Positions 1-64,000 of a stretch of DNA of 64,000 bases are shown one piece after another (positions within the stretch are counted from its first letter, which is position 1; each line of letters opens with the position of its first letter). The stretch covers positions 11,777,420-11,841,419 of the forward strand of contig CM020620.1 of NCBI GenBank assembly GCA_009829735.1. The letters are read 5' to 3'. The position numbers were made by a program, and so were the translations under genes. The DNA is from Pyropia yezoensis. Lineage: Eukaryota; Rhodophyta; Bangiophyceae; Bangiales; Bangiaceae. The notes beneath the pieces are model-generated. The model had not been told where the DNA came from. It saw only the letters and a list, made by a program, of their open reading frames with translations, and searched no databases.

Positions 1-2
1 TG

Positions 3-779
3 ACGACCTTTCGTCGTGCGTGCGACGCTGTCGGACTAACCCATGGTCAGGCATTTCCGCTACTGGCCCTCCGGCTCGCCGGGGCGGCCAAGCAATCTTT
101 CGCAAGTGCCGACAACACGGTGGTGCGCGACAAGCGCTACGAGCTAAGCACCTATGGTGACGGAGTCATCTGGCTTCTCAAGAAGTACGCTACGCATGCC
201 GCATTGGCAACAGCCTACCATGACATCATTGCTATGTCTCAATTGGACACTGAGATCCCGCGGGTGTATGGCACCCGAGTGGAAGCCGCATGCGATGGCC
301 TGTGCGGCCTCTTTAACGCGCAAGATGTTTCAGATGTATTCATCAACGGTCTATCTGACTTGATCAAGCCTATTGTCCGCGTGCTGGACAGCCAGTTCCC
401 GGATCGCCCAGTGGAGGACACGGTAGTGGCAGCCCAAGGGTTTTGGGAAGGAGCCAACCGGCTGCGCCAATCTATCAAGGCCAGTCAGCCACCCACGATC
501 AAGATTGGTCAAATTGACTCCGCCCCGGCCGCGCCGCTGCGAACGGTCGATCGACCCTATGCCCCAGTGAAGGCCGTCCGAGCGGACGCGCCGCACAAAA
601 CGGGGCCGTCTAACCCACGGGCCAACGACATATGTAACAACTGTAGCGAGACCGGGCACTTTGCGTCACGCTGTCCCAAGCGACGAAGGGAACGCCGGCA
701 AGTACGAGTCACGGCCCTCGTCGAGGAGGAAGTGCGCAAGAAATTTAACGCTATTGTTGAAAAAAGCAGTCCTTCTTGA
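3..779 (+). CDS. gag: El-1 Gag, 5'-partial, CCHC zinc knuckle
   Basis: The frame is open from the left edge of the window, so this is the C-terminal ~258 residues of a Gag capsid/nucleocapsid protein; the GTG at 120 is only an internal codon. The helical stretch with 'AFPLLALRLAGAAK' and 'GFWEGANRLRQSI' is of the retrotransposon gag type. Near the end sits one CCHC knuckle (C-x2-C-x4-H-x4-C, 'CNNCSETGHFASRC', bases ~631-672) followed by a basic run, which would bind element RNA in the virus-like particle. The TGA at 777-779 may be a frameshift artefact: the next frame continues with an acidic tail to about 846. Family assignment is firm; the exact C-terminus is not. Confidence 0.85.
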   Translation, partial: TTFRRACDAVGLTHGQAFPLLALRLAGAAKQSFASADNTVVRDKRYELSTYGDGVIWLLKKYATHAALATAYHDIIAMSQLDTEIPRVYGTRVEAACDGLCGLFNAQDVSDVFINGLSDLIKPIVRVLDSQFPDRPVEDTVVAAQGFWEGANRLRQSIKASQPPTIKIGQIDSAPAAPLRTVDRPYAPVKAVRADAPHKTGPSNPRANDICNNCSETGHFASRCPKRRRERRQVRVTALVEEEVRKKFNAIVEKSSPS

Positions 780-857
780 CCCAAGTAGCGATGAGTCTAC
801 CGACTCCAAGATCTCGAATGAGCAGCCCAACTCAAAAAACGAGTAGGTCGGGGACCG

Positions 858-1337
858 GTGGGCGCCCGCCCCGACGCTTCCTCGCCTGTAAGACCCGCCA
901 GACCAAAGCTCACAAAGACACTAAGCAAAGCCCATCGGCACTACGAAATGTCGGCCTGTTTAGGCACCGACCTCGACAACACAAGAAGTGTACGTCCCAT
1001 CCTAGATGCAGGAGCAGGCGTGAACTTAGTCAGACCTGACATCCTTCCGCCTCAGTGGCGAAACTATGCTGAACAGCTGGATAAAACCCCACGCATCGTT
1101 GATGCAAAGGGCAAGACCATTCAGGCTCCACAAGCCATCCACCTCTTTGTGGACACCGGGGGCATGCAAGCCATCGTACGTTTTTACGTAACCCCAAACT
1201 TATCAATTCAATGTATCCTCGCGACCGAGTTTGTGAATAGTCACATAGAGGCAATTCTGCCAAGACTCAAACGCATCATTTGGCAAACACCAGAGGCCGA
1301 ACCAACACAACAGTCGCCCATACTGAAGATCCAATAA
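858..1337 (+). CDS. El-1 retropepsin-like aspartic protease region
   Basis: About 159 codons follow gag. The motif 'ILDAGAGVNLV' near 1003-1035 is the position of the D-T/S-G catalytic triplet of retropepsins, here D-A-G. A second retropepsin hallmark follows at ~1210 ('CILATEFVNSHIEAI', equivalent to the usual I-L-G-x-D-F segment). Retropepsins cleave the Gag-Pol polyprotein and act as dimers. D-A-G instead of D-T/S-G is unusual and may weaken activity. A stop at 1335-1337 separates it from the linker that continues in another frame, which supports decay of this copy. Confidence 0.75.
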   Translation: MGARPDASSPVRPARPKLTKTLSKAHRHYEMSACLGTDLDNTRSVRPILDAGAGVNLVRPDILPPQWRNYAEQLDKTPRIVDAKGKTIQAPQAIHLFVDTGGMQAIVRFYVTPNLSIQCILATEFVNSHIEAILPRLKRIIWQTPEAEPTQQSPILKIQ

Positions 1338-1387
1338 ATGGGCGACATGGTCCCTCAATTGGCTGAGGGACCCGCCAAGGTCCGAGC

Positions 1388-1790
1388 ATGCAAGCAGACC
1401 CGGATCAAGAGGCAGACCGAAATTGGGTCATGGTCACTTGCGAATCCCCTGGGTTAGTAACCTTGCAACCCAATGAACGCTTGTGCCAACACAAGACTAT
1501 AGCAGTCGCCCGCGGTGTCGCAACCGTGAAGCCGGGCGAACCATTTTTGGGCAAGATCTGTAACTTCGGACCCGATACGGTGATCATCCGAAAAAGACCT
1601 ACAGTCGCATTTGCCAAATCCCATTTGGGGCAAGTGCTCACAGCACGCGCCGAGGAACGGGCCCCACCTTCCGCGGCCGCTGTCGAAGAGGCGCGAAATG
1701 CTCTCGAAGATATTGATCTCCACGATGCACCGGACTACTTGCATCAGCAAATCAAGGACATGCTCGCTAAGCACGGCAAGATGTGGGAAG
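1388..1790 (+). pseudogene. pol: El-1 pol: protease-RT linker, truncated before the RT
   Basis: The reading frame encodes the beta-rich segment commonly found between protease and RT in Ty3/Gypsy pol ('VTLQPNERL', 'IIRKRPTVAFAKSHLG') and ends with the helix that usually precedes the RT ('YLHQQIKDMLAKHGKMWE'). The RT should begin within tens of residues, but at 1791 the sequence turns into an LTR of the LTR-S family, whose first bases supply a TAG stop at 1793-1795. The frame differs from that of the protease. Confidence 0.75.
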
Positions 1791-2182
1791 TGTAGCTTCC
1801 CCGGCCCTGACTTCGCGTCGACCCGGGATGGCGACCAAGGGACACCAGGTGCCAGACCATGCCCGCCGTGTGGGGATGGCTGGCGGCCGTGGCCCGTGCC
1901 CGGCACTGGGATGCGGCGGACCACGCTACGCCCACGTGAGAGAGGGACTTCTGATGGGCTTTTGCATATTTGTGAGGGACTTGATTTGAGAGACATTGAG
2001 CGTGAGATTTATGAGGGAGAGTAGCATGAGTAGTGATAGTGGCCCCCGACCTGACAAGGCTAGGCTTGGGTAGGGGCCACTTGGAAGTACGGGGGGGTCT
2101 ACGTGGCCAAAGTGCCTAGGCTCCCCCAGATGCACGTTAAGAGGGACAGCGAGGCGCCCTCGGGCCGCGCCATCGGGAAGAA
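1791..2182 (+). repeat. LTR-S, forward copy, 3'-truncated
   Basis: Bases from TGTAGCTTCC at 1791 match, with scattered differences, the first ~390 bp of the 572-bp LTR that starts every unit of the array at 35327-64000. It includes the G-rich stretch at 2089-2096 and the segment ending near 2175. Its 3' third is missing: at 2183 an inverted copy of the same LTR begins. It is inserted inside the pol of El-1. Confidence 0.85.
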
Positions 2183-2689
2183 TGTGGCAAAAAGCTCGAT
2201 CCTCTCAGACACCTGTCAGAGGCCCTCGGCGGAAAGGGACAGGTAACACAGAAAGCGGAGCTACGAGAGTGGTACGCCTGTTGCCCCACGTGCCTGTCAG
2301 CAGGGCCAACAGATACGCACGGTAGTGCACACGGGGAAGAGGAAAGCAAACGCGCAGTTCTCTTTTGCCATGACGGCGCGGGCCAAGGGCGCCTCGCTGT
2401 CCCTCTTAACGTGCATTTTGGGGAGCCTTGGCACGTTGGCCAGGTAGCCCCCCCTTACCCCGGAGTGGCCCCGACACGAGTCTAACCTCGTCAGGTCGGG
2501 GGCCACTATCACTACTTTCTTTTTGCTCCCTCACTAATCTCACACTCAAATGCCCTCAAATCAAGTCAATCACAAATATGCAAAAACCCGTCAGAAGTCC
2601 CTCTTTCACGTGTGGGTAGCGCAGTCCACCGCATCCCAGTGCCGGGCACGGGCCACGGCCGCCAACCATCCCCAGACGGCGGGCGTGGT
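2183..2689 (-). repeat. LTR-S, reverse copy, left part (split by El-2)
   Basis: This is the reverse complement of LTR-S, starting TGTGGCAAAAAGC (the LTR 3' end) and running to 2689, where El-2 has inserted. The rest is at 12066-12130. The two parts sum to 507 + 65 = 572 bp, exactly the LTR length in the array. Bases 2685-2689 (GTGGT) are duplicated at 12061-12065 as El-2's target site. Confidence 0.9.
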
Positions 2690-3158
2690 TGTGGCAAAAA
2701 CGACTTGCACACCCTACACCCAAGTTGGGGCGGTGTACAAGGGCTGCCTGCCGTGTCGGGGGAACCGGAAGAAGTACAAGTCGCACACACTCTGTCCCTG
2801 TTGTGGGGCAAACCCCCCACTGACAAACAAGAGGATGGTGTGTGGTCCAACAGTTTCTTGGTCGGGACGGGGACGCAGGGCCAGGCCCCGCTGTCCCTCC
2901 CCTTATCCCCCCAGGGTCCCCTCAGAATCTTGCCACTCAGAATCTCCCACCCCAGCACCTGCCCACCGGGCCACACGAAAATTCAAGACGATAAATGCAG
3001 AAAACGCTCAAATCCAAGTTGGATTTACTAATAAGCTAACTATCCCAAACTTAGGGAATATGGACCCAAATGCAGGGGGAGGAGCGGATCAGGCTAGTGG
3101 CCTGCCGCCCCTTGCATGGCACGTGTTGCCCCCCTACCTGGGGGTCAATACTGCCACA
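2690..3158 (-). repeat. El-2 3' LTR (LTR-2)
   Basis: 469 bp, begins TGTGGCAAAAACG and ends TACTGCCACA on the plus strand. Near-identical copies lie at 11592-12060 (same orientation) and as reverse-oriented solo LTRs at 16282-16751 and 21969-22437. Long open frames inside it are by-products of high GC and are not called as genes. Confidence 0.95.
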
Positions 3159-3171
3159 CTTCCCTCTCCTC
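3159..3171 (-). other. El-2 polypurine tract
   Basis: Directly inside the 3' LTR the minus strand reads GAGGAGAGGGAAG, the all-purine primer expected for plus-strand DNA synthesis. This fixes the element's orientation as minus. Confidence 0.85.
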
Positions 3172-3497
3172 AGTTCCGACCGACCCGGTCGGCCCTGTGA
3201 GGGGGTGCGTAAGCGCACGTCTCGGCGTTGGGGGCGCGACTTGCTGTCCCCCCCTTGAGTACGTAACGCGGATGTGGAGGCGGTCACGTTGACCGCCCCT
3301 CTCCTCAAGCTTGCCCACTCGGCAGCTTGCTCTCCTCGGTTCACACTTCACCATCACCACCACCTCCCCTTCACCTTCCACGGGGCCGCCCCACGCTGGG
3401 GAGGCCACCCGTCTACCCACGATCCGAGTCCCCTTCAACTCGAGGCGGTTCTCGTGCCGCTGTAGCCAGGGCGTCTCTCCCCAACTTGGGGAGAGCC
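3172..3497 (+). other. Leader between El-2 3' LTR and its accessory ORF
   Basis: About 330 bp without a convincing gene. It ends in a 21-bp inverted repeat, CTCTCCCCAA-C-TTGGGGAGAG at 3475-3495, two bases before the ATG at 3498. I see no clear TATA box. Confidence 0.6.
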
Positions 3498-5456
3498 ATG
3501 GCGACCCCGGGAGTGGAGACGGACTCTCTTGACGAGCGTATGGAGGACACCTCCTACGGTGCAGCACCCGCCGGGACTTTCGGCGGGGGCTCCGCGATCG
3601 CTCCGGGGGATGGGACTCCCGCGTCACTCGGCTTTGGGTTGACGGCGGGATCTCCCCCAGAGGCGGGACAAGTTTTCCCGCGTGAGGCCTTGGGGCGGTG
3701 GTTTTACCCCGCTTGGCCTCTCTATGAGGAGGGCTCGACTGTTCTTCGCTGTGGCCGACTTGGCGCAGCGATGGGTCGGGTATGGGTCCGCCTACGGGAG
3801 AAGTATCCCCGTAGGGTCGGGTTCCCTGCCGGCTTCAGAACGGACCAGTTTGCCTTCCTGGACGACGAGGAGGTCGAAGACGTACAGCGTGCCAAGGCCA
3901 TGGTGGACCGCGGGGGAACTATCCCGGGTCCCGGCGACTTGCCGACCTTTACTTGGGACGCTGTGGCAACTCGCCCCCCGTACCATCACGAGGCCGATCC
4001 GCACACTCATCACTTTGATGTACGGATGGAGAAGGACTTCCGGCGAGGTCCCTACTTGGTGACCTCGGCTCAACTTGAGTTCCCTCAGCAGTCTGCTGCC
4101 AGTAAGGAGCAGTACTATCCGAAGAAGCCCGAGTGGTGGCCTCAAGTTGAGGTCCCCTACGGGTTCCCGGCGTTGCTGCCACGGTTGCTTGACAACTTCG
4201 GCTCCGTCATGTTGACGGCTGGCCCTGATCACCTGGTGTGGGCCATGTTGGCCACCCAGTGGCTCCTCGAGGTCATGTCGACCTGGGTGTCTTGTGTTCA
4301 GCGGCGGGGGATGCTCTGGCATCTCCCCCTCCGGCTTATCCAAGGTTTGGAACAGCTCACCCCTCAGCTAGTTGCTGAGGGGTGCTCATGAGGACAACTC
4401 ACTCTACTTGAGGAGATGCTCCGCCCCCACAAGTTTATCGAGTGGGAGAGCATTCAGCACGAGTTGCGCCGCCCCACTCGTGGGCCCAAGGACGATGGCG
4501 CACTTCGCCAGTTCGTGTGGGTCGCTCGTGAACTTCACGACGGCCGTGTGGTCCTACGAGAGGGGTTGGGCATCGGGGACTACCCGTATGCCCCGGGAGT
4601 GGATCGCCACACTGCGCCACCCCCGGACAAGCCCATGGTTATGGCCGTGCCCTCATATGATGACCATATGACTCAACCCACTGCGGGGGCCCCAAGTCGG
4701 GGTCGCAGTTACACCCGGGTCCCGCCACCTCGGCGTGCCCCTCCGCTTCCTCCTGTCCCCTACCAGCCGCACGGGGACACCCGGATTAGCGTGGCCATTG
4801 AGTCGTCCACCCCGGTGTCCCCCAACTTGGGGGCCACCCTCCTGACGGTATACCCCAAGTTGGTGTTACCGCCCACGCCTCTAACCTCAGAGATGATGAT
4901 CACCACGTTGGTGCGCACCATTTCCTGGTTGGCCGCGTCGACCGCAACCCTTCAAACTTCCGAGACTCCTCAACTTGAGGAGCGCGTTCGTACTGCAGTG
5001 GCGACCGCTAGTTGCGAGTCGGTGGCGGAGTTTATGACGGCCGAGTTGGCTCGCATTGGGGCTATTATGCCCCAGCCAGCCCCACTTGGGCGTGGCAAAC
5101 GTCGTGCGAGCCGGGCATACTCGCCTCCTCTCCGTCGTCCCCGACGCTCGCGGCGCTCTCCCTCCGTGTCGGAAGACGAGTTGTCTTACTCCGTCTCGGA
5201 GTCTTCGACTCCGTCTGAGTCGGAGTCGGTCTGTGTCGCCAACTTGCGCGCAAGACTCAACAGAAGGGCAGCCGCGGTCGTCGCCACCTACGCGACCGTG
5301 AGGGGCGCGGCGGTTCCGACTTGGAGCCGCCGGCCCCGCCGACTGGTGGGGAGCGTTATCGCCGTGGATCTCGCCGCTCGCCTCCTCGTGAGGGCGAGGG
5401 CCGTGGGGTTGGAGAGTCTAGCATGCATGCCTAGTTGGCAGCTGCCTTTATTGTGA
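3498..5456 (+). pseudogene. El-2 convergent accessory ORF (aORF-2), one in-frame TGA
   Basis: I do not recognise a family. From the ATG at 3498 the frame runs 652 codons to 5456, interrupted only by a TGA at 4389-4391; both halves share one frame. It starts with an acidic, low-complexity stretch, then a globular region (residues ~60-160 and 180-330), then a tail rich in Arg, Ser and Glu (~bases 5095-5230). The segments 'FGSV' (residues 234-237) and 'RRGMLWHLP' (269-277) have counterparts at similar spacing in aORF-3 of El-3 (464-467 and 497-506), so the two are probably homologous. It reads toward pol and ends 89 bp from the pol stop. Ty3/Gypsy elements of the plant Tat group are known to carry antisense ORFs in this place; whether this is related is unknown. 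Function is not assigned. Confidence 0.7.
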
Positions 5457-5545
5457 GAGTGTGAGGGTTAGGGCTGTAGTTAAAAGCCACTCTGCGTACC
5501 ACTTCGACTTGAAGCACTCTCTTGGCACTGTTGCTCGGCCTTCCC
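5457..5545. other. Spacer between convergent aORF-2 and pol stops
   Basis: Only 89 bp separate the two converging stop codons. The spacer runs into a hairpin TCCCTCA-CGT-TGAGGGA at 5542-5558 that covers the pol stop. A shared 3'-end or terminator role is possible but not shown. Confidence 0.5.
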
Positions 5546-8500
5546 TCACGTTGAGGGAGGGCTGTTAGGGTCTATCTCATTCCGGGCACAGTATGCCCGG
5601 ACCTTCTCAGCGGGAAGGTCTTCCACATACTCCCACGTATGATCCTTGGCTTTGTAGCCAAACCAGCGCACCCTCAACATGAGGCGGTCAGTGTCCTCAT
5701 CCCAGCCGTGGTCGATGAACTTATCGAACACGTTCTCCTGCGGGCCCTGTTTGGCCGCAGGCAGTGAGGGGAGGCGCCACGCTTCCAACGCACGCGCCCA
5801 AGCTGGGTCGCCTGCAGGCGGTGGTGCAACTTTGACCACGTCCTGTCCGTTCACGGTGCGGACCCCATCGTCACTTTCGATGGTGAAGCGCCGCCCATCA
5901 GTACGAAGGACCTGGTACGGCCCCTTCGTCTGGAATACCAACTTACCCCCAGTTGGGGTGTGTGAGTGTACCAGCACCCAGTCCCCCTGCTCGGGGACAT
6001 GCTTGGCGTTGCGCACCTCTTTGTCAAAGGTACGCTTGTAGCGCTTTTGTGCTTTGTCCATCTCAGCCCTGACTTTAGGGATGAGGTTTTCAAGCCTAGC
6101 AGCGAACTCCGCCTTACTCTCAGTAGGAGTAGGCGTACTGCCACTATCCTCCCTAGTTGGGAGCGGCCGCCGCACGGCAATAGACCGCACGCGACGGGGG
6201 GTCACAAAAGCGAGGAGTACTTCCCCGGTAGATGAGTGAACCTGCGAATTGTAGGCAGTGGTAAGAATAGAAATGTATTGGTCCCACGTTTTCACGTGCT
6301 CACTCACATAGTGGCGCAGCTGCCTAACAATAGTTTTGTTGAATCGCTCCACCTGCCCATTAGTTTGGGGGTGATAGGGGGTGGCATAGTTTGCCCGCAC
6401 CCCCAATATATCCAGCACTCCCTGAAACAGTACAGACGCAAATTGCGGTCCATTGTCCGATAGTGTACTATCCGGAATGCCATACGCGGCAACCCAGTGA
6501 TCTAGGAAGGCTGACACGACCGACATGGCCGTGATATCTGCCAGTGGGATCGCTCGCGTAAGTTTCGTGAAGCGGTCACAGATAACCAGGAGGTACTGGT
6601 TGCCCTCCTCGGTCACTGGCAGTGGCCCCAGGATGTCCATCGCCAACGCGGCAAAGGGCTCCTTGGCCGGGAACAATAGCATAGCCGTAGTAGGCCGCCG
6701 CTCCATCAGACGGTTCTGTGCACAACTTGTGCAGGCAGCCACCCAACTGTAGATGTCCACCACCATGGACGGCCAGTAGTACCTGGTCCTCAGGGTCTGG
6801 TACAGTTTACTAGACCCCAGGTGTCCACCCGTGGGAGCGTTATGTTCCCTCTAAAGGATACTGTCCCTGAGGGATGCGGGGACGACAAGTTGTTCGGTCC
6901 CCTGGAATACCCCCCTCCTCATGAGGAGGCCATCGTCTCCCAGAAAGAACCGCGTCTCCGCCACTGTATCCAGTGTATCCCTCTGCGACTTGCAGAAGGG
7001 ATCCTCGGCCTGGGCCTTCACCACCTCGTCCAGGGACAGGGGCAAGTACTTCTTGTTCCCTGGCGCCTCGGGGTTCAACACCTGACCCGAGCGCGTGACT
7101 ACCCCCACGATGGGGATGTCCTCATCGACTGGGCTAGTGTCCAGCCCCTCGGTAGGTACCCGAGAAAGGCCGTCGGCAAGGGCATGTTGCCTGCCAGGTC
7201 GGTACTCAATATCAAAGTTGAAGGGTGCCAGTCGCACCCTCCACCGATTGAGACGAGTGTTCGTACAGTCCGTCTTAAAGATGAACTGCAACGCGCGGTG
7301 GTCACAGCGGATGAGGAACTTCTCACCCTCTAGGTAGTGACGAAGTGACGTCACCGCCCATACCACTGCGAGTCCTTCCAACTCGGTGACTCCGTAGTTC
7401 TTCTCGGCCGAGTTCAGCCCCTTGCTGAAGTATCCCACCGGCAAGTACTCCTTGTCCGGCTGCTGCTGAAGCAACAAACAACCAAGTTGGTCGTAGCTAG
7501 CATCCACATCCAGGATGTAGTGGCCTCCCAACCTGGGAATAGCCAGGATAGGGGGCTTCAGCAGAAGGTCCCGAAGAGTCTCAAAGGATTCCTGCTCCAC
7601 CCGACTTGGGGGAGGCAGGTTCTTCGGTAGCGTTGAGCTCACTAACTCATTCAACGGCTTCGCCACCTTCGCGAAGCCCTTGGTGAAACGTCGGTACACG
7701 TTACACATCCCGAGGAAGCTCCTCATCTGGGTCTGAGTCCGGGGGTACTGAGCCTTACGGATGGCCCTCAAGTTCTTCTCGTTGACACTGAGACGCCCCG
7801 GACGGACAACATGTCCCAAGTATTCCACCTCTTGAGTGAAGAGGTGGCACTTACTCGCCTTCAGAGACACACCGGCGTCAGCAAGTAGCTTGAACACCTG
7901 GCCAAGATGGCCAATGTGTTCCTCCGGACTTCGGGAGAACACAATGATATCGTCTAGGTACACGAGACAGATCTGCCACCGTACTCCGGCCAGAATCATG
8001 TCCATAGCGCGCTGGAAAGTTGCCGGCGCGTTACACAGACCAAACGGTAGACGCTTGCACTGGTAGGTACCACAGTGACAGGTAAAGGTAGTTTTGTGCC
8101 TGTCCTCCGGGGCAATGGGAATTTGCCAGTACCCCGCATTACAGTCCAGGGTAGAGAACACGTTCGCCTCCCCCAGAGAGTCCAGACAGTCGTCCATCCT
8201 AGGTAGGGGATAACTGTCCTTCACCGTGCTCTCGTTGAGCTTACGGTAGTCGATACAGAACCGGGGGGTCCCATCAACTTTGGGGACGATAACCACCGGA
8301 CTCGCCCACTCGGCCTTGCTGGCCTCGATCACATCGAGGGCCTCCATGCGAGCAACTTGCTCCTTAACGAGGGCCCTTGAGCGGGGTCCTCCCCTATACG
8401 GTTGTTGGCGTATAGGGGGTGCACCTGGCTTCAACTCGATCCGGTGTTGGGTAGCTCTCATGAGTCCCAATTGGCCATCCCACAACTTGTGATATTGGTC

Positions 8501-9544
8501 CAAGAGGCGTTCAACTTGAACCCTCAACCTGGGTGGGACACCCTCCATGTTCACATGGGGCCGAGGAGAGGCGGCCGACTTGGCTTGATGCTTCTCCTTT
8601 CCGGACTTCGGGTCGCTACTTGCGCCCGCATTTAGAGTGACCGCTACTACCGGTCCCTCGTGTTGGTCGATATAGCCGAACTTGGCTCCCGACTTGAAGT
8701 ACTTGGGCGACGAGCTCAGGTTCATCACCTGGGTCCTCCACGGGACTCCGGCTTTGGAGTCCATCGTGCCAAGGGCAAAATACACTTGGTGCTTGCGAGC
8801 AAGACGTGGGTGAGGGTGCACCAACCCGCTCCCCGTATAACCAGTTACAACATCAACGTGCGCCACCGAGTTGGGGGGCAACGTGACTTTACGGGCTAAA
8901 CGCAGGGTAGCAGTAAACCCTTCCCTCACAGAGCAAACAGGTTTCGACTGTGAGACTGTCACAGGAGCCACAGACTTTCCCTTACCAAGGATGGGGATAG
9001 TCTCCCCATTCATCAACTTGACCCAGTACTCAGGGCCACAAATCAAAGGCACTTGTGTGACGACATAAGGGGTACCCAGAAGCAGGGGTACCGATATATT
9101 CTCAACTACACCATAGGTCACGTCGACCTCACGGGCCCCCAACCTAGTTGGTAGGGTCACGGCACCAGCGATGGGAAGTACCCCGCCATTGATATCGATC
9201 AGATGGTCAGCTTTAGACTTCCAGCGTTGGAGCTTCATCTCCTTTGGTATCAGCGACTTGCGTATCAAGGAGGCTCCTGACCCGGTATCAAGTACGATAC
9301 GGGCACAACAGGCGCGGCCGGGGGAAAGTTGCACCCGTCCAGCCACCTGGAAGTCCTCACCCGTCAGCACCGCGATGACCCGACGTGGGTTAACGTTCTT
9401 GGGGAGTCCTACCCAAGGTGGGCGGACTCCCTTAGGTCGCCGCAGTATCCGGCATGGTTGGTTCGTCCTCTTGACCGACTTGGACGAGGCTGCCGCTGTG
9501 AGCTTCGGACGGCCAGCTCCAACGGTCCTTCGTTTCCCGCCCAC
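5546..9544 (-). pseudogene. pol: El-2 Pol: protease-RT-RNase H-integrase-chromodomain, one in-frame TAG
   Basis: About 1,333 codons in one frame with a single TAG at 6851-6853. Domains in order: retropepsin with 'LDTGSGASLI' (D-T-G near residues 86-88); RT with 'FCIDYRKLN', 'LPFGLCNAPATF' and catalytic 'YLDD'; RNase H ('ILDVDASYDQLG'); integrase with an HHCC zinc site ('HLG...CTSC') and DDE residues in 'MDILGP', 'LSDNGPQF' and 'NGQVERFNK'; and a C-terminal chromodomain-like fold ('LRVRWFGYKAKDHTWE'). The codon at 9544 is GTG and the frame overlaps gag in a different phase, so expression is likely by frameshifting from gag. The TAG falls just before the integrase zinc domain and would truncate the product after RNase H. 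Confidence 0.92.
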
Positions 9545-11472
9545 TTGGCGTCCGAGTCTGAGGACGAAGGGGAAGACGACGAGTCCGAGGACGACGTGTC
9601 CGCCCCCTTCGTCGAGGGTGTGGCGACCGCGACGACCGGTCGGGGTCCACCCTCGCGGCGTGAACGTACTTCGTTCGTAACCGACTTCTTACTCGCATTC
9701 CTAACAAGTTGTTGGATGCGTTTACTCAACTTGGGGCAATCATATGCCCAGTGTCCATCGGAATTGCAGTTCCAACACCGATTGTCAGTTCCCGGAGGGG
9801 TCTTCCCAACTGGGGAAGACGAAGAGATACCCTGGGAAGTTCCCACGGCAGCTACCACCCTCTCCTTGCGGATACGGCGTGCCTCTCTCAACTCTCTGGC
9901 CTGGCGCGCCTCCTACCGTTCCTTGGCCAACTCGGCCTGACGCTCCTGGCGTTGTTCCTCCCGCAACTTGCGGTAGGCCTCGCCTCTGCGGTAGGCGAAC
10001 CTAGCCAACTCGGCCAGGGTCGCCCGGGCAGTGTTATGCTCCCGGGTCTCCATCCGGACTGACCAATGGAGTCCCTCCACAAACCGACTCTTCACCACAG
10101 CTTGTGGATGAAGAAACCCACATTGATTGTTGAGCTTACGGACTCGCTCCGCAAAGGACAACTCGTCCTCTGCCTCTTCCTGATGGGCTTGCGTAAACTC
10201 CTCGACTTGAGAAGCCAACGCCGCTTCATCAACCATGGCCCTCAACAACCAGTTGACGAGCTCCAAGTAGGACGTCACCTCCCCAGCGCCTCCACTTGAG
10301 GAGCTGGGCATGACGGACATAAGTTCTGTCCGCAGGTCTCCCTTCGTAAACTCCTGTACCATGTAAAAAGCCATGCCTTCACTTATGGCATTGTCGTCAC
10401 AGGCTTTTGTGAAACGACGTAGGAACTCAAAGACACGGAGGGGGGGAGTTCCATCCCACTCCGCTTTGTGCCCAAAAGAGTGAAGTGCATTCTTCTTGGC
10501 ACGGCCCATGGCTCAGGCCTGGTCAGGACCATACACCACCGACTTGTTGTGGAGGGCGTAGGTCTCACAGTCAAAGATCCTCTGGTAGACCGGGTTGGCT
10601 ACCAGGATCTTGGGCGGCACCTCACGTTGAGGGAACAGCCGCTGTGGCACTGGGGTAAGTTCACCCTCAGTGCCTGTAGTCCGGCGCGGCGCGCTTGGTG
10701 TAGCCGCCGGCGTTTCCGGGGGGAACTTCCCCATAAAGGGCGTACGCCCCACTGAGCATGGTGTGGCTCCCTCGTTGGGAGTCACAGGTGTCGCCCCCTG
10801 TATGGGGCGACCCGAGATAGGCGTGAGGGGGGATTCCCCCTGCGCCCGCGGGCTCGAAAGCCCCGATCCGGTCTGGACTTTAAGGCCATCTGGCAAACTC
10901 GCCACAATCTGATTCAGAATAGTATTCGTCATCGTGACCACCAGGTCCGGCAAAGTCTGCCGCAACACATTGGTCGCCTCCCGACGGACAGTTTCCGCGA
11001 GGAGTGGATTGACGACTCCAGTTGAGTCTCGGTCCGCCTCCGGGAGTCCACCTGAGGGGTAACCACAATCCTCAGGGGTCTTAACCGGGGGCATGGGCGC
11101 GAGCCCATCGCCGACCAACGGAGGTCCGCCGTCCTCCGAAAGCCTAGTTGGCGACGGCTCCCAGCCAAAGTTGGCTCCAACCCGAGTGGACCCCGCGGGG
11201 ACAGTCCTCACCTCTTGGGATGTTCCCGTTGAGTAAACCACACGGTGGCCAGACTTCGGCCCACCCACATCAGAAGTGTCACCCGAGTGAACTCCCGACT
11301 GAGTCGGGGTGGCCTGTTGCCCGCCCGCACTTCCAGTCCTGCTGGCTTGAGGGACCTCCAGTCCCTCTGCGACCCCAGGTAAACGCACCTGTGTCTCACC
11401 AATATTCAAAGGCACTGAAGTGCGTGCGTCACCCGTGTACTCCCCGGACGACGGGGGGTCCGAACTAGCCAT
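9409..11472 (-). pseudogene. gag: El-2 Gag with CCHC knuckle, two in-frame stops
   Basis: One frame of about 688 codons from the ATG at 11472 to a stop at 9409, broken by TGA at 10513-10515 and TAG at 9913-9915. The N-terminal third is rich in Ser, Thr, Gly and Pro; the middle is a capsid-like helical segment ('VFEFLRRFTKACDD', 'SYLELVNWLLRAMVDE'); a charged coiled stretch follows, then one CCHC knuckle 'CWNCNSDGHWAYDC' at 9736-9777, and a Ser/Asp-rich tail. It would form the particle and bind the RNA genome. It overlaps the pol frame by about 135 bp in another phase. Confidence 0.88.
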
Positions 11473-11571
11473 GTTGGCTGTCGATCCGTATGACACGGTC
11501 CAAGTCCACCGTTCCTCTGAGACAGAGGGCCCCCTACACCCGGGTGCACCCGGAGGTAAAATTTACCTCTG

Positions 11572-11591
11572 TCCCCTGCTGCTCCACCAAA
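11572..11591 (-). other. El-2 primer-binding site
   Basis: On the minus strand the bases after the 5' LTR read TTTGGTGGAGCAGCAGGGGA, with the TGG typical of a match to a tRNA 3' CCA end. The same core (TGGAGCAGCAGGGGA) follows the El-3 5' LTR and every array LTR. I do not assign the tRNA isotype. Confidence 0.8.
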
Positions 11592-12060
11592 TGTGGCAAA
11601 AACCACTTGCACACCCTACACCCAAGTTGGGGCGGTGTACAAGGGCTGCCTGCCGTGTCGGGGGAACCGGAAGAAGTACAAGTCGCACACACTCTGTCCC
11701 TGTTGTGGGGCAAACCCCCCACTGACAAACAAGAGGATGGTGTGTGGTCCAACAGTTTCTTGGTCGGGACGGGGACGCAGGGCCAGGCCCCGCTGTCCCT
11801 CCCCTTATCCCCCCAGGGTCCCCTCAGAATCTCGCCACTCAGAATCTCCCACCCCAGCACCTGCCCACCGGGCCACACGAAAATTCAAGACGATAAATGC
11901 AGAAAACGCTCAAATCCAAGTTGGATTTACTACTAAGCTAACGATCCAAAACTTAGGGAATACGGACCCAAATGCAGGGGGAGGAACGGATCAGGCTAGT
12001 GGCCTGCCGCCCCTTGCATGGCACGTGTTGCCCCCCTACCTGGGGGTCAATACTGCCACA
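11592..12060 (-). repeat. El-2 5' LTR (LTR-2)
   Basis: Begins TGTGGCAAAAACC and ends TACTGCCACA. It is the upstream LTR for the minus-strand gag-pol and so should hold the element promoter, though I cannot point to a strong TATA box. Confidence 0.95.
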
Positions 12061-12065
12061 GTGGT

Positions 12066-12130
12066 CTGGCACCTGGTGTCCCTTGGTCGCCATCCCGGGT
12101 CGACGCCAAGTCAGGTCCAGGGATGCTACA
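12066..12130 (-). repeat. LTR-S, reverse copy, right part
   Basis: Continues the reverse LTR-S interrupted at 2689 and ends GGGATGCTACA, the reverse complement of the LTR-S 5' end TGTAGCATCCC. The bases that follow (TAGCT) do not match those before 2183 (AAGAA), so no TSD of the reverse LTR-S is visible. Confidence 0.9.
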
Positions 12131-12238
12131 TAGCTCCCTCCCTAGTCCGGCACGTCGTCAGGCCGTAGGAAGTGCCACCGTGCACAGCCTCGAGCACGTC
12201 CACACGAGTGCCGAGGTTGAGCGTCTTCGCCCTGAGCC

Positions 12239-12859
12239 GTGATCACCTTCCCCCTGCCCCCGCCTCCGTCGTCCTACACCTATGCCTTCCCGTTCCCCTT
12301 GGTTCTGGACGCCATATCCAGCTCCGAGATTCAGGTTGAGCCCGTGGCTCCGGGGGCGGGTCCCGCGGAGGACAACTCGGGTGAATGTGCCCCGCTCCTG
12401 CCTCTGGTTCCTCGGGTGTCGGCGCGGACGCCGGTCGTCACGGCGGAGAATGCGAGTCAAGTGCCCCCGGCTTCGGCGTCGCGCTCAGTCGAGACCCCCG
12501 CGGTGGGTCTCCCGGAGATGCTTCTCGGTCATGATTTCTTGGAGGCCCGGCACTGCACCACGGTTGTCGGGAACGTCAGCGCGGTCCGGTGCCAACAGGA
12601 CTGCCTAGCTATCTGGCGCAAGGAGCTCCAGCGCGGGGTGTTGACCGACATGGACAAGACGCGCCTGTACACGGCTGACCAGATGCGCCTGGCTGAAGAC
12701 CGCTCCCAGTGCTTTTCCGGTTCGTCTTGGGTTGCCCGCCTTGAGAATCTCCCATTTGCGCTGGTGGTGCATCTGCCCTTGACCGAGCACCGAGTGTCTG
12801 CGTCCGTGCTCCGGTGGCCGGAAGAGGACGATTACGTCCGCCGGGAACTCAAGGTTTGA
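12239..12859 (+). CDS. Unrecognised ORF, possible retroelement fragment
   Basis: A 206-codon frame between the reverse LTR-S and El-4. The first half is Pro/Ser/Ala-rich. A short patch 'EMLLGHDFLEARHC' (near 12518) resembles the last conserved strand of retropepsin-like proteases (I/L-L-G-x-D-F-L), and a Trp/Leu/Arg-rich C-terminal part follows. The start codon (ATC at 12239) is not convincing; an ATG occurs at 12282 in another frame. It may be a piece of an older gag-pro or of an accessory ORF. I would not assign a function. Confidence 0.35.
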   Translation: MITFPLPPPPSSYTYAFPFPLVLDAISSSEIQVEPVAPGAGPAEDNSGECAPLLPLVPRVSARTPVVTAENASQVPPASASRSVETPAVGLPEMLLGHDFLEARHCTTVVGNVSAVRCQQDCLAIWRKELQRGVLTDMDKTRLYTADQMRLAEDRSQCFSGSSWVARLENLPFALVVHLPLTEHRVSASVLRWPEEDDYVRRELKV

Positions 12860-12880
12860 AACGAGGCACTCAAGCGACCG

Positions 12881-13709
12881 TGAGGGTTCGACCATTACTT
12901 GATCCAAGTCGGTCGTCAAGCCACTGATGTCATGCTAACTGCATCCGTACTTGATCCGTGATCTTCTTCGGACCGCATCCTGTGGATTCTAGATCCTTCC
13001 GAAAGCTTCGAACGCCTTCCGGAAGAATCTTGAATCCCCCAAAGATCTTCCACGAATATACTTTAACACGTGGCAGGATGCGTGGCTTACAATGGCCCTG
13101 GGACCCCTCCAGAGGGCCCATTATGGAAGGCCAATAATGGTGCTGGAATTGCCATAGCTCGACGGGAACCAATAGTATCGCATATCCCGTTTCCAGCCTC
13201 TGGGACAACGTTCGGGAGCGTGTAGCGTGCTTACCAATAGTATGCAAGAACGATCTTGCAAGTAACCCTCCCCCTCAGATTGACCCTTCTGAGAGGGGGG
13301 TATGCCGCGACGAGTGCTGACCTGCGTTTTCGGACCACCTGGTGTGGCAAACAAGAGGGACTACGCCAAGGGCCCTGTGAGCGACCCGAGGGGTGTTCCA
13401 GAGGGTATAAAAGCGTGCGTGCCTGCGGCCGAGGGTGCAGAACGGAGGGAGGGCTCAAGCCCATCGACATAAACACCTTTGAACCCTAGGACCCGAGAAC
13501 GACCGACGTCAAGCTCATCCCCTTCGCACCCGTCTTCTTCGCGGACGTCTTCTTCGCGCGCACGTGTTGCGCGCGACCGACCGACACTGAGTAGGATGTC
13601 CGCCGTCGTACCGCGCGTGCGTTGAGGGTGGGCGCAGGGTGGCGAGCGAAGGACCGTGCGAGCACGAGTGTGCGGTCGCGGACGGCGCTTCGCTGCGCTT
13701 CACCTTACA
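12881..13709 (+). repeat. El-4 5' LTR
   Basis: 829 bp, closely matching 19835-20665, ending CTTACA. The likely promoter, TATAAAA at 13406-13412, lies about 300 bp before the LTR end. Confidence 0.92.
13406..13412 (+). promoter_or_regulatory. TATA box in El-4 5' LTR
   Basis: TATAAAA in the context GAGGGTATAAAAGCGTG; the same motif is kept in the 3' LTR at 20362-20368. Position and strand fit an RNA polymerase II promoter for the element. Confidence 0.65.
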
Positions 13710-14263
13710 TTTGGTAGCTTCAGATAGTTTCCTACCCTGCGTGCGTGCGTGCGTGCATGCGCTCCCGATACCAAGCTCTTTTGCGCGGTGAGGCAGCCTT
13801 CGGGCTCGCCGGCCTCTCCCCGGGTCTGTCGCGGGGCCCCACTGTATTCGGTTTGGCCTTATACCACCGGGCCATCGTGCCATTCGGGGTGGGTTCTTCC
13901 CTCACGGGGCTCCCTTCGTGCTGTCACCCCAGTCGGCCGTGTGCTGCTGGTGGGGGGTGTCGGTTCGGTTCCAACGGGGCGCACCATCGCGCGCCCGCGG
14001 GGCGGGTAACTACTGTGGGTTGACGGTTGGACTCCTCTGCGACGCGTCTCTGTGCAGGCTTGCTCGGTCCGGGAGGTTCTTGCTCTTTAACTGGACCGGG
14101 TCAGTCCCCCACAGGGCCGCAGGTGACGGGACTGTGGACCTTCCCGGGCTAAGCCTTGGTAAGCTCCCACTCCAGTGGCCTTCTCCAACAAGAAAGTGCA
14201 CAGCGAGTCTGGTCGTAGCGCTTCAGAGCAGCCTCCCTTGGTCCAGTGGCTGTGTGCCCGTAA
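13710..14263 (+). other. El-4 leader after the 5' LTR
   Basis: A 554-bp untranslated-looking stretch. It starts with the putative primer-binding site TTTGGTAGC and has a short TGCG tandem run at 13738-13756. Frames through it lack recognisable motifs. Confidence 0.6.
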
Positions 14264-14818
14264 CTGGATCAAGACAGTCTCCTCTGGGACGCGAGAAGCA
14301 GGAGCGTTTATCTGACACAGCAAGGGTGCTTGTGTGCTTATCTCGTTACTGTTCTTACCCAATCACCAGTGGAACCAGAGAACAAGAATACCAAGACCGG
14401 GGCGGGGACCCGCTCTGAACCCCCCCGTGTAGCAGACGCGGCGGCTGGACGTCGCCTACTGCTTCCGCCCCTTCCTCGTCGCCCTGCCTCGGACCAAGAA
14501 AAGGCGGCACCGCACCAAGTGGGCACGATCAAGCTTCGTACCGCGCGAGCCGTGGAACGACGCGCCCTTCGTGTGGAGAGCCGTGGCCCGAGTGGACGGA
14601 TTGCGAAGCCCAAGTTCAAGTGCGGCTACTGTCACGTGACCTGTTACGGCGAATCCAACTGGCGTGACCACCGCGCCTCTCGCCGGCACAAGAACAAGGT
14701 CAACCCTCCTCGTCTCCCTCATTGTGTGGACTGCAAGCGCGAGTTTGAGAGTGACGCCCACTACTATCGCCACCTGCGCGGCCTTTCCCACATCAAGACA
14801 GTAAATAAGCAGGCCTAA
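14264..14818 (+). CDS. El-4 extra ORF with two U1/matrin-type C2H2 zinc fingers
   Basis: The frame is open from 14264 to the TAA at 14816-14818 but has no ATG before the zinc fingers, so the start is unclear (splicing, or decay at the 5' end). The C-terminal ~60 residues hold two fingers of exact spacing C-x2-C-x12-H-x5-H: 'CGYCHVTCYGES..H..H' and 'CVDCKREFESDA..H..H'. This spacing is that of the U1-C/matrin/JAZ type, which often binds RNA or double-stranded RNA. The region before is basic and Pro/Ala-rich. The stop lies only a few bases before the gag ATG at 14822, so the two are probably on the same transcript. A role in RNA packaging or particle function is inference. Confidence 0.65.
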   Translation: MDQDSLLWDARSRSVYLTQQGCLCAYLVTVLTQSPVEPENKNTKTGAGTRSEPPRVADAAAGRRLLLPPLPRRPASDQEKAAPHQVGTIKLRTARAVERRALRVESRGPSGRIAKPKFKCGYCHVTCYGESNWRDHRASRRHKNKVNPPRLPHCVDCKREFESDAHYYRHLRGLSHIKTVNKQA

Positions 14819-14821
14819 GCC

Positions 14822-15655
14822 ATGGAGTCCGGTAACGCCGGCGGTGGAGGCTCTGCAACTGTGACGCCTGAGGCATGGACTTAAATTACATCGTATGTCC
14901 GAAGCCTATTGGCCGACACGGCGAGACTGAAGGAGCAGCCGACGGCGACGCAAGCACACGTTGTGCGAGCTCCAAGTGGACCCAAGCCGAACAAGCCAAG
15001 CACGTTCTCCGGAAAGCTGGGGACCGTCGATGCATGGGTATCCCATATGGACCAGTATCTTGCTGGGACGGATCCGGGCCAAGCCCTGGCCATTGCGAAG
15101 ACTTATCTTCAAGGTGAGGCGCTTGCGTGGTACCAGTCTTATGCGGCCTCGAGCGCTGTAGCGGATTGGCCAAGTCTTCGCGATGCCATAACGCATCGGT
15201 TTGACCCCCTGAACAAGGAACAAGCGGCGCGGAACCTCCTGCACAAGTGGCGGCAGATCAAGGACGTGACAACATACAACAAGACTTTCCATTCCATTGT
15301 CCAGGACATCCCGAGCCTCACCATGCCCGAGAAGATTGATCGGTACAGCCGTGGACTTCAGTCGTACATCGGGGAAGTACTGTGCACCAAGCAATACGAA
15401 TCTGTGGAGCCTCTCATGCTGGATGCGCTGAAGGTGGAAGCGGCGAAACGCGGAAGCTATCGTAGCGGCGCTCAAAGCAATGCGTGCCAGGCAGCAGCAT
15501 CGAAGGCCGAGTCGACTCCGATGGATATCTCTGCTGTGCAAGTGATGCGTCTGACCCCCGAGGAGCGAAAGAGATGCATGCGCGACGGACTTTGTCTGCG
15601 CTGCCGGGAGAAGGGCCACCTCTCTTGGAGCTGCCCAAAAGCGAGGCGGAACTGA
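14822..15655 (+). pseudogene. gag: El-4 Gag with CCHC knuckle, early in-frame TAA
   Basis: The frame starts at ATG 14822 and reads 278 codons to 15655, with a TAA at 14882-14884. After the stop comes a standard Ty3/Gypsy capsid domain ('KPSTFSGKLGTVDAWVSHM', 'AKTYLQGEALAWYQSY', 'FDPLNKEQAARNLLHKW') and one CCHC knuckle 'CLRCREKGHLSWSC' near the end. No in-frame ATG lies between the TAA and the capsid domain, so the stop probably inactivates this copy. Confidence 0.88.
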
Positions 15656-16281
15656 GGCAGGATCCGATTGCGGATACGCATCCCGCTCCAGTTCCGGAAT
15701 TGGCCTTTCAGCGGCCTCATCTCGGTCTGCTGAGTGCAATCGGGACCGTGCATGGGGAGCGCGCTAAGATCCTGTTCGACGACTGCGCGATGAATAATTT
15801 TGCATCAACGAAGCTGATTGAGCGGCTGAAGATCAAGACCATTGCATCAACAGAATATGCGCGGATGCCTCATGGGAAGCTTCACCCGTTGACATCCACT
15901 GCAACACCTGTGAGGCTGAAAGTTCGCCGGTACCAAGTAAGCCTGCATTAGGCCGTGTTCCCGCTGACTGAATATGACATCATTCTGGGCAAGAAATGGC
16001 ACGAAGACTTCGACGTGCAGAAGAACTACCGCAAGAATAAGGTGACGTTCCGGAAACGTGGTAAACCTATATCTATTTGTGCTACCCTGGACAAGTCGAA
16101 GACGCTGATAAGCAAGCAGAAGCTGGCCTAGATTCTCAAGCGGGGCCAAACTGCCTTTGCTATCTTCCTGAGACCCAGCGAGGTGTCTGCTGCGTTGGAG
16201 ATTAACTTCACGGTTGTTCAACACTCGACTGAAGACCCAAGAAAGAAGAAGCTGATACTCGAGTTCAAAGATGTCTTCCCC
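15656..16281 (+). pseudogene. pol: El-4 protease region, stop-ridden, interrupted by solo LTR
   Basis: In frame with 15484-15951, the segment 'GLLSAIGTVHGERAKILFDDCAMNNFAS' occupies the place of the retropepsin active site; the usual D-S/T-G is D-D-C here, so catalysis is doubtful. After a TAG at 15949-15951 the same frame continues with 'YDIILGKKWHEDFD', the late retropepsin strand, and meets another TAG at 16129-16131. It ends in 'LEFKDVFP' just before the RT, where the LTR-2 solo copy sits. Confidence 0.75.
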
Positions 16282-16751
16282 TGTGGCAGTATTGACCCCC
16301 AGGTAGGGGGGCAACACGTGCCATGCAAGGGGCGGCAGGCCACTAGCCTGATCCGTTCCTCTCCCTGCATTTGGGTCCATATTCCCTAAGTTTGGGATAG
16401 TTAGCTCAATAGTAAATCCAACTTGGATTTGAGCGTTTTCTGCATTTATCGTCTTGAATTTTCGTGTGGCCCGGTGGGCAGGTGCTGGGGTGGGAGATTC
16501 TGAGTGGCGAGATTCTGAGGGGACCCTGGGGGGATAAGGGGAGGGACAGCGGGGCTTGGCCCTGCGTCCCCGTCCCGACCAAGAAACTGTTGGACCACAC
16601 ACCATCCTCTTGTTTGTCAGTGGGGGGGTTTGCCCCACAACAGGGACAGAGTGTGTGCGACATGCACTTCTTCCGGTTCCCCCGACACGGGAGGCAGCCC
16701 TTGTACACCGCCCCAACTTGGGTGTCGTGTGTGTAAGTGGTTTTTGCCACA
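16282..16751 (+). repeat. Solo LTR-2 in El-4 pol
   Basis: A 470-bp copy of the El-2 LTR in opposite orientation to El-2 (TGTGGCAGTATT...TTTTTGCCACA), flanked by a perfect 5-bp TSD TCCCC (16277-16281 and 16752-16756). A single LTR with a TSD marks an insertion followed by LTR-LTR recombination. Confidence 0.93.
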
Positions 16752-16756
16752 TCCCC

Positions 16757-17127
16757 GACAACCTACCAAAAGGTCTACCTCGTGAAAGAAAGCAGCGGTT
16801 CAAGATCGATCTCGTGGACGACGCGGCACCCCATAAGAAGGGTATCTATCGTCTGTCCGAAGCGGAGTGCGAAAACCTCTCCGGCAGATTCGCGACCTGC
16901 TGGATAAGGGCTCTATACAAGCAAGCACTTCTCCATGGGGTGCACCGGTACTTTTTGCGGTCAAGAAAGATGTGGGACTCCGTCTTTGTATTGACTAGCG
17001 AGCACTGAATAAGCAGACAATCAAGAACTGCTACCCGCTGCCACGTATTTACGACATCTTTGACAACCTTCGCAGCGCCAAGATCTTTTCGACGCTGGAT
17101 CTCCGGTCTGGCTATCACCAGATTCGG
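16757..17127 (+). pseudogene. pol: El-4 RT, N-terminal part, frameshifted
   Basis: Pieces in two frames spell the start of a Ty3/Gypsy RT: '[14 protein letters not shown]', then after a frame change '[16 protein letters not shown]' or, in the other frame, the expected 'SPWGAP.LFAVKKD' block. The 'CIDYR' motif has TAG in place of its Tyr codon (about 17014-17016). The fingers domain is recognisable but cannot be translated in one frame. Confidence 0.7.
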
Positions 17128-18492
17128 ATGGACCCCGAGTCGATCTCACTGACGGCTTTTCGAACGCGGTATTGGCTGTTCGAGTTCCTCGTCTTACCAT
17201 TTGGTTTGTGCAACGCCCCGTCGGCGTTCATGAATCTTATGAACGACGTCCTCCGGCCATACATCGACCGCTTCGTCTGCGCCTACCTGGACGACATCCT
17301 CATATACAGCAAGTCTGTGGACGAGCACCTGTTTCATCTGCGGAATGTGCTCACGACGCTGCGAGAGCACAAGCTGTATGCAAAGCTGTCTAAGTGCGAG
17401 TTTGGTCGTACATCTGTCGGTTTTCTCGGCCATGTCGTGTCGCCGAAAGGCTTTGAGATGGAACGCACGAAAACCGAGTCCATCCGGATGTGGCCGACTC
17501 CTAGGACCAAGAAGGATGTGCAGTCTTTCCTGGGCCTTGTCAACTTCTACCGGCGATTTGTACGCGGTATGGCGGAGATTGCTAAACCACTAACGGAGTT
17601 GACTGGGAACATCGACTTTGCATGGACAAAAGCGCATGAAGATTCTTTCCGCACGCTCAAGGAGCGAGTGGCGAGTGCGCCTGTGCTGCGGCCGTTTGAC
17701 CCAGACCTGTTCGTGATTGTGTCCACGGACGCCAGTGGCTGCGCTATAGGGGCTGTTCTAGAACAGGACGACGGTATGGGACGTCGCCCAGTGGCCTTCT
17801 TTTCGCAGACACTGAACATTCGCGAACAGCGGTACACCATACGAGACAGGGAACTGTTGGCCATTGTTCAGGCTATCAGACACTGGCGGTGTTACCTGCA
17901 TGGACGATCTTTTGACGTTCATACCGACCACGAATCCCTTCGCTACCTGAGAACCCAAGACAAGCTGAACGGTCGGCAAGTGCGCTGGCTGGAGACGCTG
18001 GAGCAACACGACTTCCGCATCACGCCTGTGCCTGGACCAAAGAACGTGGTAGCGGATGCCCTCTCGAGGAAGGACGAGAATGTCGAACCTCGAACCGAGG
18101 CTAACGCGGAACTCTTGAAGCGCGTACTACGCAAGGCGCTACCGAGAACAACCATCAATCCCGAGAAAACCAAAGAACCACGGAAAACCAAAGAACCACG
18201 GAAAACCAAAGAACCACGGAAAACCAAAGAACCACGGAAAATCAAAGAGCCACGGACAATCAAAGAGCCACGGACAATCAAAGAACCAGAGAAAGAACAA
18301 GAACCAAGGAGTCCTGGAGAATCACGGACTTCCAAGGAACCCGAGAATGAGCTACAAGTGAACAACCTCATGACATTCGAGATGGACCCAGACAAGCTCG
18401 CTACGCTCCACACTGAGTACCATGCGGACCCCGAGTTTTCCAAACTCTACGAGAACCCAGTGTTGCCCTACCGTAAAGACAAGGGGTTGTAA
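17128..18492 (+). CDS. pol: El-4 RT palm/thumb, RNase H and a Lys-Glu-Pro repeat linker
   Basis: A 454-codon open frame continues the RT: 'LPFGLCNAPSAFMNLMND', catalytic 'AYLDDILIYS' (near 17281-17310) and the thumb 'FLGLVNFYRRFVRGMAEIAKPL'. RNase H follows with 'VIVSTDASGCAIGAVL' (first Asp), 'RDRELLAIV' (Glu) and 'FDVHTDHESL' (Asp). After 'VVADALSRKD' comes a linker with about seven copies of a 6-residue unit like K-T-K-E-P-R (bases ~18163-18289), and then the start of the integrase N-terminus. A TAA at 18490-18492 splits it from the integrase in the same frame. Confidence 0.85.
   Translation: MDPESISLTAFRTRYWLFEFLVLPFGLCNAPSAFMNLMNDVLRPYIDRFVCAYLDDILIYSKSVDEHLFHLRNVLTTLREHKLYAKLSKCEFGRTSVGFLGHVVSPKGFEMERTKTESIRMWPTPRTKKDVQSFLGLVNFYRRFVRGMAEIAKPLTELTGNIDFAWTKAHEDSFRTLKERVASAPVLRPFDPDLFVIVSTDASGCAIGAVLEQDDGMGRRPVAFFSQTLNIREQRYTIRDRELLAIVQAIRHWRCYLHGRSFDVHTDHESLRYLRTQDKLNGRQVRWLETLEQHDFRITPVPGPKNVVADALSRKDENVEPRTEANAELLKRVLRKALPRTTINPEKTKEPRKTKEPRKTKEPRKTKEPRKIKEPRTIKEPRTIKEPEKEQEPRSPGESRTSKEPENELQVNNLMTFEMDPDKLATLHTEYHADPEFSKLYENPVLPYRKDKGL
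18163..18289 (+). repeat. 18-bp minisatellite coding for a Lys/Glu/Pro linker
   Basis: About seven tandem 18-bp units of the type AAAACCAAAGAACCACGG, the later ones slightly changed (ATC for ACC, GAG for GAA). The unit length is a multiple of three, so copy number can vary without breaking the frame. Confidence 0.85.
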
Positions 18493-19839
18493 CTCATAGG
18501 TGACCGCACGTGCATCCCCGCTGGTACTCACCGACTTGCTGTACTCCATGAAAATCACGATGTGCCAAGCCAAGGGCACATGGGAGTTCGCAAGACAACC
18601 AAGAACCTGGTAGATAAGTTCTACTGGAAGAAGCTGAGACAAGACGTCAAAGAATACGTGGAGACATGTGATCCTTGCCAACGCAATAAGAGCAGAACGG
18701 AATCACCTCTGGGTCACCTCCAACCACTAGAACCACCGAAGGAGCGATGATCAAGCGCCTCTATGGACTTCATCACACCACAACCCAAGACTGCCCGAGG
18801 GCACACTGGTCTGCTGGTCGTCGTCGACCGACTGTCGAAGATGATACGCCTAGCAGCGACCAAGAGCGGTGCCTCGGTGCCCCACGTGGCCAAGCTGTTC
18901 TACGACCACATGTATAGAAACTTTGGTCTACCTGCAAGCATCATAAGCGACCGAGACCCTGTCTTCATGCCCAAGTTCTGGAAGGCGCCGATGGATAAGA
19001 TGGGTGTGCGAATGCGCCCATCGTCAGCGTACCACCCGCAGACCGATGGACAGACGGAGATCATGAACAAGAAGATCGAAGAAGTGCTGCGCTGCTTTGT
19101 CGACCACAATCAATCGAACTGGGACCTGATTCTCACGGACGTGGAAGTGGCGAACAACCAATCCACGAATTCCGTTACGACTCACACGCCGTTTTATCTG
19201 GCGTACGGATTGAACCCCAAGACCGTCCCCTTTGACCTCATTCGGGGAACGAACGACAAGCTACCTGCTGCAGCGGAATGGCTTTCATCTCTGAGCGCGG
19301 CTCACAAGACGGCAACGGACGCGATCCGTCAAGCGAATGCCTACCGAGCTGCGTACGCCAATCGATCTCGGGGTACCTGCGACCTGAAGGTCGGCAACTA
19401 CGTCCTACTAAGCGCCAAGAACCTGATGCCTGAGTCATATCAAGGAGCGCGCAAGCTGATGTCCAAGTACTCGGGACCCTACCGCAGCGCGGAGGCTGTT
19501 ACTCCGGTGACCTTTCGACTCGACCTGCCCACCACTGTCCTGGAACGCAAGCTACACAATGCGTTCCACGCCAGCCTACTGACGCCTTACAGGGCTGACG
19601 AGAACTTCGATCGTCGCCCTGTTCCGGCTCCACCGGTAGCCCTGACTGCCGGCCCTGTGGAGTACGAGGTCAACAAGATCCTGCGCTCCCGCAAGCGATG
19701 CGGTCGTACGCAGTATCGGGTGTCATGGAAAGGCTACGATGACACGGAGAACCAATGGATCTCGGAGGCGGACCTCCATGCCCCTGCTCTACTCCGGGCG
19801 TTCCACAAGCGGGGAGCGTCTTCAGGGGGGGAGATGTAA
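18493..19839 (+). pseudogene. pol: El-4 integrase with C-terminal chromodomain, one in-frame TGA
   Basis: Same frame as the RT. The zinc-binding N-terminus ('HENHDVPSQGHMG...CDPCQRN') reads to a TGA at 18748-18750. The core follows from 18763: catalytic Asp in 'MDFITP', Asp in 'IISDRDPVF' 61 residues later, and Glu in 'DGQTEIMNK' with 35 residues between, a proper D-D-35-E set. A GPY/F-like segment ('KLMSKYSGPYRSAEAV') and 'NAFHASLLTPYR' lead to a classical chromodomain 'YEVNKILRSRKR...WKGYDDTENQW', with the aromatic residues (Y, W, W) that read methylated histone tails in related domains. This suggests targeting to heterochromatin. The stop codon overlaps the 3' LTR start at 19835. Confidence 0.88.
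19824..19834 (+). other. El-4 polypurine tract
   Basis: AGGGGGGGAGA immediately before TGTAAG of the 3' LTR; it also codes for the C-terminal residues of the integrase. Confidence 0.8.
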
Positions 19840-20665
19840 GCGTTCGACCCTTACTTGATCCAATTCGGTCGTAAAGCCACTGATGTCATGCTAACTGCAT
19901 CCGTACTTGATCCGTGATCTTCTTCGGACCGCATCCTGTGGATTCTAGATTCTTCCGAAAGCTTCGAACGCCTTCCGGAAGAATCTTGAATCCCCCAAAG
20001 ATCTTCCATGAATAAACTTTAACACGTGGCAGGATGCGTGGCTTACAGTGGCCCTGGGACCCCTCCAGAGGGCCCATTATGGAAGGCCAATAATGGTGCT
20101 GGAATTGCCATAGCTCGACGGGAACCAATAGTATCGCATATCCCGTTTCCAGCCTCTGGGACAACGTTCGGGAGCGTGTAGCGTGCTTACCAATAGTATG
20201 CAAAAACGATCTTGCAAGTAACCCTCCCCCTCAGATTGACCCTTCTGAGAGGGGGGTATGCCGCGACGAGTGCTGACCTGCGTTTTCGGACCACCTGGTG
20301 TGGCAAACAAGAGGGACTACACCAAGGGCCCTGTGAGCGACCCGAGGGGTGTGCCAGAGGGTATAAAAGCGTGCGTGCCTGCGACCGAGGATGCAGAACG
20401 GAGGGAGGGCTCAAGCCCATCGACATATACACCTTTGAACCCTAGAACCCGAGAACGACCGACGTCAAGCTCATCCCCTTCGCACCCGTCTTCTTCGCGG
20501 ACGTCTTCTTCGCGCGCACGTGTTGCGCGCGACCGACCGACACTGAGTAGGATGTCCGCCGTCGTACCGCGCGTGCGTTGAGGGTGGGCGTAGGGTGGCG
20601 AGCGAGGGACTGTGCGAGCACGAGTGTGCGGTCGCGGACGGCGCTTCGCTGCGCTTCACCTTACA
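19835..20665 (+). repeat. El-4 3' LTR
   Basis: 831 bp, begins TGTAAGCG and ends CTTACA. It contains TATAAAA at 20362-20368 and differs from the 5' LTR by scattered substitutions and its intact first bases. Confidence 0.92.
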
Positions 20666-20848
20666 AGGACGCTCCTACGGCGCAGCGCGCGCGCCGGGAG
20701 TATTACTTGGGGAGGAGAAAGGTGGGAGCTACGGGGGCTTGGAGAAGGGAAGAGGCGGAGAGAAGGGTAGCTCGAACTGGTGCTTGCTTGTTTTCTAGTA
20801 TTTCCATTCTTGTAGTGCTTCTCTCCTTGATACACCCGTTCCCTTTTC
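20666..20848. other. Gene-free flank between El-4 and El-5
   Basis: 183 bp; pyrimidine-rich on the plus strand from about 20818, which could be the polypurine tract of El-5 read on the minus strand. No LTR of El-5 is recognised. Confidence 0.4.
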
Positions 20849-21529
20849 TTAATCTTCTTGTTCCTCGTCCGTTGCGGCCGAGCTCGCCTCGTCCATCACA
20901 CACCGGTCAGCTCCTTCCTTCTCGTCATCCTGCCAGTCTGACTCCAGGATCTTGCCAGCTTTGGCCACCGGGGTGCCCTCAATCCCGTTCCGCCGCGTGT
21001 AGGCACACACATCAGCAATGGGTAACCGGTTGGAGGGCTCCCAGGTATCATCAGATGGGTTGAGACCGAACCAGCGCACCCGCAGGTACAGGCATCCCTC
21101 CATCCAGGCATGGTCTACAAACCTGACGTAGACGAATTCTCGGCCTTCTTGTCGGGACAACCAGGGTACTGCGGCGCGCTTACGCCGGGTCAGGTCCCTC
21201 TTGCTTGGCGGTGGAGCTTGAGTGACGTGGTCACTGCTCACTCGGTACGGGGAGCCATCCACGTCCAGAAGGAGCATCCGGCCGTCCGTGCTCAGGATTT
21301 CATAGGGCCCAGCCGTCTTGGAGTCCAGCTTCCCCCGGGTCTTGCTGTGGTTATGCAAGAAAACCCAGTCGCCATCACCCAGTTCCTTGTTCTTTTCCTG
21401 GACACCCTGGTCATAGTCCCACTTGTATCGCTCCTGGGTCCTCGCGATGGACTCCTTGACTCGTGGGAGAAGGAGCTTCAGTGGTTCGAGGAACTCGTCC
21501 TTTGCGTTGGGGCCCGGCTTCAGGGCAGG
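20849..21529 (-). pseudogene. pol: El-5 pol C-terminus with chromodomain-like module
   Basis: Encodes a GPY/F-like segment ('DWVFLHNHSKTRGKLDSK' followed by 'AGPYEILSTDGRM') and a chromodomain-like block 'YLRVRWFGLNPSDDTWEPSN', close to the El-2 block 'LRVRWFGYKAKDHTWE'. An acidic tail ends it at 20849. It is in the same frame as the integrase part beyond the TAG at 21530-21532. Confidence 0.8.
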
Positions 21530-21968
21530 CTAGAGACCGTCCGGTATTCTTTCCAGGGACAAGTTGGTCTGCCGCCTTGGGGTAACAAAGTCGAGTGGAG
21601 CTACCCCTGTGGTCTGGTGAGCATGAGAGTTGTAGGCTAGAGTGAGGACCGCCAGGAGCTCGTCCCAGCTTCCTTGATGCTCCTCGACGTAGTCCCGAAG
21701 CATTTCCACCAGGGCCCGGTTGAAGCATTCCACTTGACCACTCGTCAGTGGTTGGTACGTCGTAGTAAACAGGTTCTTGATACCCATCACGTCACAGACT
21801 CCGTCAGTGGTCGGTACGTCGTAGTAAACAGGTTCTTGATACCCATCACGTCACAGACTCTTTGAAAGAACATGGATGCAAACTGGGGACCGTTGTCGGT
21901 CAAGACGGAGCCCGGAGGGCCATAGGCAGCCATCCAGGAATCGCAGAAGGCCAGCGTATCGTCCAGGG
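21530..21968 (-). pseudogene. pol: El-5 integrase core, second Asp and Glu part, with 59-bp duplication
   Basis: Encodes 'VLTDNGPQFASMFFQRV' (second catalytic Asp) and 'GQVECFNRALVEML' (catalytic Glu), then the conserved 'LTLAYNSHAHQTTG'. A 59-bp unit (21744-21802) is repeated at 21803-21861, which shifts the frame between these motifs. Confidence 0.8.
21744..21861. repeat. 59-bp tandem duplication
   Basis: GTCAGTGGTTGGTACGTCG... at 21744 is repeated from 21803 (GTCAGTGGTCGGTACGTCG...) with at least one substitution. 59 is not a multiple of three. Confidence 0.9.
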
Positions 21969-22437
21969 TGTGGCAGTATTGACCCCCAGGTAGGAGGCCA
22001 ACACGTGCCATGCAAGGGACGGCAGGCCACTAGCCCGACCCGTTCCTCCCCCTGCATTTGGGTCCATATTCCCTAAGTTTGGGATAGTTAGCTCAATAGT
22101 AAATCCAACTTGGATTTGAGCGTTTTCTGCATTTATCGTCTTGAATTTTCGTGTGGCCCGGTGGGCAGGTGCTGGGGTGGGAGATTCTGAGTGGCAAGAT
22201 TCTGAGGGGACCCTGGGGGGATAAGGGGAGGGACAGCGGGGCTTGGCCCTGCTTCCCCGTCCCGACCAAGAAACTGTTGGACCACACACCATCTTCTTGT
22301 TTGTCAGTGGGGGGATTGCCCCACAACAGGGATAGAGTGTGTGCGACTTGCACTTCTTCCGGTTCCCCCGACACGGGAGGCAGCCCTTGTACACCGTTCC
22401 AATTTGGGTGTGGCGTGTGCGAGAGGTTTTTGCCACA
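21969..22437 (+). repeat. Solo LTR-2 in El-5 integrase
   Basis: 469-bp copy of the El-2 LTR in reverse orientation, with perfect TSD CAGGG (21964-21968 and 22438-22442). It splits the integrase core between its first and second catalytic Asp segments. Confidence 0.93.
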
Positions 22438-22515
22438 CAGGGCCCTGATGGTTCTTAGCGGCATTGCTCTGGTGAGCTTGGAGAACCGGTCACAGATAAT
22501 GAGCACGTAAAGGTT
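22438..22515 (-). pseudogene. pol: El-5 integrase core, first-Asp side
   Basis: The minus strand reads 'MLIICDRFSKLTRAMPL', the strand-helix stretch that follows the first catalytic Asp in Ty3/Gypsy integrases. Upstream of 22515 the similarity ends. Confidence 0.75.
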
Positions 22516-22780
22516 GCTGTAGTGGTAGGTACGCCTTGGGCGCCTAGCACCCAGAACACGCAGAGAGCCAACCCATCAAGAACGCGGGGAGACAGGAGAG
22601 GTACCGAACCGCCGACCGCTTGGCTGGTTCACGCGGGGATCCGCGACCAGGACGACAGTGTTCAAGCACACGCAAGTCTGTTTTTTTCGAAGGGGAAAGC
22701 AACGCGCACCCCCACGCACACTCCAACCCTCTCTCACGCACACCCAGCAACCTTCCACACCGGGCCACGTGCGGGCCAAT
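22516..22780. other. Gene-free stretch before El-3
   Basis: 265 bp with no recognisable gene; a T-run lies at 22681-22687. The last five bases (CCAAT, 22776-22780) are the left target-site duplication of El-3. Confidence 0.5.
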
Positions 22781-23142
22781 TGTAGCACAATAGGGATCCG
22801 TCGCACGTCCACTCTCAGGGAACACTCACCAAGGGGGATCGGCACCAACGTCACCGGGAGGCCAAGGTTGCTGTCCTTGGAGCGCAAGCCACGGGACCAA
22901 GATGGGAGCCCAAATGGGAGGGGTTTGTTGTTCTACCTTGGCCGGCGGTGGATTCGCCACCGGCCCCCTCGTTATAAACCCTCGGAGACACTACTAACTA
23001 CCCTCCACCCCAAGATGCAAGTCCCTCTGGTCATACGTAACTTATAGATACCGTGACCAGTACGGACTCTCAAATTGAAAGCCAAGGATTAGAAGTAGCC
23101 CCCCTAATATTAGGGTCACACACGGACAACCATATTGCTACA
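22781..23142 (-). repeat. El-3 3' LTR
   Basis: Begins TGTAGCACAATAGG and ends ATATTGCTACA. On the plus strand it holds TATAAA at 22973-22978, right after an inverted repeat around 22942-22962, and so points toward the accessory ORF. Confidence 0.95.
22973..22978 (+). promoter_or_regulatory. TATA-like box facing aORF-3
   Basis: TATAAA in the context CTCGTTATAAACCC. The plus-strand direction is opposite to gag-pol and would start a transcript in the LTR that runs through the 588-bp leader to the accessory ORF at 23730. The minus strand of the same site reads TTTATAAC, a weaker match. Confidence 0.4.
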
Positions 23143-23156
23143 TATCCCCCCCTTAG
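23143..23156 (-). other. El-3 polypurine tract
   Basis: The minus strand reads CTAAGGGGGGGATA directly upstream of the 3' LTR. Confidence 0.85.
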
Positions 23157-23729
23157 ATTCGGCCCGTCCTCGGGTCGAGTTGCATTCGGGTTACCGAATG
23201 TAAGTGGGTCGCGTGACCGTTTACCCGTCGGGGGGGGCTTTGCGCCCCGTCGCGACAGACACCCCTTTTCGAGGTTGTCTGAGGGGGGTGCCCCCCTTTG
23301 TGTGTTACACACACGATCCGTTTTCCGGACCGTTAAATTCCCGATGCGGGTTCTGTTCACGACCCCCCTTTCCGAGGGGTGGTGCAAGCGGATCCGCCAC
23401 CAGGTGCCTGGTGGTAGGGGGGCCCCTCTCGTGTGGACGATTGAGTGGGGGCGGGAACTGCCCGCGTTGCGCGGGGGCGGTTGGGGGTGACCCCCCTTGC
23501 TTACCCCGTGTGGGGGGGGCGTGGCTCCGGTCCAGGTGCCTGGGTGGGGCGCCCCCGTAGTTCGGCTGGCGCGGGTCGTCCCGCGCTGCCGTATCGCTCG
23601 TGCTGAGCTGTGTGGTTATAAGCGCGGGTGCCCGCGCTTCCCTGGCTCGTCCGTGCGAGCGTTCTCTGTACCGGGTCGAGCCGGCCTCGGCTTTTCTGCA
23701 AGGGGCGCCCCTGCCACCCCGGTTGCACC
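23157..23729 (+). other. Leader of aORF-3, rich in inverted repeats
   Basis: No gene seen. It contains perfect or near-perfect palindromes, for example GCGGATCCGC at 23388-23397 and CCACCAGG-TG-CCTGGTGG at 23397-23414, which abut each other. Confidence 0.6.
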
Positions 23730-26099
23730 ATGTCGGACCCCCAGGTACCCGGGGGCGAGGACGACCTCCTGCCTGAAGAGGGGGAAGAGGTGATGGTGGA
23801 CGACGTTCCCGTCTCCGCCACCGCCGCCGAGTGCTTCCTAGCGAGCTCGTCGGAGGACGAGGACGACCGGGTGACCGTTCGTGTGGCCCCGGACGGTGCT
23901 CCGGGCGGTTTGTCGTCCGTGTGCAGCGGCGCGACGGCTCCGTCGGGTGGCGGGCAACCGCGGGTAGCTGCTGCGTCTACCCCTACTCCTCCGGCGGCCC
24001 CGATGGCTTCTGTCGCCGGTGCCGGCGCGGCTCAACCTCAAGACGGCGTCGTCGGCGTGTCGAGCGGTTATGGTGGCACCCCGACCGGGACGGTGGGTCA
24101 AGACGGCGCGGGTGCCCGCCCGGGTGGTTCATCCGCGGCTGCGGGTGGCGGGTCTACCCCTGCTGCCCCCGAGGTGCCCCCGTCGGGCTCGGGTGGCGGC
24201 GTTGCTCTGCCCGCGGTGCCGCGGGCGTCTGGCGGTCAAGGTGGGTCTACACCGATGGCAGCGGACTCCGGTAGTTACTCCGGGCGGGCGCCCGTCCTTC
24301 TTCTTCCTCCTCGGCCGCGTGCGACTCCGGCGCCGGCCCCTCTTCCGGTGGGGCATCCCCCGGCCCCCCCTATTCTTCCTGGTCCTGCCCGGGTTGCCCC
24401 GTTGGGTGGCGGCGTCGCCGTGGCGGCGGGTCAACCCGCCATGTCGATGTTCGACTTGGTGGCTCGGGTTCGAGGCCTGACTGTGCAAGAGTCAATGGAG
24501 TCCGATGGGCGGATGCGGGTGGACTTCCACCTGCCCCATCCCCGTGGAGAGTCCTCCCGGCGCGTCAAGGTGGACCCGAGTTGGGAGCGGGAGTTGGTGC
24601 GGCTGTTCAACCAGCCGAACGCGGTGCGAGTGGAACACCATTGGATCCTGAGTCAGCCGGATGACCGGCATGCGCACCTCTGGCGCACCCGGGTGGGACG
24701 GGGTGAGGTCTACCTCGACCCCAACTTCGGGGTATGCGACCTGATTGCTCCCGCGTTGCCGCGGGAGGTTGACTACCCGGCTAGTGCTCGGGGGATTGCG
24801 GCGGCGGCGGCGCCGGTTGCGTTCGGGGAGACGGTGGGCGATACCGGTCGGTATCCCGACTTTGACTACTACCCGGGGGTACCCCCGTATCTGTCGTTGG
24901 CTCCTCCCTACCCGCCTATGGCGAGTTTGAAGTCGGCGTCGAGCTGGCGACGTAACCATGGTGTCATGGCGGATGCGTTCCGCACCGATATAACGTGTGC
25001 GTTGCAGACCGGCAACGGTCGTGCGCCTGTATACACTCCCGTGCGCCCGCCTCTGTGGCAGGAGGGGTGGGAACCCGCCCCTGCTTTCCGGTTTGACACC
25101 GGCCCTTGTCTCCGATACTTCGGGAGTGTGTTGGCCTCCCGGCCGGTCCACCCGTTGCAAGGTACCTTTACCCTTGAGGTTACCCTCGGGCAGGCTTCCT
25201 CCTTCCTGCTGTCCGTCCGTCGGCAGGGGCGCCTGTTCCATCTTCCGACAGGTGTCCGTCGGCACATCGCGCAGTTGGGCGTGGACCTGATCGCTGCCCG
25301 AACCGGGTTGGCCCGGGAGTTCGAAGCCCTGCTGCCTGTTCACGATGCCGTGAACTGGGCTGGGGTGTTGGCCCTTCCCCCGTACCGGGACCCGCAGGCT
25401 AGGGCTACCGCCTTGCCTCGTCACTCGTTGCGTATCCGGCGTACTCAGCCGGGTGAGCCTAGTTGCCATGGGTGGGCGTCCACCGAGGCCGTTCCTGACC
25501 TGGGTATTCCCATGGTTATCCATGACCCTCTTCAGGTCCTTGCCCCGTGGTTCGGTAACCCGATACCGGCGGCGGTTGGCCGTCGTCCCCGAGAGTGGGG
25601 CTCTGCGGGTGGGGAGCGTGAGGTGTCCCGTCGTCGGGCGGAGCCCCGCCGGGGTTACGGTGGAGCCCCTTCGGTAGGGTCCTACCGAGCCTCGTATCAG
25701 GTGCCACCGGCTCCGGTGGTAGCCGTGTCGGCTCCTCTGGCTCCTCTGGCTGCGCCAGTGTCCGCTCCCGCCCCTGTCATACAAGACGGGGGTCCCCGTC
25801 TCTGGTATGAGGGCGTTGACGCCCTTGTTGCCCGCGCAATGCGGGAGGGTCTCTCTGTTAGCTGGGGGGGTATCCCCCCAGGTGCTGCGCTTGTTGGGTC
25901 CGCGCGTTGCTTCGGTGGCGTGCTTGACCGCCTCCAGAAAGCTCTGGAGGACGTGGAGGCTGGCCGCAGCACCCTCGTCCAGCTATGCACCGAGGTAACT
26001 CGGGTGATCGACCGTCGTGACATTGCCGACCGGTGGAGCACGGAGGTATACGCGCTTACGCGTGAGTGGCCTCCCTCGGGCAGTGGGTCCACCCACTGA
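23730..26099 (+). CDS. El-3 convergent accessory ORF (aORF-3), 789 aa, intact
   Basis: No known family recognised. The ATG at 23730 is chosen because an acidic N-terminus like that of aORF-2 follows it; the frame is open further upstream without good codons. Residues 1-50 are strongly acidic ('GEDDLLPEEGEEVMVDD'), ~50-240 is a long Gly/Ala/Pro/Ser-rich low-complexity region, ~250-590 looks globular, and the end is Arg/Gly- and Pro/Ala-rich. Shared blocks with aORF-2 include 'FGSV' (464-467) and 'RRQGRLFHLP' (497-506), followed in both by a helix with 'L..LV/LIA'. It lies between the 3' LTR and pol and converges on pol, 480 bp apart. I see no signal peptide, membrane span or enzyme motif. Being intact in a young element, and matched by a relative in another family, argues for selection. 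Function unknown. Confidence 0.75.
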   Translation: MSDPQVPGGEDDLLPEEGEEVMVDDVPVSATAAECFLASSSEDEDDRVTVRVAPDGAPGGLSSVCSGATAPSGGGQPRVAAASTPTPPAAPMASVAGAGAAQPQDGVVGVSSGYGGTPTGTVGQDGAGARPGGSSAAAGGGSTPAAPEVPPSGSGGGVALPAVPRASGGQGGSTPMAADSGSYSGRAPVLLLPPRPRATPAPAPLPVGHPPAPPILPGPARVAPLGGGVAVAAGQPAMSMFDLVARVRGLTVQESMESDGRMRVDFHLPHPRGESSRRVKVDPSWERELVRLFNQPNAVRVEHHWILSQPDDRHAHLWRTRVGRGEVYLDPNFGVCDLIAPALPREVDYPASARGIAAAAAPVAFGETVGDTGRYPDFDYYPGVPPYLSLAPPYPPMASLKSASSWRRNHGVMADAFRTDITCALQTGNGRAPVYTPVRPPLWQEGWEPAPAFRFDTGPCLRYFGSVLASRPVHPLQGTFTLEVTLGQASSFLLSVRRQGRLFHLPTGVRRHIAQLGVDLIAARTGLAREFEALLPVHDAVNWAGVLALPPYRDPQARATALPRHSLRIRRTQPGEPSCHGWASTEAVPDLGIPMVIHDPLQVLAPWFGNPIPAAVGRRPREWGSAGGEREVSRRRAEPRRGYGGAPSVGSYRASYQVPPAPVVAVSAPLAPLAAPVSAPAPVIQDGGPRLWYEGVDALVARAMREGLSVSWGGIPPGAALVGSARCFGGVLDRLQKALEDVEAGRSTLVQLCTEVTRVIDRRDIADRWSTEVYALTREWPPSGSGSTH

Positions 26100-26578
26100 G
26101 GAGTGTTATTGTTTGTACGGGAGAGGGACCCGGTGGCCCTTATGGTGGCCGGGTAGTAGTGAGTGTAAACTCATCCCCCGCTGGGGGCATTGCTTGCCTC
26201 TGTTTGCTGCCCTGGGGAGTACCCCTTCTGGCTCAGTGGTGCCTTGCCTCCCGTCCAACTTCTTCCGGTTGGTTCATGCTTGGGGAGGTTATCCTCCCTC
26301 ACTTTGTGTCTTGGCTTTGGGAGGTCATCCTCCCGTGTAAGCCCTCTAGTTACTTCGATATTATCGAGGTTAGCCTTTACCTTTAAGTTAACTTATTAAG
26401 GTTCAGGTTTTACTTAGTTACCTAAGCTTGGCTCTACTTAGTTACCTAAGCTTGGTCCGACTTAGAAATCTAAGTCTGATTTGACTTAGAAACCTAAGTC
26501 TGCCATAACCATGTCACACCCTACTTAGTAGGTATAAGCCTCACCCCCCAACAGCCGAAGTCGGTGTCGGTTGGGTTG
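26100..26578. other. Spacer between convergent aORF-3 and pol stops
   Basis: 479 bp, noticeably AT-richer than its surroundings from about 26340. It holds a four-unit hairpin repeat (26413-26508) and GGTTATCCTCC/GGTCATCCTCC-type repeats at about 26285-26335. No ORF with recognisable motifs. Confidence 0.6.
26413..26508. repeat. Four 24-bp tandem units, each a CTTAG...CTAAG hairpin
   Basis: CTTAG begins at 26413, 26437, 26461 and 26485, exactly 24 bp apart, and each is followed four bases later by CTAAG. Units 1-2 share the middle GTTAC and units 3-4 share GAAAY-type middles. The array sits between two convergent stop codons, so a bidirectional 3'-end signal is conceivable. Confidence 0.8.
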
Positions 26579-29500
26579 TTACAGTAGGCGTCGTCGCCTC
26601 ATGTAAGGCATGAGTAGTTGGCGGGGTATATTCGCCGCCTGTTCCCAGGTGGGTGAGTCGTATCCGACCCACATAACCTTGACGTACCAGGGTCCTGGTA
26701 GGTCCGGGTCGGTGTGTCCGACCACGCTCTCTACTTGGTATGGGATCCCATCCGGTCCCACCGGGTCATCTGACCGGTGGGTTGTAAGAGCTTCATGTAG
26801 CAACCCAGCCGGTACCGGCTGAGGCTGTTCCGGCTTCGGAGCAGGTGTGACATCATTCACACTGATGCGTTGGATCTCCGTATCGGAGTGTAAGATAACA
26901 GAGTGGTCATCTCTGTGGAGAATCTGGTACGGTCCCTTGACCGGTTGCATGAGCTTATTGCCCCGGAACTTCTGGTGTCTGATGTAGACCCAGTCACCTG
27001 TTATCAGGGTAGCGTTGCGCACCCGTAGTCGGGCGTCGAAGTTCTTCTTATATCGAAGTTGTGTTCTGTCAAGGGCACCCTTGAGCTTAGGAATCATCCA
27101 CGACAGCTTGGCCAACCAAGCTAGGTGGATACGCTCGGCCGGTCGGCCCTTCGGTGTATCATACCGAGTGCACCTGCCTGGTGGCAGCGTCAGGTTACCG
27201 ACGCCTAGTGGCATGACCCACTCCAGCGGAGGGATGTTTGTGCTCCGATGTGGCCTGGCATTGTATGCCAGGGTGAGTACGGACAGAAGCCTGTCCCAAG
27301 TGTTCGTGTGCTCGGCCACGTAGCACTGTAGCATCTTGACGATGGTGCGGTTGAACCGCTCCACCTGCCCGTTGGTTTGCGGGTGGTAGTCGGATGCCCG
27401 ACGTGGTTCGATACCGAACATGCCCAGGACCTTAGTGCAGAATGCTGACGTAAGGTTTGCTCCGTTGTCGGAGAGGAGTTGCTTCATGACTCCGTATGCA
27501 CTGATCCAGTGGTCAACCACTGCGTTCATGATGGTGCATGCCGTATCATTCGGGATTGCTGCCGCTCGTGACAGCTTAGTGAAGCGGTCAGACATGACCA
27601 GGATGTACCTGTTCCCTTCTTCCGTTACCGGAAGTGGCCCGAGTATGTCGATAGCGACTTGCTCGTTGGGCCCATCGGGTGGGAATAGCTTCATGGCAGA
27701 CGCCTGCCTATGTAGACTCATGCGGTTACGCGCACAGGGGTGGCATCCCCTTACGTGGTCGACCACGTCGACGGCCATTGCTGGCCAGTAGAAGAACCTT
27801 CGCATTGCTGCGAACATACGTGAACCCCCCGGGTGTCCGGCTGTGGGGTTCTCGTGTTCTCGTTCCATGACGGCTTGCCGTAAGGACACGGGATCCACGA
27901 CTTGATGTCGTCCATCGGCGGGTGCCCGCCGGTATATGAGTCCGTCTTCGTTCTCGGAGAAGATGCCGGCCGTACCGGCCAGGAGGTTAGCGCGATGACG
28001 TCTACAGTCGTCGTCATTGGCTTGTGCCTCGCGGAAGTCCGCGAGGGTTAGTGGGCATGCTCGGTGTGCCATGGTATGGTCAACCATACCTTGGGTAGCG
28101 TTACCCACCATGCAGACCGGTACCACCGGGATGTCCTCGTCCACCGGGCGGGTATCCCCGCTCGGGGTGTCGAGTCGAGACAATGCGTCTCCGAGATGGT
28201 GGGTTGACCCAGCCTTATACACGGTACGGTAGTCGTGCTCGGCCATTTTTAGCCTCCATCGGGCTAGCCTCCCATGGCTATCGGAATCCTTGTCACCAAG
28301 GTTGAGGAGCCATCGTAGGGGTTCGTGGTCGGACCTCACGATGAACCTGGAGCCCTCCAGGTATGGACGGAGAAGTTGCACTGCCCATATAACTCCGAGG
28401 CATTCACGCTCGGTGGCACTATAGTTACGCTCAGCCGGGTTGAGTGTCCGGCTGAAGTATCCTACCGGACGTAGGTCCGGAATAACGTTATCGGTACCGA
28501 TCAACGTCTCCCCCTGTAGCAGGGTGCATCCCACTTGGGTGTCGCACGCATCGACATCGATGACGAAGGTACCCCGTCGGTGCGGTAACGCAAGGACGGG
28601 TGGGGATAGTAGGGCTCGCTTCAGCGACTCGAATGCCTCCTCTTCGCTAGGCGAAGGGGGTTGGAGTACCTTGGGCAGGGTACTGCTCGTAAGAACCGTT
28701 AACGGTTTAGCTATCCGAGCGAAGTCCTTGACGAACCGTCGGTATACATTGCACATTCCCAGGAAGCTCTTGAGCTGCGTCTGGGTGTTAGGGAACCGGG
28801 CATCCCGGAGTGCCCGGGTATTGGCTTCGAGTACTTCTAGTTTACCAGGGGTTATCTGGTGGCCCAGATACTCGACCGTCTGTTGGAAGAAGGCGCACTT
28901 CTTCAGACGCAGGGTTACCCCGGCGTTCCTCAAGAGGGTGAGTACCTCGTCAACGTGTTGCACATGGTCATCCATGTTACGCGAGAAGACGATGACGTCA
29001 TCGAGGTACACTAGGCAGTTACGCCACTTCACCCCCGACAGTATAATGTCGATAGCCCGCTGGAATGTAGCGGGGGCGTTGGACAATCCGAAGGGCATCC
29101 TTAGGAACTCGTACACTCCACTGTGACAGACGAATGCCGTCTTGGGGATATCCTCGTCCGCCACCGGGATCTGCCAGTATCCGGCATTGCAGTCGATGGT
29201 GGTAAACACCGTAGCTTCCCCTAGGGAGTCGATGCATTCATCCATCCTTGGTAAAGGGTAGGAGTCCTTCTTGGTAACCAAGTTGAGGCGTCGATAATCG
29301 ATGCAAAACCGAGGGGTTTGATCCTTCTTCGGTACAATAACGACTGGGGCACCCCACTCCGACATCGAAGGTCGGATCACCTTAGCTTCACTCATCTTCT
29401 TCTCTTCTCCATCAACGATCTCTCGTTGCATAGGTCCCGCTCGGTGCGGTTGTGACCGGGCGGGGCGTGCGCCTGGTACCAGGTCAATACGATGTTGGGT

Positions 29501-30745
29501 TGCCCCAATGGTACCCAGGGCTCCGCCTGTCCACATGACGTCATGCTTTCTTAACATCCGTCGTACCCCTTCGGCTACGGAAGGGGGAAGGTGGTCGAGG
29601 TCAGCCTCGGCCAGTGCCTTCAATGCTTCTTGGTCCTTCGGCGGAATATCCGCCGGTAATGATGGTCGACTAGGCTTCCCGTCATCGGGTTGCTGTTGCT
29701 CGGTGGTCTCGGCGACCGCCAGCACCTCAAGTGGGTCCACTTGACCTTCCTTGTCAGGGGTAAGGATATCTCCTTCGTAGAGCTCGGCAATCCCGAGGAT
29801 AGTTCCCTTCGGGAGGGTGACTGCCTTACGGCGATAGTTCGCCATCACTAGGAGGGACGACCCTCCTGATGGGAGGTCTATGAGACCGTTGGCCATGGTC
29901 AACCCATGGCGCTTGTACGTCCGCAAGTTGGACTTGACTCTGCAGATGCCTGCGAGGACACAGTTAACCGGGAGGACTGTCTCCGACAACGGCTCAAAGC
30001 GAGTTCGCTTGGCCAACCGAAGTGTCTTCGGCTCGACACTTGCGTACACCTCAGCCACGTTAACGTGGCTCCCTTGTAGCGTCAGGTCCCTGACGATAGC
30101 CGTGTGTCCTCGCTTCGTCCCGTCGGCTTCTTGAAGCTCGACGGTCCTCCGGCCTGGCCGGATTGCATCAACGTGAACGTTGATGAAGGTGCACCCCAGT
30201 ATGCAGGGCACCGATATGGTCTCACACACCAGGAAGTCGACTTCCGTGGTGAGTTCCCCGATGGTCACCCGCAGCGACATCGCTGCGGTCGTACGAATGA
30301 GGCGACCATTCGCGTCCTTGATGGTGGGTCCCCGAGTCACTCTGACTCGCGGAAGCCACTTGTCCGGGAGGGTATCCTTCCGGATAAGGTTGGGTCCAGC
30401 CCCTGTGTCCAGTACAGGGTAGTACGATCGTGTCGACTGGGGGTCAACCCCCAGTGTGGCTGATACCTTGAAGTTCTCCAAGGTGAACAGCACGTGGCCT
30501 ACACCGATATCCGGTGTAGCTCGGGCATCCTGAACAGGGCCCTTGTCTGGTTCCATGTGACGGGGCTTCCCGTCCTCTCCTCCCAACCTTGGAGGTTGGT
30601 CATCAATCCCCTGACGCCGTGTCGTCCGGGCCGGAAGGTGTACCCGGGGGTTGATGCGGCGTCGGCTCAACCGCGCTCTCCGTGGGGCTTTCCCCGCGGT
30701 ACTCCGGGGTGGCTTGCTTGGGTTACCCCAGCGCCCCCCGGTCAT
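26579..30745 (-). CDS. pol: El-3 Pol: protease-RT-RNase H-integrase-chromodomain, intact
   Basis: 1,388 aa from ATG 30745. A basic N-terminus precedes the retropepsin, whose active site is 'VLDTGAGPNLI' (D-T-G at 113-115), followed by 'CILGCTFINVHVDAI'. RT: 'FCIDYRRLN' (480-488), 'RMPFGLSNAPATF' (549-561), 'YLDD' (580-583). RNase H: 'FVIDVDACDTQVG' (from ~728), 'ERECLGVIW', 'RSDHEPL'. Integrase: zinc site around 970-1004 ('HPGG...CHPC'), then D1033, D1093 and E1129 (35 residues between the last two). The C-terminus (~1340-1388) is a chromodomain-like module ('YVKVMWVGYDSPTWEQ') ending in a run of Arg. The start is 8 bp past the gag stop in another frame, so translation needs frameshifting, reinitiation or a separate mRNA. 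Confidence 0.95.
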   Translation of the reverse strand: MTGGRWGNPSKPPRSTAGKAPRRARLSRRRINPRVHLPARTTRRQGIDDQPPRLGGEDGKPRHMEPDKGPVQDARATPDIGVGHVLFTLENFKVSATLGVDPQSTRSYYPVLDTGAGPNLIRKDTLPDKWLPRVRVTRGPTIKDANGRLIRTTAAMSLRVTIGELTTEVDFLVCETISVPCILGCTFINVHVDAIRPGRRTVELQEADGTKRGHTAIVRDLTLQGSHVNVAEVYASVEPKTLRLAKRTRFEPLSETVLPVNCVLAGICRVKSNLRTYKRHGLTMANGLIDLPSGGSSLLVMANYRRKAVTLPKGTILGIAELYEGDILTPDKEGQVDPLEVLAVAETTEQQQPDDGKPSRPSLPADIPPKDQEALKALAEADLDHLPPSVAEGVRRMLRKHDVMWTGGALGTIGATQHRIDLVPGARPARSQPHRAGPMQREIVDGEEKKMSEAKVIRPSMSEWGAPVVIVPKKDQTPRFCIDYRRLNLVTKKDSYPLPRMDECIDSLGEATVFTTIDCNAGYWQIPVADEDIPKTAFVCHSGVYEFLRMPFGLSNAPATFQRAIDIILSGVKWRNCLVYLDDVIVFSRNMDDHVQHVDEVLTLLRNAGVTLRLKKCAFFQQTVEYLGHQITPGKLEVLEANTRALRDARFPNTQTQLKSFLGMCNVYRRFVKDFARIAKPLTVLTSSTLPKVLQPPSPSEEEAFESLKRALLSPPVLALPHRRGTFVIDVDACDTQVGCTLLQGETLIGTDNVIPDLRPVGYFSRTLNPAERNYSATERECLGVIWAVQLLRPYLEGSRFIVRSDHEPLRWLLNLGDKDSDSHGRLARWRLKMAEHDYRTVYKAGSTHHLGDALSRLDTPSGDTRPVDEDIPVVPVCMVGNATQGMVDHTMAHRACPLTLADFREAQANDDDCRRHRANLLAGTAGIFSENEDGLIYRRAPADGRHQVVDPVSLRQAVMEREHENPTAGHPGGSRMFAAMRRFFYWPAMAVDVVDHVRGCHPCARNRMSLHRQASAMKLFPPDGPNEQVAIDILGPLPVTEEGNRYILVMSDRFTKLSRAAAIPNDTACTIMNAVVDHWISAYGVMKQLLSDNGANLTSAFCTKVLGMFGIEPRRASDYHPQTNGQVERFNRTIVKMLQCYVAEHTNTWDRLLSVLTLAYNARPHRSTNIPPLEWVMPLGVGNLTLPPGRCTRYDTPKGRPAERIHLAWLAKLSWMIPKLKGALDRTQLRYKKNFDARLRVRNATLITGDWVYIRHQKFRGNKLMQPVKGPYQILHRDDHSVILHSDTEIQRISVNDVTPAPKPEQPQPVPAGLLHEALTTHRSDDPVGPDGIPYQVESVVGHTDPDLPGPWYVKVMWVGYDSPTWEQAANIPRQLLMPYMRRRRLL

Positions 30746-30753
30746 CCTTCCTC

Positions 30754-32937
30754 TTACTCGTTTCCCGCCCTTGGTAGGGTGCTGTCCGCCGGGACATCCG
30801 GCTGAGGAGGTGCCTCCTCGACGGCCAGTACTCCCCCTGGAGCTGGCTGCCTACCCGGTGCGGGTCCGGGTGCTCTGGCGGGATACCCCCCGGTGGATGC
30901 CTTGCGTTGCGCCGCTGCCCGCCGAGACTCCTCTAGGATGAGTGGGCAGGAAGACACCCAGTGCTGGGGATCCCCACACAACATACATCCGGACGTGCCG
31001 GTCCCTCCTTGAGTTCGCATCGGGGTAGCCCCGTAGCTGCGTTTGCCTCCCTCGGGCGCCCGAGTGCCTGCTCCCTGGTAGGCCTTGGGTCCTTGGGTCA
31101 ACCGGAACATGGACTCCCCCAACCGGTTGGGTCGGCCCGCAATCTGCGGAGGTGCCTCCGTACGTACTGCCCATGTAGGCAGGGGCTGGTTGGGGTTACC
31201 CGTAACCGGGGCATACCCCGTCGTCCGCACATACGGGACGCGCCGTCCCGCTCCCTCGTTGACCTGGAACTGGGTCCCAGCCGGGGCGATGTACGCTACC
31301 GTACCGTGCTCATCAATCACCGGCGTCGCCGGTAGCAACAGGTGGCCCTGTTGGTCAACTAGAGGTTCATCCTCGCCCGTAGGGGTATGTTCGGTCGCCA
31401 CCAGTACTGGTGCGGCCTTACGTTCCACCTTCTCTTGCCTCGGTACCGGGGTAAGATTGAGCTTGCTCCCCTCACCCTTGGGCTTTGAGGCCAGAGCACA
31501 CTCCGGGAGTAGAACCCGGTAGGCGTCCCCTAGGGACTTGCAAATATGCATCAGTCGACTGAAGTTCGTCCGTGCCGTGTTGGCTCCCCGTGCGGATATC
31601 CGCACGTAGTTGGGTACTCCTGCGAACAGGATGGCCCGTAGTTCCCCTTCACCGAGGAGCTTCCCCAGCTCGTAGTCGAGCTCTTGGATCCGGCGTCCAA
31701 ACATCTCCTCATCCTCCCAGCTCTGGGCGGTGGCAGTGCGCAGGGCCCGGTAGTGGTCCTCGCACTTGTCCTCACTGAGGTTACTGCTCAGCAGCTCCTT
31801 GAGGATCCCACGGTAATCCATGGGGGTGGCCGCGACCCTCATTCCCGGCATCGGGGATGCCTGGCGAAGGATGCCTCGCACCCGTTCATCAACAAAGAAC
31901 GGGAGGATCTCCAGGGCCAGCCCCTCGTTAACGAGGGCCTTGTCCGCGGCTGCCTTGAAGCTAGTCAAGAAGCCGATGACTGCCAACGGGCGTCCGTTCG
32001 GCCCTCCGAACATAGGGACTCCCTTCATAAGGGTCTGCATAGAGCGAATCGCTCGGTGCGACGTATTACGCATCGATTCCGATACGGTGGTAGATCGGTC
32101 CTCCAAACGATAACGTTCGGGAGTCAGTACCGACCTGAAGACTTCGTTGACGATCTCCGTGTCAGCGTCCTGGATATCCAGTCGCTTAGCCAGTTGATGA
32201 GCAAACTCATCGGACTCCATGCGCTTCAGTAGGCTCGCAGTTACCTGCGCGGTCATAGCTTCCACCACTGAAGATGGTACTTCAGGCGTCGGCACTTCGG
32301 GAACCCGAGTTGCCTGGCCTCCTTCGTCGTGGGGATACTGTGAGAGGGTACCCCCTCCGCCAATAACCGACTCTCCACCGGCGTAAGTATCCGCCGGGTC
32401 GTGTCCGCGGAGTCCGCTTCGGGTGCTCCGAGCGTATCGCTCCGTGTGGCTCCGTTCCAACTCTGCCGACGAGTCGGATCCATACCCCAATGTGTCCGGG
32501 GGTTGTCCAGGAGTAGCCACACTGGGGTTGACCCTGGTGGACTCTGAAAGTAGTCCGGCCGGTTCGCACCGTACCGGTGTGGGAGGAACACGACGGGGTC
32601 CCGTCGTGTGGCGTGTTGACATCAACACTGCCATTGCGTCCTCCGTCCGATCTTGACGGGCGTCGAGTCCGGAAAACCGGGCCTCGATGCGGGCCAATGA
32701 TGCCATCAGGGAATCCCCTGGTGAAGGAGGCGGCGGATTGAGGTCGGTCGACGACAGTTGAGGCGGGCCCCCGCCTCCCGCCGTCCGAGCCGTGCCAAAC
32801 GTCGATCCGGCACCTGAGAGCATTGGCGTCTCAATGTTGTCGATCGGGTTCCCGATCTCGGTTCCCGTAGTCACCTCCGGGGTCGGCGTCGACGCCGATC
32901 CGTCATCTTGAACGTTCCCCGTCTCTTGCGTAGACAT
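30754..32937 (-). CDS. gag: El-3 Gag, 727 aa, CCHC knuckle, intact
   Basis: The GTG at 32943 opens the frame; the ATG at 32937 is taken as the start. The N-terminal ~90 residues are Ser/Thr/Pro/Gly-rich, then a helical part with 'SLMASLARIEARFSGLDARQD', a capsid-like segment ('VIGFLTSFKAAADKALV', 'MFGRRIQELDYELGKLL') and one CCHC knuckle 'CMLCGDPQHWVSSC' (30946-30987). The tail is Pro/Ala-rich. Length and layout parallel El-2 Gag, with which it shares little direct similarity outside the knuckle and general composition. Confidence 0.9.
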   Translation of the reverse strand: MSTQETGNVQDDGSASTPTPEVTTGTEIGNPIDNIETPMLSGAGSTFGTARTAGGGGPPQLSSTDLNPPPPSPGDSLMASLARIEARFSGLDARQDRTEDAMAVLMSTRHTTGPRRVPPTPVRCEPAGLLSESTRVNPSVATPGQPPDTLGYGSDSSAELERSHTERYARSTRSGLRGHDPADTYAGGESVIGGGGTLSQYPHDEGGQATRVPEVPTPEVPSSVVEAMTAQVTASLLKRMESDEFAHQLAKRLDIQDADTEIVNEVFRSVLTPERYRLEDRSTTVSESMRNTSHRAIRSMQTLMKGVPMFGGPNGRPLAVIGFLTSFKAAADKALVNEGLALEILPFFVDERVRGILRQASPMPGMRVAATPMDYRGILKELLSSNLSEDKCEDHYRALRTATAQSWEDEEMFGRRIQELDYELGKLLGEGELRAILFAGVPNYVRISARGANTARTNFSRLMHICKSLGDAYRVLLPECALASKPKGEGSKLNLTPVPRQEKVERKAAPVLVATEHTPTGEDEPLVDQQGHLLLPATPVIDEHGTVAYIAPAGTQFQVNEGAGRRVPYVRTTGYAPVTGNPNQPLPTWAVRTEAPPQIAGRPNRLGESMFRLTQGPKAYQGAGTRAPEGGKRSYGATPMRTQGGTGTSGCMLCGDPQHWVSSCPLILEESRRAAAQRKASTGGYPARAPGPAPGRQPAPGGVLAVEEAPPQPDVPADSTLPRAGNE

Positions 32938-33143
32938 AGTCACAATCAGTCAACCGACGTAACAATCACCACGAATAAGAGAGCGAGGGGGTAGATTGGG
33001 GAGAGTAACAGTAGATCACAGTCAAAGGTGAAAACTCAACACAATCGATCAGGTCGCAACACCACGAGTACAAGAAAATGACCGGATCCCTATCCGTGTG
33101 CCAGGGCCGAAGACGGCGTCACCACAAGGGTGACGGAAACCCG
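32938..33143 (-). other. El-3 gag leader
   Basis: About 200 bp between the primer-binding site and the gag ATG, AT-richer than the coding parts, with no gene. Confidence 0.7.
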
Positions 33144-33162
33144 TCCCCTGCTGCTCCACCAA
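33144..33162 (-). other. El-3 primer-binding site
   Basis: The minus strand reads TTGGTGGAGCAGCAGGGGA right after the 5' LTR, identical to that of El-2 except for one extra T there. Confidence 0.85.
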
Positions 33163-33525
33163 TGTAGCACAATAGGGATCCGTCGCACGTCCACTCTCAG
33201 GGAACACTCACCAAGGGGAATCGGCACCAACGTCACCGGGAGGCCAAGGTTGCTGTCCTTGGAGCGCAAGCCACGAGACCAAGATGGGAGCCCAAATGGG
33301 AGGGGTTTGTTGTTCTACCTTGGCCGGCGGTGGATTCGCCACCGGCCCCCTCGTTATAAACCCTCGGAGACACTACTAACTACCCTCCACCCCAAGATGC
33401 AAGTCCCTCTGGTCATACGTAACTTATAGATACCGTGACCAGTACGGACTCTCAAATTGAAAGCCAAGGATTAGAAGTAGCCCCCCTAATATTAGGGTCA
33501 CAATACGGACAACCATATTGCTACA
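33163..33525 (-). repeat. El-3 5' LTR
   Basis: 363 bp, near-identical to 22781-23142; it differs by a one-base length change near the 3' boundary and about three substitutions. Confidence 0.95.
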
Positions 33526-33530
33526 CCAAT

Positions 33531-34628
33531 CAAAACGCTCCAACATGTCCGGAGGGCCCCCTCCCCCACGGATCATCCCTGTCAGCGGGGTAGGAACCTC
33601 CAAGATACGGGGAAGAGGGGCCCCACCGGACATCAGTGCCAACACTCATAATCTCCCCAATCTTACAATCACGCAAAATACACAATTATAATCCAAACCC
33701 TAAATGCATCCCATCCCGGATTATTTACCAAAATCCACCTCCGGTCAGGGGAAATTCTCATACACTGGGAATCCCAACGGGGGCCCCAGAACCAATGGGG
33801 ACTCGGTCCCATGTCCATAGGAGGGGACCAGTCGGAAGCCAGTAAAATCCTGGGGGGCCAAGTCGGTCCCGTCCTCCTCACTAGGAAGGTGGGCACAGGG
33901 GTACGACGCGATCTCTACGAGGTCCCCCCACGTGGAGGGCCCAGAGGGTCCCTAACCTTCCCACACCTCCGGGGGGATGCGACCCGCGACCCACACACCG
34001 GGGCAAAAATCTCCCGGGTGCGCAACGGGCGGCGAAGGCAATGCCGCTAGGCAGCAGGCCGTCCCCACCGCCGAGTGTACCCATCCCCATGGGGGGGTGG
34101 ATGACACTGGGTCAGCTCGGCCCCATGGTTTTCCTTCTTGGGGATGCAATCGTGGCCACAACCGTCGCGCTAAAGGGGGGATACGTGGGGACACCCCCTC
34201 CAAACCACCACCCGAGGGGTTGGGGACGCATCAAGAATGGGGCTCGTCTCTTCCCACGGCCCTGCCCGCACAGGGTGGGGATGTGAGGGAGCTGGCTCTC
34301 CTGGCTTAGCCGGGAGCGAGGGATGCCCACCCGTCTGGGGTGGATCCGTGAATGGGGGGGTTGCAACAGGTGCTCGCCGCGAGGGCGGCCACCGTCCCCC
34401 CCCGTCCTTCGCTGCCTCTCGCTGCCACCGGTCTGCGTGCGTCCCTCTCTTCCTCACCCTAAGGGTGGGGGTGGCATCCACGAACTTCCCCCCTTCGCCT
34501 CCTTCGGAGAGTGGCCAGTTATGGCTTCCCCGTAGGGGCCATCGGACCACAACGCCACCACGGGTGACGGCGGGGGACCCGTATCCCCGTCGGCTCCTTC
34601 CTCCCACCGTGGCCCTTCAGCCACGCGG
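33531..34628. other. Gene-free stretch between El-3 and the aORF-like fragment
   Basis: 1.1 kb. The first ~200 bp are AT-rich for this window; the rest is GC-rich with short open frames in all phases and no recognisable motif. If the fragment at 34629 is the start of an accessory ORF, its leader and LTR should lie here, but I cannot define LTR ends. Confidence 0.45.
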
Positions 34629-35326
34629 ATGCCACCCGCCGCTCCGGGAGACGTCCTGATGGACGACGCCGAGAGCGACCGGGGTGATGCCGGTCCGGCC
34701 TCGCCGGCCGAGGTACCTGTTCCCCCGCTGTCGGACTCGAAGGGGCGTGGCCCCTTCGGGGTGATATCCCCCTTCTCGAGGGAGTGGCCTTATCCACACC
34801 CTTTTCCCTGCGTGGTCACCGACCGCTGGGTTCATGTCAACCCCCGCCGTATGGCGGGCGTTTGGACGACATTTCGTCATCTCTTCCTGGACCTATATGA
34901 GGTCTCTATTGGTACTCCCACGAACTACCTTGTCCTCCGCTTTGCGGATGACTGGAAGGGGGCCCGGCAGATGGAGGAAGCTTGTGATCGCCCTTCGCTG
35001 CCGGAGGGAGCTATACCGGTCTTCGTCCTAGCTCATTATCCGGGGCCGCTTCCTTCCATTGGGGAGCTTCCGCGTGGATACTTCCTGCGCCACGCGTTGG
35101 CAGAGCATCGTCATCGCCGGCGCCATCGCATCTTTGCCTGCGCGGAGCAGCGGGAGGTTGAGGGCTTCACCCATGAGGACCGGCTGAGGTTCTACGCGGT
35201 CGTCCCCACTTGGTGGAGTGAGTACGCGGTACCTCGTGGCATGGCCGCGCGAGTTGGCAACCTTGTCGCTCTCCGGGGTAGTCGGCCTATTGCCGACGGA
35301 CCGGACTCCGCGGCCAAGGCTACCCT
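34629..35326 (+). pseudogene. Third accessory-ORF-like fragment, truncated by LTR-S
   Basis: From the ATG at 34629, 232 codons read to the first base of LTR-S at 35327, where the frame runs into the LTR. The N-terminus is acidic ('VLMDDAESDRGD'), like aORF-2 and aORF-3. The block 'VWTTFRHLF' plus 'LRFADDWKGARQMEEACDR' lines up in spacing and character with aORF-2 'VWVRLREKY' plus 'FAFLDDEEVEDVQRAKAMVDR'. The similarity is weak and judged by eye. I read it as the N-terminal part of an accessory ORF from another, mostly lost element. Confidence 0.5.
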
Positions 35327-35898
35327 TGTAGCATCCCTGGCCCCGACGTGGCGCCGACCCGGGACTGCGACCAGGAGGCACCAGGTGCCAGAACAGGCCC
35401 GCTGTGTGGTGATGGTTGGCGGCCGTGGCCCGTGCCCGACACTGGGATGCGGTGGACTACGCTACCCACACATGAGAGAGGGACTTCTGATGGGTTTTTG
35501 CATATTTGTGAGGGACTTGATTTGAGAGAATTTGAGTGTGAGATTCGTGAGTGGGAATAGAATTAGTAGTGATAGTGGCCCCCGATCTGACGAGGTTAGA
35601 CTCGGGTCGGGGCCACTCGGGGTTGGGGGGGGGCTACCTGGCCAACGTGCCGAGGCTCCCCCAGATGCACGTTAAGAGGGACAGCGAGGCGCCCTTGGCC
35701 CGCGCCCTCAGGGAAAAAGACAACTGCGCGTTTGCTTTCCTCTTCCCCGTGTGCACTACCGTGCGTATCTGTTGGCTCTGCCGACATGCACGTGAGGCAG
35801 CAGGCATACCACTCTCGTAGTTCCCCTCTCTGTGCTACCTGTCCCTTTCCCCCGAGGGATACTGACACGTGTCTGAGAGGATCGAGGCTTATACCACA
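35327..35898 (+). repeat. LTR-S, reference copy (572 bp)
   Basis: TG...CA ends: TGTAGCATCC at the start and ATACCACA at the end. The length equals that of the split reverse copy (2183-2689 plus 12066-12130). It includes a G-run near 35625 that varies by one or two bases between units. Confidence 0.9.
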
Positions 35899-35902
35899 TA
35901 TA

Positions 35903-35920
35903 TGATGGAGCAGCAGGGGA
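35903..35920 (+). other. Primer-binding site of the array unit
   Basis: TGATGGAGCAGCAGGGGA, four bases after the LTR end. It matches the El-2/El-3 site (TGGTGGAGCAGCAGGGGA) at all but one position and repeats in every unit, which orients the units as plus. Confidence 0.8.
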
Positions 35921-36107
35921 TTGGAGTGTTTGAGAAGAGACATTTGGGAGGAGCGGTTGGGTTGCTCCTGTTCTGTCCTCTTCTGTGCTTTGGGAATTAC
36001 TTGCACCCGTTCACGGGAATCCCATTCCTGGCTCCCCAACCCCTCTCTTGTGGTCTGGCGATCTTTGGACACGCAGGCGACTGCACTGTGGCTGTCAATA
36101 GACCAAC

Positions 36108-36893
36108 ATGGCTACCCTCCCTGGCACGACGGTGCCCGAAGTGGTAGACCCTGCGTCCCTTGACGCATCCCTGATCACCGTGCGGGACGGTGTCCAACCC
36201 GGCGTTGTCCTCACGGGCGAAGGAGACCAGGGCGTGACACCCGGTAGCGGACTGGAGTCTACAGGCGACCAAGTACCGTCTGCTTCGGTTCCTCCGGCTG
36301 TCCCTCCTGTGGGAGCCACCCCGGGGTCAACGGCGTTCGAGTCCGCTCGAAGCAGGCGACTCCCTACTGTCGGTGCTACTTCTAAACTTCCAGGGATACC
36401 CCCTGGTGTGTTTACTCCTGGACCTACACATGGCAGCTGGGTGTATACTCTTCTTCCTGTGGGCGCTACCAAAACCAGAGGCACCGCAGTGACTGGCTCT
36501 ACGGGTCCCGCTGGGGCCTCGACTCCTGGGACCGGTCAAGCTTTTCCTCCCCTGGCGTCCTATGGGGCGGAGAGTTCCAAGACCCGTAACCGGAGCAGCC
36601 GGCGGCGGCGGCGTCGTCGTCGTAACTCGAGCACCAGCCAGACCAGTTCCTCCAGCTTCGAGGAGGGATCTGACTGGGACGCGACCCCGGCTCCCACTCG
36701 GCGCAGGCTGGTCAAGTTTATCTTTCCTTCTCACCAAGTGGCAGCTGTAGCATCCCTGGCCCTGACGTGGCGTCGACCCGGGATGGCGACCAGGAGGCAC
36801 CAGGTGCCAGGAACCGCCCGCCGTGTGGGATGGTTGGCGGCCGTGGCCCGTGCCCGGCACTGGGATGCGGTGGACTACGCTATCCACACATGA
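36108..36893 (+). CDS. Array gag-like ORF (unit 1), 261 aa, reading into the next LTR
   Basis: The ATG lies ~190 bp after the primer-binding site, the place gag has in El-2 (100 bp) and El-3 (207 bp). Residues 1-150 are Thr/Gly/Ser/Pro/Val-rich low complexity, like the N-termini of the El-2 and El-3 Gag proteins. Next comes a run of eight Arg, a Ser/Thr-rich acidic patch ('SSSSFEEGSDWD') and a basic segment. The last ~49 residues come from the next unit's LTR. No capsid domain or CCHC knuckle is present, so this is at most an N-terminal Gag piece. I infer a deletion that removed the rest of gag, pol and the polypurine tract. The Arg-rich part could bind RNA or act as a nuclear signal, but nothing shows it is translated. 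Confidence 0.5.
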   Translation: MATLPGTTVPEVVDPASLDASLITVRDGVQPGVVLTGEGDQGVTPGSGLESTGDQVPSASVPPAVPPVGATPGSTAFESARSRRLPTVGATSKLPGIPPGVFTPGPTHGSWVYTLLPVGATKTRGTAVTGSTGPAGASTPGTGQAFPPLASYGAESSKTRNRSSRRRRRRRRNSSTSQTSSSSFEEGSDWDATPAPTRRRLVKFIFPSHQVAAVASLALTWRRPGMATRRHQVPGTARRVGWLAAVARARHWDAVDYAIHT

Positions 36894-38164
36894 GAGAGGG
36901 ACTTCTGATGGGTTTTTGCATATTTGTGTGGGACTTGATTTTGAGAGAATTTGAGTGTGAGATTCGTGAGTGGGAATAGAATTAGTAGTGATAGTGGCCC
37001 CCGATCTGACGAGGTTAGACTCGGGTCGGGGCCACTCGGGGTTGGGGGGGGGCTACCTGGCCAACGTGCCGAGGCTCCCCCAGATGCACGTTAAGAGGGA
37101 CAGCGAGGCGCCCTTGGCCCGCGCCCTCAGGGAAAAAGACAACTGCGCGTTTGCTTTCCTCTTCCCCGTGTGCACTACCGTGCGTATCTGTTGGCTCTGC
37201 CGACATGCACGTGAGGCAGCAGGAATACCACTCTCGTAGTTCCCCTCTCTGTGCTACCTGTCCCTTTCCCCCGAGGGATACTGACACGTGTCTGAGAGGA
37301 TCGAGGCTTATACCACATATATGATGGAGCAGCAGGGGATTGGAGTGTTTGAGAAGAGACATTTGGGAGGAGCGGTTGGGTTGCTCCTGTTCTGTCCTCT
37401 TCTGTGCTTTGGGAATTACTTGCACCCGTTCACGGGAATCCCATTCCTGGCTCCCCAACCCCTCTCTTGTGGTCTGGCGATCTTTGGACACGCAGGCGAC
37501 TGCACTGTGGCTGTCAATAGACCAACATGGCTACCCTCCCTGGCACGACGGTGCCCGAAGTGGTGGACCCTGCGTCCCTTGACGCATCCCTGATCACCGT
37601 GCGGGACGGTGTCCAACCCGGCGTTGTCCTCACGGGCGAAGGAGACCAGGGCGTGACACCCGGTAGCGGACTGGAGTCTACAGGCGACCAAGTACCGTCT
37701 GCTTCGGTTCCTCCGGCTGTCCCTCCTGTGGGAGCCACCCCGGGGTCAACGGCGTTCGAGTCCGCTCGAAGCAGGCGACTCCCTACTGTCGGTGCTACTT
37801 CTAAACTTCCAGGGATACCCCCTGGTGTGTTTACTCCTGGACCTACACATGGCAGCTGGGTGTATACTCTTCTTCCTGTGGGCGCTACCAAAACCAGAGG
37901 CACCGCAGTGACTGGCTCTACGGGTCCCGCTGGGGCCTCGACTCCTGGGACCGGTCAAGCTTTTCCTCCCCTGGCGTCCTATGGGGCGGAGAGTTCCAAG
38001 ACCCGTAACCGGAGCAGCCGGCGGCGGCGGCGTCGTCGTCGTAACTCGAGCACCAGCCAGACCAGTTCCTCCAGCTTCGAGGAGGGATCTGACTGGGACG
38101 CGACCCCGGCTCCCACTCGGCGCAGGCTGGTCAAGTTTATCTTTCCTTCTCACCAAGTGGCAGC
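36746..38164 (+). repeat. Array unit 2
   Basis: ORF 37527-38312 intact. It shares the TA variant (GTCAATAGACC) with unit 1 and has a private A in CAGGAATACC (about 37221-37230). Confidence 0.95.
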
Positions 38165-39583
38165 TGTAGCATCCCTGGCCCTGACGTGGCGTCGACCCGG
38201 GATGGCGACCAGGAGGCACCAGGTGCCAGGAACCGCCCGCCGTGTGGGATGGTTGGCGGCCGTGGCCCGTGCCCGGCACTGGGATGCGGTGGACTACGCT
38301 ATCCACACATGAGAGAGGGACTTCTGATGGGTTTTTGCATATTTGTGTGGGACTTGATTTTGAGAGAATTTGAGTGTGAGATTCGTGAGTGGGAATAGAA
38401 TTAGTAGTGATAGTGGCCCCCGATCTGACGAGGTTAGACTCGGGTCGGGGCCACTCGGGGTTGGGGGGGGGCTACCTGGCCAACGTGCCGAGGCTCCCCC
38501 AGATGCACGTTAAGAGGGACAGCGAGGCGCCCTTGGCCCGCGCCCTCAGGGAAAAAGACAACTGCGCGTTTGCTTTCCTCTTCCCCGTGTGCACTACCGT
38601 GCGTATCTGTTGGCTCTGCCGACATGCACGTGAGGCAGCAGGCATACCACTCTCGTAGTTCCCCTCTCTGTGCTACCTGTCCCTTTCCCCCGAGGGATAC
38701 TGACACGTGTCTGAGAGGATCGAGGCTTATACCACATATATGATGGAGCAGCAGGGGATTGGAGTGTTTGAGAAGAGACATTTGGGAGGAGCGGTTGGGT
38801 TGCTCCTGTTCTGTCCTCTTCTGTGCTTTGGGAATTACTTGCACCCGTTCACGGGAATCCCATTCCTGGCTCCCCAACCCCTCTCTTGTGGTCTGGCGAT
38901 CTTTGGACACGCAGGCGACTGCACTGTGGCTGTCAAGAGACCAACATGGCTACCCTCCCTGGCACGACGGTGCCCGAAGTGGTGGACCCTGCGTCCCTTG
39001 ACGCATCCCTGATCACCGTGCGGGACGGTGTCCAACCCGGCGTTGTCCTCACGGGCGAAGGAGACCAGGGCGTGACACCCGGTAGCGGACTGGAGTCTAC
39101 AGGCGACCAAGTACCGTCTGCTTCGGTTCCTCCGGCTGTCCCTCCTGTGGGAGCCACCCCGGGGTCAACGGCGTTCGAGTCCGCTCGAAGCAGGCGACTC
39201 CCTACTGTCGGTGCTACTTCTAAACTTCCAGGGATACCCCCTGGTGTGTTTACTCCTGGACCTACACATGGCAGCTGGGTGTATACTCTTCTTCCTGTGG
39301 GCGCTACCAAAACCAGAGGCACCGCAGTGACTGGCTCTACGGGTCCCGCTGGGGCCTCGACTCCTGGGACCGGTCAAGCTTTTCCTCCCCTGGCGTCCTA
39401 TGGGGCGGAGAGTTCCAAGACCCGTAACCGGAGCAGCCGGCGGCGGCGGCGTCGTCGTCGTAACTCGAGCACCAGCCAGACCAGTTCCTCCAGCTTCGAG
39501 GAGGGATCTGACTGGGACGCGACCCCGGCTCCCACTCGGCGCAGGCTGGTCAAGTTTATCTTTCCTTCTCACCAAGTGGCAGC
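38165..39583 (+). repeat. Array unit 3
   Basis: ORF 38946-39731 intact. First unit with GTCAAGAGACC in the leader, which opens the frame upstream of the ATG to 38823. Confidence 0.95.
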
Positions 39584-41001
39584 TGTAGCATCCCTGGCCC
39601 TGACGTGGCGTCGACCCGGGATGGCGACCAGGAGGCACCAGGTGCCAGGAACCGCCCGCCGTGTGGGATGGTTGGCGGCCGTGGCCCGTGCCCGGCACTG
39701 GGATGCGGTGGACTACGCTATCCACACATGAGAGAGGGACTTCTGATGGGTTTTTGCATATTTGTGTGGGACTTGATTTTGAGAGAATTTGAGTGTGAGA
39801 TTCGTGAGTGGGAATAGAATTAGTAGTGATAGTGGCCCCCGATCTGACGAGGTTAGACTCGGGTCGGGGCCACTCGGGGTTGGGGGGGGCTACCTGGCCA
39901 ACGTGCCGAGGCTCCCCCAGATGCACGTTAAGAGGGACAGCGAGGCGCCCTTGGCCCGCGCCCTCAGGGAAAAAGACAACTGCGCGTTTGCTTTCCTCTT
40001 CCCCGTGTGCACTACCGTGCGTATCTGTTGGCTCTGCCGACATGCACGTGAGGCAGCAGGCATACCACTCTCGTAGTTCCCCTCTCTGTGCTACCTGTCC
40101 CTTTCCCCCGAGGGATACTGACACGTGTCTGAGAGGATCGAGGCTTATACCACATATATGATGGAGCAGCAGGGGATTGGAGTGTTTGAGAAGAGACATT
40201 TGGGAGGAGCGGTTGGGTTGCTCCTGTTCTGTCCTCTTCTGTGCTTTGGGAATTACTTGCACCCGTTCACGGGAATCCCATTCCTGGCTCCCCAACCCCT
40301 CTCTTGTGGTCTGGCGATCTTTGGACACGCAGGCGACTGCACTGTGGCTGTCAAGAGACCAACATGGCTACCCTCCCTGGCACGACGGTGCCCGAAGTGG
40401 TGGACCCTGCGTCCCTTGACGCATCCCTGATCACCGTGCGGGACGGTGTCCAACCCGGCGTTGTCCTCACGGGCGAAGGAGACCAGGGCGTGACACCCGG
40501 TAGCGGACTGGAGTCTACAGGCGACCAAGTACCGTCTGCTTCGGTTCCTCCGGCTGTCCCTCCTGTGGGAGCCACCCCGGGGTCAACGGCGTTCGAGTCC
40601 GCTCGAAGCAGGCGACTCCCTACTGTCGGTGCTACTTCTAAACTTCCAGGGATACCCCCTGGTGTGTTTACTCCTGGACCTACACATGGCAGCTGGGTGT
40701 ATACTCTTCTTCCTGTGGGCGCTACCAAAACCAGAGGCACCGCAGTGACTGGCTCTACGGGTCCCGCTGGGGCCTCGACTCCTGGGACCGGTCAAGCTTT
40801 TCCTCCCCTGGCGTCCTATGGGGCGGAGAGTTCCAAGACCCGTAACCGGAGCAGCCGGCGGCGGCGGCGTCGTCGTCGTAACTCGAGCACCAGCCAGACC
40901 AGTTCCTCCAGCTTCGAGGAGGGATCTGACTGGGACGCGACCCCGGCTCCCACTCGGCGCAGGCTGGTCAAGTTTATCTTTCCTTCTCACCAAGTGGCAG
41001 C
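39584..41001 (+). repeat. Array unit 4
   Basis: ORF 40364-41149 intact. One base shorter in the LTR G-run. Last unit of the block with GCTACTTCTAAAC and TCCAGCTTCGAGG. Confidence 0.95.
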
Positions 41002-42420
41002 TGTAGCATCCCTGGCCCTGACGTGGCGTCGACCCGGGATGGCGACCAGGAGGCACCAGGTGCCAGGAACCGCCCGCCGTGTGGGATGGTTGGCGGCCGT
41101 GGCCCGTGCCCGGCACTGGGATGCGGTGGACTACGCTATCCACACATGAGAGAGGGACTTCTGATGGGTTTTTGCATATTTGTGTGGGACTTGATTTTGA
41201 GAGAATTTGAGTGTGAGATTCGTGAGTGGGAATAGAATTAGTAGTGATAGTGGCCCCCGATCTGACGAGGTTAGACTCGGGTCGGGGCCACTCGGGGTTG
41301 GGGGGGGGCTACCTGGCCAACGTGCCGAGGCTCCCCCAGATGCACGTTAAGAGGGACAGCGAGGCGCCCTTGGCCCGCGCCCTCAGGGAAAAAGACAACT
41401 GCGCGTTTGCTTTCCTCTTCCCCGTGTGCACTACCGTGCGTATCTGTTGGCTCTGCCGACATGCACGTGAGGCAGCAGGCATACCACTCTCGTAGTTCCC
41501 CTCTCTGTGCTACCTGTCCCTTTCCCCCGAGGGATACTGACACGTGTCTGAGAGGATCGAGGCTTATACCACATATATGATGGAGCAGCAGGGGATTGGA
41601 GTGTTTGAGAAGAGACATTTGGGAGGAGCGGTTGGGTTGCTCCTGTTCTGTCCTCTTCTGTGCTTTGGGAATTACTTGCACCCGTTCACGGGAATCCCAT
41701 TCCTGGCTCCCCAACCCCTCTCTTGTGGTCTGGCGATCTTTGGACACGCAGGCGACTGCACTGTGGCTGTCAAGAGACCAACATGGCTACCCTCCCTGGC
41801 ACGACGGTGCCCGAAGTGGTGGACCCTGCGTCCCTTGACGCATCCCTGATCACCGTGCGGGACGGTGTCCAACCCGGCGTTGTCCTCACGGGCGAAGGAG
41901 ACCAGGGCGTGACACCCGGTAGCGGACTGGAGTCTACAGGCGACCAAGTACCGTCTGCTTCGGTTCCTCCGGCTGTCCCTCCTGTGGGAGCCACCCCGGG
42001 GTCAACGGCGTTCGAGTCCGCTCGAAGCAGGCGACTCCCTACTGTCGGTGCTACTCCTAAACTTCCAGGGATACCCCCTGGTGTGTTTACTCCTGGACCT
42101 ACACATGGCAGCTGGGTGTATACTCTTCTTCCTGTGGGCGCTACCAAAACCAGAGGCACCGCAGTGACTGGCTCTACGGGTCCCGCTGGGGCCTCGACTC
42201 CTGGGACCGGTCAAGCTTTTCCTCCCCTGGCGTCCTATGGGGCGGAGAGTTCCAAGACCCGTAACCGGAGCAGCCGGCGGCGGCGGCGTCGTCGTCGTAA
42301 CTCGAGCACCAGCCAGACCAGTTCCTACAGCTCCGAGGAGGGATCCGACTGGGACGCGACCCCGGCTCCCACTCGGCGCAGGCTGGTCAAGTTTATCTTT
42401 CCTTCTCACCAAGTGGCAGC
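41002..42420 (+). repeat. Array unit 5
   Basis: ORF 41783-42568 intact. First unit with GCTACTCCTAAAC and TACAGCTCCGAGG, which change the protein at two places. Confidence 0.95.
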
Positions 42421-43839
42421 TGTAGCATCCCTGGCCCTGACGTGGCGTCGACCCGGGATGGCGACCAGGAGGCACCAGGTGCCAGGAACCGCCCGCCGTG
42501 TGGGATGGTTGGCGGCCGTGGCCCGTGCCCGGCACTGGGATGCGGTGGACTACGCTATCCACACATGAGAGAGGGACTTCTGATGGGTTTTTGCATATTT
42601 GTGTGGGACTTGATTTTGAGAGAATTTGAGTGTGAGATTCGTGAGTGGGAATAGAATTAGTAGTGATAGTGGCCCCCGATCTGACGAGGTTAGACTCGGG
42701 TCGGGGCCACTCGGGGTTGGGGGGGGGCTACCTGGCCAACGTGCCGAGGCTCCCCCAGATGCACGTTAAGAGGGACAGCGAGGCGCCCTTGGCCCGCGCC
42801 CTCAGGGAAAAAGACAACTGCGCGTTTGCTTTCCTCTTCCCCGTGTGCACTACCGTGCGTATCTGTTGGCTCTGCCGACATGCACGTGAGGCAGCAGGCA
42901 TACCACTCTCGTAGTTCCCCTCTCTGTGCTACCTGTCCCTTTCCCCCGAGGGATACTGACACGTGTCTGAGAGGATCGAGGCTTATACCACATATATGAT
43001 GGAGCAGCAGGGGATTGGAGTGTTTGAGAAGAGACATTTGGGAGGAGCGGTTGGGTTGCTCCTGTTCTGTCCTCTTCTGTGCTTTGGGAATTACTTGCAC
43101 CCGTTCACGGGAATCCCATTCCTGGCTCCCCAACCCCTCTCTTGTGGTCTGGCGATCTTTGGACACGCAGGCGACTGCACTGTGGCTGTCAAGAGACCAA
43201 CATGGCTACCCTCCCTGGCACGACGGTGCCCGAAGTGGTGGACCCTGCGTCCCTTGACGCATCCCTGATCACCGTGCGGGACGGTGTCCAACCCGGCGTT
43301 GTCCTCACGGGCGAAGGAGACCAGGGCGTGACACCCGGTAGCGGACTGGAGTCTACAGGCGACCAAGTACCGTCTGCTTCGGTTCCTCCGGCTGTCCCTC
43401 CTGTGGGAGCCACCCCGGGGTCAACGGCGTTCGAGTCCGCTCGAAGCAGGCGACTCCCTACTGTCGGTGCTACTCCTAAACTTCCAGGGATACCCCCTGG
43501 TGTGTTTACTCCTGGACCTACACATGGCAGCTGGGTGTATACTCTTCTTCCTGTGGGCGCTACCAAAACCAGAGGCACCGCAGTGACTGGCTCTACGGGT
43601 CCCGCTGGGGCCTCGACTCCTGGGACCGGTCAAGCTTTTCCTCCCCTGGCGTCCTATGGGGCGGAGAGTTCCAAGACCCGTAACCGGAGCAGCCGGCGGC
43701 GGCGGCGTCGTCGTCGTAACTCGAGCACCAGCCAGACCAGTTCCTACAGCTCCGAGGAGGGATCCGACTGGGACGCGACCCCGGCTCCCACTCGGCGCAG
43801 GCTGGTCAAGTTTATCTTTCCTTCTCACCAAGTGGCAGC
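42421..43839 (+). repeat. Array unit 6
   Basis: ORF 43202-43987 intact. Last unit with GTGGTGGACCC; later units carry GTGGTAGACCC. Confidence 0.95.
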
Positions 43840-45257
43840 TGTAGCATCCCTGGCCCTGACGTGGCGTCGACCCGGGATGGCGACCAGGAGGCACCAGGTG
43901 CCAGGAACCGCCCGCCGTGTGGGATGGTTGGCGGCCGTGGCCCGTGCCCGGCACTGGGATGCGGTGGACTACGCTATCCACACATGAGAGAGGGACTTCT
44001 GATGGGTTTTTGCATATTTGTGTGGGACTTGATTTTGAGAGAATTTGAGTGTGAGATTCGTGAGTGGGAATAGAATTAGTAGTGATAGTGGCCCCCGATC
44101 TGACGAGGTTAGACTCGGGTCGGGGCCACTCGGGGTTGGGGGGGGGCTACCTGGCCAACGTGCCGAGGCTCCCCCAGATGCACGTTAAGAGGGACAGCGA
44201 GGCGCCCTTGGCCCGCGCCCTCAGGGAAAAAGACAACTGCGCGTTTGCTTTCCTCTTCCCCGTGTGCACTACCGTGCGTATCTGTTGGCTCTGCCGACAT
44301 GCACGTGAGGCAGCAGGCATACCACTCTCGTAGTTCCCCTCTCTGTGCTACCTGTCCCTTTCCCCCGAGGGATACTGACACGTGTCTGAGAGGATCGAGG
44401 CTTATACCACATATATGATGGAGCAGCAGGGGATTGGAGTGTTTGAGAAGAGACATTTGGGAGGAGCGGTTGGGTTGCTCCTGTTCTGTCCTCTTCTGTG
44501 CTTTGGGAATTACTTGCACCCGTTCACGGGAATCCCATTCCTGGCTCCCCAACCCCTCTCTTGTGGTCTGGCGATCTTTGGACACGCAGGCGACTGCACT
44601 GTGGCTGTCAAGAGACCAACATGGCTACCCTCCCTGGCACGACGGTGCCCGAAGTGGTAGACCCTGCGTCCCTTGACGCATCCCTGATCACCGTGCGGGA
44701 CGGTGTCCAACCCGGCGTTGTCCTCACGGGCGAAGGAGACCAGGGCGTGACACCCGGTAGCGGACTGGAGTCTACAGGCGACCAAGTACCGTCTGCTTCG
44801 GTTCCTCCGGCTGTCCCTCCTGTGGGAGCCACCCGGGGTCAACGGCGTTCGAGTCCGCTCGAAGCAGGCGACTCCCTACTGTCGGTGCTACTCCTAAACT
44901 TCCAGGGATACCCCCTGGTGTGTTTACTCCTGGACCTACACATGGCAGCTGGGTGTATACTCTTCTTCCTGTGGGCGCTACCAAAACCAGAGGCACCGCA
45001 GTGACTGGCTCTACGGGTCCCGCTGGGGCCTCGACTCCTGGGACCGGTCAAGCTTTTCCTCCCCTGGCGTCCTATGGGGCGGAGAGTTCCAAGACCCGTA
45101 ACCGGAGCAGCCGGCGGCGGCGGCGTCGTCGTCGTAACTCGAGCACCAGCCAGACCAGTTCCTACAGCTCCGAGGAGGGATCCGACTGGGACGCGACCCC
45201 GGCTCCCACTCGGCGCAGGCTGGTCAAGTTTATCTTTCCTTCTCACCAAGTGGCAGC
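43840..45257 (+). repeat. Array unit 7
   Basis: One-base deletion in a C-run near 44830 breaks the ORF. The same deletion recurs in unit 17. Confidence 0.95.
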
Positions 45258-46673
45258 TGTAGCATCCCTGGCCCTGACGTGGCGTCGACCCGGGATGGCG
45301 ACCAGGAGGCACCAGGTGCCAGGAACCGCCCGCCGTGTGGGATGGTTGGCGGCCGTGGCCCGTGCCCGGCACTGGGATGCGGTGGACTACGCTATCCACA
45401 CATGAGAGAGGGACTTCTGATGGGTTTTTGCATATTTGTGTGGGACTTGATTTTGAGAGAATTTGAGTGTGAGATTCGTGAGTGGGAATAGAATTAGTAG
45501 TGATAGTGGCCCCCGATCTGACGAGGTTAGACTCGGGTCGGGGCCACTCGGGTTGGGGGGGGCTACCTGGCCAACGTGCCGAGGCTCCCCCAGATGCACG
45601 TTAAGAGGGACAGCGAGGCGCCCTTGGCCCGCGCCCTCAGGGAAAAAGACAACTGCGCGTTTGCTTTCCTCTTCCCCGTGTGCACTACCGTGCGTATCTG
45701 TTGGCTCTGCCGACATGCACGTGAGGCAGCAGGCATACCACTCTCGTAGTTCCCCTCTCTGTGCTACCTGTCCCTTTCCCCCGAGGGATACTGACACGTG
45801 TCTGAGAGGATCGAGGCTTATACCACATATATGATGGAGCAGCAGGGGATTGGAGTGTTTGAGAAGAGACATTTGGGAGGAGCGGTTGGGTTGCTCCTGT
45901 TCTGTCCTCTTCTGTGCTTTGGGAATTACTTGCACCCGTTCACGGGAATCCCATTCCTGGCTCCCCAACCCCTCTCTTGTGGTCTGGCGATCTTTGGACA
46001 CGCAGGCGACTGCACTGTGGCTGTCAAGAGACCAACATGGCTACCCTCCCTGGCACGACGGTGCCCGAAGTGGTGACCCTGCGTCCCTTGACGCATCCCT
46101 GATCACCGTGCGGGACGGTGTCCAACCCGGCGTTGTCCTCACGGGCGAAGGAGACCAGGGCGTGACACCCGGTAGCGGACTGGAGTCTACAGGCGACCAA
46201 GTACCGTCTGCTTCGGTTCCTCCGGCTGTCCCTCCTGTGGGAGCCACCCCGGGGTCAACGGCGTTCGAGTCCGCTCGAAGCAGGCGACTCCCTACTGTCG
46301 GTGCTACTCCTAAACTTCCAGGGATACCCCCTGGTGTGTTTACTCCTGGACCTACACATGGCAGCTGGGTGTATACTCTTCTTCCTGTGGGCGCTACCAA
46401 AACCAGAGGCACCGCAGTGACTGGCTCTACGGGTCCCGCTGGGGCCTCGACTCCTGGGACCGGTCAAGCTTTTCCTCCCCTGGCGTCCTATGGGGCGGAG
46501 AGTTCCAAGACCCGTAACCGGAGCAGCCGGCGGCGGCGGCGTCGTCGTCGTAACTCGAGCACCAGCCAGACCAGTTCCTACAGCTCCGAGGAGGGATCCG
46601 ACTGGGACGCGACCCCGGCTCCCACTCGGCGCAGGCTGGTCAAGTTTATCTTTCCTTCTCACCAAGTGGCAGC
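45258..46673 (+). repeat. Array unit 8
   Basis: One-base deletion near 46074 (GTGGTGACCC) splits the ORF, and the LTR G-run region near 45550 is shortened. Confidence 0.95.
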
Positions 46674-48093
46674 TGTAGCATCCCTGGCCCTGACGTGGCG
46701 TCGACCCGGGATGGCGACCAGGAGGCACCAGGTGCCAGGAACCGCCCGCCGTGTGGGATGGTTGGCGGCCGTGGCCCGTGCCCGGCACTGGGATGCGGTG
46801 GACTACGCTATCCACACATGAGAGAGGGACTTCTGATGGGTTTTTGCATATTTGTGTGGGACTTGATTTTGAGAGAATTTGAGTGTGAGATTCGTGAGTG
46901 GGAATAGAATTAGTAGTGATAGTGGCCCCCGATCTGACGAGGTTAGACTCGGGTCGGGGCCACTCGGGGTTGGGGGGGGGCTACCTGGCCAACGTGCCGA
47001 GGCTCCCCCAGATGCACGTTAAGAGGGACAGCGAGGCGCCCTTGGCCCGCGCCCTCAGGGAAAAAGACAACTGCGCGTTTGCTTTCCTCTTCCCCGTGTG
47101 CACTACCGTGCGTATCTGTTGGCTCTGCCGACATGCACGTGAGGCAGCAGGCATACCACTCTCGTAGTTCCCCTCTCTGTGCTACCTGTCCCTTTCCCCC
47201 GAGGGATACTGACACGTGTCTGAGAGGATCGAGGCTTATACCACATATATGATGGAGCAGCAGGGGATTGGAGTGTTTGAGAAGAGACATTTGGGAGGAG
47301 CGGTTGGGTTGCTCCTGTTCTGTCCTCTTCTGTGCTTTGGGAATTACTTGCACCCGTTCACGGGAATCCCATTCCTGGCTCCCCAACCCCTCTCTTGTGG
47401 TCTGGCGATCTTTGGACACGCAGGCGACTGCACTGTGGCTGTCAAGAGACCAACATGGCTACCCTCCCTGGCACGACGGTGCCCGAAGTGGTAGACCCTG
47501 GCGTCCCTTGACGCATCCCTGATCACCGTGCGGGACGGTGTCCAACCCGGCGTTGTCCTCACGGGCGAAGGAGACCAGGGCGTGACACCCGGTAGCGGAC
47601 TGGAGTCTACAGGCGACCAAGTACCGTCTGCTTCGGTTCCTCCGGCTGTCCCTCCTGTGGGAGCCACCCCGGGGTCAACGGCGTTCGAGTCCGCTCGAAG
47701 CAGGCGACTCCCTACTGTCGGTGCTACTCCTAAACTTCCAGGGATACCCCCTGGTGTGTTTACTCCTGGACCTACACATGGCAGCTGGGTGTATACTCTT
47801 CTTCCTGTGGGCGCTACCAAAACCAGAGGCACCGCAGTGACTGGCTCTACGGGTCCCGCTGGGGCCTCGACTCCTGGGACCGGTCAAGCTTTTCCTCCCC
47901 TGGCGTCCTATGGGGCGGAGAGTTCCAAGACCCGTAACCGGAGCAGCCGGCGGCGGCGGCGTCGTCGTCGTAACTCGAGCACCAGCCAGACCAGTTCCTA
48001 CAGCTCCGAGGAGGGATCCGACTGGGACGCGACCCCGGCTCCCACTCGGCGCAGGCTGGTCAAGTTTATCTTTCCTTCTCACCAAGTGGCAGC
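46674..48093 (+). repeat. Array unit 9
   Basis: One-base insertion near 47501 (CCCTGGCGTCC) shifts the ORF just after its start. Confidence 0.95.
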
Positions 48094-49512
48094 TGTAGCA
48101 TCCCTGGCCCTGACGTGGCGTCGACCCGGGATGGCGACCAGGAGGCACCAGGTGCCAGGAACCGCCCGCCGTGTGGGATGGTTGGCGGCCGTGGCCCGTG
48201 CCCGGCACTGGGATGCGGTGGACTACGCTATCCACACATGAGAGAGGGACTTCTGATGGGTTTTTGCATATTTGTGTGGGACTTGATTTTGAGAGAATTT
48301 GAGTGTGAGATTCGTGAGTGGGAATAGAATTAGTAGTGATAGTGGCCCCCGATCTGACGAGGTTAGACTCGGGTCGGGGCCACTCGGGGTTGGGGGGGGG
48401 CTACCTGGCCAACGTGCCGAGGCTCCCCCAGATGCACGTTAAGAGGGACAGCGAGGCGCCCTTGGCCCGCGCCCTCAGGGAAAAAGACAACTGCGCGTTT
48501 GCTTTCCTCTTCCCCGTGTGCACTACCGTGCGTATCTGTTGGCTCTGCCGACATGCACGTGAGGCAGCAGGCATACCACTCTCGTAGTTCCCCTCTCTGT
48601 GCTACCTGTCCCTTTCCCCCGAGGGATACTGACACGTGTCTGAGAGGATCGAGGCTTATACCACATATATGATGGAGCAGCAGGGGATTGGAGTGTTTGA
48701 GAAGAGACATTTGGGAGGAGCGGTTGGGTTGCTCCTGTTCTGTCCTCTTCTGTGCTTTGGGAATTACTTGCACCCGTTCACGGGAATCCCATTCCTGGCT
48801 CCCCAACCCCTCTCTTGTGGTCTGGCGATCTTTGGACACGCAGGCGACTGCACTGTGGCTGTCAAGAGACCAACATGGCTACCCTCCCTGGCACGACGGT
48901 GCCCGAAGTGGTAGACCCTGCGTCCCTTGACGCATCCCTGATCACCGTGCGGGACGGTGTCCAACCCGGCGTTGTCCTCACGGGCGAAGGAGACCAGGGC
49001 GTGACACCCGGTAGCGGACTGGAGTCTACAGGCGACCAAGTACCGTCTGCTTCGGTTCCTCCGGCTGTCCCTCCTGTGGGAGCCACCCCGGGGTCAACGG
49101 CGTTCGAGTCCGCTCGAAGCAGGCGACTCCCTACTGTCGGTGCTACTCCTAAACTTCCAGGGATACCCCCTGGTGTGTTTACTCCTGGACCTACACATGG
49201 CAGCTGGGTGTATACTCTTCTTCCTGTGGGCGCTACCAAAACCAGAGGCACCGCAGTGACTGGCTCTACGGGTCCCGCTGGGGCCTCGACTCCTGGGACC
49301 GGTCAAGCTTTTCCTCCCCTGGCGTCCTATGGGGCGGAGAGTTCCAAGACCCGTAACCGGAGCAGCCGGCGGCGGCGGCGTCGTCGTCGTAACTCGAGCA
49401 CCAGCCAGACCAGTTCCTACAGCTTCGAGGAGGGATCTGACTGGGACGCGACCCCGGCTCCCACTCGGCGCAGGCTGGTCAAGTTTATCTTTCCTTCTCA
49501 CCAAGTGGCAGC
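48094..49512 (+). repeat. Array unit 10 (mosaic)
   Basis: ORF 48875-49660 intact. It has the late-type GCTACTCCTAAAC and CCTACAGC but the early-type CAGCTTCGAGG and GGATCTGAC (49420-49442). Confidence 0.95.
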
Positions 49513-50930
49513 TGTAGCATCCCTGGCCCTGACGTGGCGTCGACCCGGGATGGCGACCAGGAGGCACCAGGTGCCAGGAACCGCCCGCCGTGTGGGATGG
49601 TTGGCGGCCGTGGCCCGTGCCCGGCACTGGGATGCGGTGGACTACGCTATCCACACATGAGAGAGGGACTTCTGATGGGTTTTTGCATATTTGTGTGGGA
49701 CTTGATTTTGAGAGAATTTGAGTGTGAGATTCGTGAGTGGGAATAGAATTAGTAGTGATAGTGGCCCCCGATCTGACGAGGTTAGACTCGGGTCGGGGCC
49801 ACTCGGGTTGGGGGGGGGCTACCTGGCCAACGTGCCGAGGCTCCCCCAGATGCACGTTAAGAGGGACAGCGAGGCGCCCTTGGCCCGCGCCCTCAGGGAA
49901 AAAGACAACTGCGCGTTTGCTTTCCTCTTCCCCGTGTGCACTACCGTGCGTATCTGTTGGCTCTGCCGACATGCACGTGAGGCAGCAGGCATACCACTCT
50001 CGTAGTTCCCCTCTCTGTGCTACCTGTCCCTTTCCCCCGAGGGATACTGACACGTGTCTGAGAGGATCGAGGCTTATACCACATATATGATGGAGCAGCA
50101 GGGGATTGGAGTGTTTGAGAAGAGACATTTGGGAGGAGCGGTTGGGTTGCTCCTGTTCTGTCCTCTTCTGTGCTTTGGGAATTACTTGCACCCGTTCACG
50201 GGAATCCCATTCCTGGCTCCCCAACCCCTCTCTTGTGGTCTGGCGATCTTTGGACACGCAGGCGACTGCACTGTGGCTGTCAAGAGACCAACATGGCTAC
50301 CCTCCCTGGCACGACGGTGCCCGAAGTGGTAGACCCTGCGTCCCTTGACGCATCCCTGATCACCGTGCGGGACGGTGTCCAACCCGGCGTTGTCCTCACG
50401 GGCGAAGGAGACCAGGGCGTGACACCCGGTAGCGGACTGGAGTCTACAGGCGACCAAGTACCGTCTGCTTCGGTTCCTCCGGCTGTCCCTCCTGTGGGAG
50501 CCACCCCGGGGTCAACGGCGTTCGAGTCCGCTCGAAGCAGGCGACTCCCTACTGTCGGTGCTACTCCTAAACTTCCAGGGATACCCCCTGGTGTGTTTAC
50601 TCCTGGACCTACACATGGCAGCTGGGTGTATACTCTTCTTCCTGTGGGCGCTACCAAAACCAGAGGCACCGCAGTGACTGGCTCTACGGGTCCCGCTGGG
50701 GCCTCGACTCCTGGGACCGGTCAAGCTTTTCCTCCCCTGGCGTCCTATGGGGCGGAGAGTTCCAAGACCCGTAACCGGAGCAGCCGGCGGCGGCGGCGTC
50801 GTCGTCGTAACTCGAGCACCAGCCAGACCAGTTCCTACAGCTCCGAGGAGGGATCCGACTGGGACGCGACCCCGGCTCCCACTCGGCGCAGGCTGGTCAA
50901 GTTTATCTTTCCTTCTCACCAAGTGGCAGC
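49513..50930 (+). repeat. Array unit 11
   Basis: ORF 50293-51078 intact. Like unit 8 it reads CTCGGGTTG (one G fewer) before the G-run, near 49803. Confidence 0.95.
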
Positions 50931-52348
50931 TGTAGCATCCCTGGCCCTGACGTGGCGTCGACCCGGGATGGCGACCAGGAGGCACCAGGTGCCAGGAACC
51001 GCCCGCCGTGTGGGATGGTTGGCGGCCGTGGCCCGTGCCCGGCACTGGGATGCGGTGGACTACGCTATCCACACATGAGAGAGGGACTTCTGATGGGTTT
51101 TTGCATATTTGTGTGGGACTTGATTTTGAGAGAATTTGAGTGTGAGATTCGTGAGTGGGAATAGAATTAGTAGTGATAGTGGCCCCCGATCTGACGAGGT
51201 TAGACTCGGGTCGGGGCCACTCGGGGTTGGGGGGGGGCTACCTGGCCAACGTGCCGAGGCTCCCCCAGATGCACGTTAAGAGGGACAGCGAGGCGCCCTT
51301 GGCCCGCGCCCTCAGGGAAAAAGACAACTGCGCGTTTGCTTTCCTCTTCCCCGTGTGCACTACCGTGCGTATCTGTTGGCTCTGCCGACATGCACGTGAG
51401 GCAGCAGGCATACCACTCTCGTAGTTCCCCTCTCTGTGCTACCTGTCCCTTTCCCCGAGGGATACTGACACGTGTCTGAGAGGATCGAGGCTTATACCAC
51501 ATATATGATGGAGCAGCAGGGGATTGGAGTGTTTGAGAAGAGACATTTGGGAGGAGCGGTTGGGTTGCTCCTGTTCTGTCCTCTTCTGTGCTTTGGGAAT
51601 TACTTGCACCCGTTCACGGGAATCCCATTCCTGGCTCCCCAACCCCTCTCTTGTGGTCTGGCGATCTTTGGACACGCAGGCGACTGCACTGTGGCTGTCA
51701 AGAGACCAACATGGCTACCCTCCCTGGCACGACGGTGCCCGAAGTGGTAGACCCTGCGTCCCTTGACGCATCCCTGATCACCGTGCGGGACGGTGTCCAA
51801 CCCGGCGTTGTCCTCACGGGCGAAGGAGACCAGGGCGTGACACCCGGTAGCGGACTGGAGTCTACAGGCGACCAAGTACCGTCTGCTTCGGTTCCTCCGG
51901 CTGTCCCTCCTGTGGGAGCCACCCCGGGGTCAACGGCGTTCGAGTCCGCTCGAAGCAGGCGACTCCCTACTGTCGGTGCTACTCCTAAACTTCCAGGGAT
52001 ACCCCCTGGTGTGTTTACTCCTGGACCTACACATGGCAGCTGGGTGTATACTCTTCTTCCTGTGGGCGCTACCAAAACCAGAGGCACCGCAGTGACTGGC
52101 TCTACGGGTCCCGCTGGGGCCTCGACTCCTGGGACCGGTCAAGCTTTTCCTCCCCTGGCGTCCTATGGGGCGGAGAGTTCCAAGACCCGTAACCGGAGCA
52201 GCCGGCGGCGGCGGCGTCGTCGTCGTAACTCGAGCACCAGCCAGACCAGTTCCTACAGCTCCGAGGAGGGATCCGACTGGGACGCGACCCCGGCTCCCAC
52301 TCGGCGCAGGCTGGTCAAGTTTATCTTTCCTTCTCACCAAGTGGCAGC
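50931..52348 (+). repeat. Array unit 12
   Basis: ORF 51711-52496 intact. One C is missing in the C-run near 51454, in the LTR. Confidence 0.95.
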
Positions 52349-53767
52349 TGTAGCATCCCTGGCCCTGACGTGGCGTCGACCCGGGATGGCGACCAGGAGG
52401 CACCAGGTGCCAGGAACCGCCCGCCGTGTGGGATGGTTGGCGGCCGTGGCCCGTGCCCGGCACTGGGATGCGGTGGACTACGCTATCCACACATGAGAGA
52501 GGGACTTCTGATGGGTTTTTGCATATTTGTGTGGGACTTGATTTTGAGAGAATTTGAGTGTGAGATTCGTGAGTGGGAATAGAATTAGTAGTGATAGTGG
52601 CCCCCGATCTGACGAGGTTAGACTCGGGTCGGGGCCACTCGGGGTTGGGGGGGGGCTACCTGGCCAACGTGCCGAGGCTCCCCCAGATGCACGTTAAGAG
52701 GGACAGCGAGGCGCCCTTGGCCCGCGCCCTCAGGGAAAAAGACAACTGCGCGTTTGCTTTCCTCTTCCCCGTGTGCACTACCGTGCGTATCTGTTGGCTC
52801 TGCCGACATGCACGTGAGGCAGCAGGCATACCACTCTCGTAGTTCCCCTCTCTGTGCTACCTGTCCCTTTCCCCCGAGGGATACTGACACGTGTCTGAGA
52901 GGATCGAGGCTTATACCACATATATGATGGAGCAGCAGGGGATTGGAGTGTTTGAGAAGAGACATTTGGGAGGAGCGGTTGGGTTGCTCCTGTTCTGTCC
53001 TCTTCTGTGCTTTGGGAATTACTTGCACCCGTTCACGGGAATCCCATTCCTGGCTCCCCAACCCCTCTCTTGTGGTCTGGCGATCTTTGGACACGCAGGC
53101 GACTGCACTGTGGCTGTCAAGAGACCAACATGGCTACCCTCCCTGGCACGACGGTGCCCGAAGTGGTAGACCCTGCGTCCCTTGACGCATCCCTGATCAC
53201 CGTGCGGGACGGTGTCCAACCCGGCGTTGTCCTCACGGGCGAAGGAGACCAGGGCGTGACACCCCGGTAGCGGACTGGAGTCTACAGGCGACCAAGTACC
53301 GTCTGCTTCGGTTCCTCCGGCTGTCCCTCCTGTGGGAGCCACCCCGGGGTCAACGGCGTTCGAGTCCGCTCGAAGCAGGCGACTCCCTACTGTCGGTGCT
53401 ACTCCTAAACTTCCAGGGATACCCCTGGTGTGTTTACTCCTGGACCTACACATGGCAGCTGGGTGTATACTCTTCTTCCTGTGGGCGCTACCAAAACCAG
53501 AGGCACCGCAGTGACTGGCTCTACGGGTCCCGCTGGGGCCTCGACTCCTGGGACCGGTCAAGCTTTTCCTCCCCTGGCGTCCTATGGGGCGGAGAGTTCC
53601 AAGACCCGTAACCGGAGCAGCCGGCGGCGGCGGCGTCGTCGTCGTAACTCGAGCACCAGCCAGACCAGTTCCTACAGCTCCGAGGAGGGATCCGACTGGG
53701 ACGCGACCCCGGCTCCCACTCGGCGCAGGCTGGTCAAGTTTATCTTTCCTTCTCACCAAGTGGCAGC
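52349..53767 (+). repeat. Array unit 13
   Basis: One C gained near 53264 and one lost near 53424; the ORF is broken between the two and regains frame after. Confidence 0.95.
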
Positions 53768-55185
53768 TGTAGCATCCCTGGCCCTGACGTGGCGTCGACC
53801 CGGGATGGCGACCAGGAGGCACCAGGTGCCAGGAACCGCCCGCCGTGTGGGATGGTTGGCGGCCGTGGCCCGTGCCCGGCACTGGGATGCGGTGGACTAC
53901 GCTATCCACACATGAGAGAGGGACTTCTGATGGGTTTTTGCATATTTGTGTGGGACTTGATTTTGAGAGAATTTGAGTGTGAGATTCGTGAGTGGGAATA
54001 GAATTAGTAGTGATAGTGGCCCCCGATCTGACGAGGTTAGACTCGGGTCGGGGCCACTCGGGGTTGGGGGGGGCTACCTGGCCAACGTGCCGAGGCTCCC
54101 CCAGATGCACGTTAAGAGGGACAGCGAGGCGCCCTTGGCCCGCGCCCTCAGGGAAAAAGACAACTGCGCGTTTGCTTTCCTCTTCCCCGTGTGCACTACC
54201 GTGCGTATCTGTTGGCTCTGCCGACATGCACGTGAGGCAGCAGGCATACCACTCTCGTAGTTCCCCTCTCTGTGCTACCTGTCCCTTTCCCCCGAGGGAT
54301 ACTGACACGTGTCTGAGAGGATCGAGGCTTATACCACATATATGATGGAGCAGCAGGGGATTGGAGTGTTTGAGAAGAGACATTTGGGAGGAGCGGTTGG
54401 GTTGCTCCTGTTCTGTCCTCTTCTGTGCTTTGGGAATTACTTGCACCCGTTCACGGGAATCCCATTCCTGGCTCCCCAACCCCTCTCTTGTGGTCTGGCG
54501 ATCTTTGGACACGCAGGCGACTGCACTGTGGCTGTCAAGAGACCAACATGGCTACCCTCCCTGGCACGACGGTGCCCGAAGTGGTAGACCCTGCGTCCCT
54601 TGACGCATCCCTGATCACCGTGCGGGACGGTGTCCAACCCGGCGTTGTCCTCACGGGCGAAGGAGACCAGGGCGTGACACCCGGTAGCGGACTGGAGTCT
54701 ACAGGCGACCAAGTACCGTCTGCTTCGGTTCCTCCGGCTGTCCCTCCTGTGGGAGCCACCCCGGGGTCAACGGCGTTCGAGTCCGCTCGAAGCAGGCGAC
54801 TCCCTACTGTCGGTGCTACTCCTAAACTTCCAGGGATACCCCCTGGTGTGTTTACTCCTGGACCTACACATGGCAGCTGGGTGTATACTCTTCTTCCTGT
54901 GGGCGCTACCAAAACCAGAGGCACCGCAGTGACTGGCTCTACGGGTCCCGCTGGGGCCTCGACTCCTGGGACCGGTCAAGCTTTTCCTCCCCTGGCGTCC
55001 TATGGGGCGGAGAGTTCCAAGACCCGTAACCGGAGCAGCCGGCGGCGGCGGCGTCGTCGTCGTAACTCGAGCACCAGCCAGACCAGTTCCTACAGCTCCG
55101 AGGAGGGATCCGACTGGGACGCGACCCCGGCTCCCACTCGGCGCAGGCTGGTCAAGTTTATCTTTCCTTCTCACCAAGTGGCAGC
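53768..55185 (+). repeat. Array unit 14
   Basis: ORF 54548-55333 intact; G-run one base shorter near 54066. Confidence 0.95.
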
Positions 55186-56604
55186 TGTAGCATCCCTGGC
55201 CCTGACGTGGCGTCGACCCGGGATGGCGACCAGGAGGCACCAGGTGCCAGGAACCGCCCGCCGTGTGGGATGGTTGGCGGCCGTGGCCCGTGCCCGGCAC
55301 TGGGATGCGGTGGACTACGCTATCCACACATGAGAGAGGGACTTCTGATGGGTTTTTGCATATTTGTGTGGGACTTGATTTTGAGAGAATTTGAGTGTGA
55401 GATTCGTGAGTGGGAATAGAATTAGTAGTGATAGTGGCCCCCGATCTGACGAGGTTAGACTCGGGTCGGGGCCACTCGGGGTTGGGGGGGGGCTACCTGG
55501 CCAACGTGCCGAGGCTCCCCCAGATGCACGTTAAGAGGGACAGCGAGGCGCCCTTGGCCCGCGCCCTCAGGGAAAAAGACAACTGCGCGTTTGCTTTCCT
55601 CTTCCCCGTGTGCACTACCGTGCGTATCTGTTGGCTCTGCCGACATGCACGTGAGGCAGCAGGCATACCACTCTCGTAGTTCCCCTCTCTGTGCTACCTG
55701 TCCCTTTCCCCCGAGGGATACTGACACGTGTCTGAGAGGATCGAGGCTTATACCACATATATGATGGAGCAGCAGGGGATTGGAGTGTTTGAGAAGAGAC
55801 ATTTGGGAGGAGCGGTTGGGTTGCTCCTGTTCTGTCCTCTTCTGTGCTTTGGGAATTACTTGCACCCGTTCACGGGAATCCCATTCCTGGCTCCCCAACC
55901 CCTCTCTTGTGGTCTGGCGATCTTTGGACACGCAGGCGACTGCACTGTGGCTGTCAAGAGACCAACATGGCTACCCTCCCTGGCACGACGGTGCCCGAAG
56001 TGGTAGACCCTGCGTCCCTTGACGCATCCCTGATCACCGTGCGGGACGGTGTCCAACCCGGCGTTGTCCTCACGGGCGAAGGAGACCAGGGCGTGACACC
56101 CGGTAGCGGACTGGAGTCTACAGGCGACCAAGTACCGTCTGCTTCGGTTCCTCCGGCTGTCCCTCCTGTGGGAGCCACCCCGGGGTCAACGGCGTTCGAG
56201 TCCGCTCGAAGCAGGCGACTCCCTACTGTCGGTGCTACTCCTAAACTTCCAGGGATACCCCCTGGTGTGTTTACTCCTGGACCTACACATGGCAGCTGGG
56301 TGTATACTCTTCTTCCTGTGGGCGCTACCAAAACCAGAGGCACCGCAGTGACTGGCTCTACGGGTCCCGCTGGGGCCTCGACTCCTGGGACCGGTCAAGC
56401 TTTTCCTCCCCTGGCGTCCTATGGGGCGGAGAGTTCCAAGACCCGTAACCGGAGCAGCCGGCGGCGGCGGCGTCGTCGTCGTAACTCGAGCACCAGCCAG
56501 ACCAGTTCCTACAGCTCCGAGGAGGGATCCGACTGGGACGCGACCCCGGCTCCCACTCGGCGCAGGCTGGTCAAGTTTATCTTTCCTTCTCACCAAGTGG
56601 CAGC
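55186..56604 (+). repeat. Array unit 15
   Basis: ORF 55967-56752 intact; consensus type. Confidence 0.95.
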
Positions 56605-58023
56605 TGTAGCATCCCTGGCCCTGACGTGGCGTCGACCCGGGATGGCGACCAGGAGGCACCAGGTGCCAGGAACCGCCCGCCGTGTGGGATGGTTGGCGGC
56701 CGTGGCCCGTGCCCGGCACTGGGATGCGGTGGACTACGCTATCCACACATGAGAGAGGGACTTCTGATGGGTTTTTGCATATTTGTGTGGGACTTGATTT
56801 TGAGAGAATTTGAGTGTGAGATTCGTGAGTGGGAATAGAATTAGTAGTGATAGTGGCCCCCGATCTGACGAGGTTAGACTCGGGTCGGGGCCACTCGGGG
56901 TTGGGGGGGGGCTACCTGGCCAACGTGCCGAGGCTCCCCCAGATGCACGTTAAGAGGGACAGCGAGGCGCCCTTGGCCCGCGCCCTCAGGGAAAAAGACA
57001 ACTGCGCGTTTGCTTTCCTCTTCCCCGTGTGCACTACCGTGCGTATCTGTTGGCTCTGCCGACATGCACGTGAGGCAGCAGGCATACCACTCTCGTAGTT
57101 CCCCTCTCTGTGCTACCTGTCCCTTTCCCCCGAGGGATACTGACACGTGTCTGAGAGGATCGAGGCTTATACCACATATATGATGGAGCAGCAGGGGATT
57201 GGAGTGTTTGAGAAGAGACATTTGGGAGGAGCGGTTGGGTTGCTCCTGTTCTGTCCTCTTCTGTGCTTTGGGAATTACTTGCACCCGTTCACGGGAATCC
57301 CATTCCTGGCTCCCCAACCCCTCTCTTGTGGTCTGGCGATCTTTGGACACGCAGGCGACTGCACTGTGGCTGTCAAGAGACCAACATGGCTACCCTCCCT
57401 GGCACGACGGTGCCCGAAGTGGTAGACCCTGCGTCCCTTGACGCATCCCTGATCACCGTGCGGGACGGTGTCCAACCCGGCGTTGTCCTCACGGGCGAAG
57501 GAGACCAGGGCGTGACACCCGGTAGCGGACTGGAGTCTACAGGCGACCAAGTACCGTCTGCTTCGGTTCCTCCGGCTGTCCCTCCTGTGGGAGCCACCCC
57601 GGGGTCAACGGCGTTCGAGTCCGCTCGAAGCAGGCGACTCCCTACTGTCGGTGCTACTCCTAAACTTCCAGGGATACCCCCTGGTGTGTTTACTCCTGGA
57701 CCTACACATGGCAGCTGGGTGTATACTCTTCTTCCTGTGGGCGCTACCAAAACCAGAGGCACCGCAGTGACTGGCTCTACGGGTCCCGCTGGGGCCTCGA
57801 CTCCTGGGACCGGTCAAGCTTTTCCTCCCCTGGCGTCCTATGGGGCGGAGAGTTCCAAGACCCGTAACCGGAGCAGCCGGCGGCGGCGGCGTCGTCGTCG
57901 TAACTCGAGCACCAGCCAGACCAGTTCCTACAGCTCCGAGGAGGGATCCGACTGGGACGCGACCCCGGCTCCCACTCGGCGCAGGCTGGTCAAGTTTATC
58001 TTTCCTTCTCACCAAGTGGCAGC
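56605..58023 (+). repeat. Array unit 16
   Basis: ORF 57386-58171 intact; consensus type. Confidence 0.95.
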
Positions 58024-59441
58024 TGTAGCATCCCTGGCCCTGACGTGGCGTCGACCCGGGATGGCGACCAGGAGGCACCAGGTGCCAGGAACCGCCCGCC
58101 GTGTGGGATGGTTGGCGGCCGTGGCCCGTGCCCGGCACTGGGATGCGGTGGACTACGCTATCCACACATGAGAGAGGGACTTCTGATGGGTTTTTGCATA
58201 TTTGTGTGGGACTTGATTTTGAGAGAATTTGAGTGTGAGATTCGTGAGTGGGAATAGAATTAGTAGTGATAGTGGCCCCCGATCTGACGAGGTTAGACTC
58301 GGGTCGGGGCCACTCGGGGTTGGGGGGGGGCTACCTGGCCAACGTGCCGAGGCTCCCCCAGATGCACGTTAAGAGGGACAGCGAGGCGCCCTTGGCCCGC
58401 GCCCTCAGGGAAAAAGACAACTGCGCGTTTGCTTTCCTCTTCCCCGTGTGCACTACCGTGCGTATCTGTTGGCTCTGCCGACATGCACGTGAGGCAGCAG
58501 GCATACCACTCTCGTAGTTCCCCTCTCTGTGCTACCTGTCCCTTTCCCCCGAGGGATACTGACACGTGTCTGAGAGGATCGAGGCTTATACCACATATAT
58601 GATGGAGCAGCAGGGGATTGGAGTGTTTGAGAAGAGACATTTGGGAGGAGCGGTTGGGTTGCTCCTGTTCTGTCCTCTTCTGTGCTTTGGGAATTACTTG
58701 CACCCGTTCACGGGAATCCCATTCCTGGCTCCCCAACCCCTCTCTTGTGGTCTGGCGATCTTTGGACACGCAGGCGACTGCACTGTGGCTGTCAAGAGAC
58801 CAACATGGCTACCCTCCCTGGCACGACGGTGCCCGAAGTGGTAGACCCTGCGTCCCTTGACGCATCCCTGATCACCGTGCGGGACGGTGTCCAACCCGGC
58901 GTTGTCCTCACGGGCGAAGGAGACCAGGGCGTGACACCCGGTAGCGGACTGGAGTCTACAGGCGACCAAGTACCGTCTGCTTCGGTTCCTCCGGCTGTCC
59001 CTCCTGTGGGAGCCACCCGGGGTCAACGGCGTTCGAGTCCGCTCGAAGCAGGCGACTCCCTACTGTCGGTGCTACTCCTAAACTTCCAGGGATACCCCCT
59101 GGTGTGTTTACTCCTGGACCTACACATGGCAGCTGGGTGTATACTCTTCTTCCTGTGGGCGCTACCAAAACCAGAGGCACCGCAGTGACTGGCTCTACGG
59201 GTCCCGCTGGGGCCTCGACTCCTGGGACCGGTCAAGCTTTTCCTCCCCTGGCGTCCTATGGGGCGGAGAGTTCCAAGACCCGTAACCGGAGCAGCCGGCG
59301 GCGGCGGCGTCGTCGTCGTAACTCGAGCACCAGCCAGACCAGTTCCTACAGCTCCGAGGAGGGATCCGACTGGGACGCGACCCCGGCTCCCACTCGGCGC
59401 AGGCTGGTCAAGTTTATCTTTCCTTCTCACCAAGTGGCAGC
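58024..59441 (+). repeat. Array unit 17
   Basis: Same one-base C deletion as unit 7, near 59017; ORF broken. Confidence 0.95.
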
Positions 59442-60860
59442 TGTAGCATCCCTGGCCCTGACGTGGCGTCGACCCGGGATGGCGACCAGGAGGCACCAGG
59501 TGCCAGGAACCGCCCGCCGTGTGGGATGGTTGGCGGCCGTGGCCCGTGCCCGGCACTGGGATGCGGTGGACTACGCTATCCACACATGAGAGAGGGACTT
59601 CTGATGGGTTTTTGCATATTTGTGTGGGACTTGATTTTGAGAGAATTTGAGTGTGAGATTCGTGAGTGGGAATAGAATTAGTAGTGATAGTGGCCCCCGA
59701 TCTGACGAGGTTAGACTCGGGTCGGGGCCACTCGGGGTTGGGGGGGGGCTACCTGGCCAACGTGCCGAGGCTCCCCCAGATGCACGTTAAGAGGGACAGC
59801 GAGGCGCCCTTGGCCCGCGCCCTCAGGGAAAAAGACAACTGCGCGTTTGCTTTCCTCTTCCCCGTGTGCACTACCGTGCGTATCTGTTGGCTCTGCCGAC
59901 ATGCACGTGAGGCAGCAGGCATACCACTCTCGTAGTTCCCCTCTCTGTGCTACCTGTCCCTTTCCCCCGAGGGATACTGACACGTGTCTGAGAGGATCGA
60001 GGCTTATACCACATATATGATGGAGCAGCAGGGGATTGGAGTGTTTGAGAAGAGACATTTGGGAGGAGCGGTTGGGTTGCTCCTGTTCTGTCCTCTTCTG
60101 TGCTTTGGGAATTACTTGCACCCGTTCACGGGAATCCCATTCCTGGCTCCCCAACCCCTCTCTTGTGGTCTGGCGATCTTTGGACACGCAGGCGACTGCA
60201 CTGTGGCTGTCAAGAGACCAACATGGCTACCCTCCCTGGCACGACGGTGCCCGAAGTGGTAGACCCTGCGTCCCTTGACGCATCCCTGATCACCGTGCGG
60301 GACGGTGTCCAACCCGGCGTTGTCCTCACGGGCGAAGGAGACCAGGGCGTGACACCCGGTAGCGGACTGGAGTCTACAGGCGACCAAGTACCGTCTGCTT
60401 CGGTTCCTCCGGCTGTCCCTCCTGTGGGAGCCACCCCGGGGTCAACGGCGTTTCGAGACCGCTCGAAGCAGGCGACTCCCTACTGTCGGTGCTACTCCTA
60501 ACTTCCAGGGATACCCCCTGGTGTGTTTACTCCTGGACCTACACATGGCAGCTGGGTGTATACTCTTCTTCCTGTGGGCGCTACCAAAACCAGAGGCACC
60601 GCAGTGACTGGCTCTACGGGTCCCGCTGGGGCCTCGACTCCTGGGACCGGTCAAGCTTTTCCTCCCCTGGCGTCCTATGGGGCGGAGAGTTCCAAGACCC
60701 GTAACCGGAGCAGCCGGCGGCGGCGGCGTCGTCGTCGTAACTCGAGCACCAGCCAGACCAGTTCCTACAGCTCCGAGGAGGGATCCGACTGGGACGCGAC
60801 CCCGGCTCCCACTCGGCGCAGGCTGGTCAAGTTTATCTTTCCTTCTCACCAAGTGGCAGC
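59442..60860 (+). repeat. Array unit 18
   Basis: Extra T near 60452, a T-to-A change near 60457 and a lost A near 60501; ORF broken between them. Confidence 0.95.
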
Positions 60861-62275
60861 TGTAGCATCCCTGGCCCTGACGTGCGTCGACCCGGGATGG
60901 CGACCAGGAGGCACCAGGTGCCAGGAACCGCCCGCCGTGTGGGATGGTTGGCGGCCGTGGCCCGTGCCCGGCACTGGGATGCGGTGGACTACGCTATCCA
61001 CACATGAGAGAGGGACTTCTGATGGGTTTTTGCATATTTGTGTGGGACTTGATTTTGAGAGAATTGAGTGTGAGATTCGTGAGTGGGAATAGAATTAGTA
61101 GTGATAGTGGCCCCCGATCTGACGAGGTTAGACTCGGGTCGGGGCCACTCGGGGTTGGGGGGGGGCTACCTGGCCAACGTGCCGAGGCTCCCCAGATGCA
61201 CGTTAAGAGGGACAGCGAGGCGCCCTTGGCCCGCGCCCTCAGGGAAAAAGACAACTGCGCGTTTGCTTTCCTCTTCCCCGTGTGCACTACCGTGCGTATC
61301 TGTTGGCTCTGCCGACATGCACGTGAGGCAGCAGGCATACCACTCTCGTAGTTCCCCTCTCTGTGCTACCTGTCCCTTTCCCCCGAGGGATACTGACACG
61401 TGTCTGAGAGGATCGAGGCTTATACCACATATGATGGAGCAGCAGGGGATTGGAGTGTTGAGAAGAGACATTTGGGAGGAGCGGTTGGGTTGCTCCTGTT
61501 CTGTCCTCTTCTGTGCTTTGGGAATTACTTGCACCCGTTCACGGGAATCCCATTCCTGGCTCCCCAACCCCTCTCTTGTGGTCTGGCGATCTTTGGACAC
61601 GCAGGCGACTGCACTGTGGCTGTCAAGAGACCAACATGGCTACCCTCCCTGGCACGACGGTGCCCGAAGTGGTAGACCCTGCGTCCCTTGACGCATCCCT
61701 GATCACCGTGCGGGACGGTGTCCAACCCGGCGTTGTCCTCACGGGCGAAGGAGACCAGGGCGTGACACCCGGTAGCGGACTGGAGTCTACAGGCGACCAA
61801 GTACCGTCTGCTTCGGTTCCTCCGGCTGTCCCTCCTGTGGGAGCCACCCCGGGGTCAACGGCGTTCGAGTCCGCTCGAAGCAGGCGACTCCCTACTGTCG
61901 GTGCTACTCCTAAACTTCCAGGGATACCCCCTGGTGTGTTTACTCCTGGACCTACACATGGCAGCTGGGTGTATACTCTTCTTCCTGTGGGCGCTACCAA
62001 AACCAGAGGCACCGCAGTGACTGGCTCTACGGGTCCCGCTGGGGCCTCTCGACTCCTGGGACCGGTCAAGCTTTTCCTCCCCTGGCGTCCTATGGGGCGG
62101 AGAGTTCCAAGACCCGTAACCGGAGCAGCCGGCGGCGGCGGCGTCGTCGTCGTAACTCGAGCACCAGCCAGACCAGTTCCTACAGCTCCGAGGAGGGATC
62201 CGACTGGGACGCGACCCCGGCTCCCACTCGGCGCAGGCTGGTCAAGTTTATCTTTCCTTCTCACCAAGTGGCAGC
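60861..62275 (+). repeat. Array unit 19 (indel-rich)
   Basis: Single-base losses near 60884, 61063, 61194 and 61459, a two-base loss near 61429 and a two-base gain near 62048. This is far more than any other unit, and most fall in short runs. Confidence 0.95.
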
Positions 62276-63694
62276 TGTAGCATCCCTGGCCCTGACGTGG
62301 CGTCGACCCGGGATGGCGACCAGGAGGCACCAGGTGCCAGGAACCGCCCGCCGTGTGGGATGGTTGGCGGCCGTGGCCCGTGCCCGGCACTGGGATGCGG
62401 TGGACTACGCTATCCACACATGAGAGAGGGACTTCTGATGGGTTTTTGCATATTTGTGTGGGACTTGATTTTGAGAGAATTTGAGTGTGAGATTCGTGAG
62501 TGGGAATAGAATTAGTAGTGATAGTGGCCCCCGATCTGACGAGGTTAGACTCGGGTCGGGGCCACTCGGGGTTGGGGGGGGGCTACCTGGCCAACGTGCC
62601 GAGGCTCCCCCAGATGCACGTTAAGAGGGACAGCGAGGCGCCCTTGGCCCGCGCCCTCAGGGAAAAAGACAACTGCGCGTTTGCTTTCCTCTTCCCCGTG
62701 TGCACTACCGTGCGTATCTGTTGGCTCTGCCGACATGCACGTGAGGCAGCAGGCATACCACTCTCGTAGTTCCCCTCTCTGTGCTACCTGTCCCTTTCCC
62801 CCGAGGGATACTGACACGTGTCTGAGAGGATCGAGGCTTATACCACATATATGATGGAGCAGCAGGGGATTGGAGTGTTTGAGAAGAGACATTTGGGAGG
62901 AGCGGTTGGGTTGCTCCTGTTCTGTCCTCTTCTGTGCTTTGGGAATTACTTGCACCCGTTCACGGGAATCCCATTCCTGGCTCCCCAACCCCTCTCTTGT
63001 GGTCTGGCGATCTTTGGACACGCAGGCGACTGCACTGTGGCTGTCAAGAGACCAACATGGCTACCCTCCCTGGCACGACGGTGCCCGAAGTGGTAGACCC
63101 TGCGTCCCTTGACGCATCCCTGATCACCGTGCGGGACGGTGTCCAACCCGGCGTTGTCCTCACGGGCGAAGGAGACCAGGGCGTGACACCCGGTAGCGGA
63201 CTGGAGTCTACAGGCGACCAAGTACCGTCTGCTTCGGTTCCTCCGGCTGTCCCTCCTGTGGGAGCCACCCCGGGGTCAACGGCGTTCGAGTCCGCTCGAA
63301 GCAGGCGACTCCCTACTGTCGGTGCTACTCCTAAACTTCCAGGGATACCCCCTGGTGTGTTTACTCCTGGACCTACACATGGCAGCTGGGTGTATACTCT
63401 TCTTCCTGTGGGCGCTACCAAAACCAGAGGCACCGCAGTGACTGGCTCTACGGGTCCCGCTGGGGCCTCGACTCCTGGGACCGGTCAAGCTTTTCCTCCC
63501 CTGGCGTCCTATGGGGCGGAGAGTTCCAAGACCCGTAACCGGAGCAGCCGGCGGCGGCGGCGTCGTCGTCGTAACTCGAGCACCAGCCAGACCAGTTCCT
63601 ACAGCTCCGAGGAGGGATCCGACTGGGACGCGACCCCGGCTCCCACTCGGCGCAGGCTGGTCAAGTTTATCTTTCCTTCTCACCAAGTGGCAGC
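62276..63694 (+). repeat. Array unit 20
   Basis: ORF 63057-63842 intact; consensus type. Confidence 0.95.
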
Positions 63695-64000
63695 TGTAGC
63701 ATCCCTGGCCCTGACGTGGCGTCGACCCGGGATGGCGACCAGGAGGCACCAGGTGCCAGGAACCGCCCGCCGTGTGGGATGGTTGGCGGCCGTGGCCCGT
63801 GCCCGGCACTGGGATGCGGTGGACTACGCTATCCACACATGAGAGAGGGACTTCTGATGGGTTTTTGCATATTTGTGTGGGACTTGATTTTGAGAGAATT
63901 TGAGTGTGAGATTCGTGAGTGGGAATAGAATTAGTAGTGATAGTGGCCCCCGATCTGACGAGGTTAGACTCGGGTCGGGGCCACTCGGGGTTGGGGGGGG
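63695..64000 (+). repeat. Array unit 21, cut by window edge
   Basis: The first 306 bp of LTR-S, ending inside the G-run. Confidence 0.95.

What the first reader, a model, noticed from the sequence alone, without database searches (positions are those of the whole stretch)
3498..26099. A shared convergent accessory ORF in two different Ty3/Gypsy families, with a possible third copy
El-2 (3498-5456) and El-3 (23730-26099) each carry a 650-790-codon ORF between the end of pol and the 3' LTR, reading against gag-pol. The two share blocks at similar spacing (FGSV, then about 34 residues on R-R-x-G-x-L-x-H-L-P in slightly varied form), an acidic N-terminus and an Arg-rich C-terminal region. A fragment at 34629-35326 looks like a third N-terminus. 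Plant Tat elements are known to have antisense ORFs here, but I recognise no family for these proteins. An ORF kept in divergent families suggests a real function, such as nuclear targeting, RNA export, silencing suppression or control of antisense transcripts; those roles are guesses.
Basis: partly seen in the sequence, partly recalled or inferred. Interest (0 to 1): 0.85.

Follow-up and report, generated by a model that had tools for sequence, protein, structure and literature searches.

The report
Convergent accessory gene in seaweed retrotransposons
Several families of retrovirus-like jumping genes in an alga (very probably the red seaweed nori) share an extra gene, read against their other genes, that natural selection keeps as a real protein unlike any family we could match, although some shortened copies have lost most of it.

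Summary
The finding holds and is larger than reported. The window lies in a 107.5-Mb algal genome whose three large contigs match Pyropia yezoensis in size. El-2 and El-3 each carry a long frame between pol and the 3' LTR, reading against gag-pol. The two proteins are related (BLASTP E=3e-6; 35.0 bits against at most 27.7 in shuffles), and the third fragment is the N-terminal part of the same gene in another family (T), whose element El-3 interrupts. Corrections: the El-2 frame has an in-frame stop at 4389-4391, although 129 of 131 other listed copies are open over the searched stretch; the T element is broken. At least seven aORF families and several hundred copies exist. Purifying selection is clear: pN/pS 0.38 in family 3, 0.11 in the core (null 0.85); T1-T2 dN/dS 0.18. 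69 of 150 pol ends had a listed aORF within 4 kb, all 69 on the 3' side, opposite strand. No Pfam or NCBIfam relative. Function is inferred: a trans-acting, probably nuclear regulatory protein. Some T and D copies lack the core, so it is not strictly needed in cis. Such antisense ORFs are known in plants and fungi; this protein family appears new.

The parts
23730..26099 (+). aORF3: intact antisense accessory ORF of El-3 (789 aa): acidic N-terminus, Pro/Ala/Gly linker, conserved core (about residues 370-530), mildly basic stretch, C-terminal part
3498..5456 (+). aORF2: accessory frame of El-2, interrupted in this copy by an in-frame TGA at 4389-4391
34521..35326 (+). N-terminal part of the accessory ORF of a third family (T), cut off at 35326 where the 1419-bp tandem array begins; start by homology to full-length copies
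24930..25229 (+). most constrained 300-base window of aORF3 (pN/pS 0.11), holding the shared motif
22781..23142 (-). 3' LTR of El-3 (TGTAGCA...TGCTACA); 5-bp target-site duplication CCAAT at 22776-22780 and 33526-33530
33163..33525 (-). 5' LTR of El-3
26579..30745 (-). El-3 pol (RT, RH and IN above the Pfam cut-off; protease match weak)
30754..32943 (-). El-3 gag by position (weak CCHC zinc-knuckle match, E=0.06)
23143..23729 (+). leader between El-3 3' LTR and aORF3 start: the most divergent stretch compared (0.059); presumed place of the aORF promoter (inferred)
2690..3158 (-). 3' LTR of El-2 (TGTGGCA...TGCCACA); 5-bp duplication GTGGT at 2685-2689 and 12061-12065
11592..12060 (-). 5' LTR of El-2
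5546..9544 (-). El-2 pol, in two frames in this copy (6851-9544 RT-RH; 5546-6766 IN with a weak chromodomain match)
22518..22780 (+). left piece of the T element into which El-3 inserted (continues at 33526)
33526..34520 (+). continuation of the T element up to its aORF start

Best explanation
The ORFs are copies of one accessory gene, here called aORF, carried between pol and the 3' LTR, on the opposite strand, by a lineage of Ty3/Gypsy elements in an alga. Shown: homology between families, fixed position and orientation in the families that could be tested (2, 3, T, X, D), purifying selection on the protein (families 3 and T), high copy number and near-identical copies. Inferred: the gene came once into an ancestor of these families and has since been inherited together with pol. 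Inferred: it is transcribed towards gag-pol from its own promoter in the leader next to the 3' LTR, so that it can be made when or where the genomic RNA is not. Inferred and least certain: the product is a soluble, mostly nuclear protein, with an acidic tail, a Trp/Pro-rich core and basic stretches, that acts in trans on element RNA or DNA, regulating expression, silencing or nuclear passage. Shortened copies that lost the core would then be served by full-length relatives.
For: Homology; shuffled and decoy controls. Selection: family 3 pN/pS 0.377 over 26 copies, core window 0.11, against pol C-terminus 0.17 on the same loci; CpG-aware site-shuffled null 0.85 (sd 0.11, lowest 0.67 of 60). T1 against T2 dN/dS 0.18, core 0.058. 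Position: 69 of 150 pol C-termini have a listed aORF within 4 kb, all 69 on the 3' side and opposite strand; random placement gives 3.2. For El-2-family pol ends, 11 of 150 have a listed family-2 aORF, all 11 in that arrangement at two set spacings. Parallel decline with pol (aORF identity / pol-end identity to T): T1-T2 70-74 / 80-89%, X 42-47 / 50-59%, D 31-35 / 46-51%, El-2 and El-3 24-30 / 29-43%. Own promoter and nuclear role: analogy with maize Grande gene23 and Retand as reviewed in PMC7264820 and PMC11963269.
Against: No transcript, promoter or protein evidence was available. 18 T-type loci match only the first 42-71 residues of the searched aORF fragment next to a pol end, four of them with a 1342-1343-codon open pol, and none of the 18 appears among the C-terminal matches. 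At least four D-like loci keep a C-terminal match in a frame of 208-320 codons with no core in the capped list. So the gene is dispensable in cis in some copies, and perhaps altogether. 81 of 150 pol ends and 139 of 150 have no listed aORF; both lists are capped, so how many truly lack it is unknown. Copies with stops are no clear evidence: 4 of 26 against a null mean of 19.5, but the lowest of 60 shuffles was 3. aORF3 links to T only by weak profile scores. The structure model was useless (mean pLDDT 34.5). Nuclear location is only guessed from charge.
Confidence: 0.4

Rival explanations
1. The aORF protein is a particle or pre-integration-complex factor (packaging, nuclear import, or directing the integrase together with the chromodomain-like pol tail), not a regulator of expression.
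For: Its divergence follows that of pol, and its core window is as constrained as the pol tail. Basic stretches are present. Deletion derivatives could be helped in trans within particles.
Against: Structural factors of this kind are usually made from the genomic RNA in the sense direction; a convergent gene would need a separate transcript (general knowledge). No Pfam match for the aORFs and no similarity to the window's gag, pol or integrase proteins above shuffles.
Confidence: 0.25
2. The aORF counters a host defence (RNA silencing or chromatin silencing) and is kept by an arms race, which explains its fast divergence and the weakly constrained Pro/Ala linker.
For: aORF is less conserved than the pol end between families; linker window pN/pS 0.80; several families share the genome with hundreds of copies.
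Against: The core is strongly conserved within families (0.06-0.11), and no window had pN/pS above 1.
Confidence: 0.2
3. The antisense transcript, not the protein, is the functional product, and the long frame is incidental.
For: Convergent transcripts can regulate elements; PMC7264820 raises this for plant elements.
Against: pN/pS well below the null in the sense frame and variation concentrated at third codon positions; 43 of 57 listed full-length copies of family 3 have no stop.
Confidence: 0.04
4. The resemblance is a composition artefact of GC-rich sequence and the frames are open by chance.
For: GC is 0.62-0.68 around the ORFs and a 430-codon frame also lies on the other strand at 24492-25784.
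Against: Shuffle and decoy controls; the named frame has the lowest pN/pS of six (0.39), while the minus frame that holds the 430-codon frame gives 1.17; many homologues at a fixed position.
Confidence: 0.01

Closest known systems
Antisense aORFs of plant Ty3 elements (maize Grande gene23, rice RIRE2, Silene Retand with the TRP28 / Transposase_28 domain)
   Same: Same place (between pol and 3' LTR), same convergent orientation, kept in most copies, unknown function, proposed nuclear or regulatory role (PMC7264820, text parts 1-2 of 3; PMC11963269, abstract and discussion).
   Different: No Pfam match at E<=1 for any aORF tested, so no Transposase_28 domain. Host is an alga; El-2 and T pol end in a weak chromodomain-like match, whereas Retand is described as non-chromovirus. 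Direct sequence comparison with Grande or RIRE2 proteins was not made.
Boty of Botrytis cinerea / Sclerotinia (fungal antisense aORF)
   Same: Antisense ORF between pol and 3' LTR, as cited in PMC7264820.
   Different: Fungal host; protein sequence not compared here.
REM1 of Chlamydomonas reinhardtii, ORF3p (recalled; paper not held)
   Same: Algal Ty3-group element; recalled to have a regulatory ORF in inverse orientation.
   Different: Recalled to carry a PHD-type zinc finger; none of the aORFs matches any Pfam family. PMC2774666 (passages) describes REM1's integrase as truncated and in reverse frame, with only the GPY/F module and chromodomain kept.
HTLV-type antisense genes
   Same: Convergent retroviral gene with an antisense promoter in the 3' LTR (as cited in PMC7264820, and PMC11963269).
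   Different: Retroviral; no sequence relation claimed or tested.

Membership tests
Ty3/Gypsy LTR retrotransposon (the carrier elements) | LTR pair, 5-bp target-site duplication, gag, and pol with order RT-RH-IN | tested here: met
   for El-3 (gag and protease matches weak); El-2 has pol in two frames in this copy
Chromodomain-bearing Ty3 elements (chromovirus-like) | chromodomain at the integrase C-terminus | tested here: inconclusive
   El-2 E=0.0014 (19.0 bits) and T E=0.00033 (21.0 bits), both below the Pfam cut-off of 25.1; none listed for El-3. RT tree not built.
[quoted passage not shown]
   but core-less T and D derivatives exist
Retand / TRP28 (Transposase_28) antisense protein | match to PF04195 | tested here: not met
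   no Pfam family at E<=1 for aORF2 pieces, aORF3, the third fragment, two T proteins or the D piece
REM1 ORF3p | PHD-type zinc finger (recalled) | tested here: not met
   no Pfam match
Grande gene23 / RIRE2 aORF | protein sequence homology | not tested
   sequences not at hand
New aORF superfamily of this genome | shared core Y-P-x2-P-x-W-W ... V-P-x-G ... G-S ... W-L-x-E-V ... G-x2-W-x2-P (aORF3 keeps it only in part) | tested here: met
   alignments; hhalign; BLASTP. For E and C only search matches, no letters seen.

The most novel reading that the evidence does not exclude
A previously unnamed protein superfamily, in at least seven element families and several hundred copies of one algal genome, has been carried as a convergent gene by a Ty3 lineage since before those families split. 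Its position and orientation match those of antisense genes in plant and fungal elements to which it shows no known domain relation. If so, Ty3 elements have repeatedly, and independently, placed a separately transcribed, trans-acting regulator at the 3' LTR.
Probability: 0.5. Interest if true: 0.65.

Novelty: new variant of a known kind. Interest (0 to 1): 0.55.

Why it matters
Antisense accessory genes in LTR retrotransposons have been described mainly in flowering plants and a few fungi, with no settled function. A large, diverse and selectively constrained family in an alga supplies the comparative depth (T1/T2, D, E, C, X, families 2 and 3), the internal controls (core-less derivatives, an aORF-less element in the same window) and the copy numbers needed to ask what such genes do, and whether they evolved convergently.

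Tried and rejected
Structure: AlphaFold2 on aORF2N with only the three window proteins gave mean pLDDT 34.5 and pTM 0.21, so no fold search was made.

Searches without result: Pfam, NCBIfam, solved structures (one hit at E=0.11, LC-Est1C, taken as chance), IMG/VR (49 pattern matches, none confirmed). The first pol comparison used an ungapped register and wrongly suggested that most loci lack pol; one search showed that this was small indels, and one search replaced it. Alignment A4 contains one badly chosen piece (L012); only its pairwise identities of other rows are quoted.

Considered and rejected: chance frame, composition artefact, nested independent element (the ORF sits at the same place in the families that could be tested), missing gag read as aORF (a gag frame is present in El-3).

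81 of 150 pol ends had no listed partner. One search repeated the 51 lowest-ranked pol ends against all 132 rows plus 88 E and 20 C rows: again 6 of 51. (El-2 pol end as query) shows that such places are members of a large El-2 family, so both lists are capped samples; one search pairs 11 of 150. Families E and C were not shown to sit beside a pol; one search shows only that none of 88 E and 20 C rows lies within 2.5 kb of the 132 family-2 rows or of 50 of the 150 family-3 rows, and that E and C rows do not lie near each other.
Full report
What the window is. The window is G000:C3:11777420-11841419 of a 107.5-Mb genome in 11 contigs. It is photosynthetic: 14 chlorophyll a/b-binding matches. 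Contig C2 is 34,331,705 bases, and hits on C1 and C3 run to about 43.4 and 29.1 Mb. The Pyropia yezoensis genome paper reports three scaffolds of 29.4, 34.3 and 43.6 Mb and 48.0% repeats, with LTR retrotransposons predominant (PMC7423979, passages). I take the host to be that red alga (nori), on sizes and contig number only.

Anatomy. El-3 has LTRs 22781-23142 and 33163-33525 (98.6% identical), the duplication CCAAT, gag 30754-32943 and pol 26579-30745 on the minus strand, and aORF3 23730-26099 on the plus strand. El-2 has LTRs 2690-3158 and 11592-12060 (98.5%), the duplication GTGGT, pol in two frames at 5546-9544, and the aORF2 frame 3498-5456 broken by a TGA at 4389-4391. The third fragment belongs to another element, called T here: most fetched T copies match window 22518-22780 and then continue at 33526-35326, so El-3 sits inside the T copy, which is also cut off at 35326 by a tandem array. 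A fourth element, LTRs 12880-13709 and 19836-20665, points the other way; its integrase frame ends at 19839, at the 3' LTR, and leaves no room for an aORF.

Homology. BLASTP aORF2N against aORF3: 35.0 bits, E=3e-6, 26% over 160 residues. Against block-shuffled aORF3 (500 made, 395 with any hit) the best was 27.7 bits; reversed aORF3 gave 25.8; five other window proteins at most 22.7. aORF2N against the third fragment: E=3e-5, 30.4 bits in the rerun against at most 23.1 in shuffles. aORF3 against the third fragment: nothing. D core against aORF2N: 55.1 bits, E=6e-13; against the third fragment E=1e-18; against aORF3 nothing of note. Profile comparisons: T against aORF2N E=8.7e-10, probability 96.5; T against aORF2C E=1.2e-4, probability 55, a collinear motif; T against D E=2.9e-29; aORF3 against aORF2N E=4e-4, probability 35; aORF3 against T E=1.7e-3, probability 16; aORF3 against aORF2C nothing. 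So aORF3 is the most distant member and its link goes chiefly through aORF2.

Copies. Family 3: 57 of 57 scored full-length matches at 93-100% identity, 43 of 57 without a stop; with the core alone all 150 scored places matched at 96-100%. Family 2: 132 of 132 scored places matched, the 131 besides the window copy at 96-98%, 2 of 132 with a stop in the stretch searched. The T fragment found 124 places of 150 scored: itself, then 85% down to about 28% identity. The D core found 150 of 150 scored: 15 rows at 82% or more over at least 160 residues, the T copies, and 88 rows at 32-39% identity, most of them one further family (E, frames often 665, 846 or 900 codons). With a C group (20 rows at about 30-38% to T, frames about 250-510) and an X group (42-47%), at least seven families are separable: 2, 3, T, D, E, C, X. 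E and C were told apart by places and query identity only; no letters of them were read. Searches are capped, so counts are lower bounds; one search is not capped.

Selection. In 26 of the 30 fetched family-3 loci (dropped: L017, L027, L028, L035, which have a length change, a nested insertion or a truncation) pairwise pN/pS is 0.377. By 300-base windows it is 0.28 in the acidic N-terminus, 0.80 in the Pro/Ala linker, 0.11 at 24930-25229 and 0.33-0.60 elsewhere; the pol C-terminus on the same loci gives 0.17. With variable sites re-dealt among sites of the same base and CpG status the null is 0.85 (sd 0.11, lowest 0.67 of 60). Stops would appear in 19.5 of 26 copies on average, against 4 seen, but one shuffle had only 3. 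Of six frames the named one is lowest (0.39 on a subset of pairs); the others give 1.17-1.52, except the minus frame that shares third positions (0.47). For T, using 15 of 30 loci (the rest frameshifted or partial; 6 of 15 without stops), dN/dS is 0.34 within T1, 0.40 within T2 and 0.18 between them, with 0.058 in the core window and 0.79 at the N-terminal 60 columns. The loci were the best-scoring ones, which favours intact copies.

Position. Of 150 pol C-terminal matches to T, 69 have a listed aORF within 4 kb, and 69 of 69 lie on the 3' side on the opposite strand, at 725-2082 bases; random positions give 3.2. By rank: 41 of the first 49 (T-like), 6 of the next 8, 16 of the next 42 (mostly D-like), 6 of the last 51. 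The last 51 stayed at 6 when all 132 family-2 rows were used. With the El-2 pol end as query, 150 of 150 scored places matched at 97-100%, among them several of those 51; 11 of 150 pair with the 132 family-2 aORF rows, all 11 on the 3' side and opposite strand at spacings of 1545 or 2075-2082. The low share reflects two capped lists of a large family, and cannot show how many copies lack the aORF. All 30 family-3 loci have LTR sequence on the 5' side of the aORF (L031 in part); 26 run on into the pol end, L017 and L035 reach it in part, and L027 and L028 are broken before it by another insertion. Identity to T falls in the same order for aORF and pol end (T1-T2, X, D, then El-2 and El-3 together), as expected if the two travel together; between El-2 and El-3 the aORF identities do not differ (29 and 30%, 25 and 24%) while the pol ends do (38 and 29%). 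El-2 and El-3 pol are 42% identical over 885 residues and 35-37% to the aORF-less fourth element; no tree was built.

Evidence against an essential role in cis. Reading together, 18 T-type loci match only the first 42-71 residues of the searched fragment, with the pol end 725-1027 bases away; frames left are 78-215 codons, and four have a 1342-1343-codon open pol (a fifth carries a stop). None of the 18 appears among the C-terminal matches. At least four D-like loci (near C1:9360, C1:639213, C1:36770119, C2:33809307) have a C-terminal match in a frame of 208-320 codons beside pol and no core in the capped list. So shortened forms have multiplied, which fits either complementation in trans or dispensability.

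Known relatives. No Pfam match at E<=1 for the aORF proteins, none in NCBIfam, one chance-level hit in solved structures, none confirmed in IMG/VR. [quoted passage not shown] 97% of recently active Retand clusters carry TRP28 (PMC11963269, abstract and discussion). Six searches of the open library (listings only) showed no paper describing such an ORF in red-algal elements; most subscription papers are not held. PMC12477816 (passages) cites accessory proteins of red-algal transposons of another kind (ParB-like with DNA methyltransferase). A 2012 survey found no retrotransposon chromodomains in the Porphyra yezoensis sequences then available (PMC3350952, passages).

Mechanism. Shown: conserved protein, fixed convergent position where testable, hundreds of copies. 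Inferred: own promoter in the leader beside the 3' LTR; soluble and mostly nuclear product acting in trans. I give this 0.4, a particle or integration factor 0.25, and a counter-defence role 0.2.

Noticed in passing
35327-64000: About 20 head-to-tail copies of a 1419-bp unit, mostly 99-100% identical, starting exactly where the T aORF is cut off. Its ORFs carry an Arg/Ser-rich tract. Pieces match 1791-2696.
   Followed up: partly
1791-2696 and 12062-12130: Sequence on both sides of El-2 matches the 1419-bp unit, so El-2 appears to have inserted into a dispersed copy of that unit (duplication GTGGT).
   Followed up: partly
G000 T-type loci, e.g. C2:2942588, C1:30163657, C2:24197006, C1:26546798: T derivatives that keep only the N-terminal part of the aORF yet have a 1342-1343-codon open pol: a natural deletion series for asking whether the gene is needed.
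   Followed up: partly
17128-18492: The fourth element's pol frame holds a run of short repeats (EPRKTK-like) near its end.
   Followed up: no
5546-6766 and L058:3-431: Weak chromodomain matches at the end of El-2 and T integrase, although an earlier survey found none in Porphyra yezoensis.
   Followed up: partly
16282-16751 and 21969-22437: Stretches about 95-97% identical to the El-2 LTRs with no partner nearby, probably solo LTRs.
   Followed up: no
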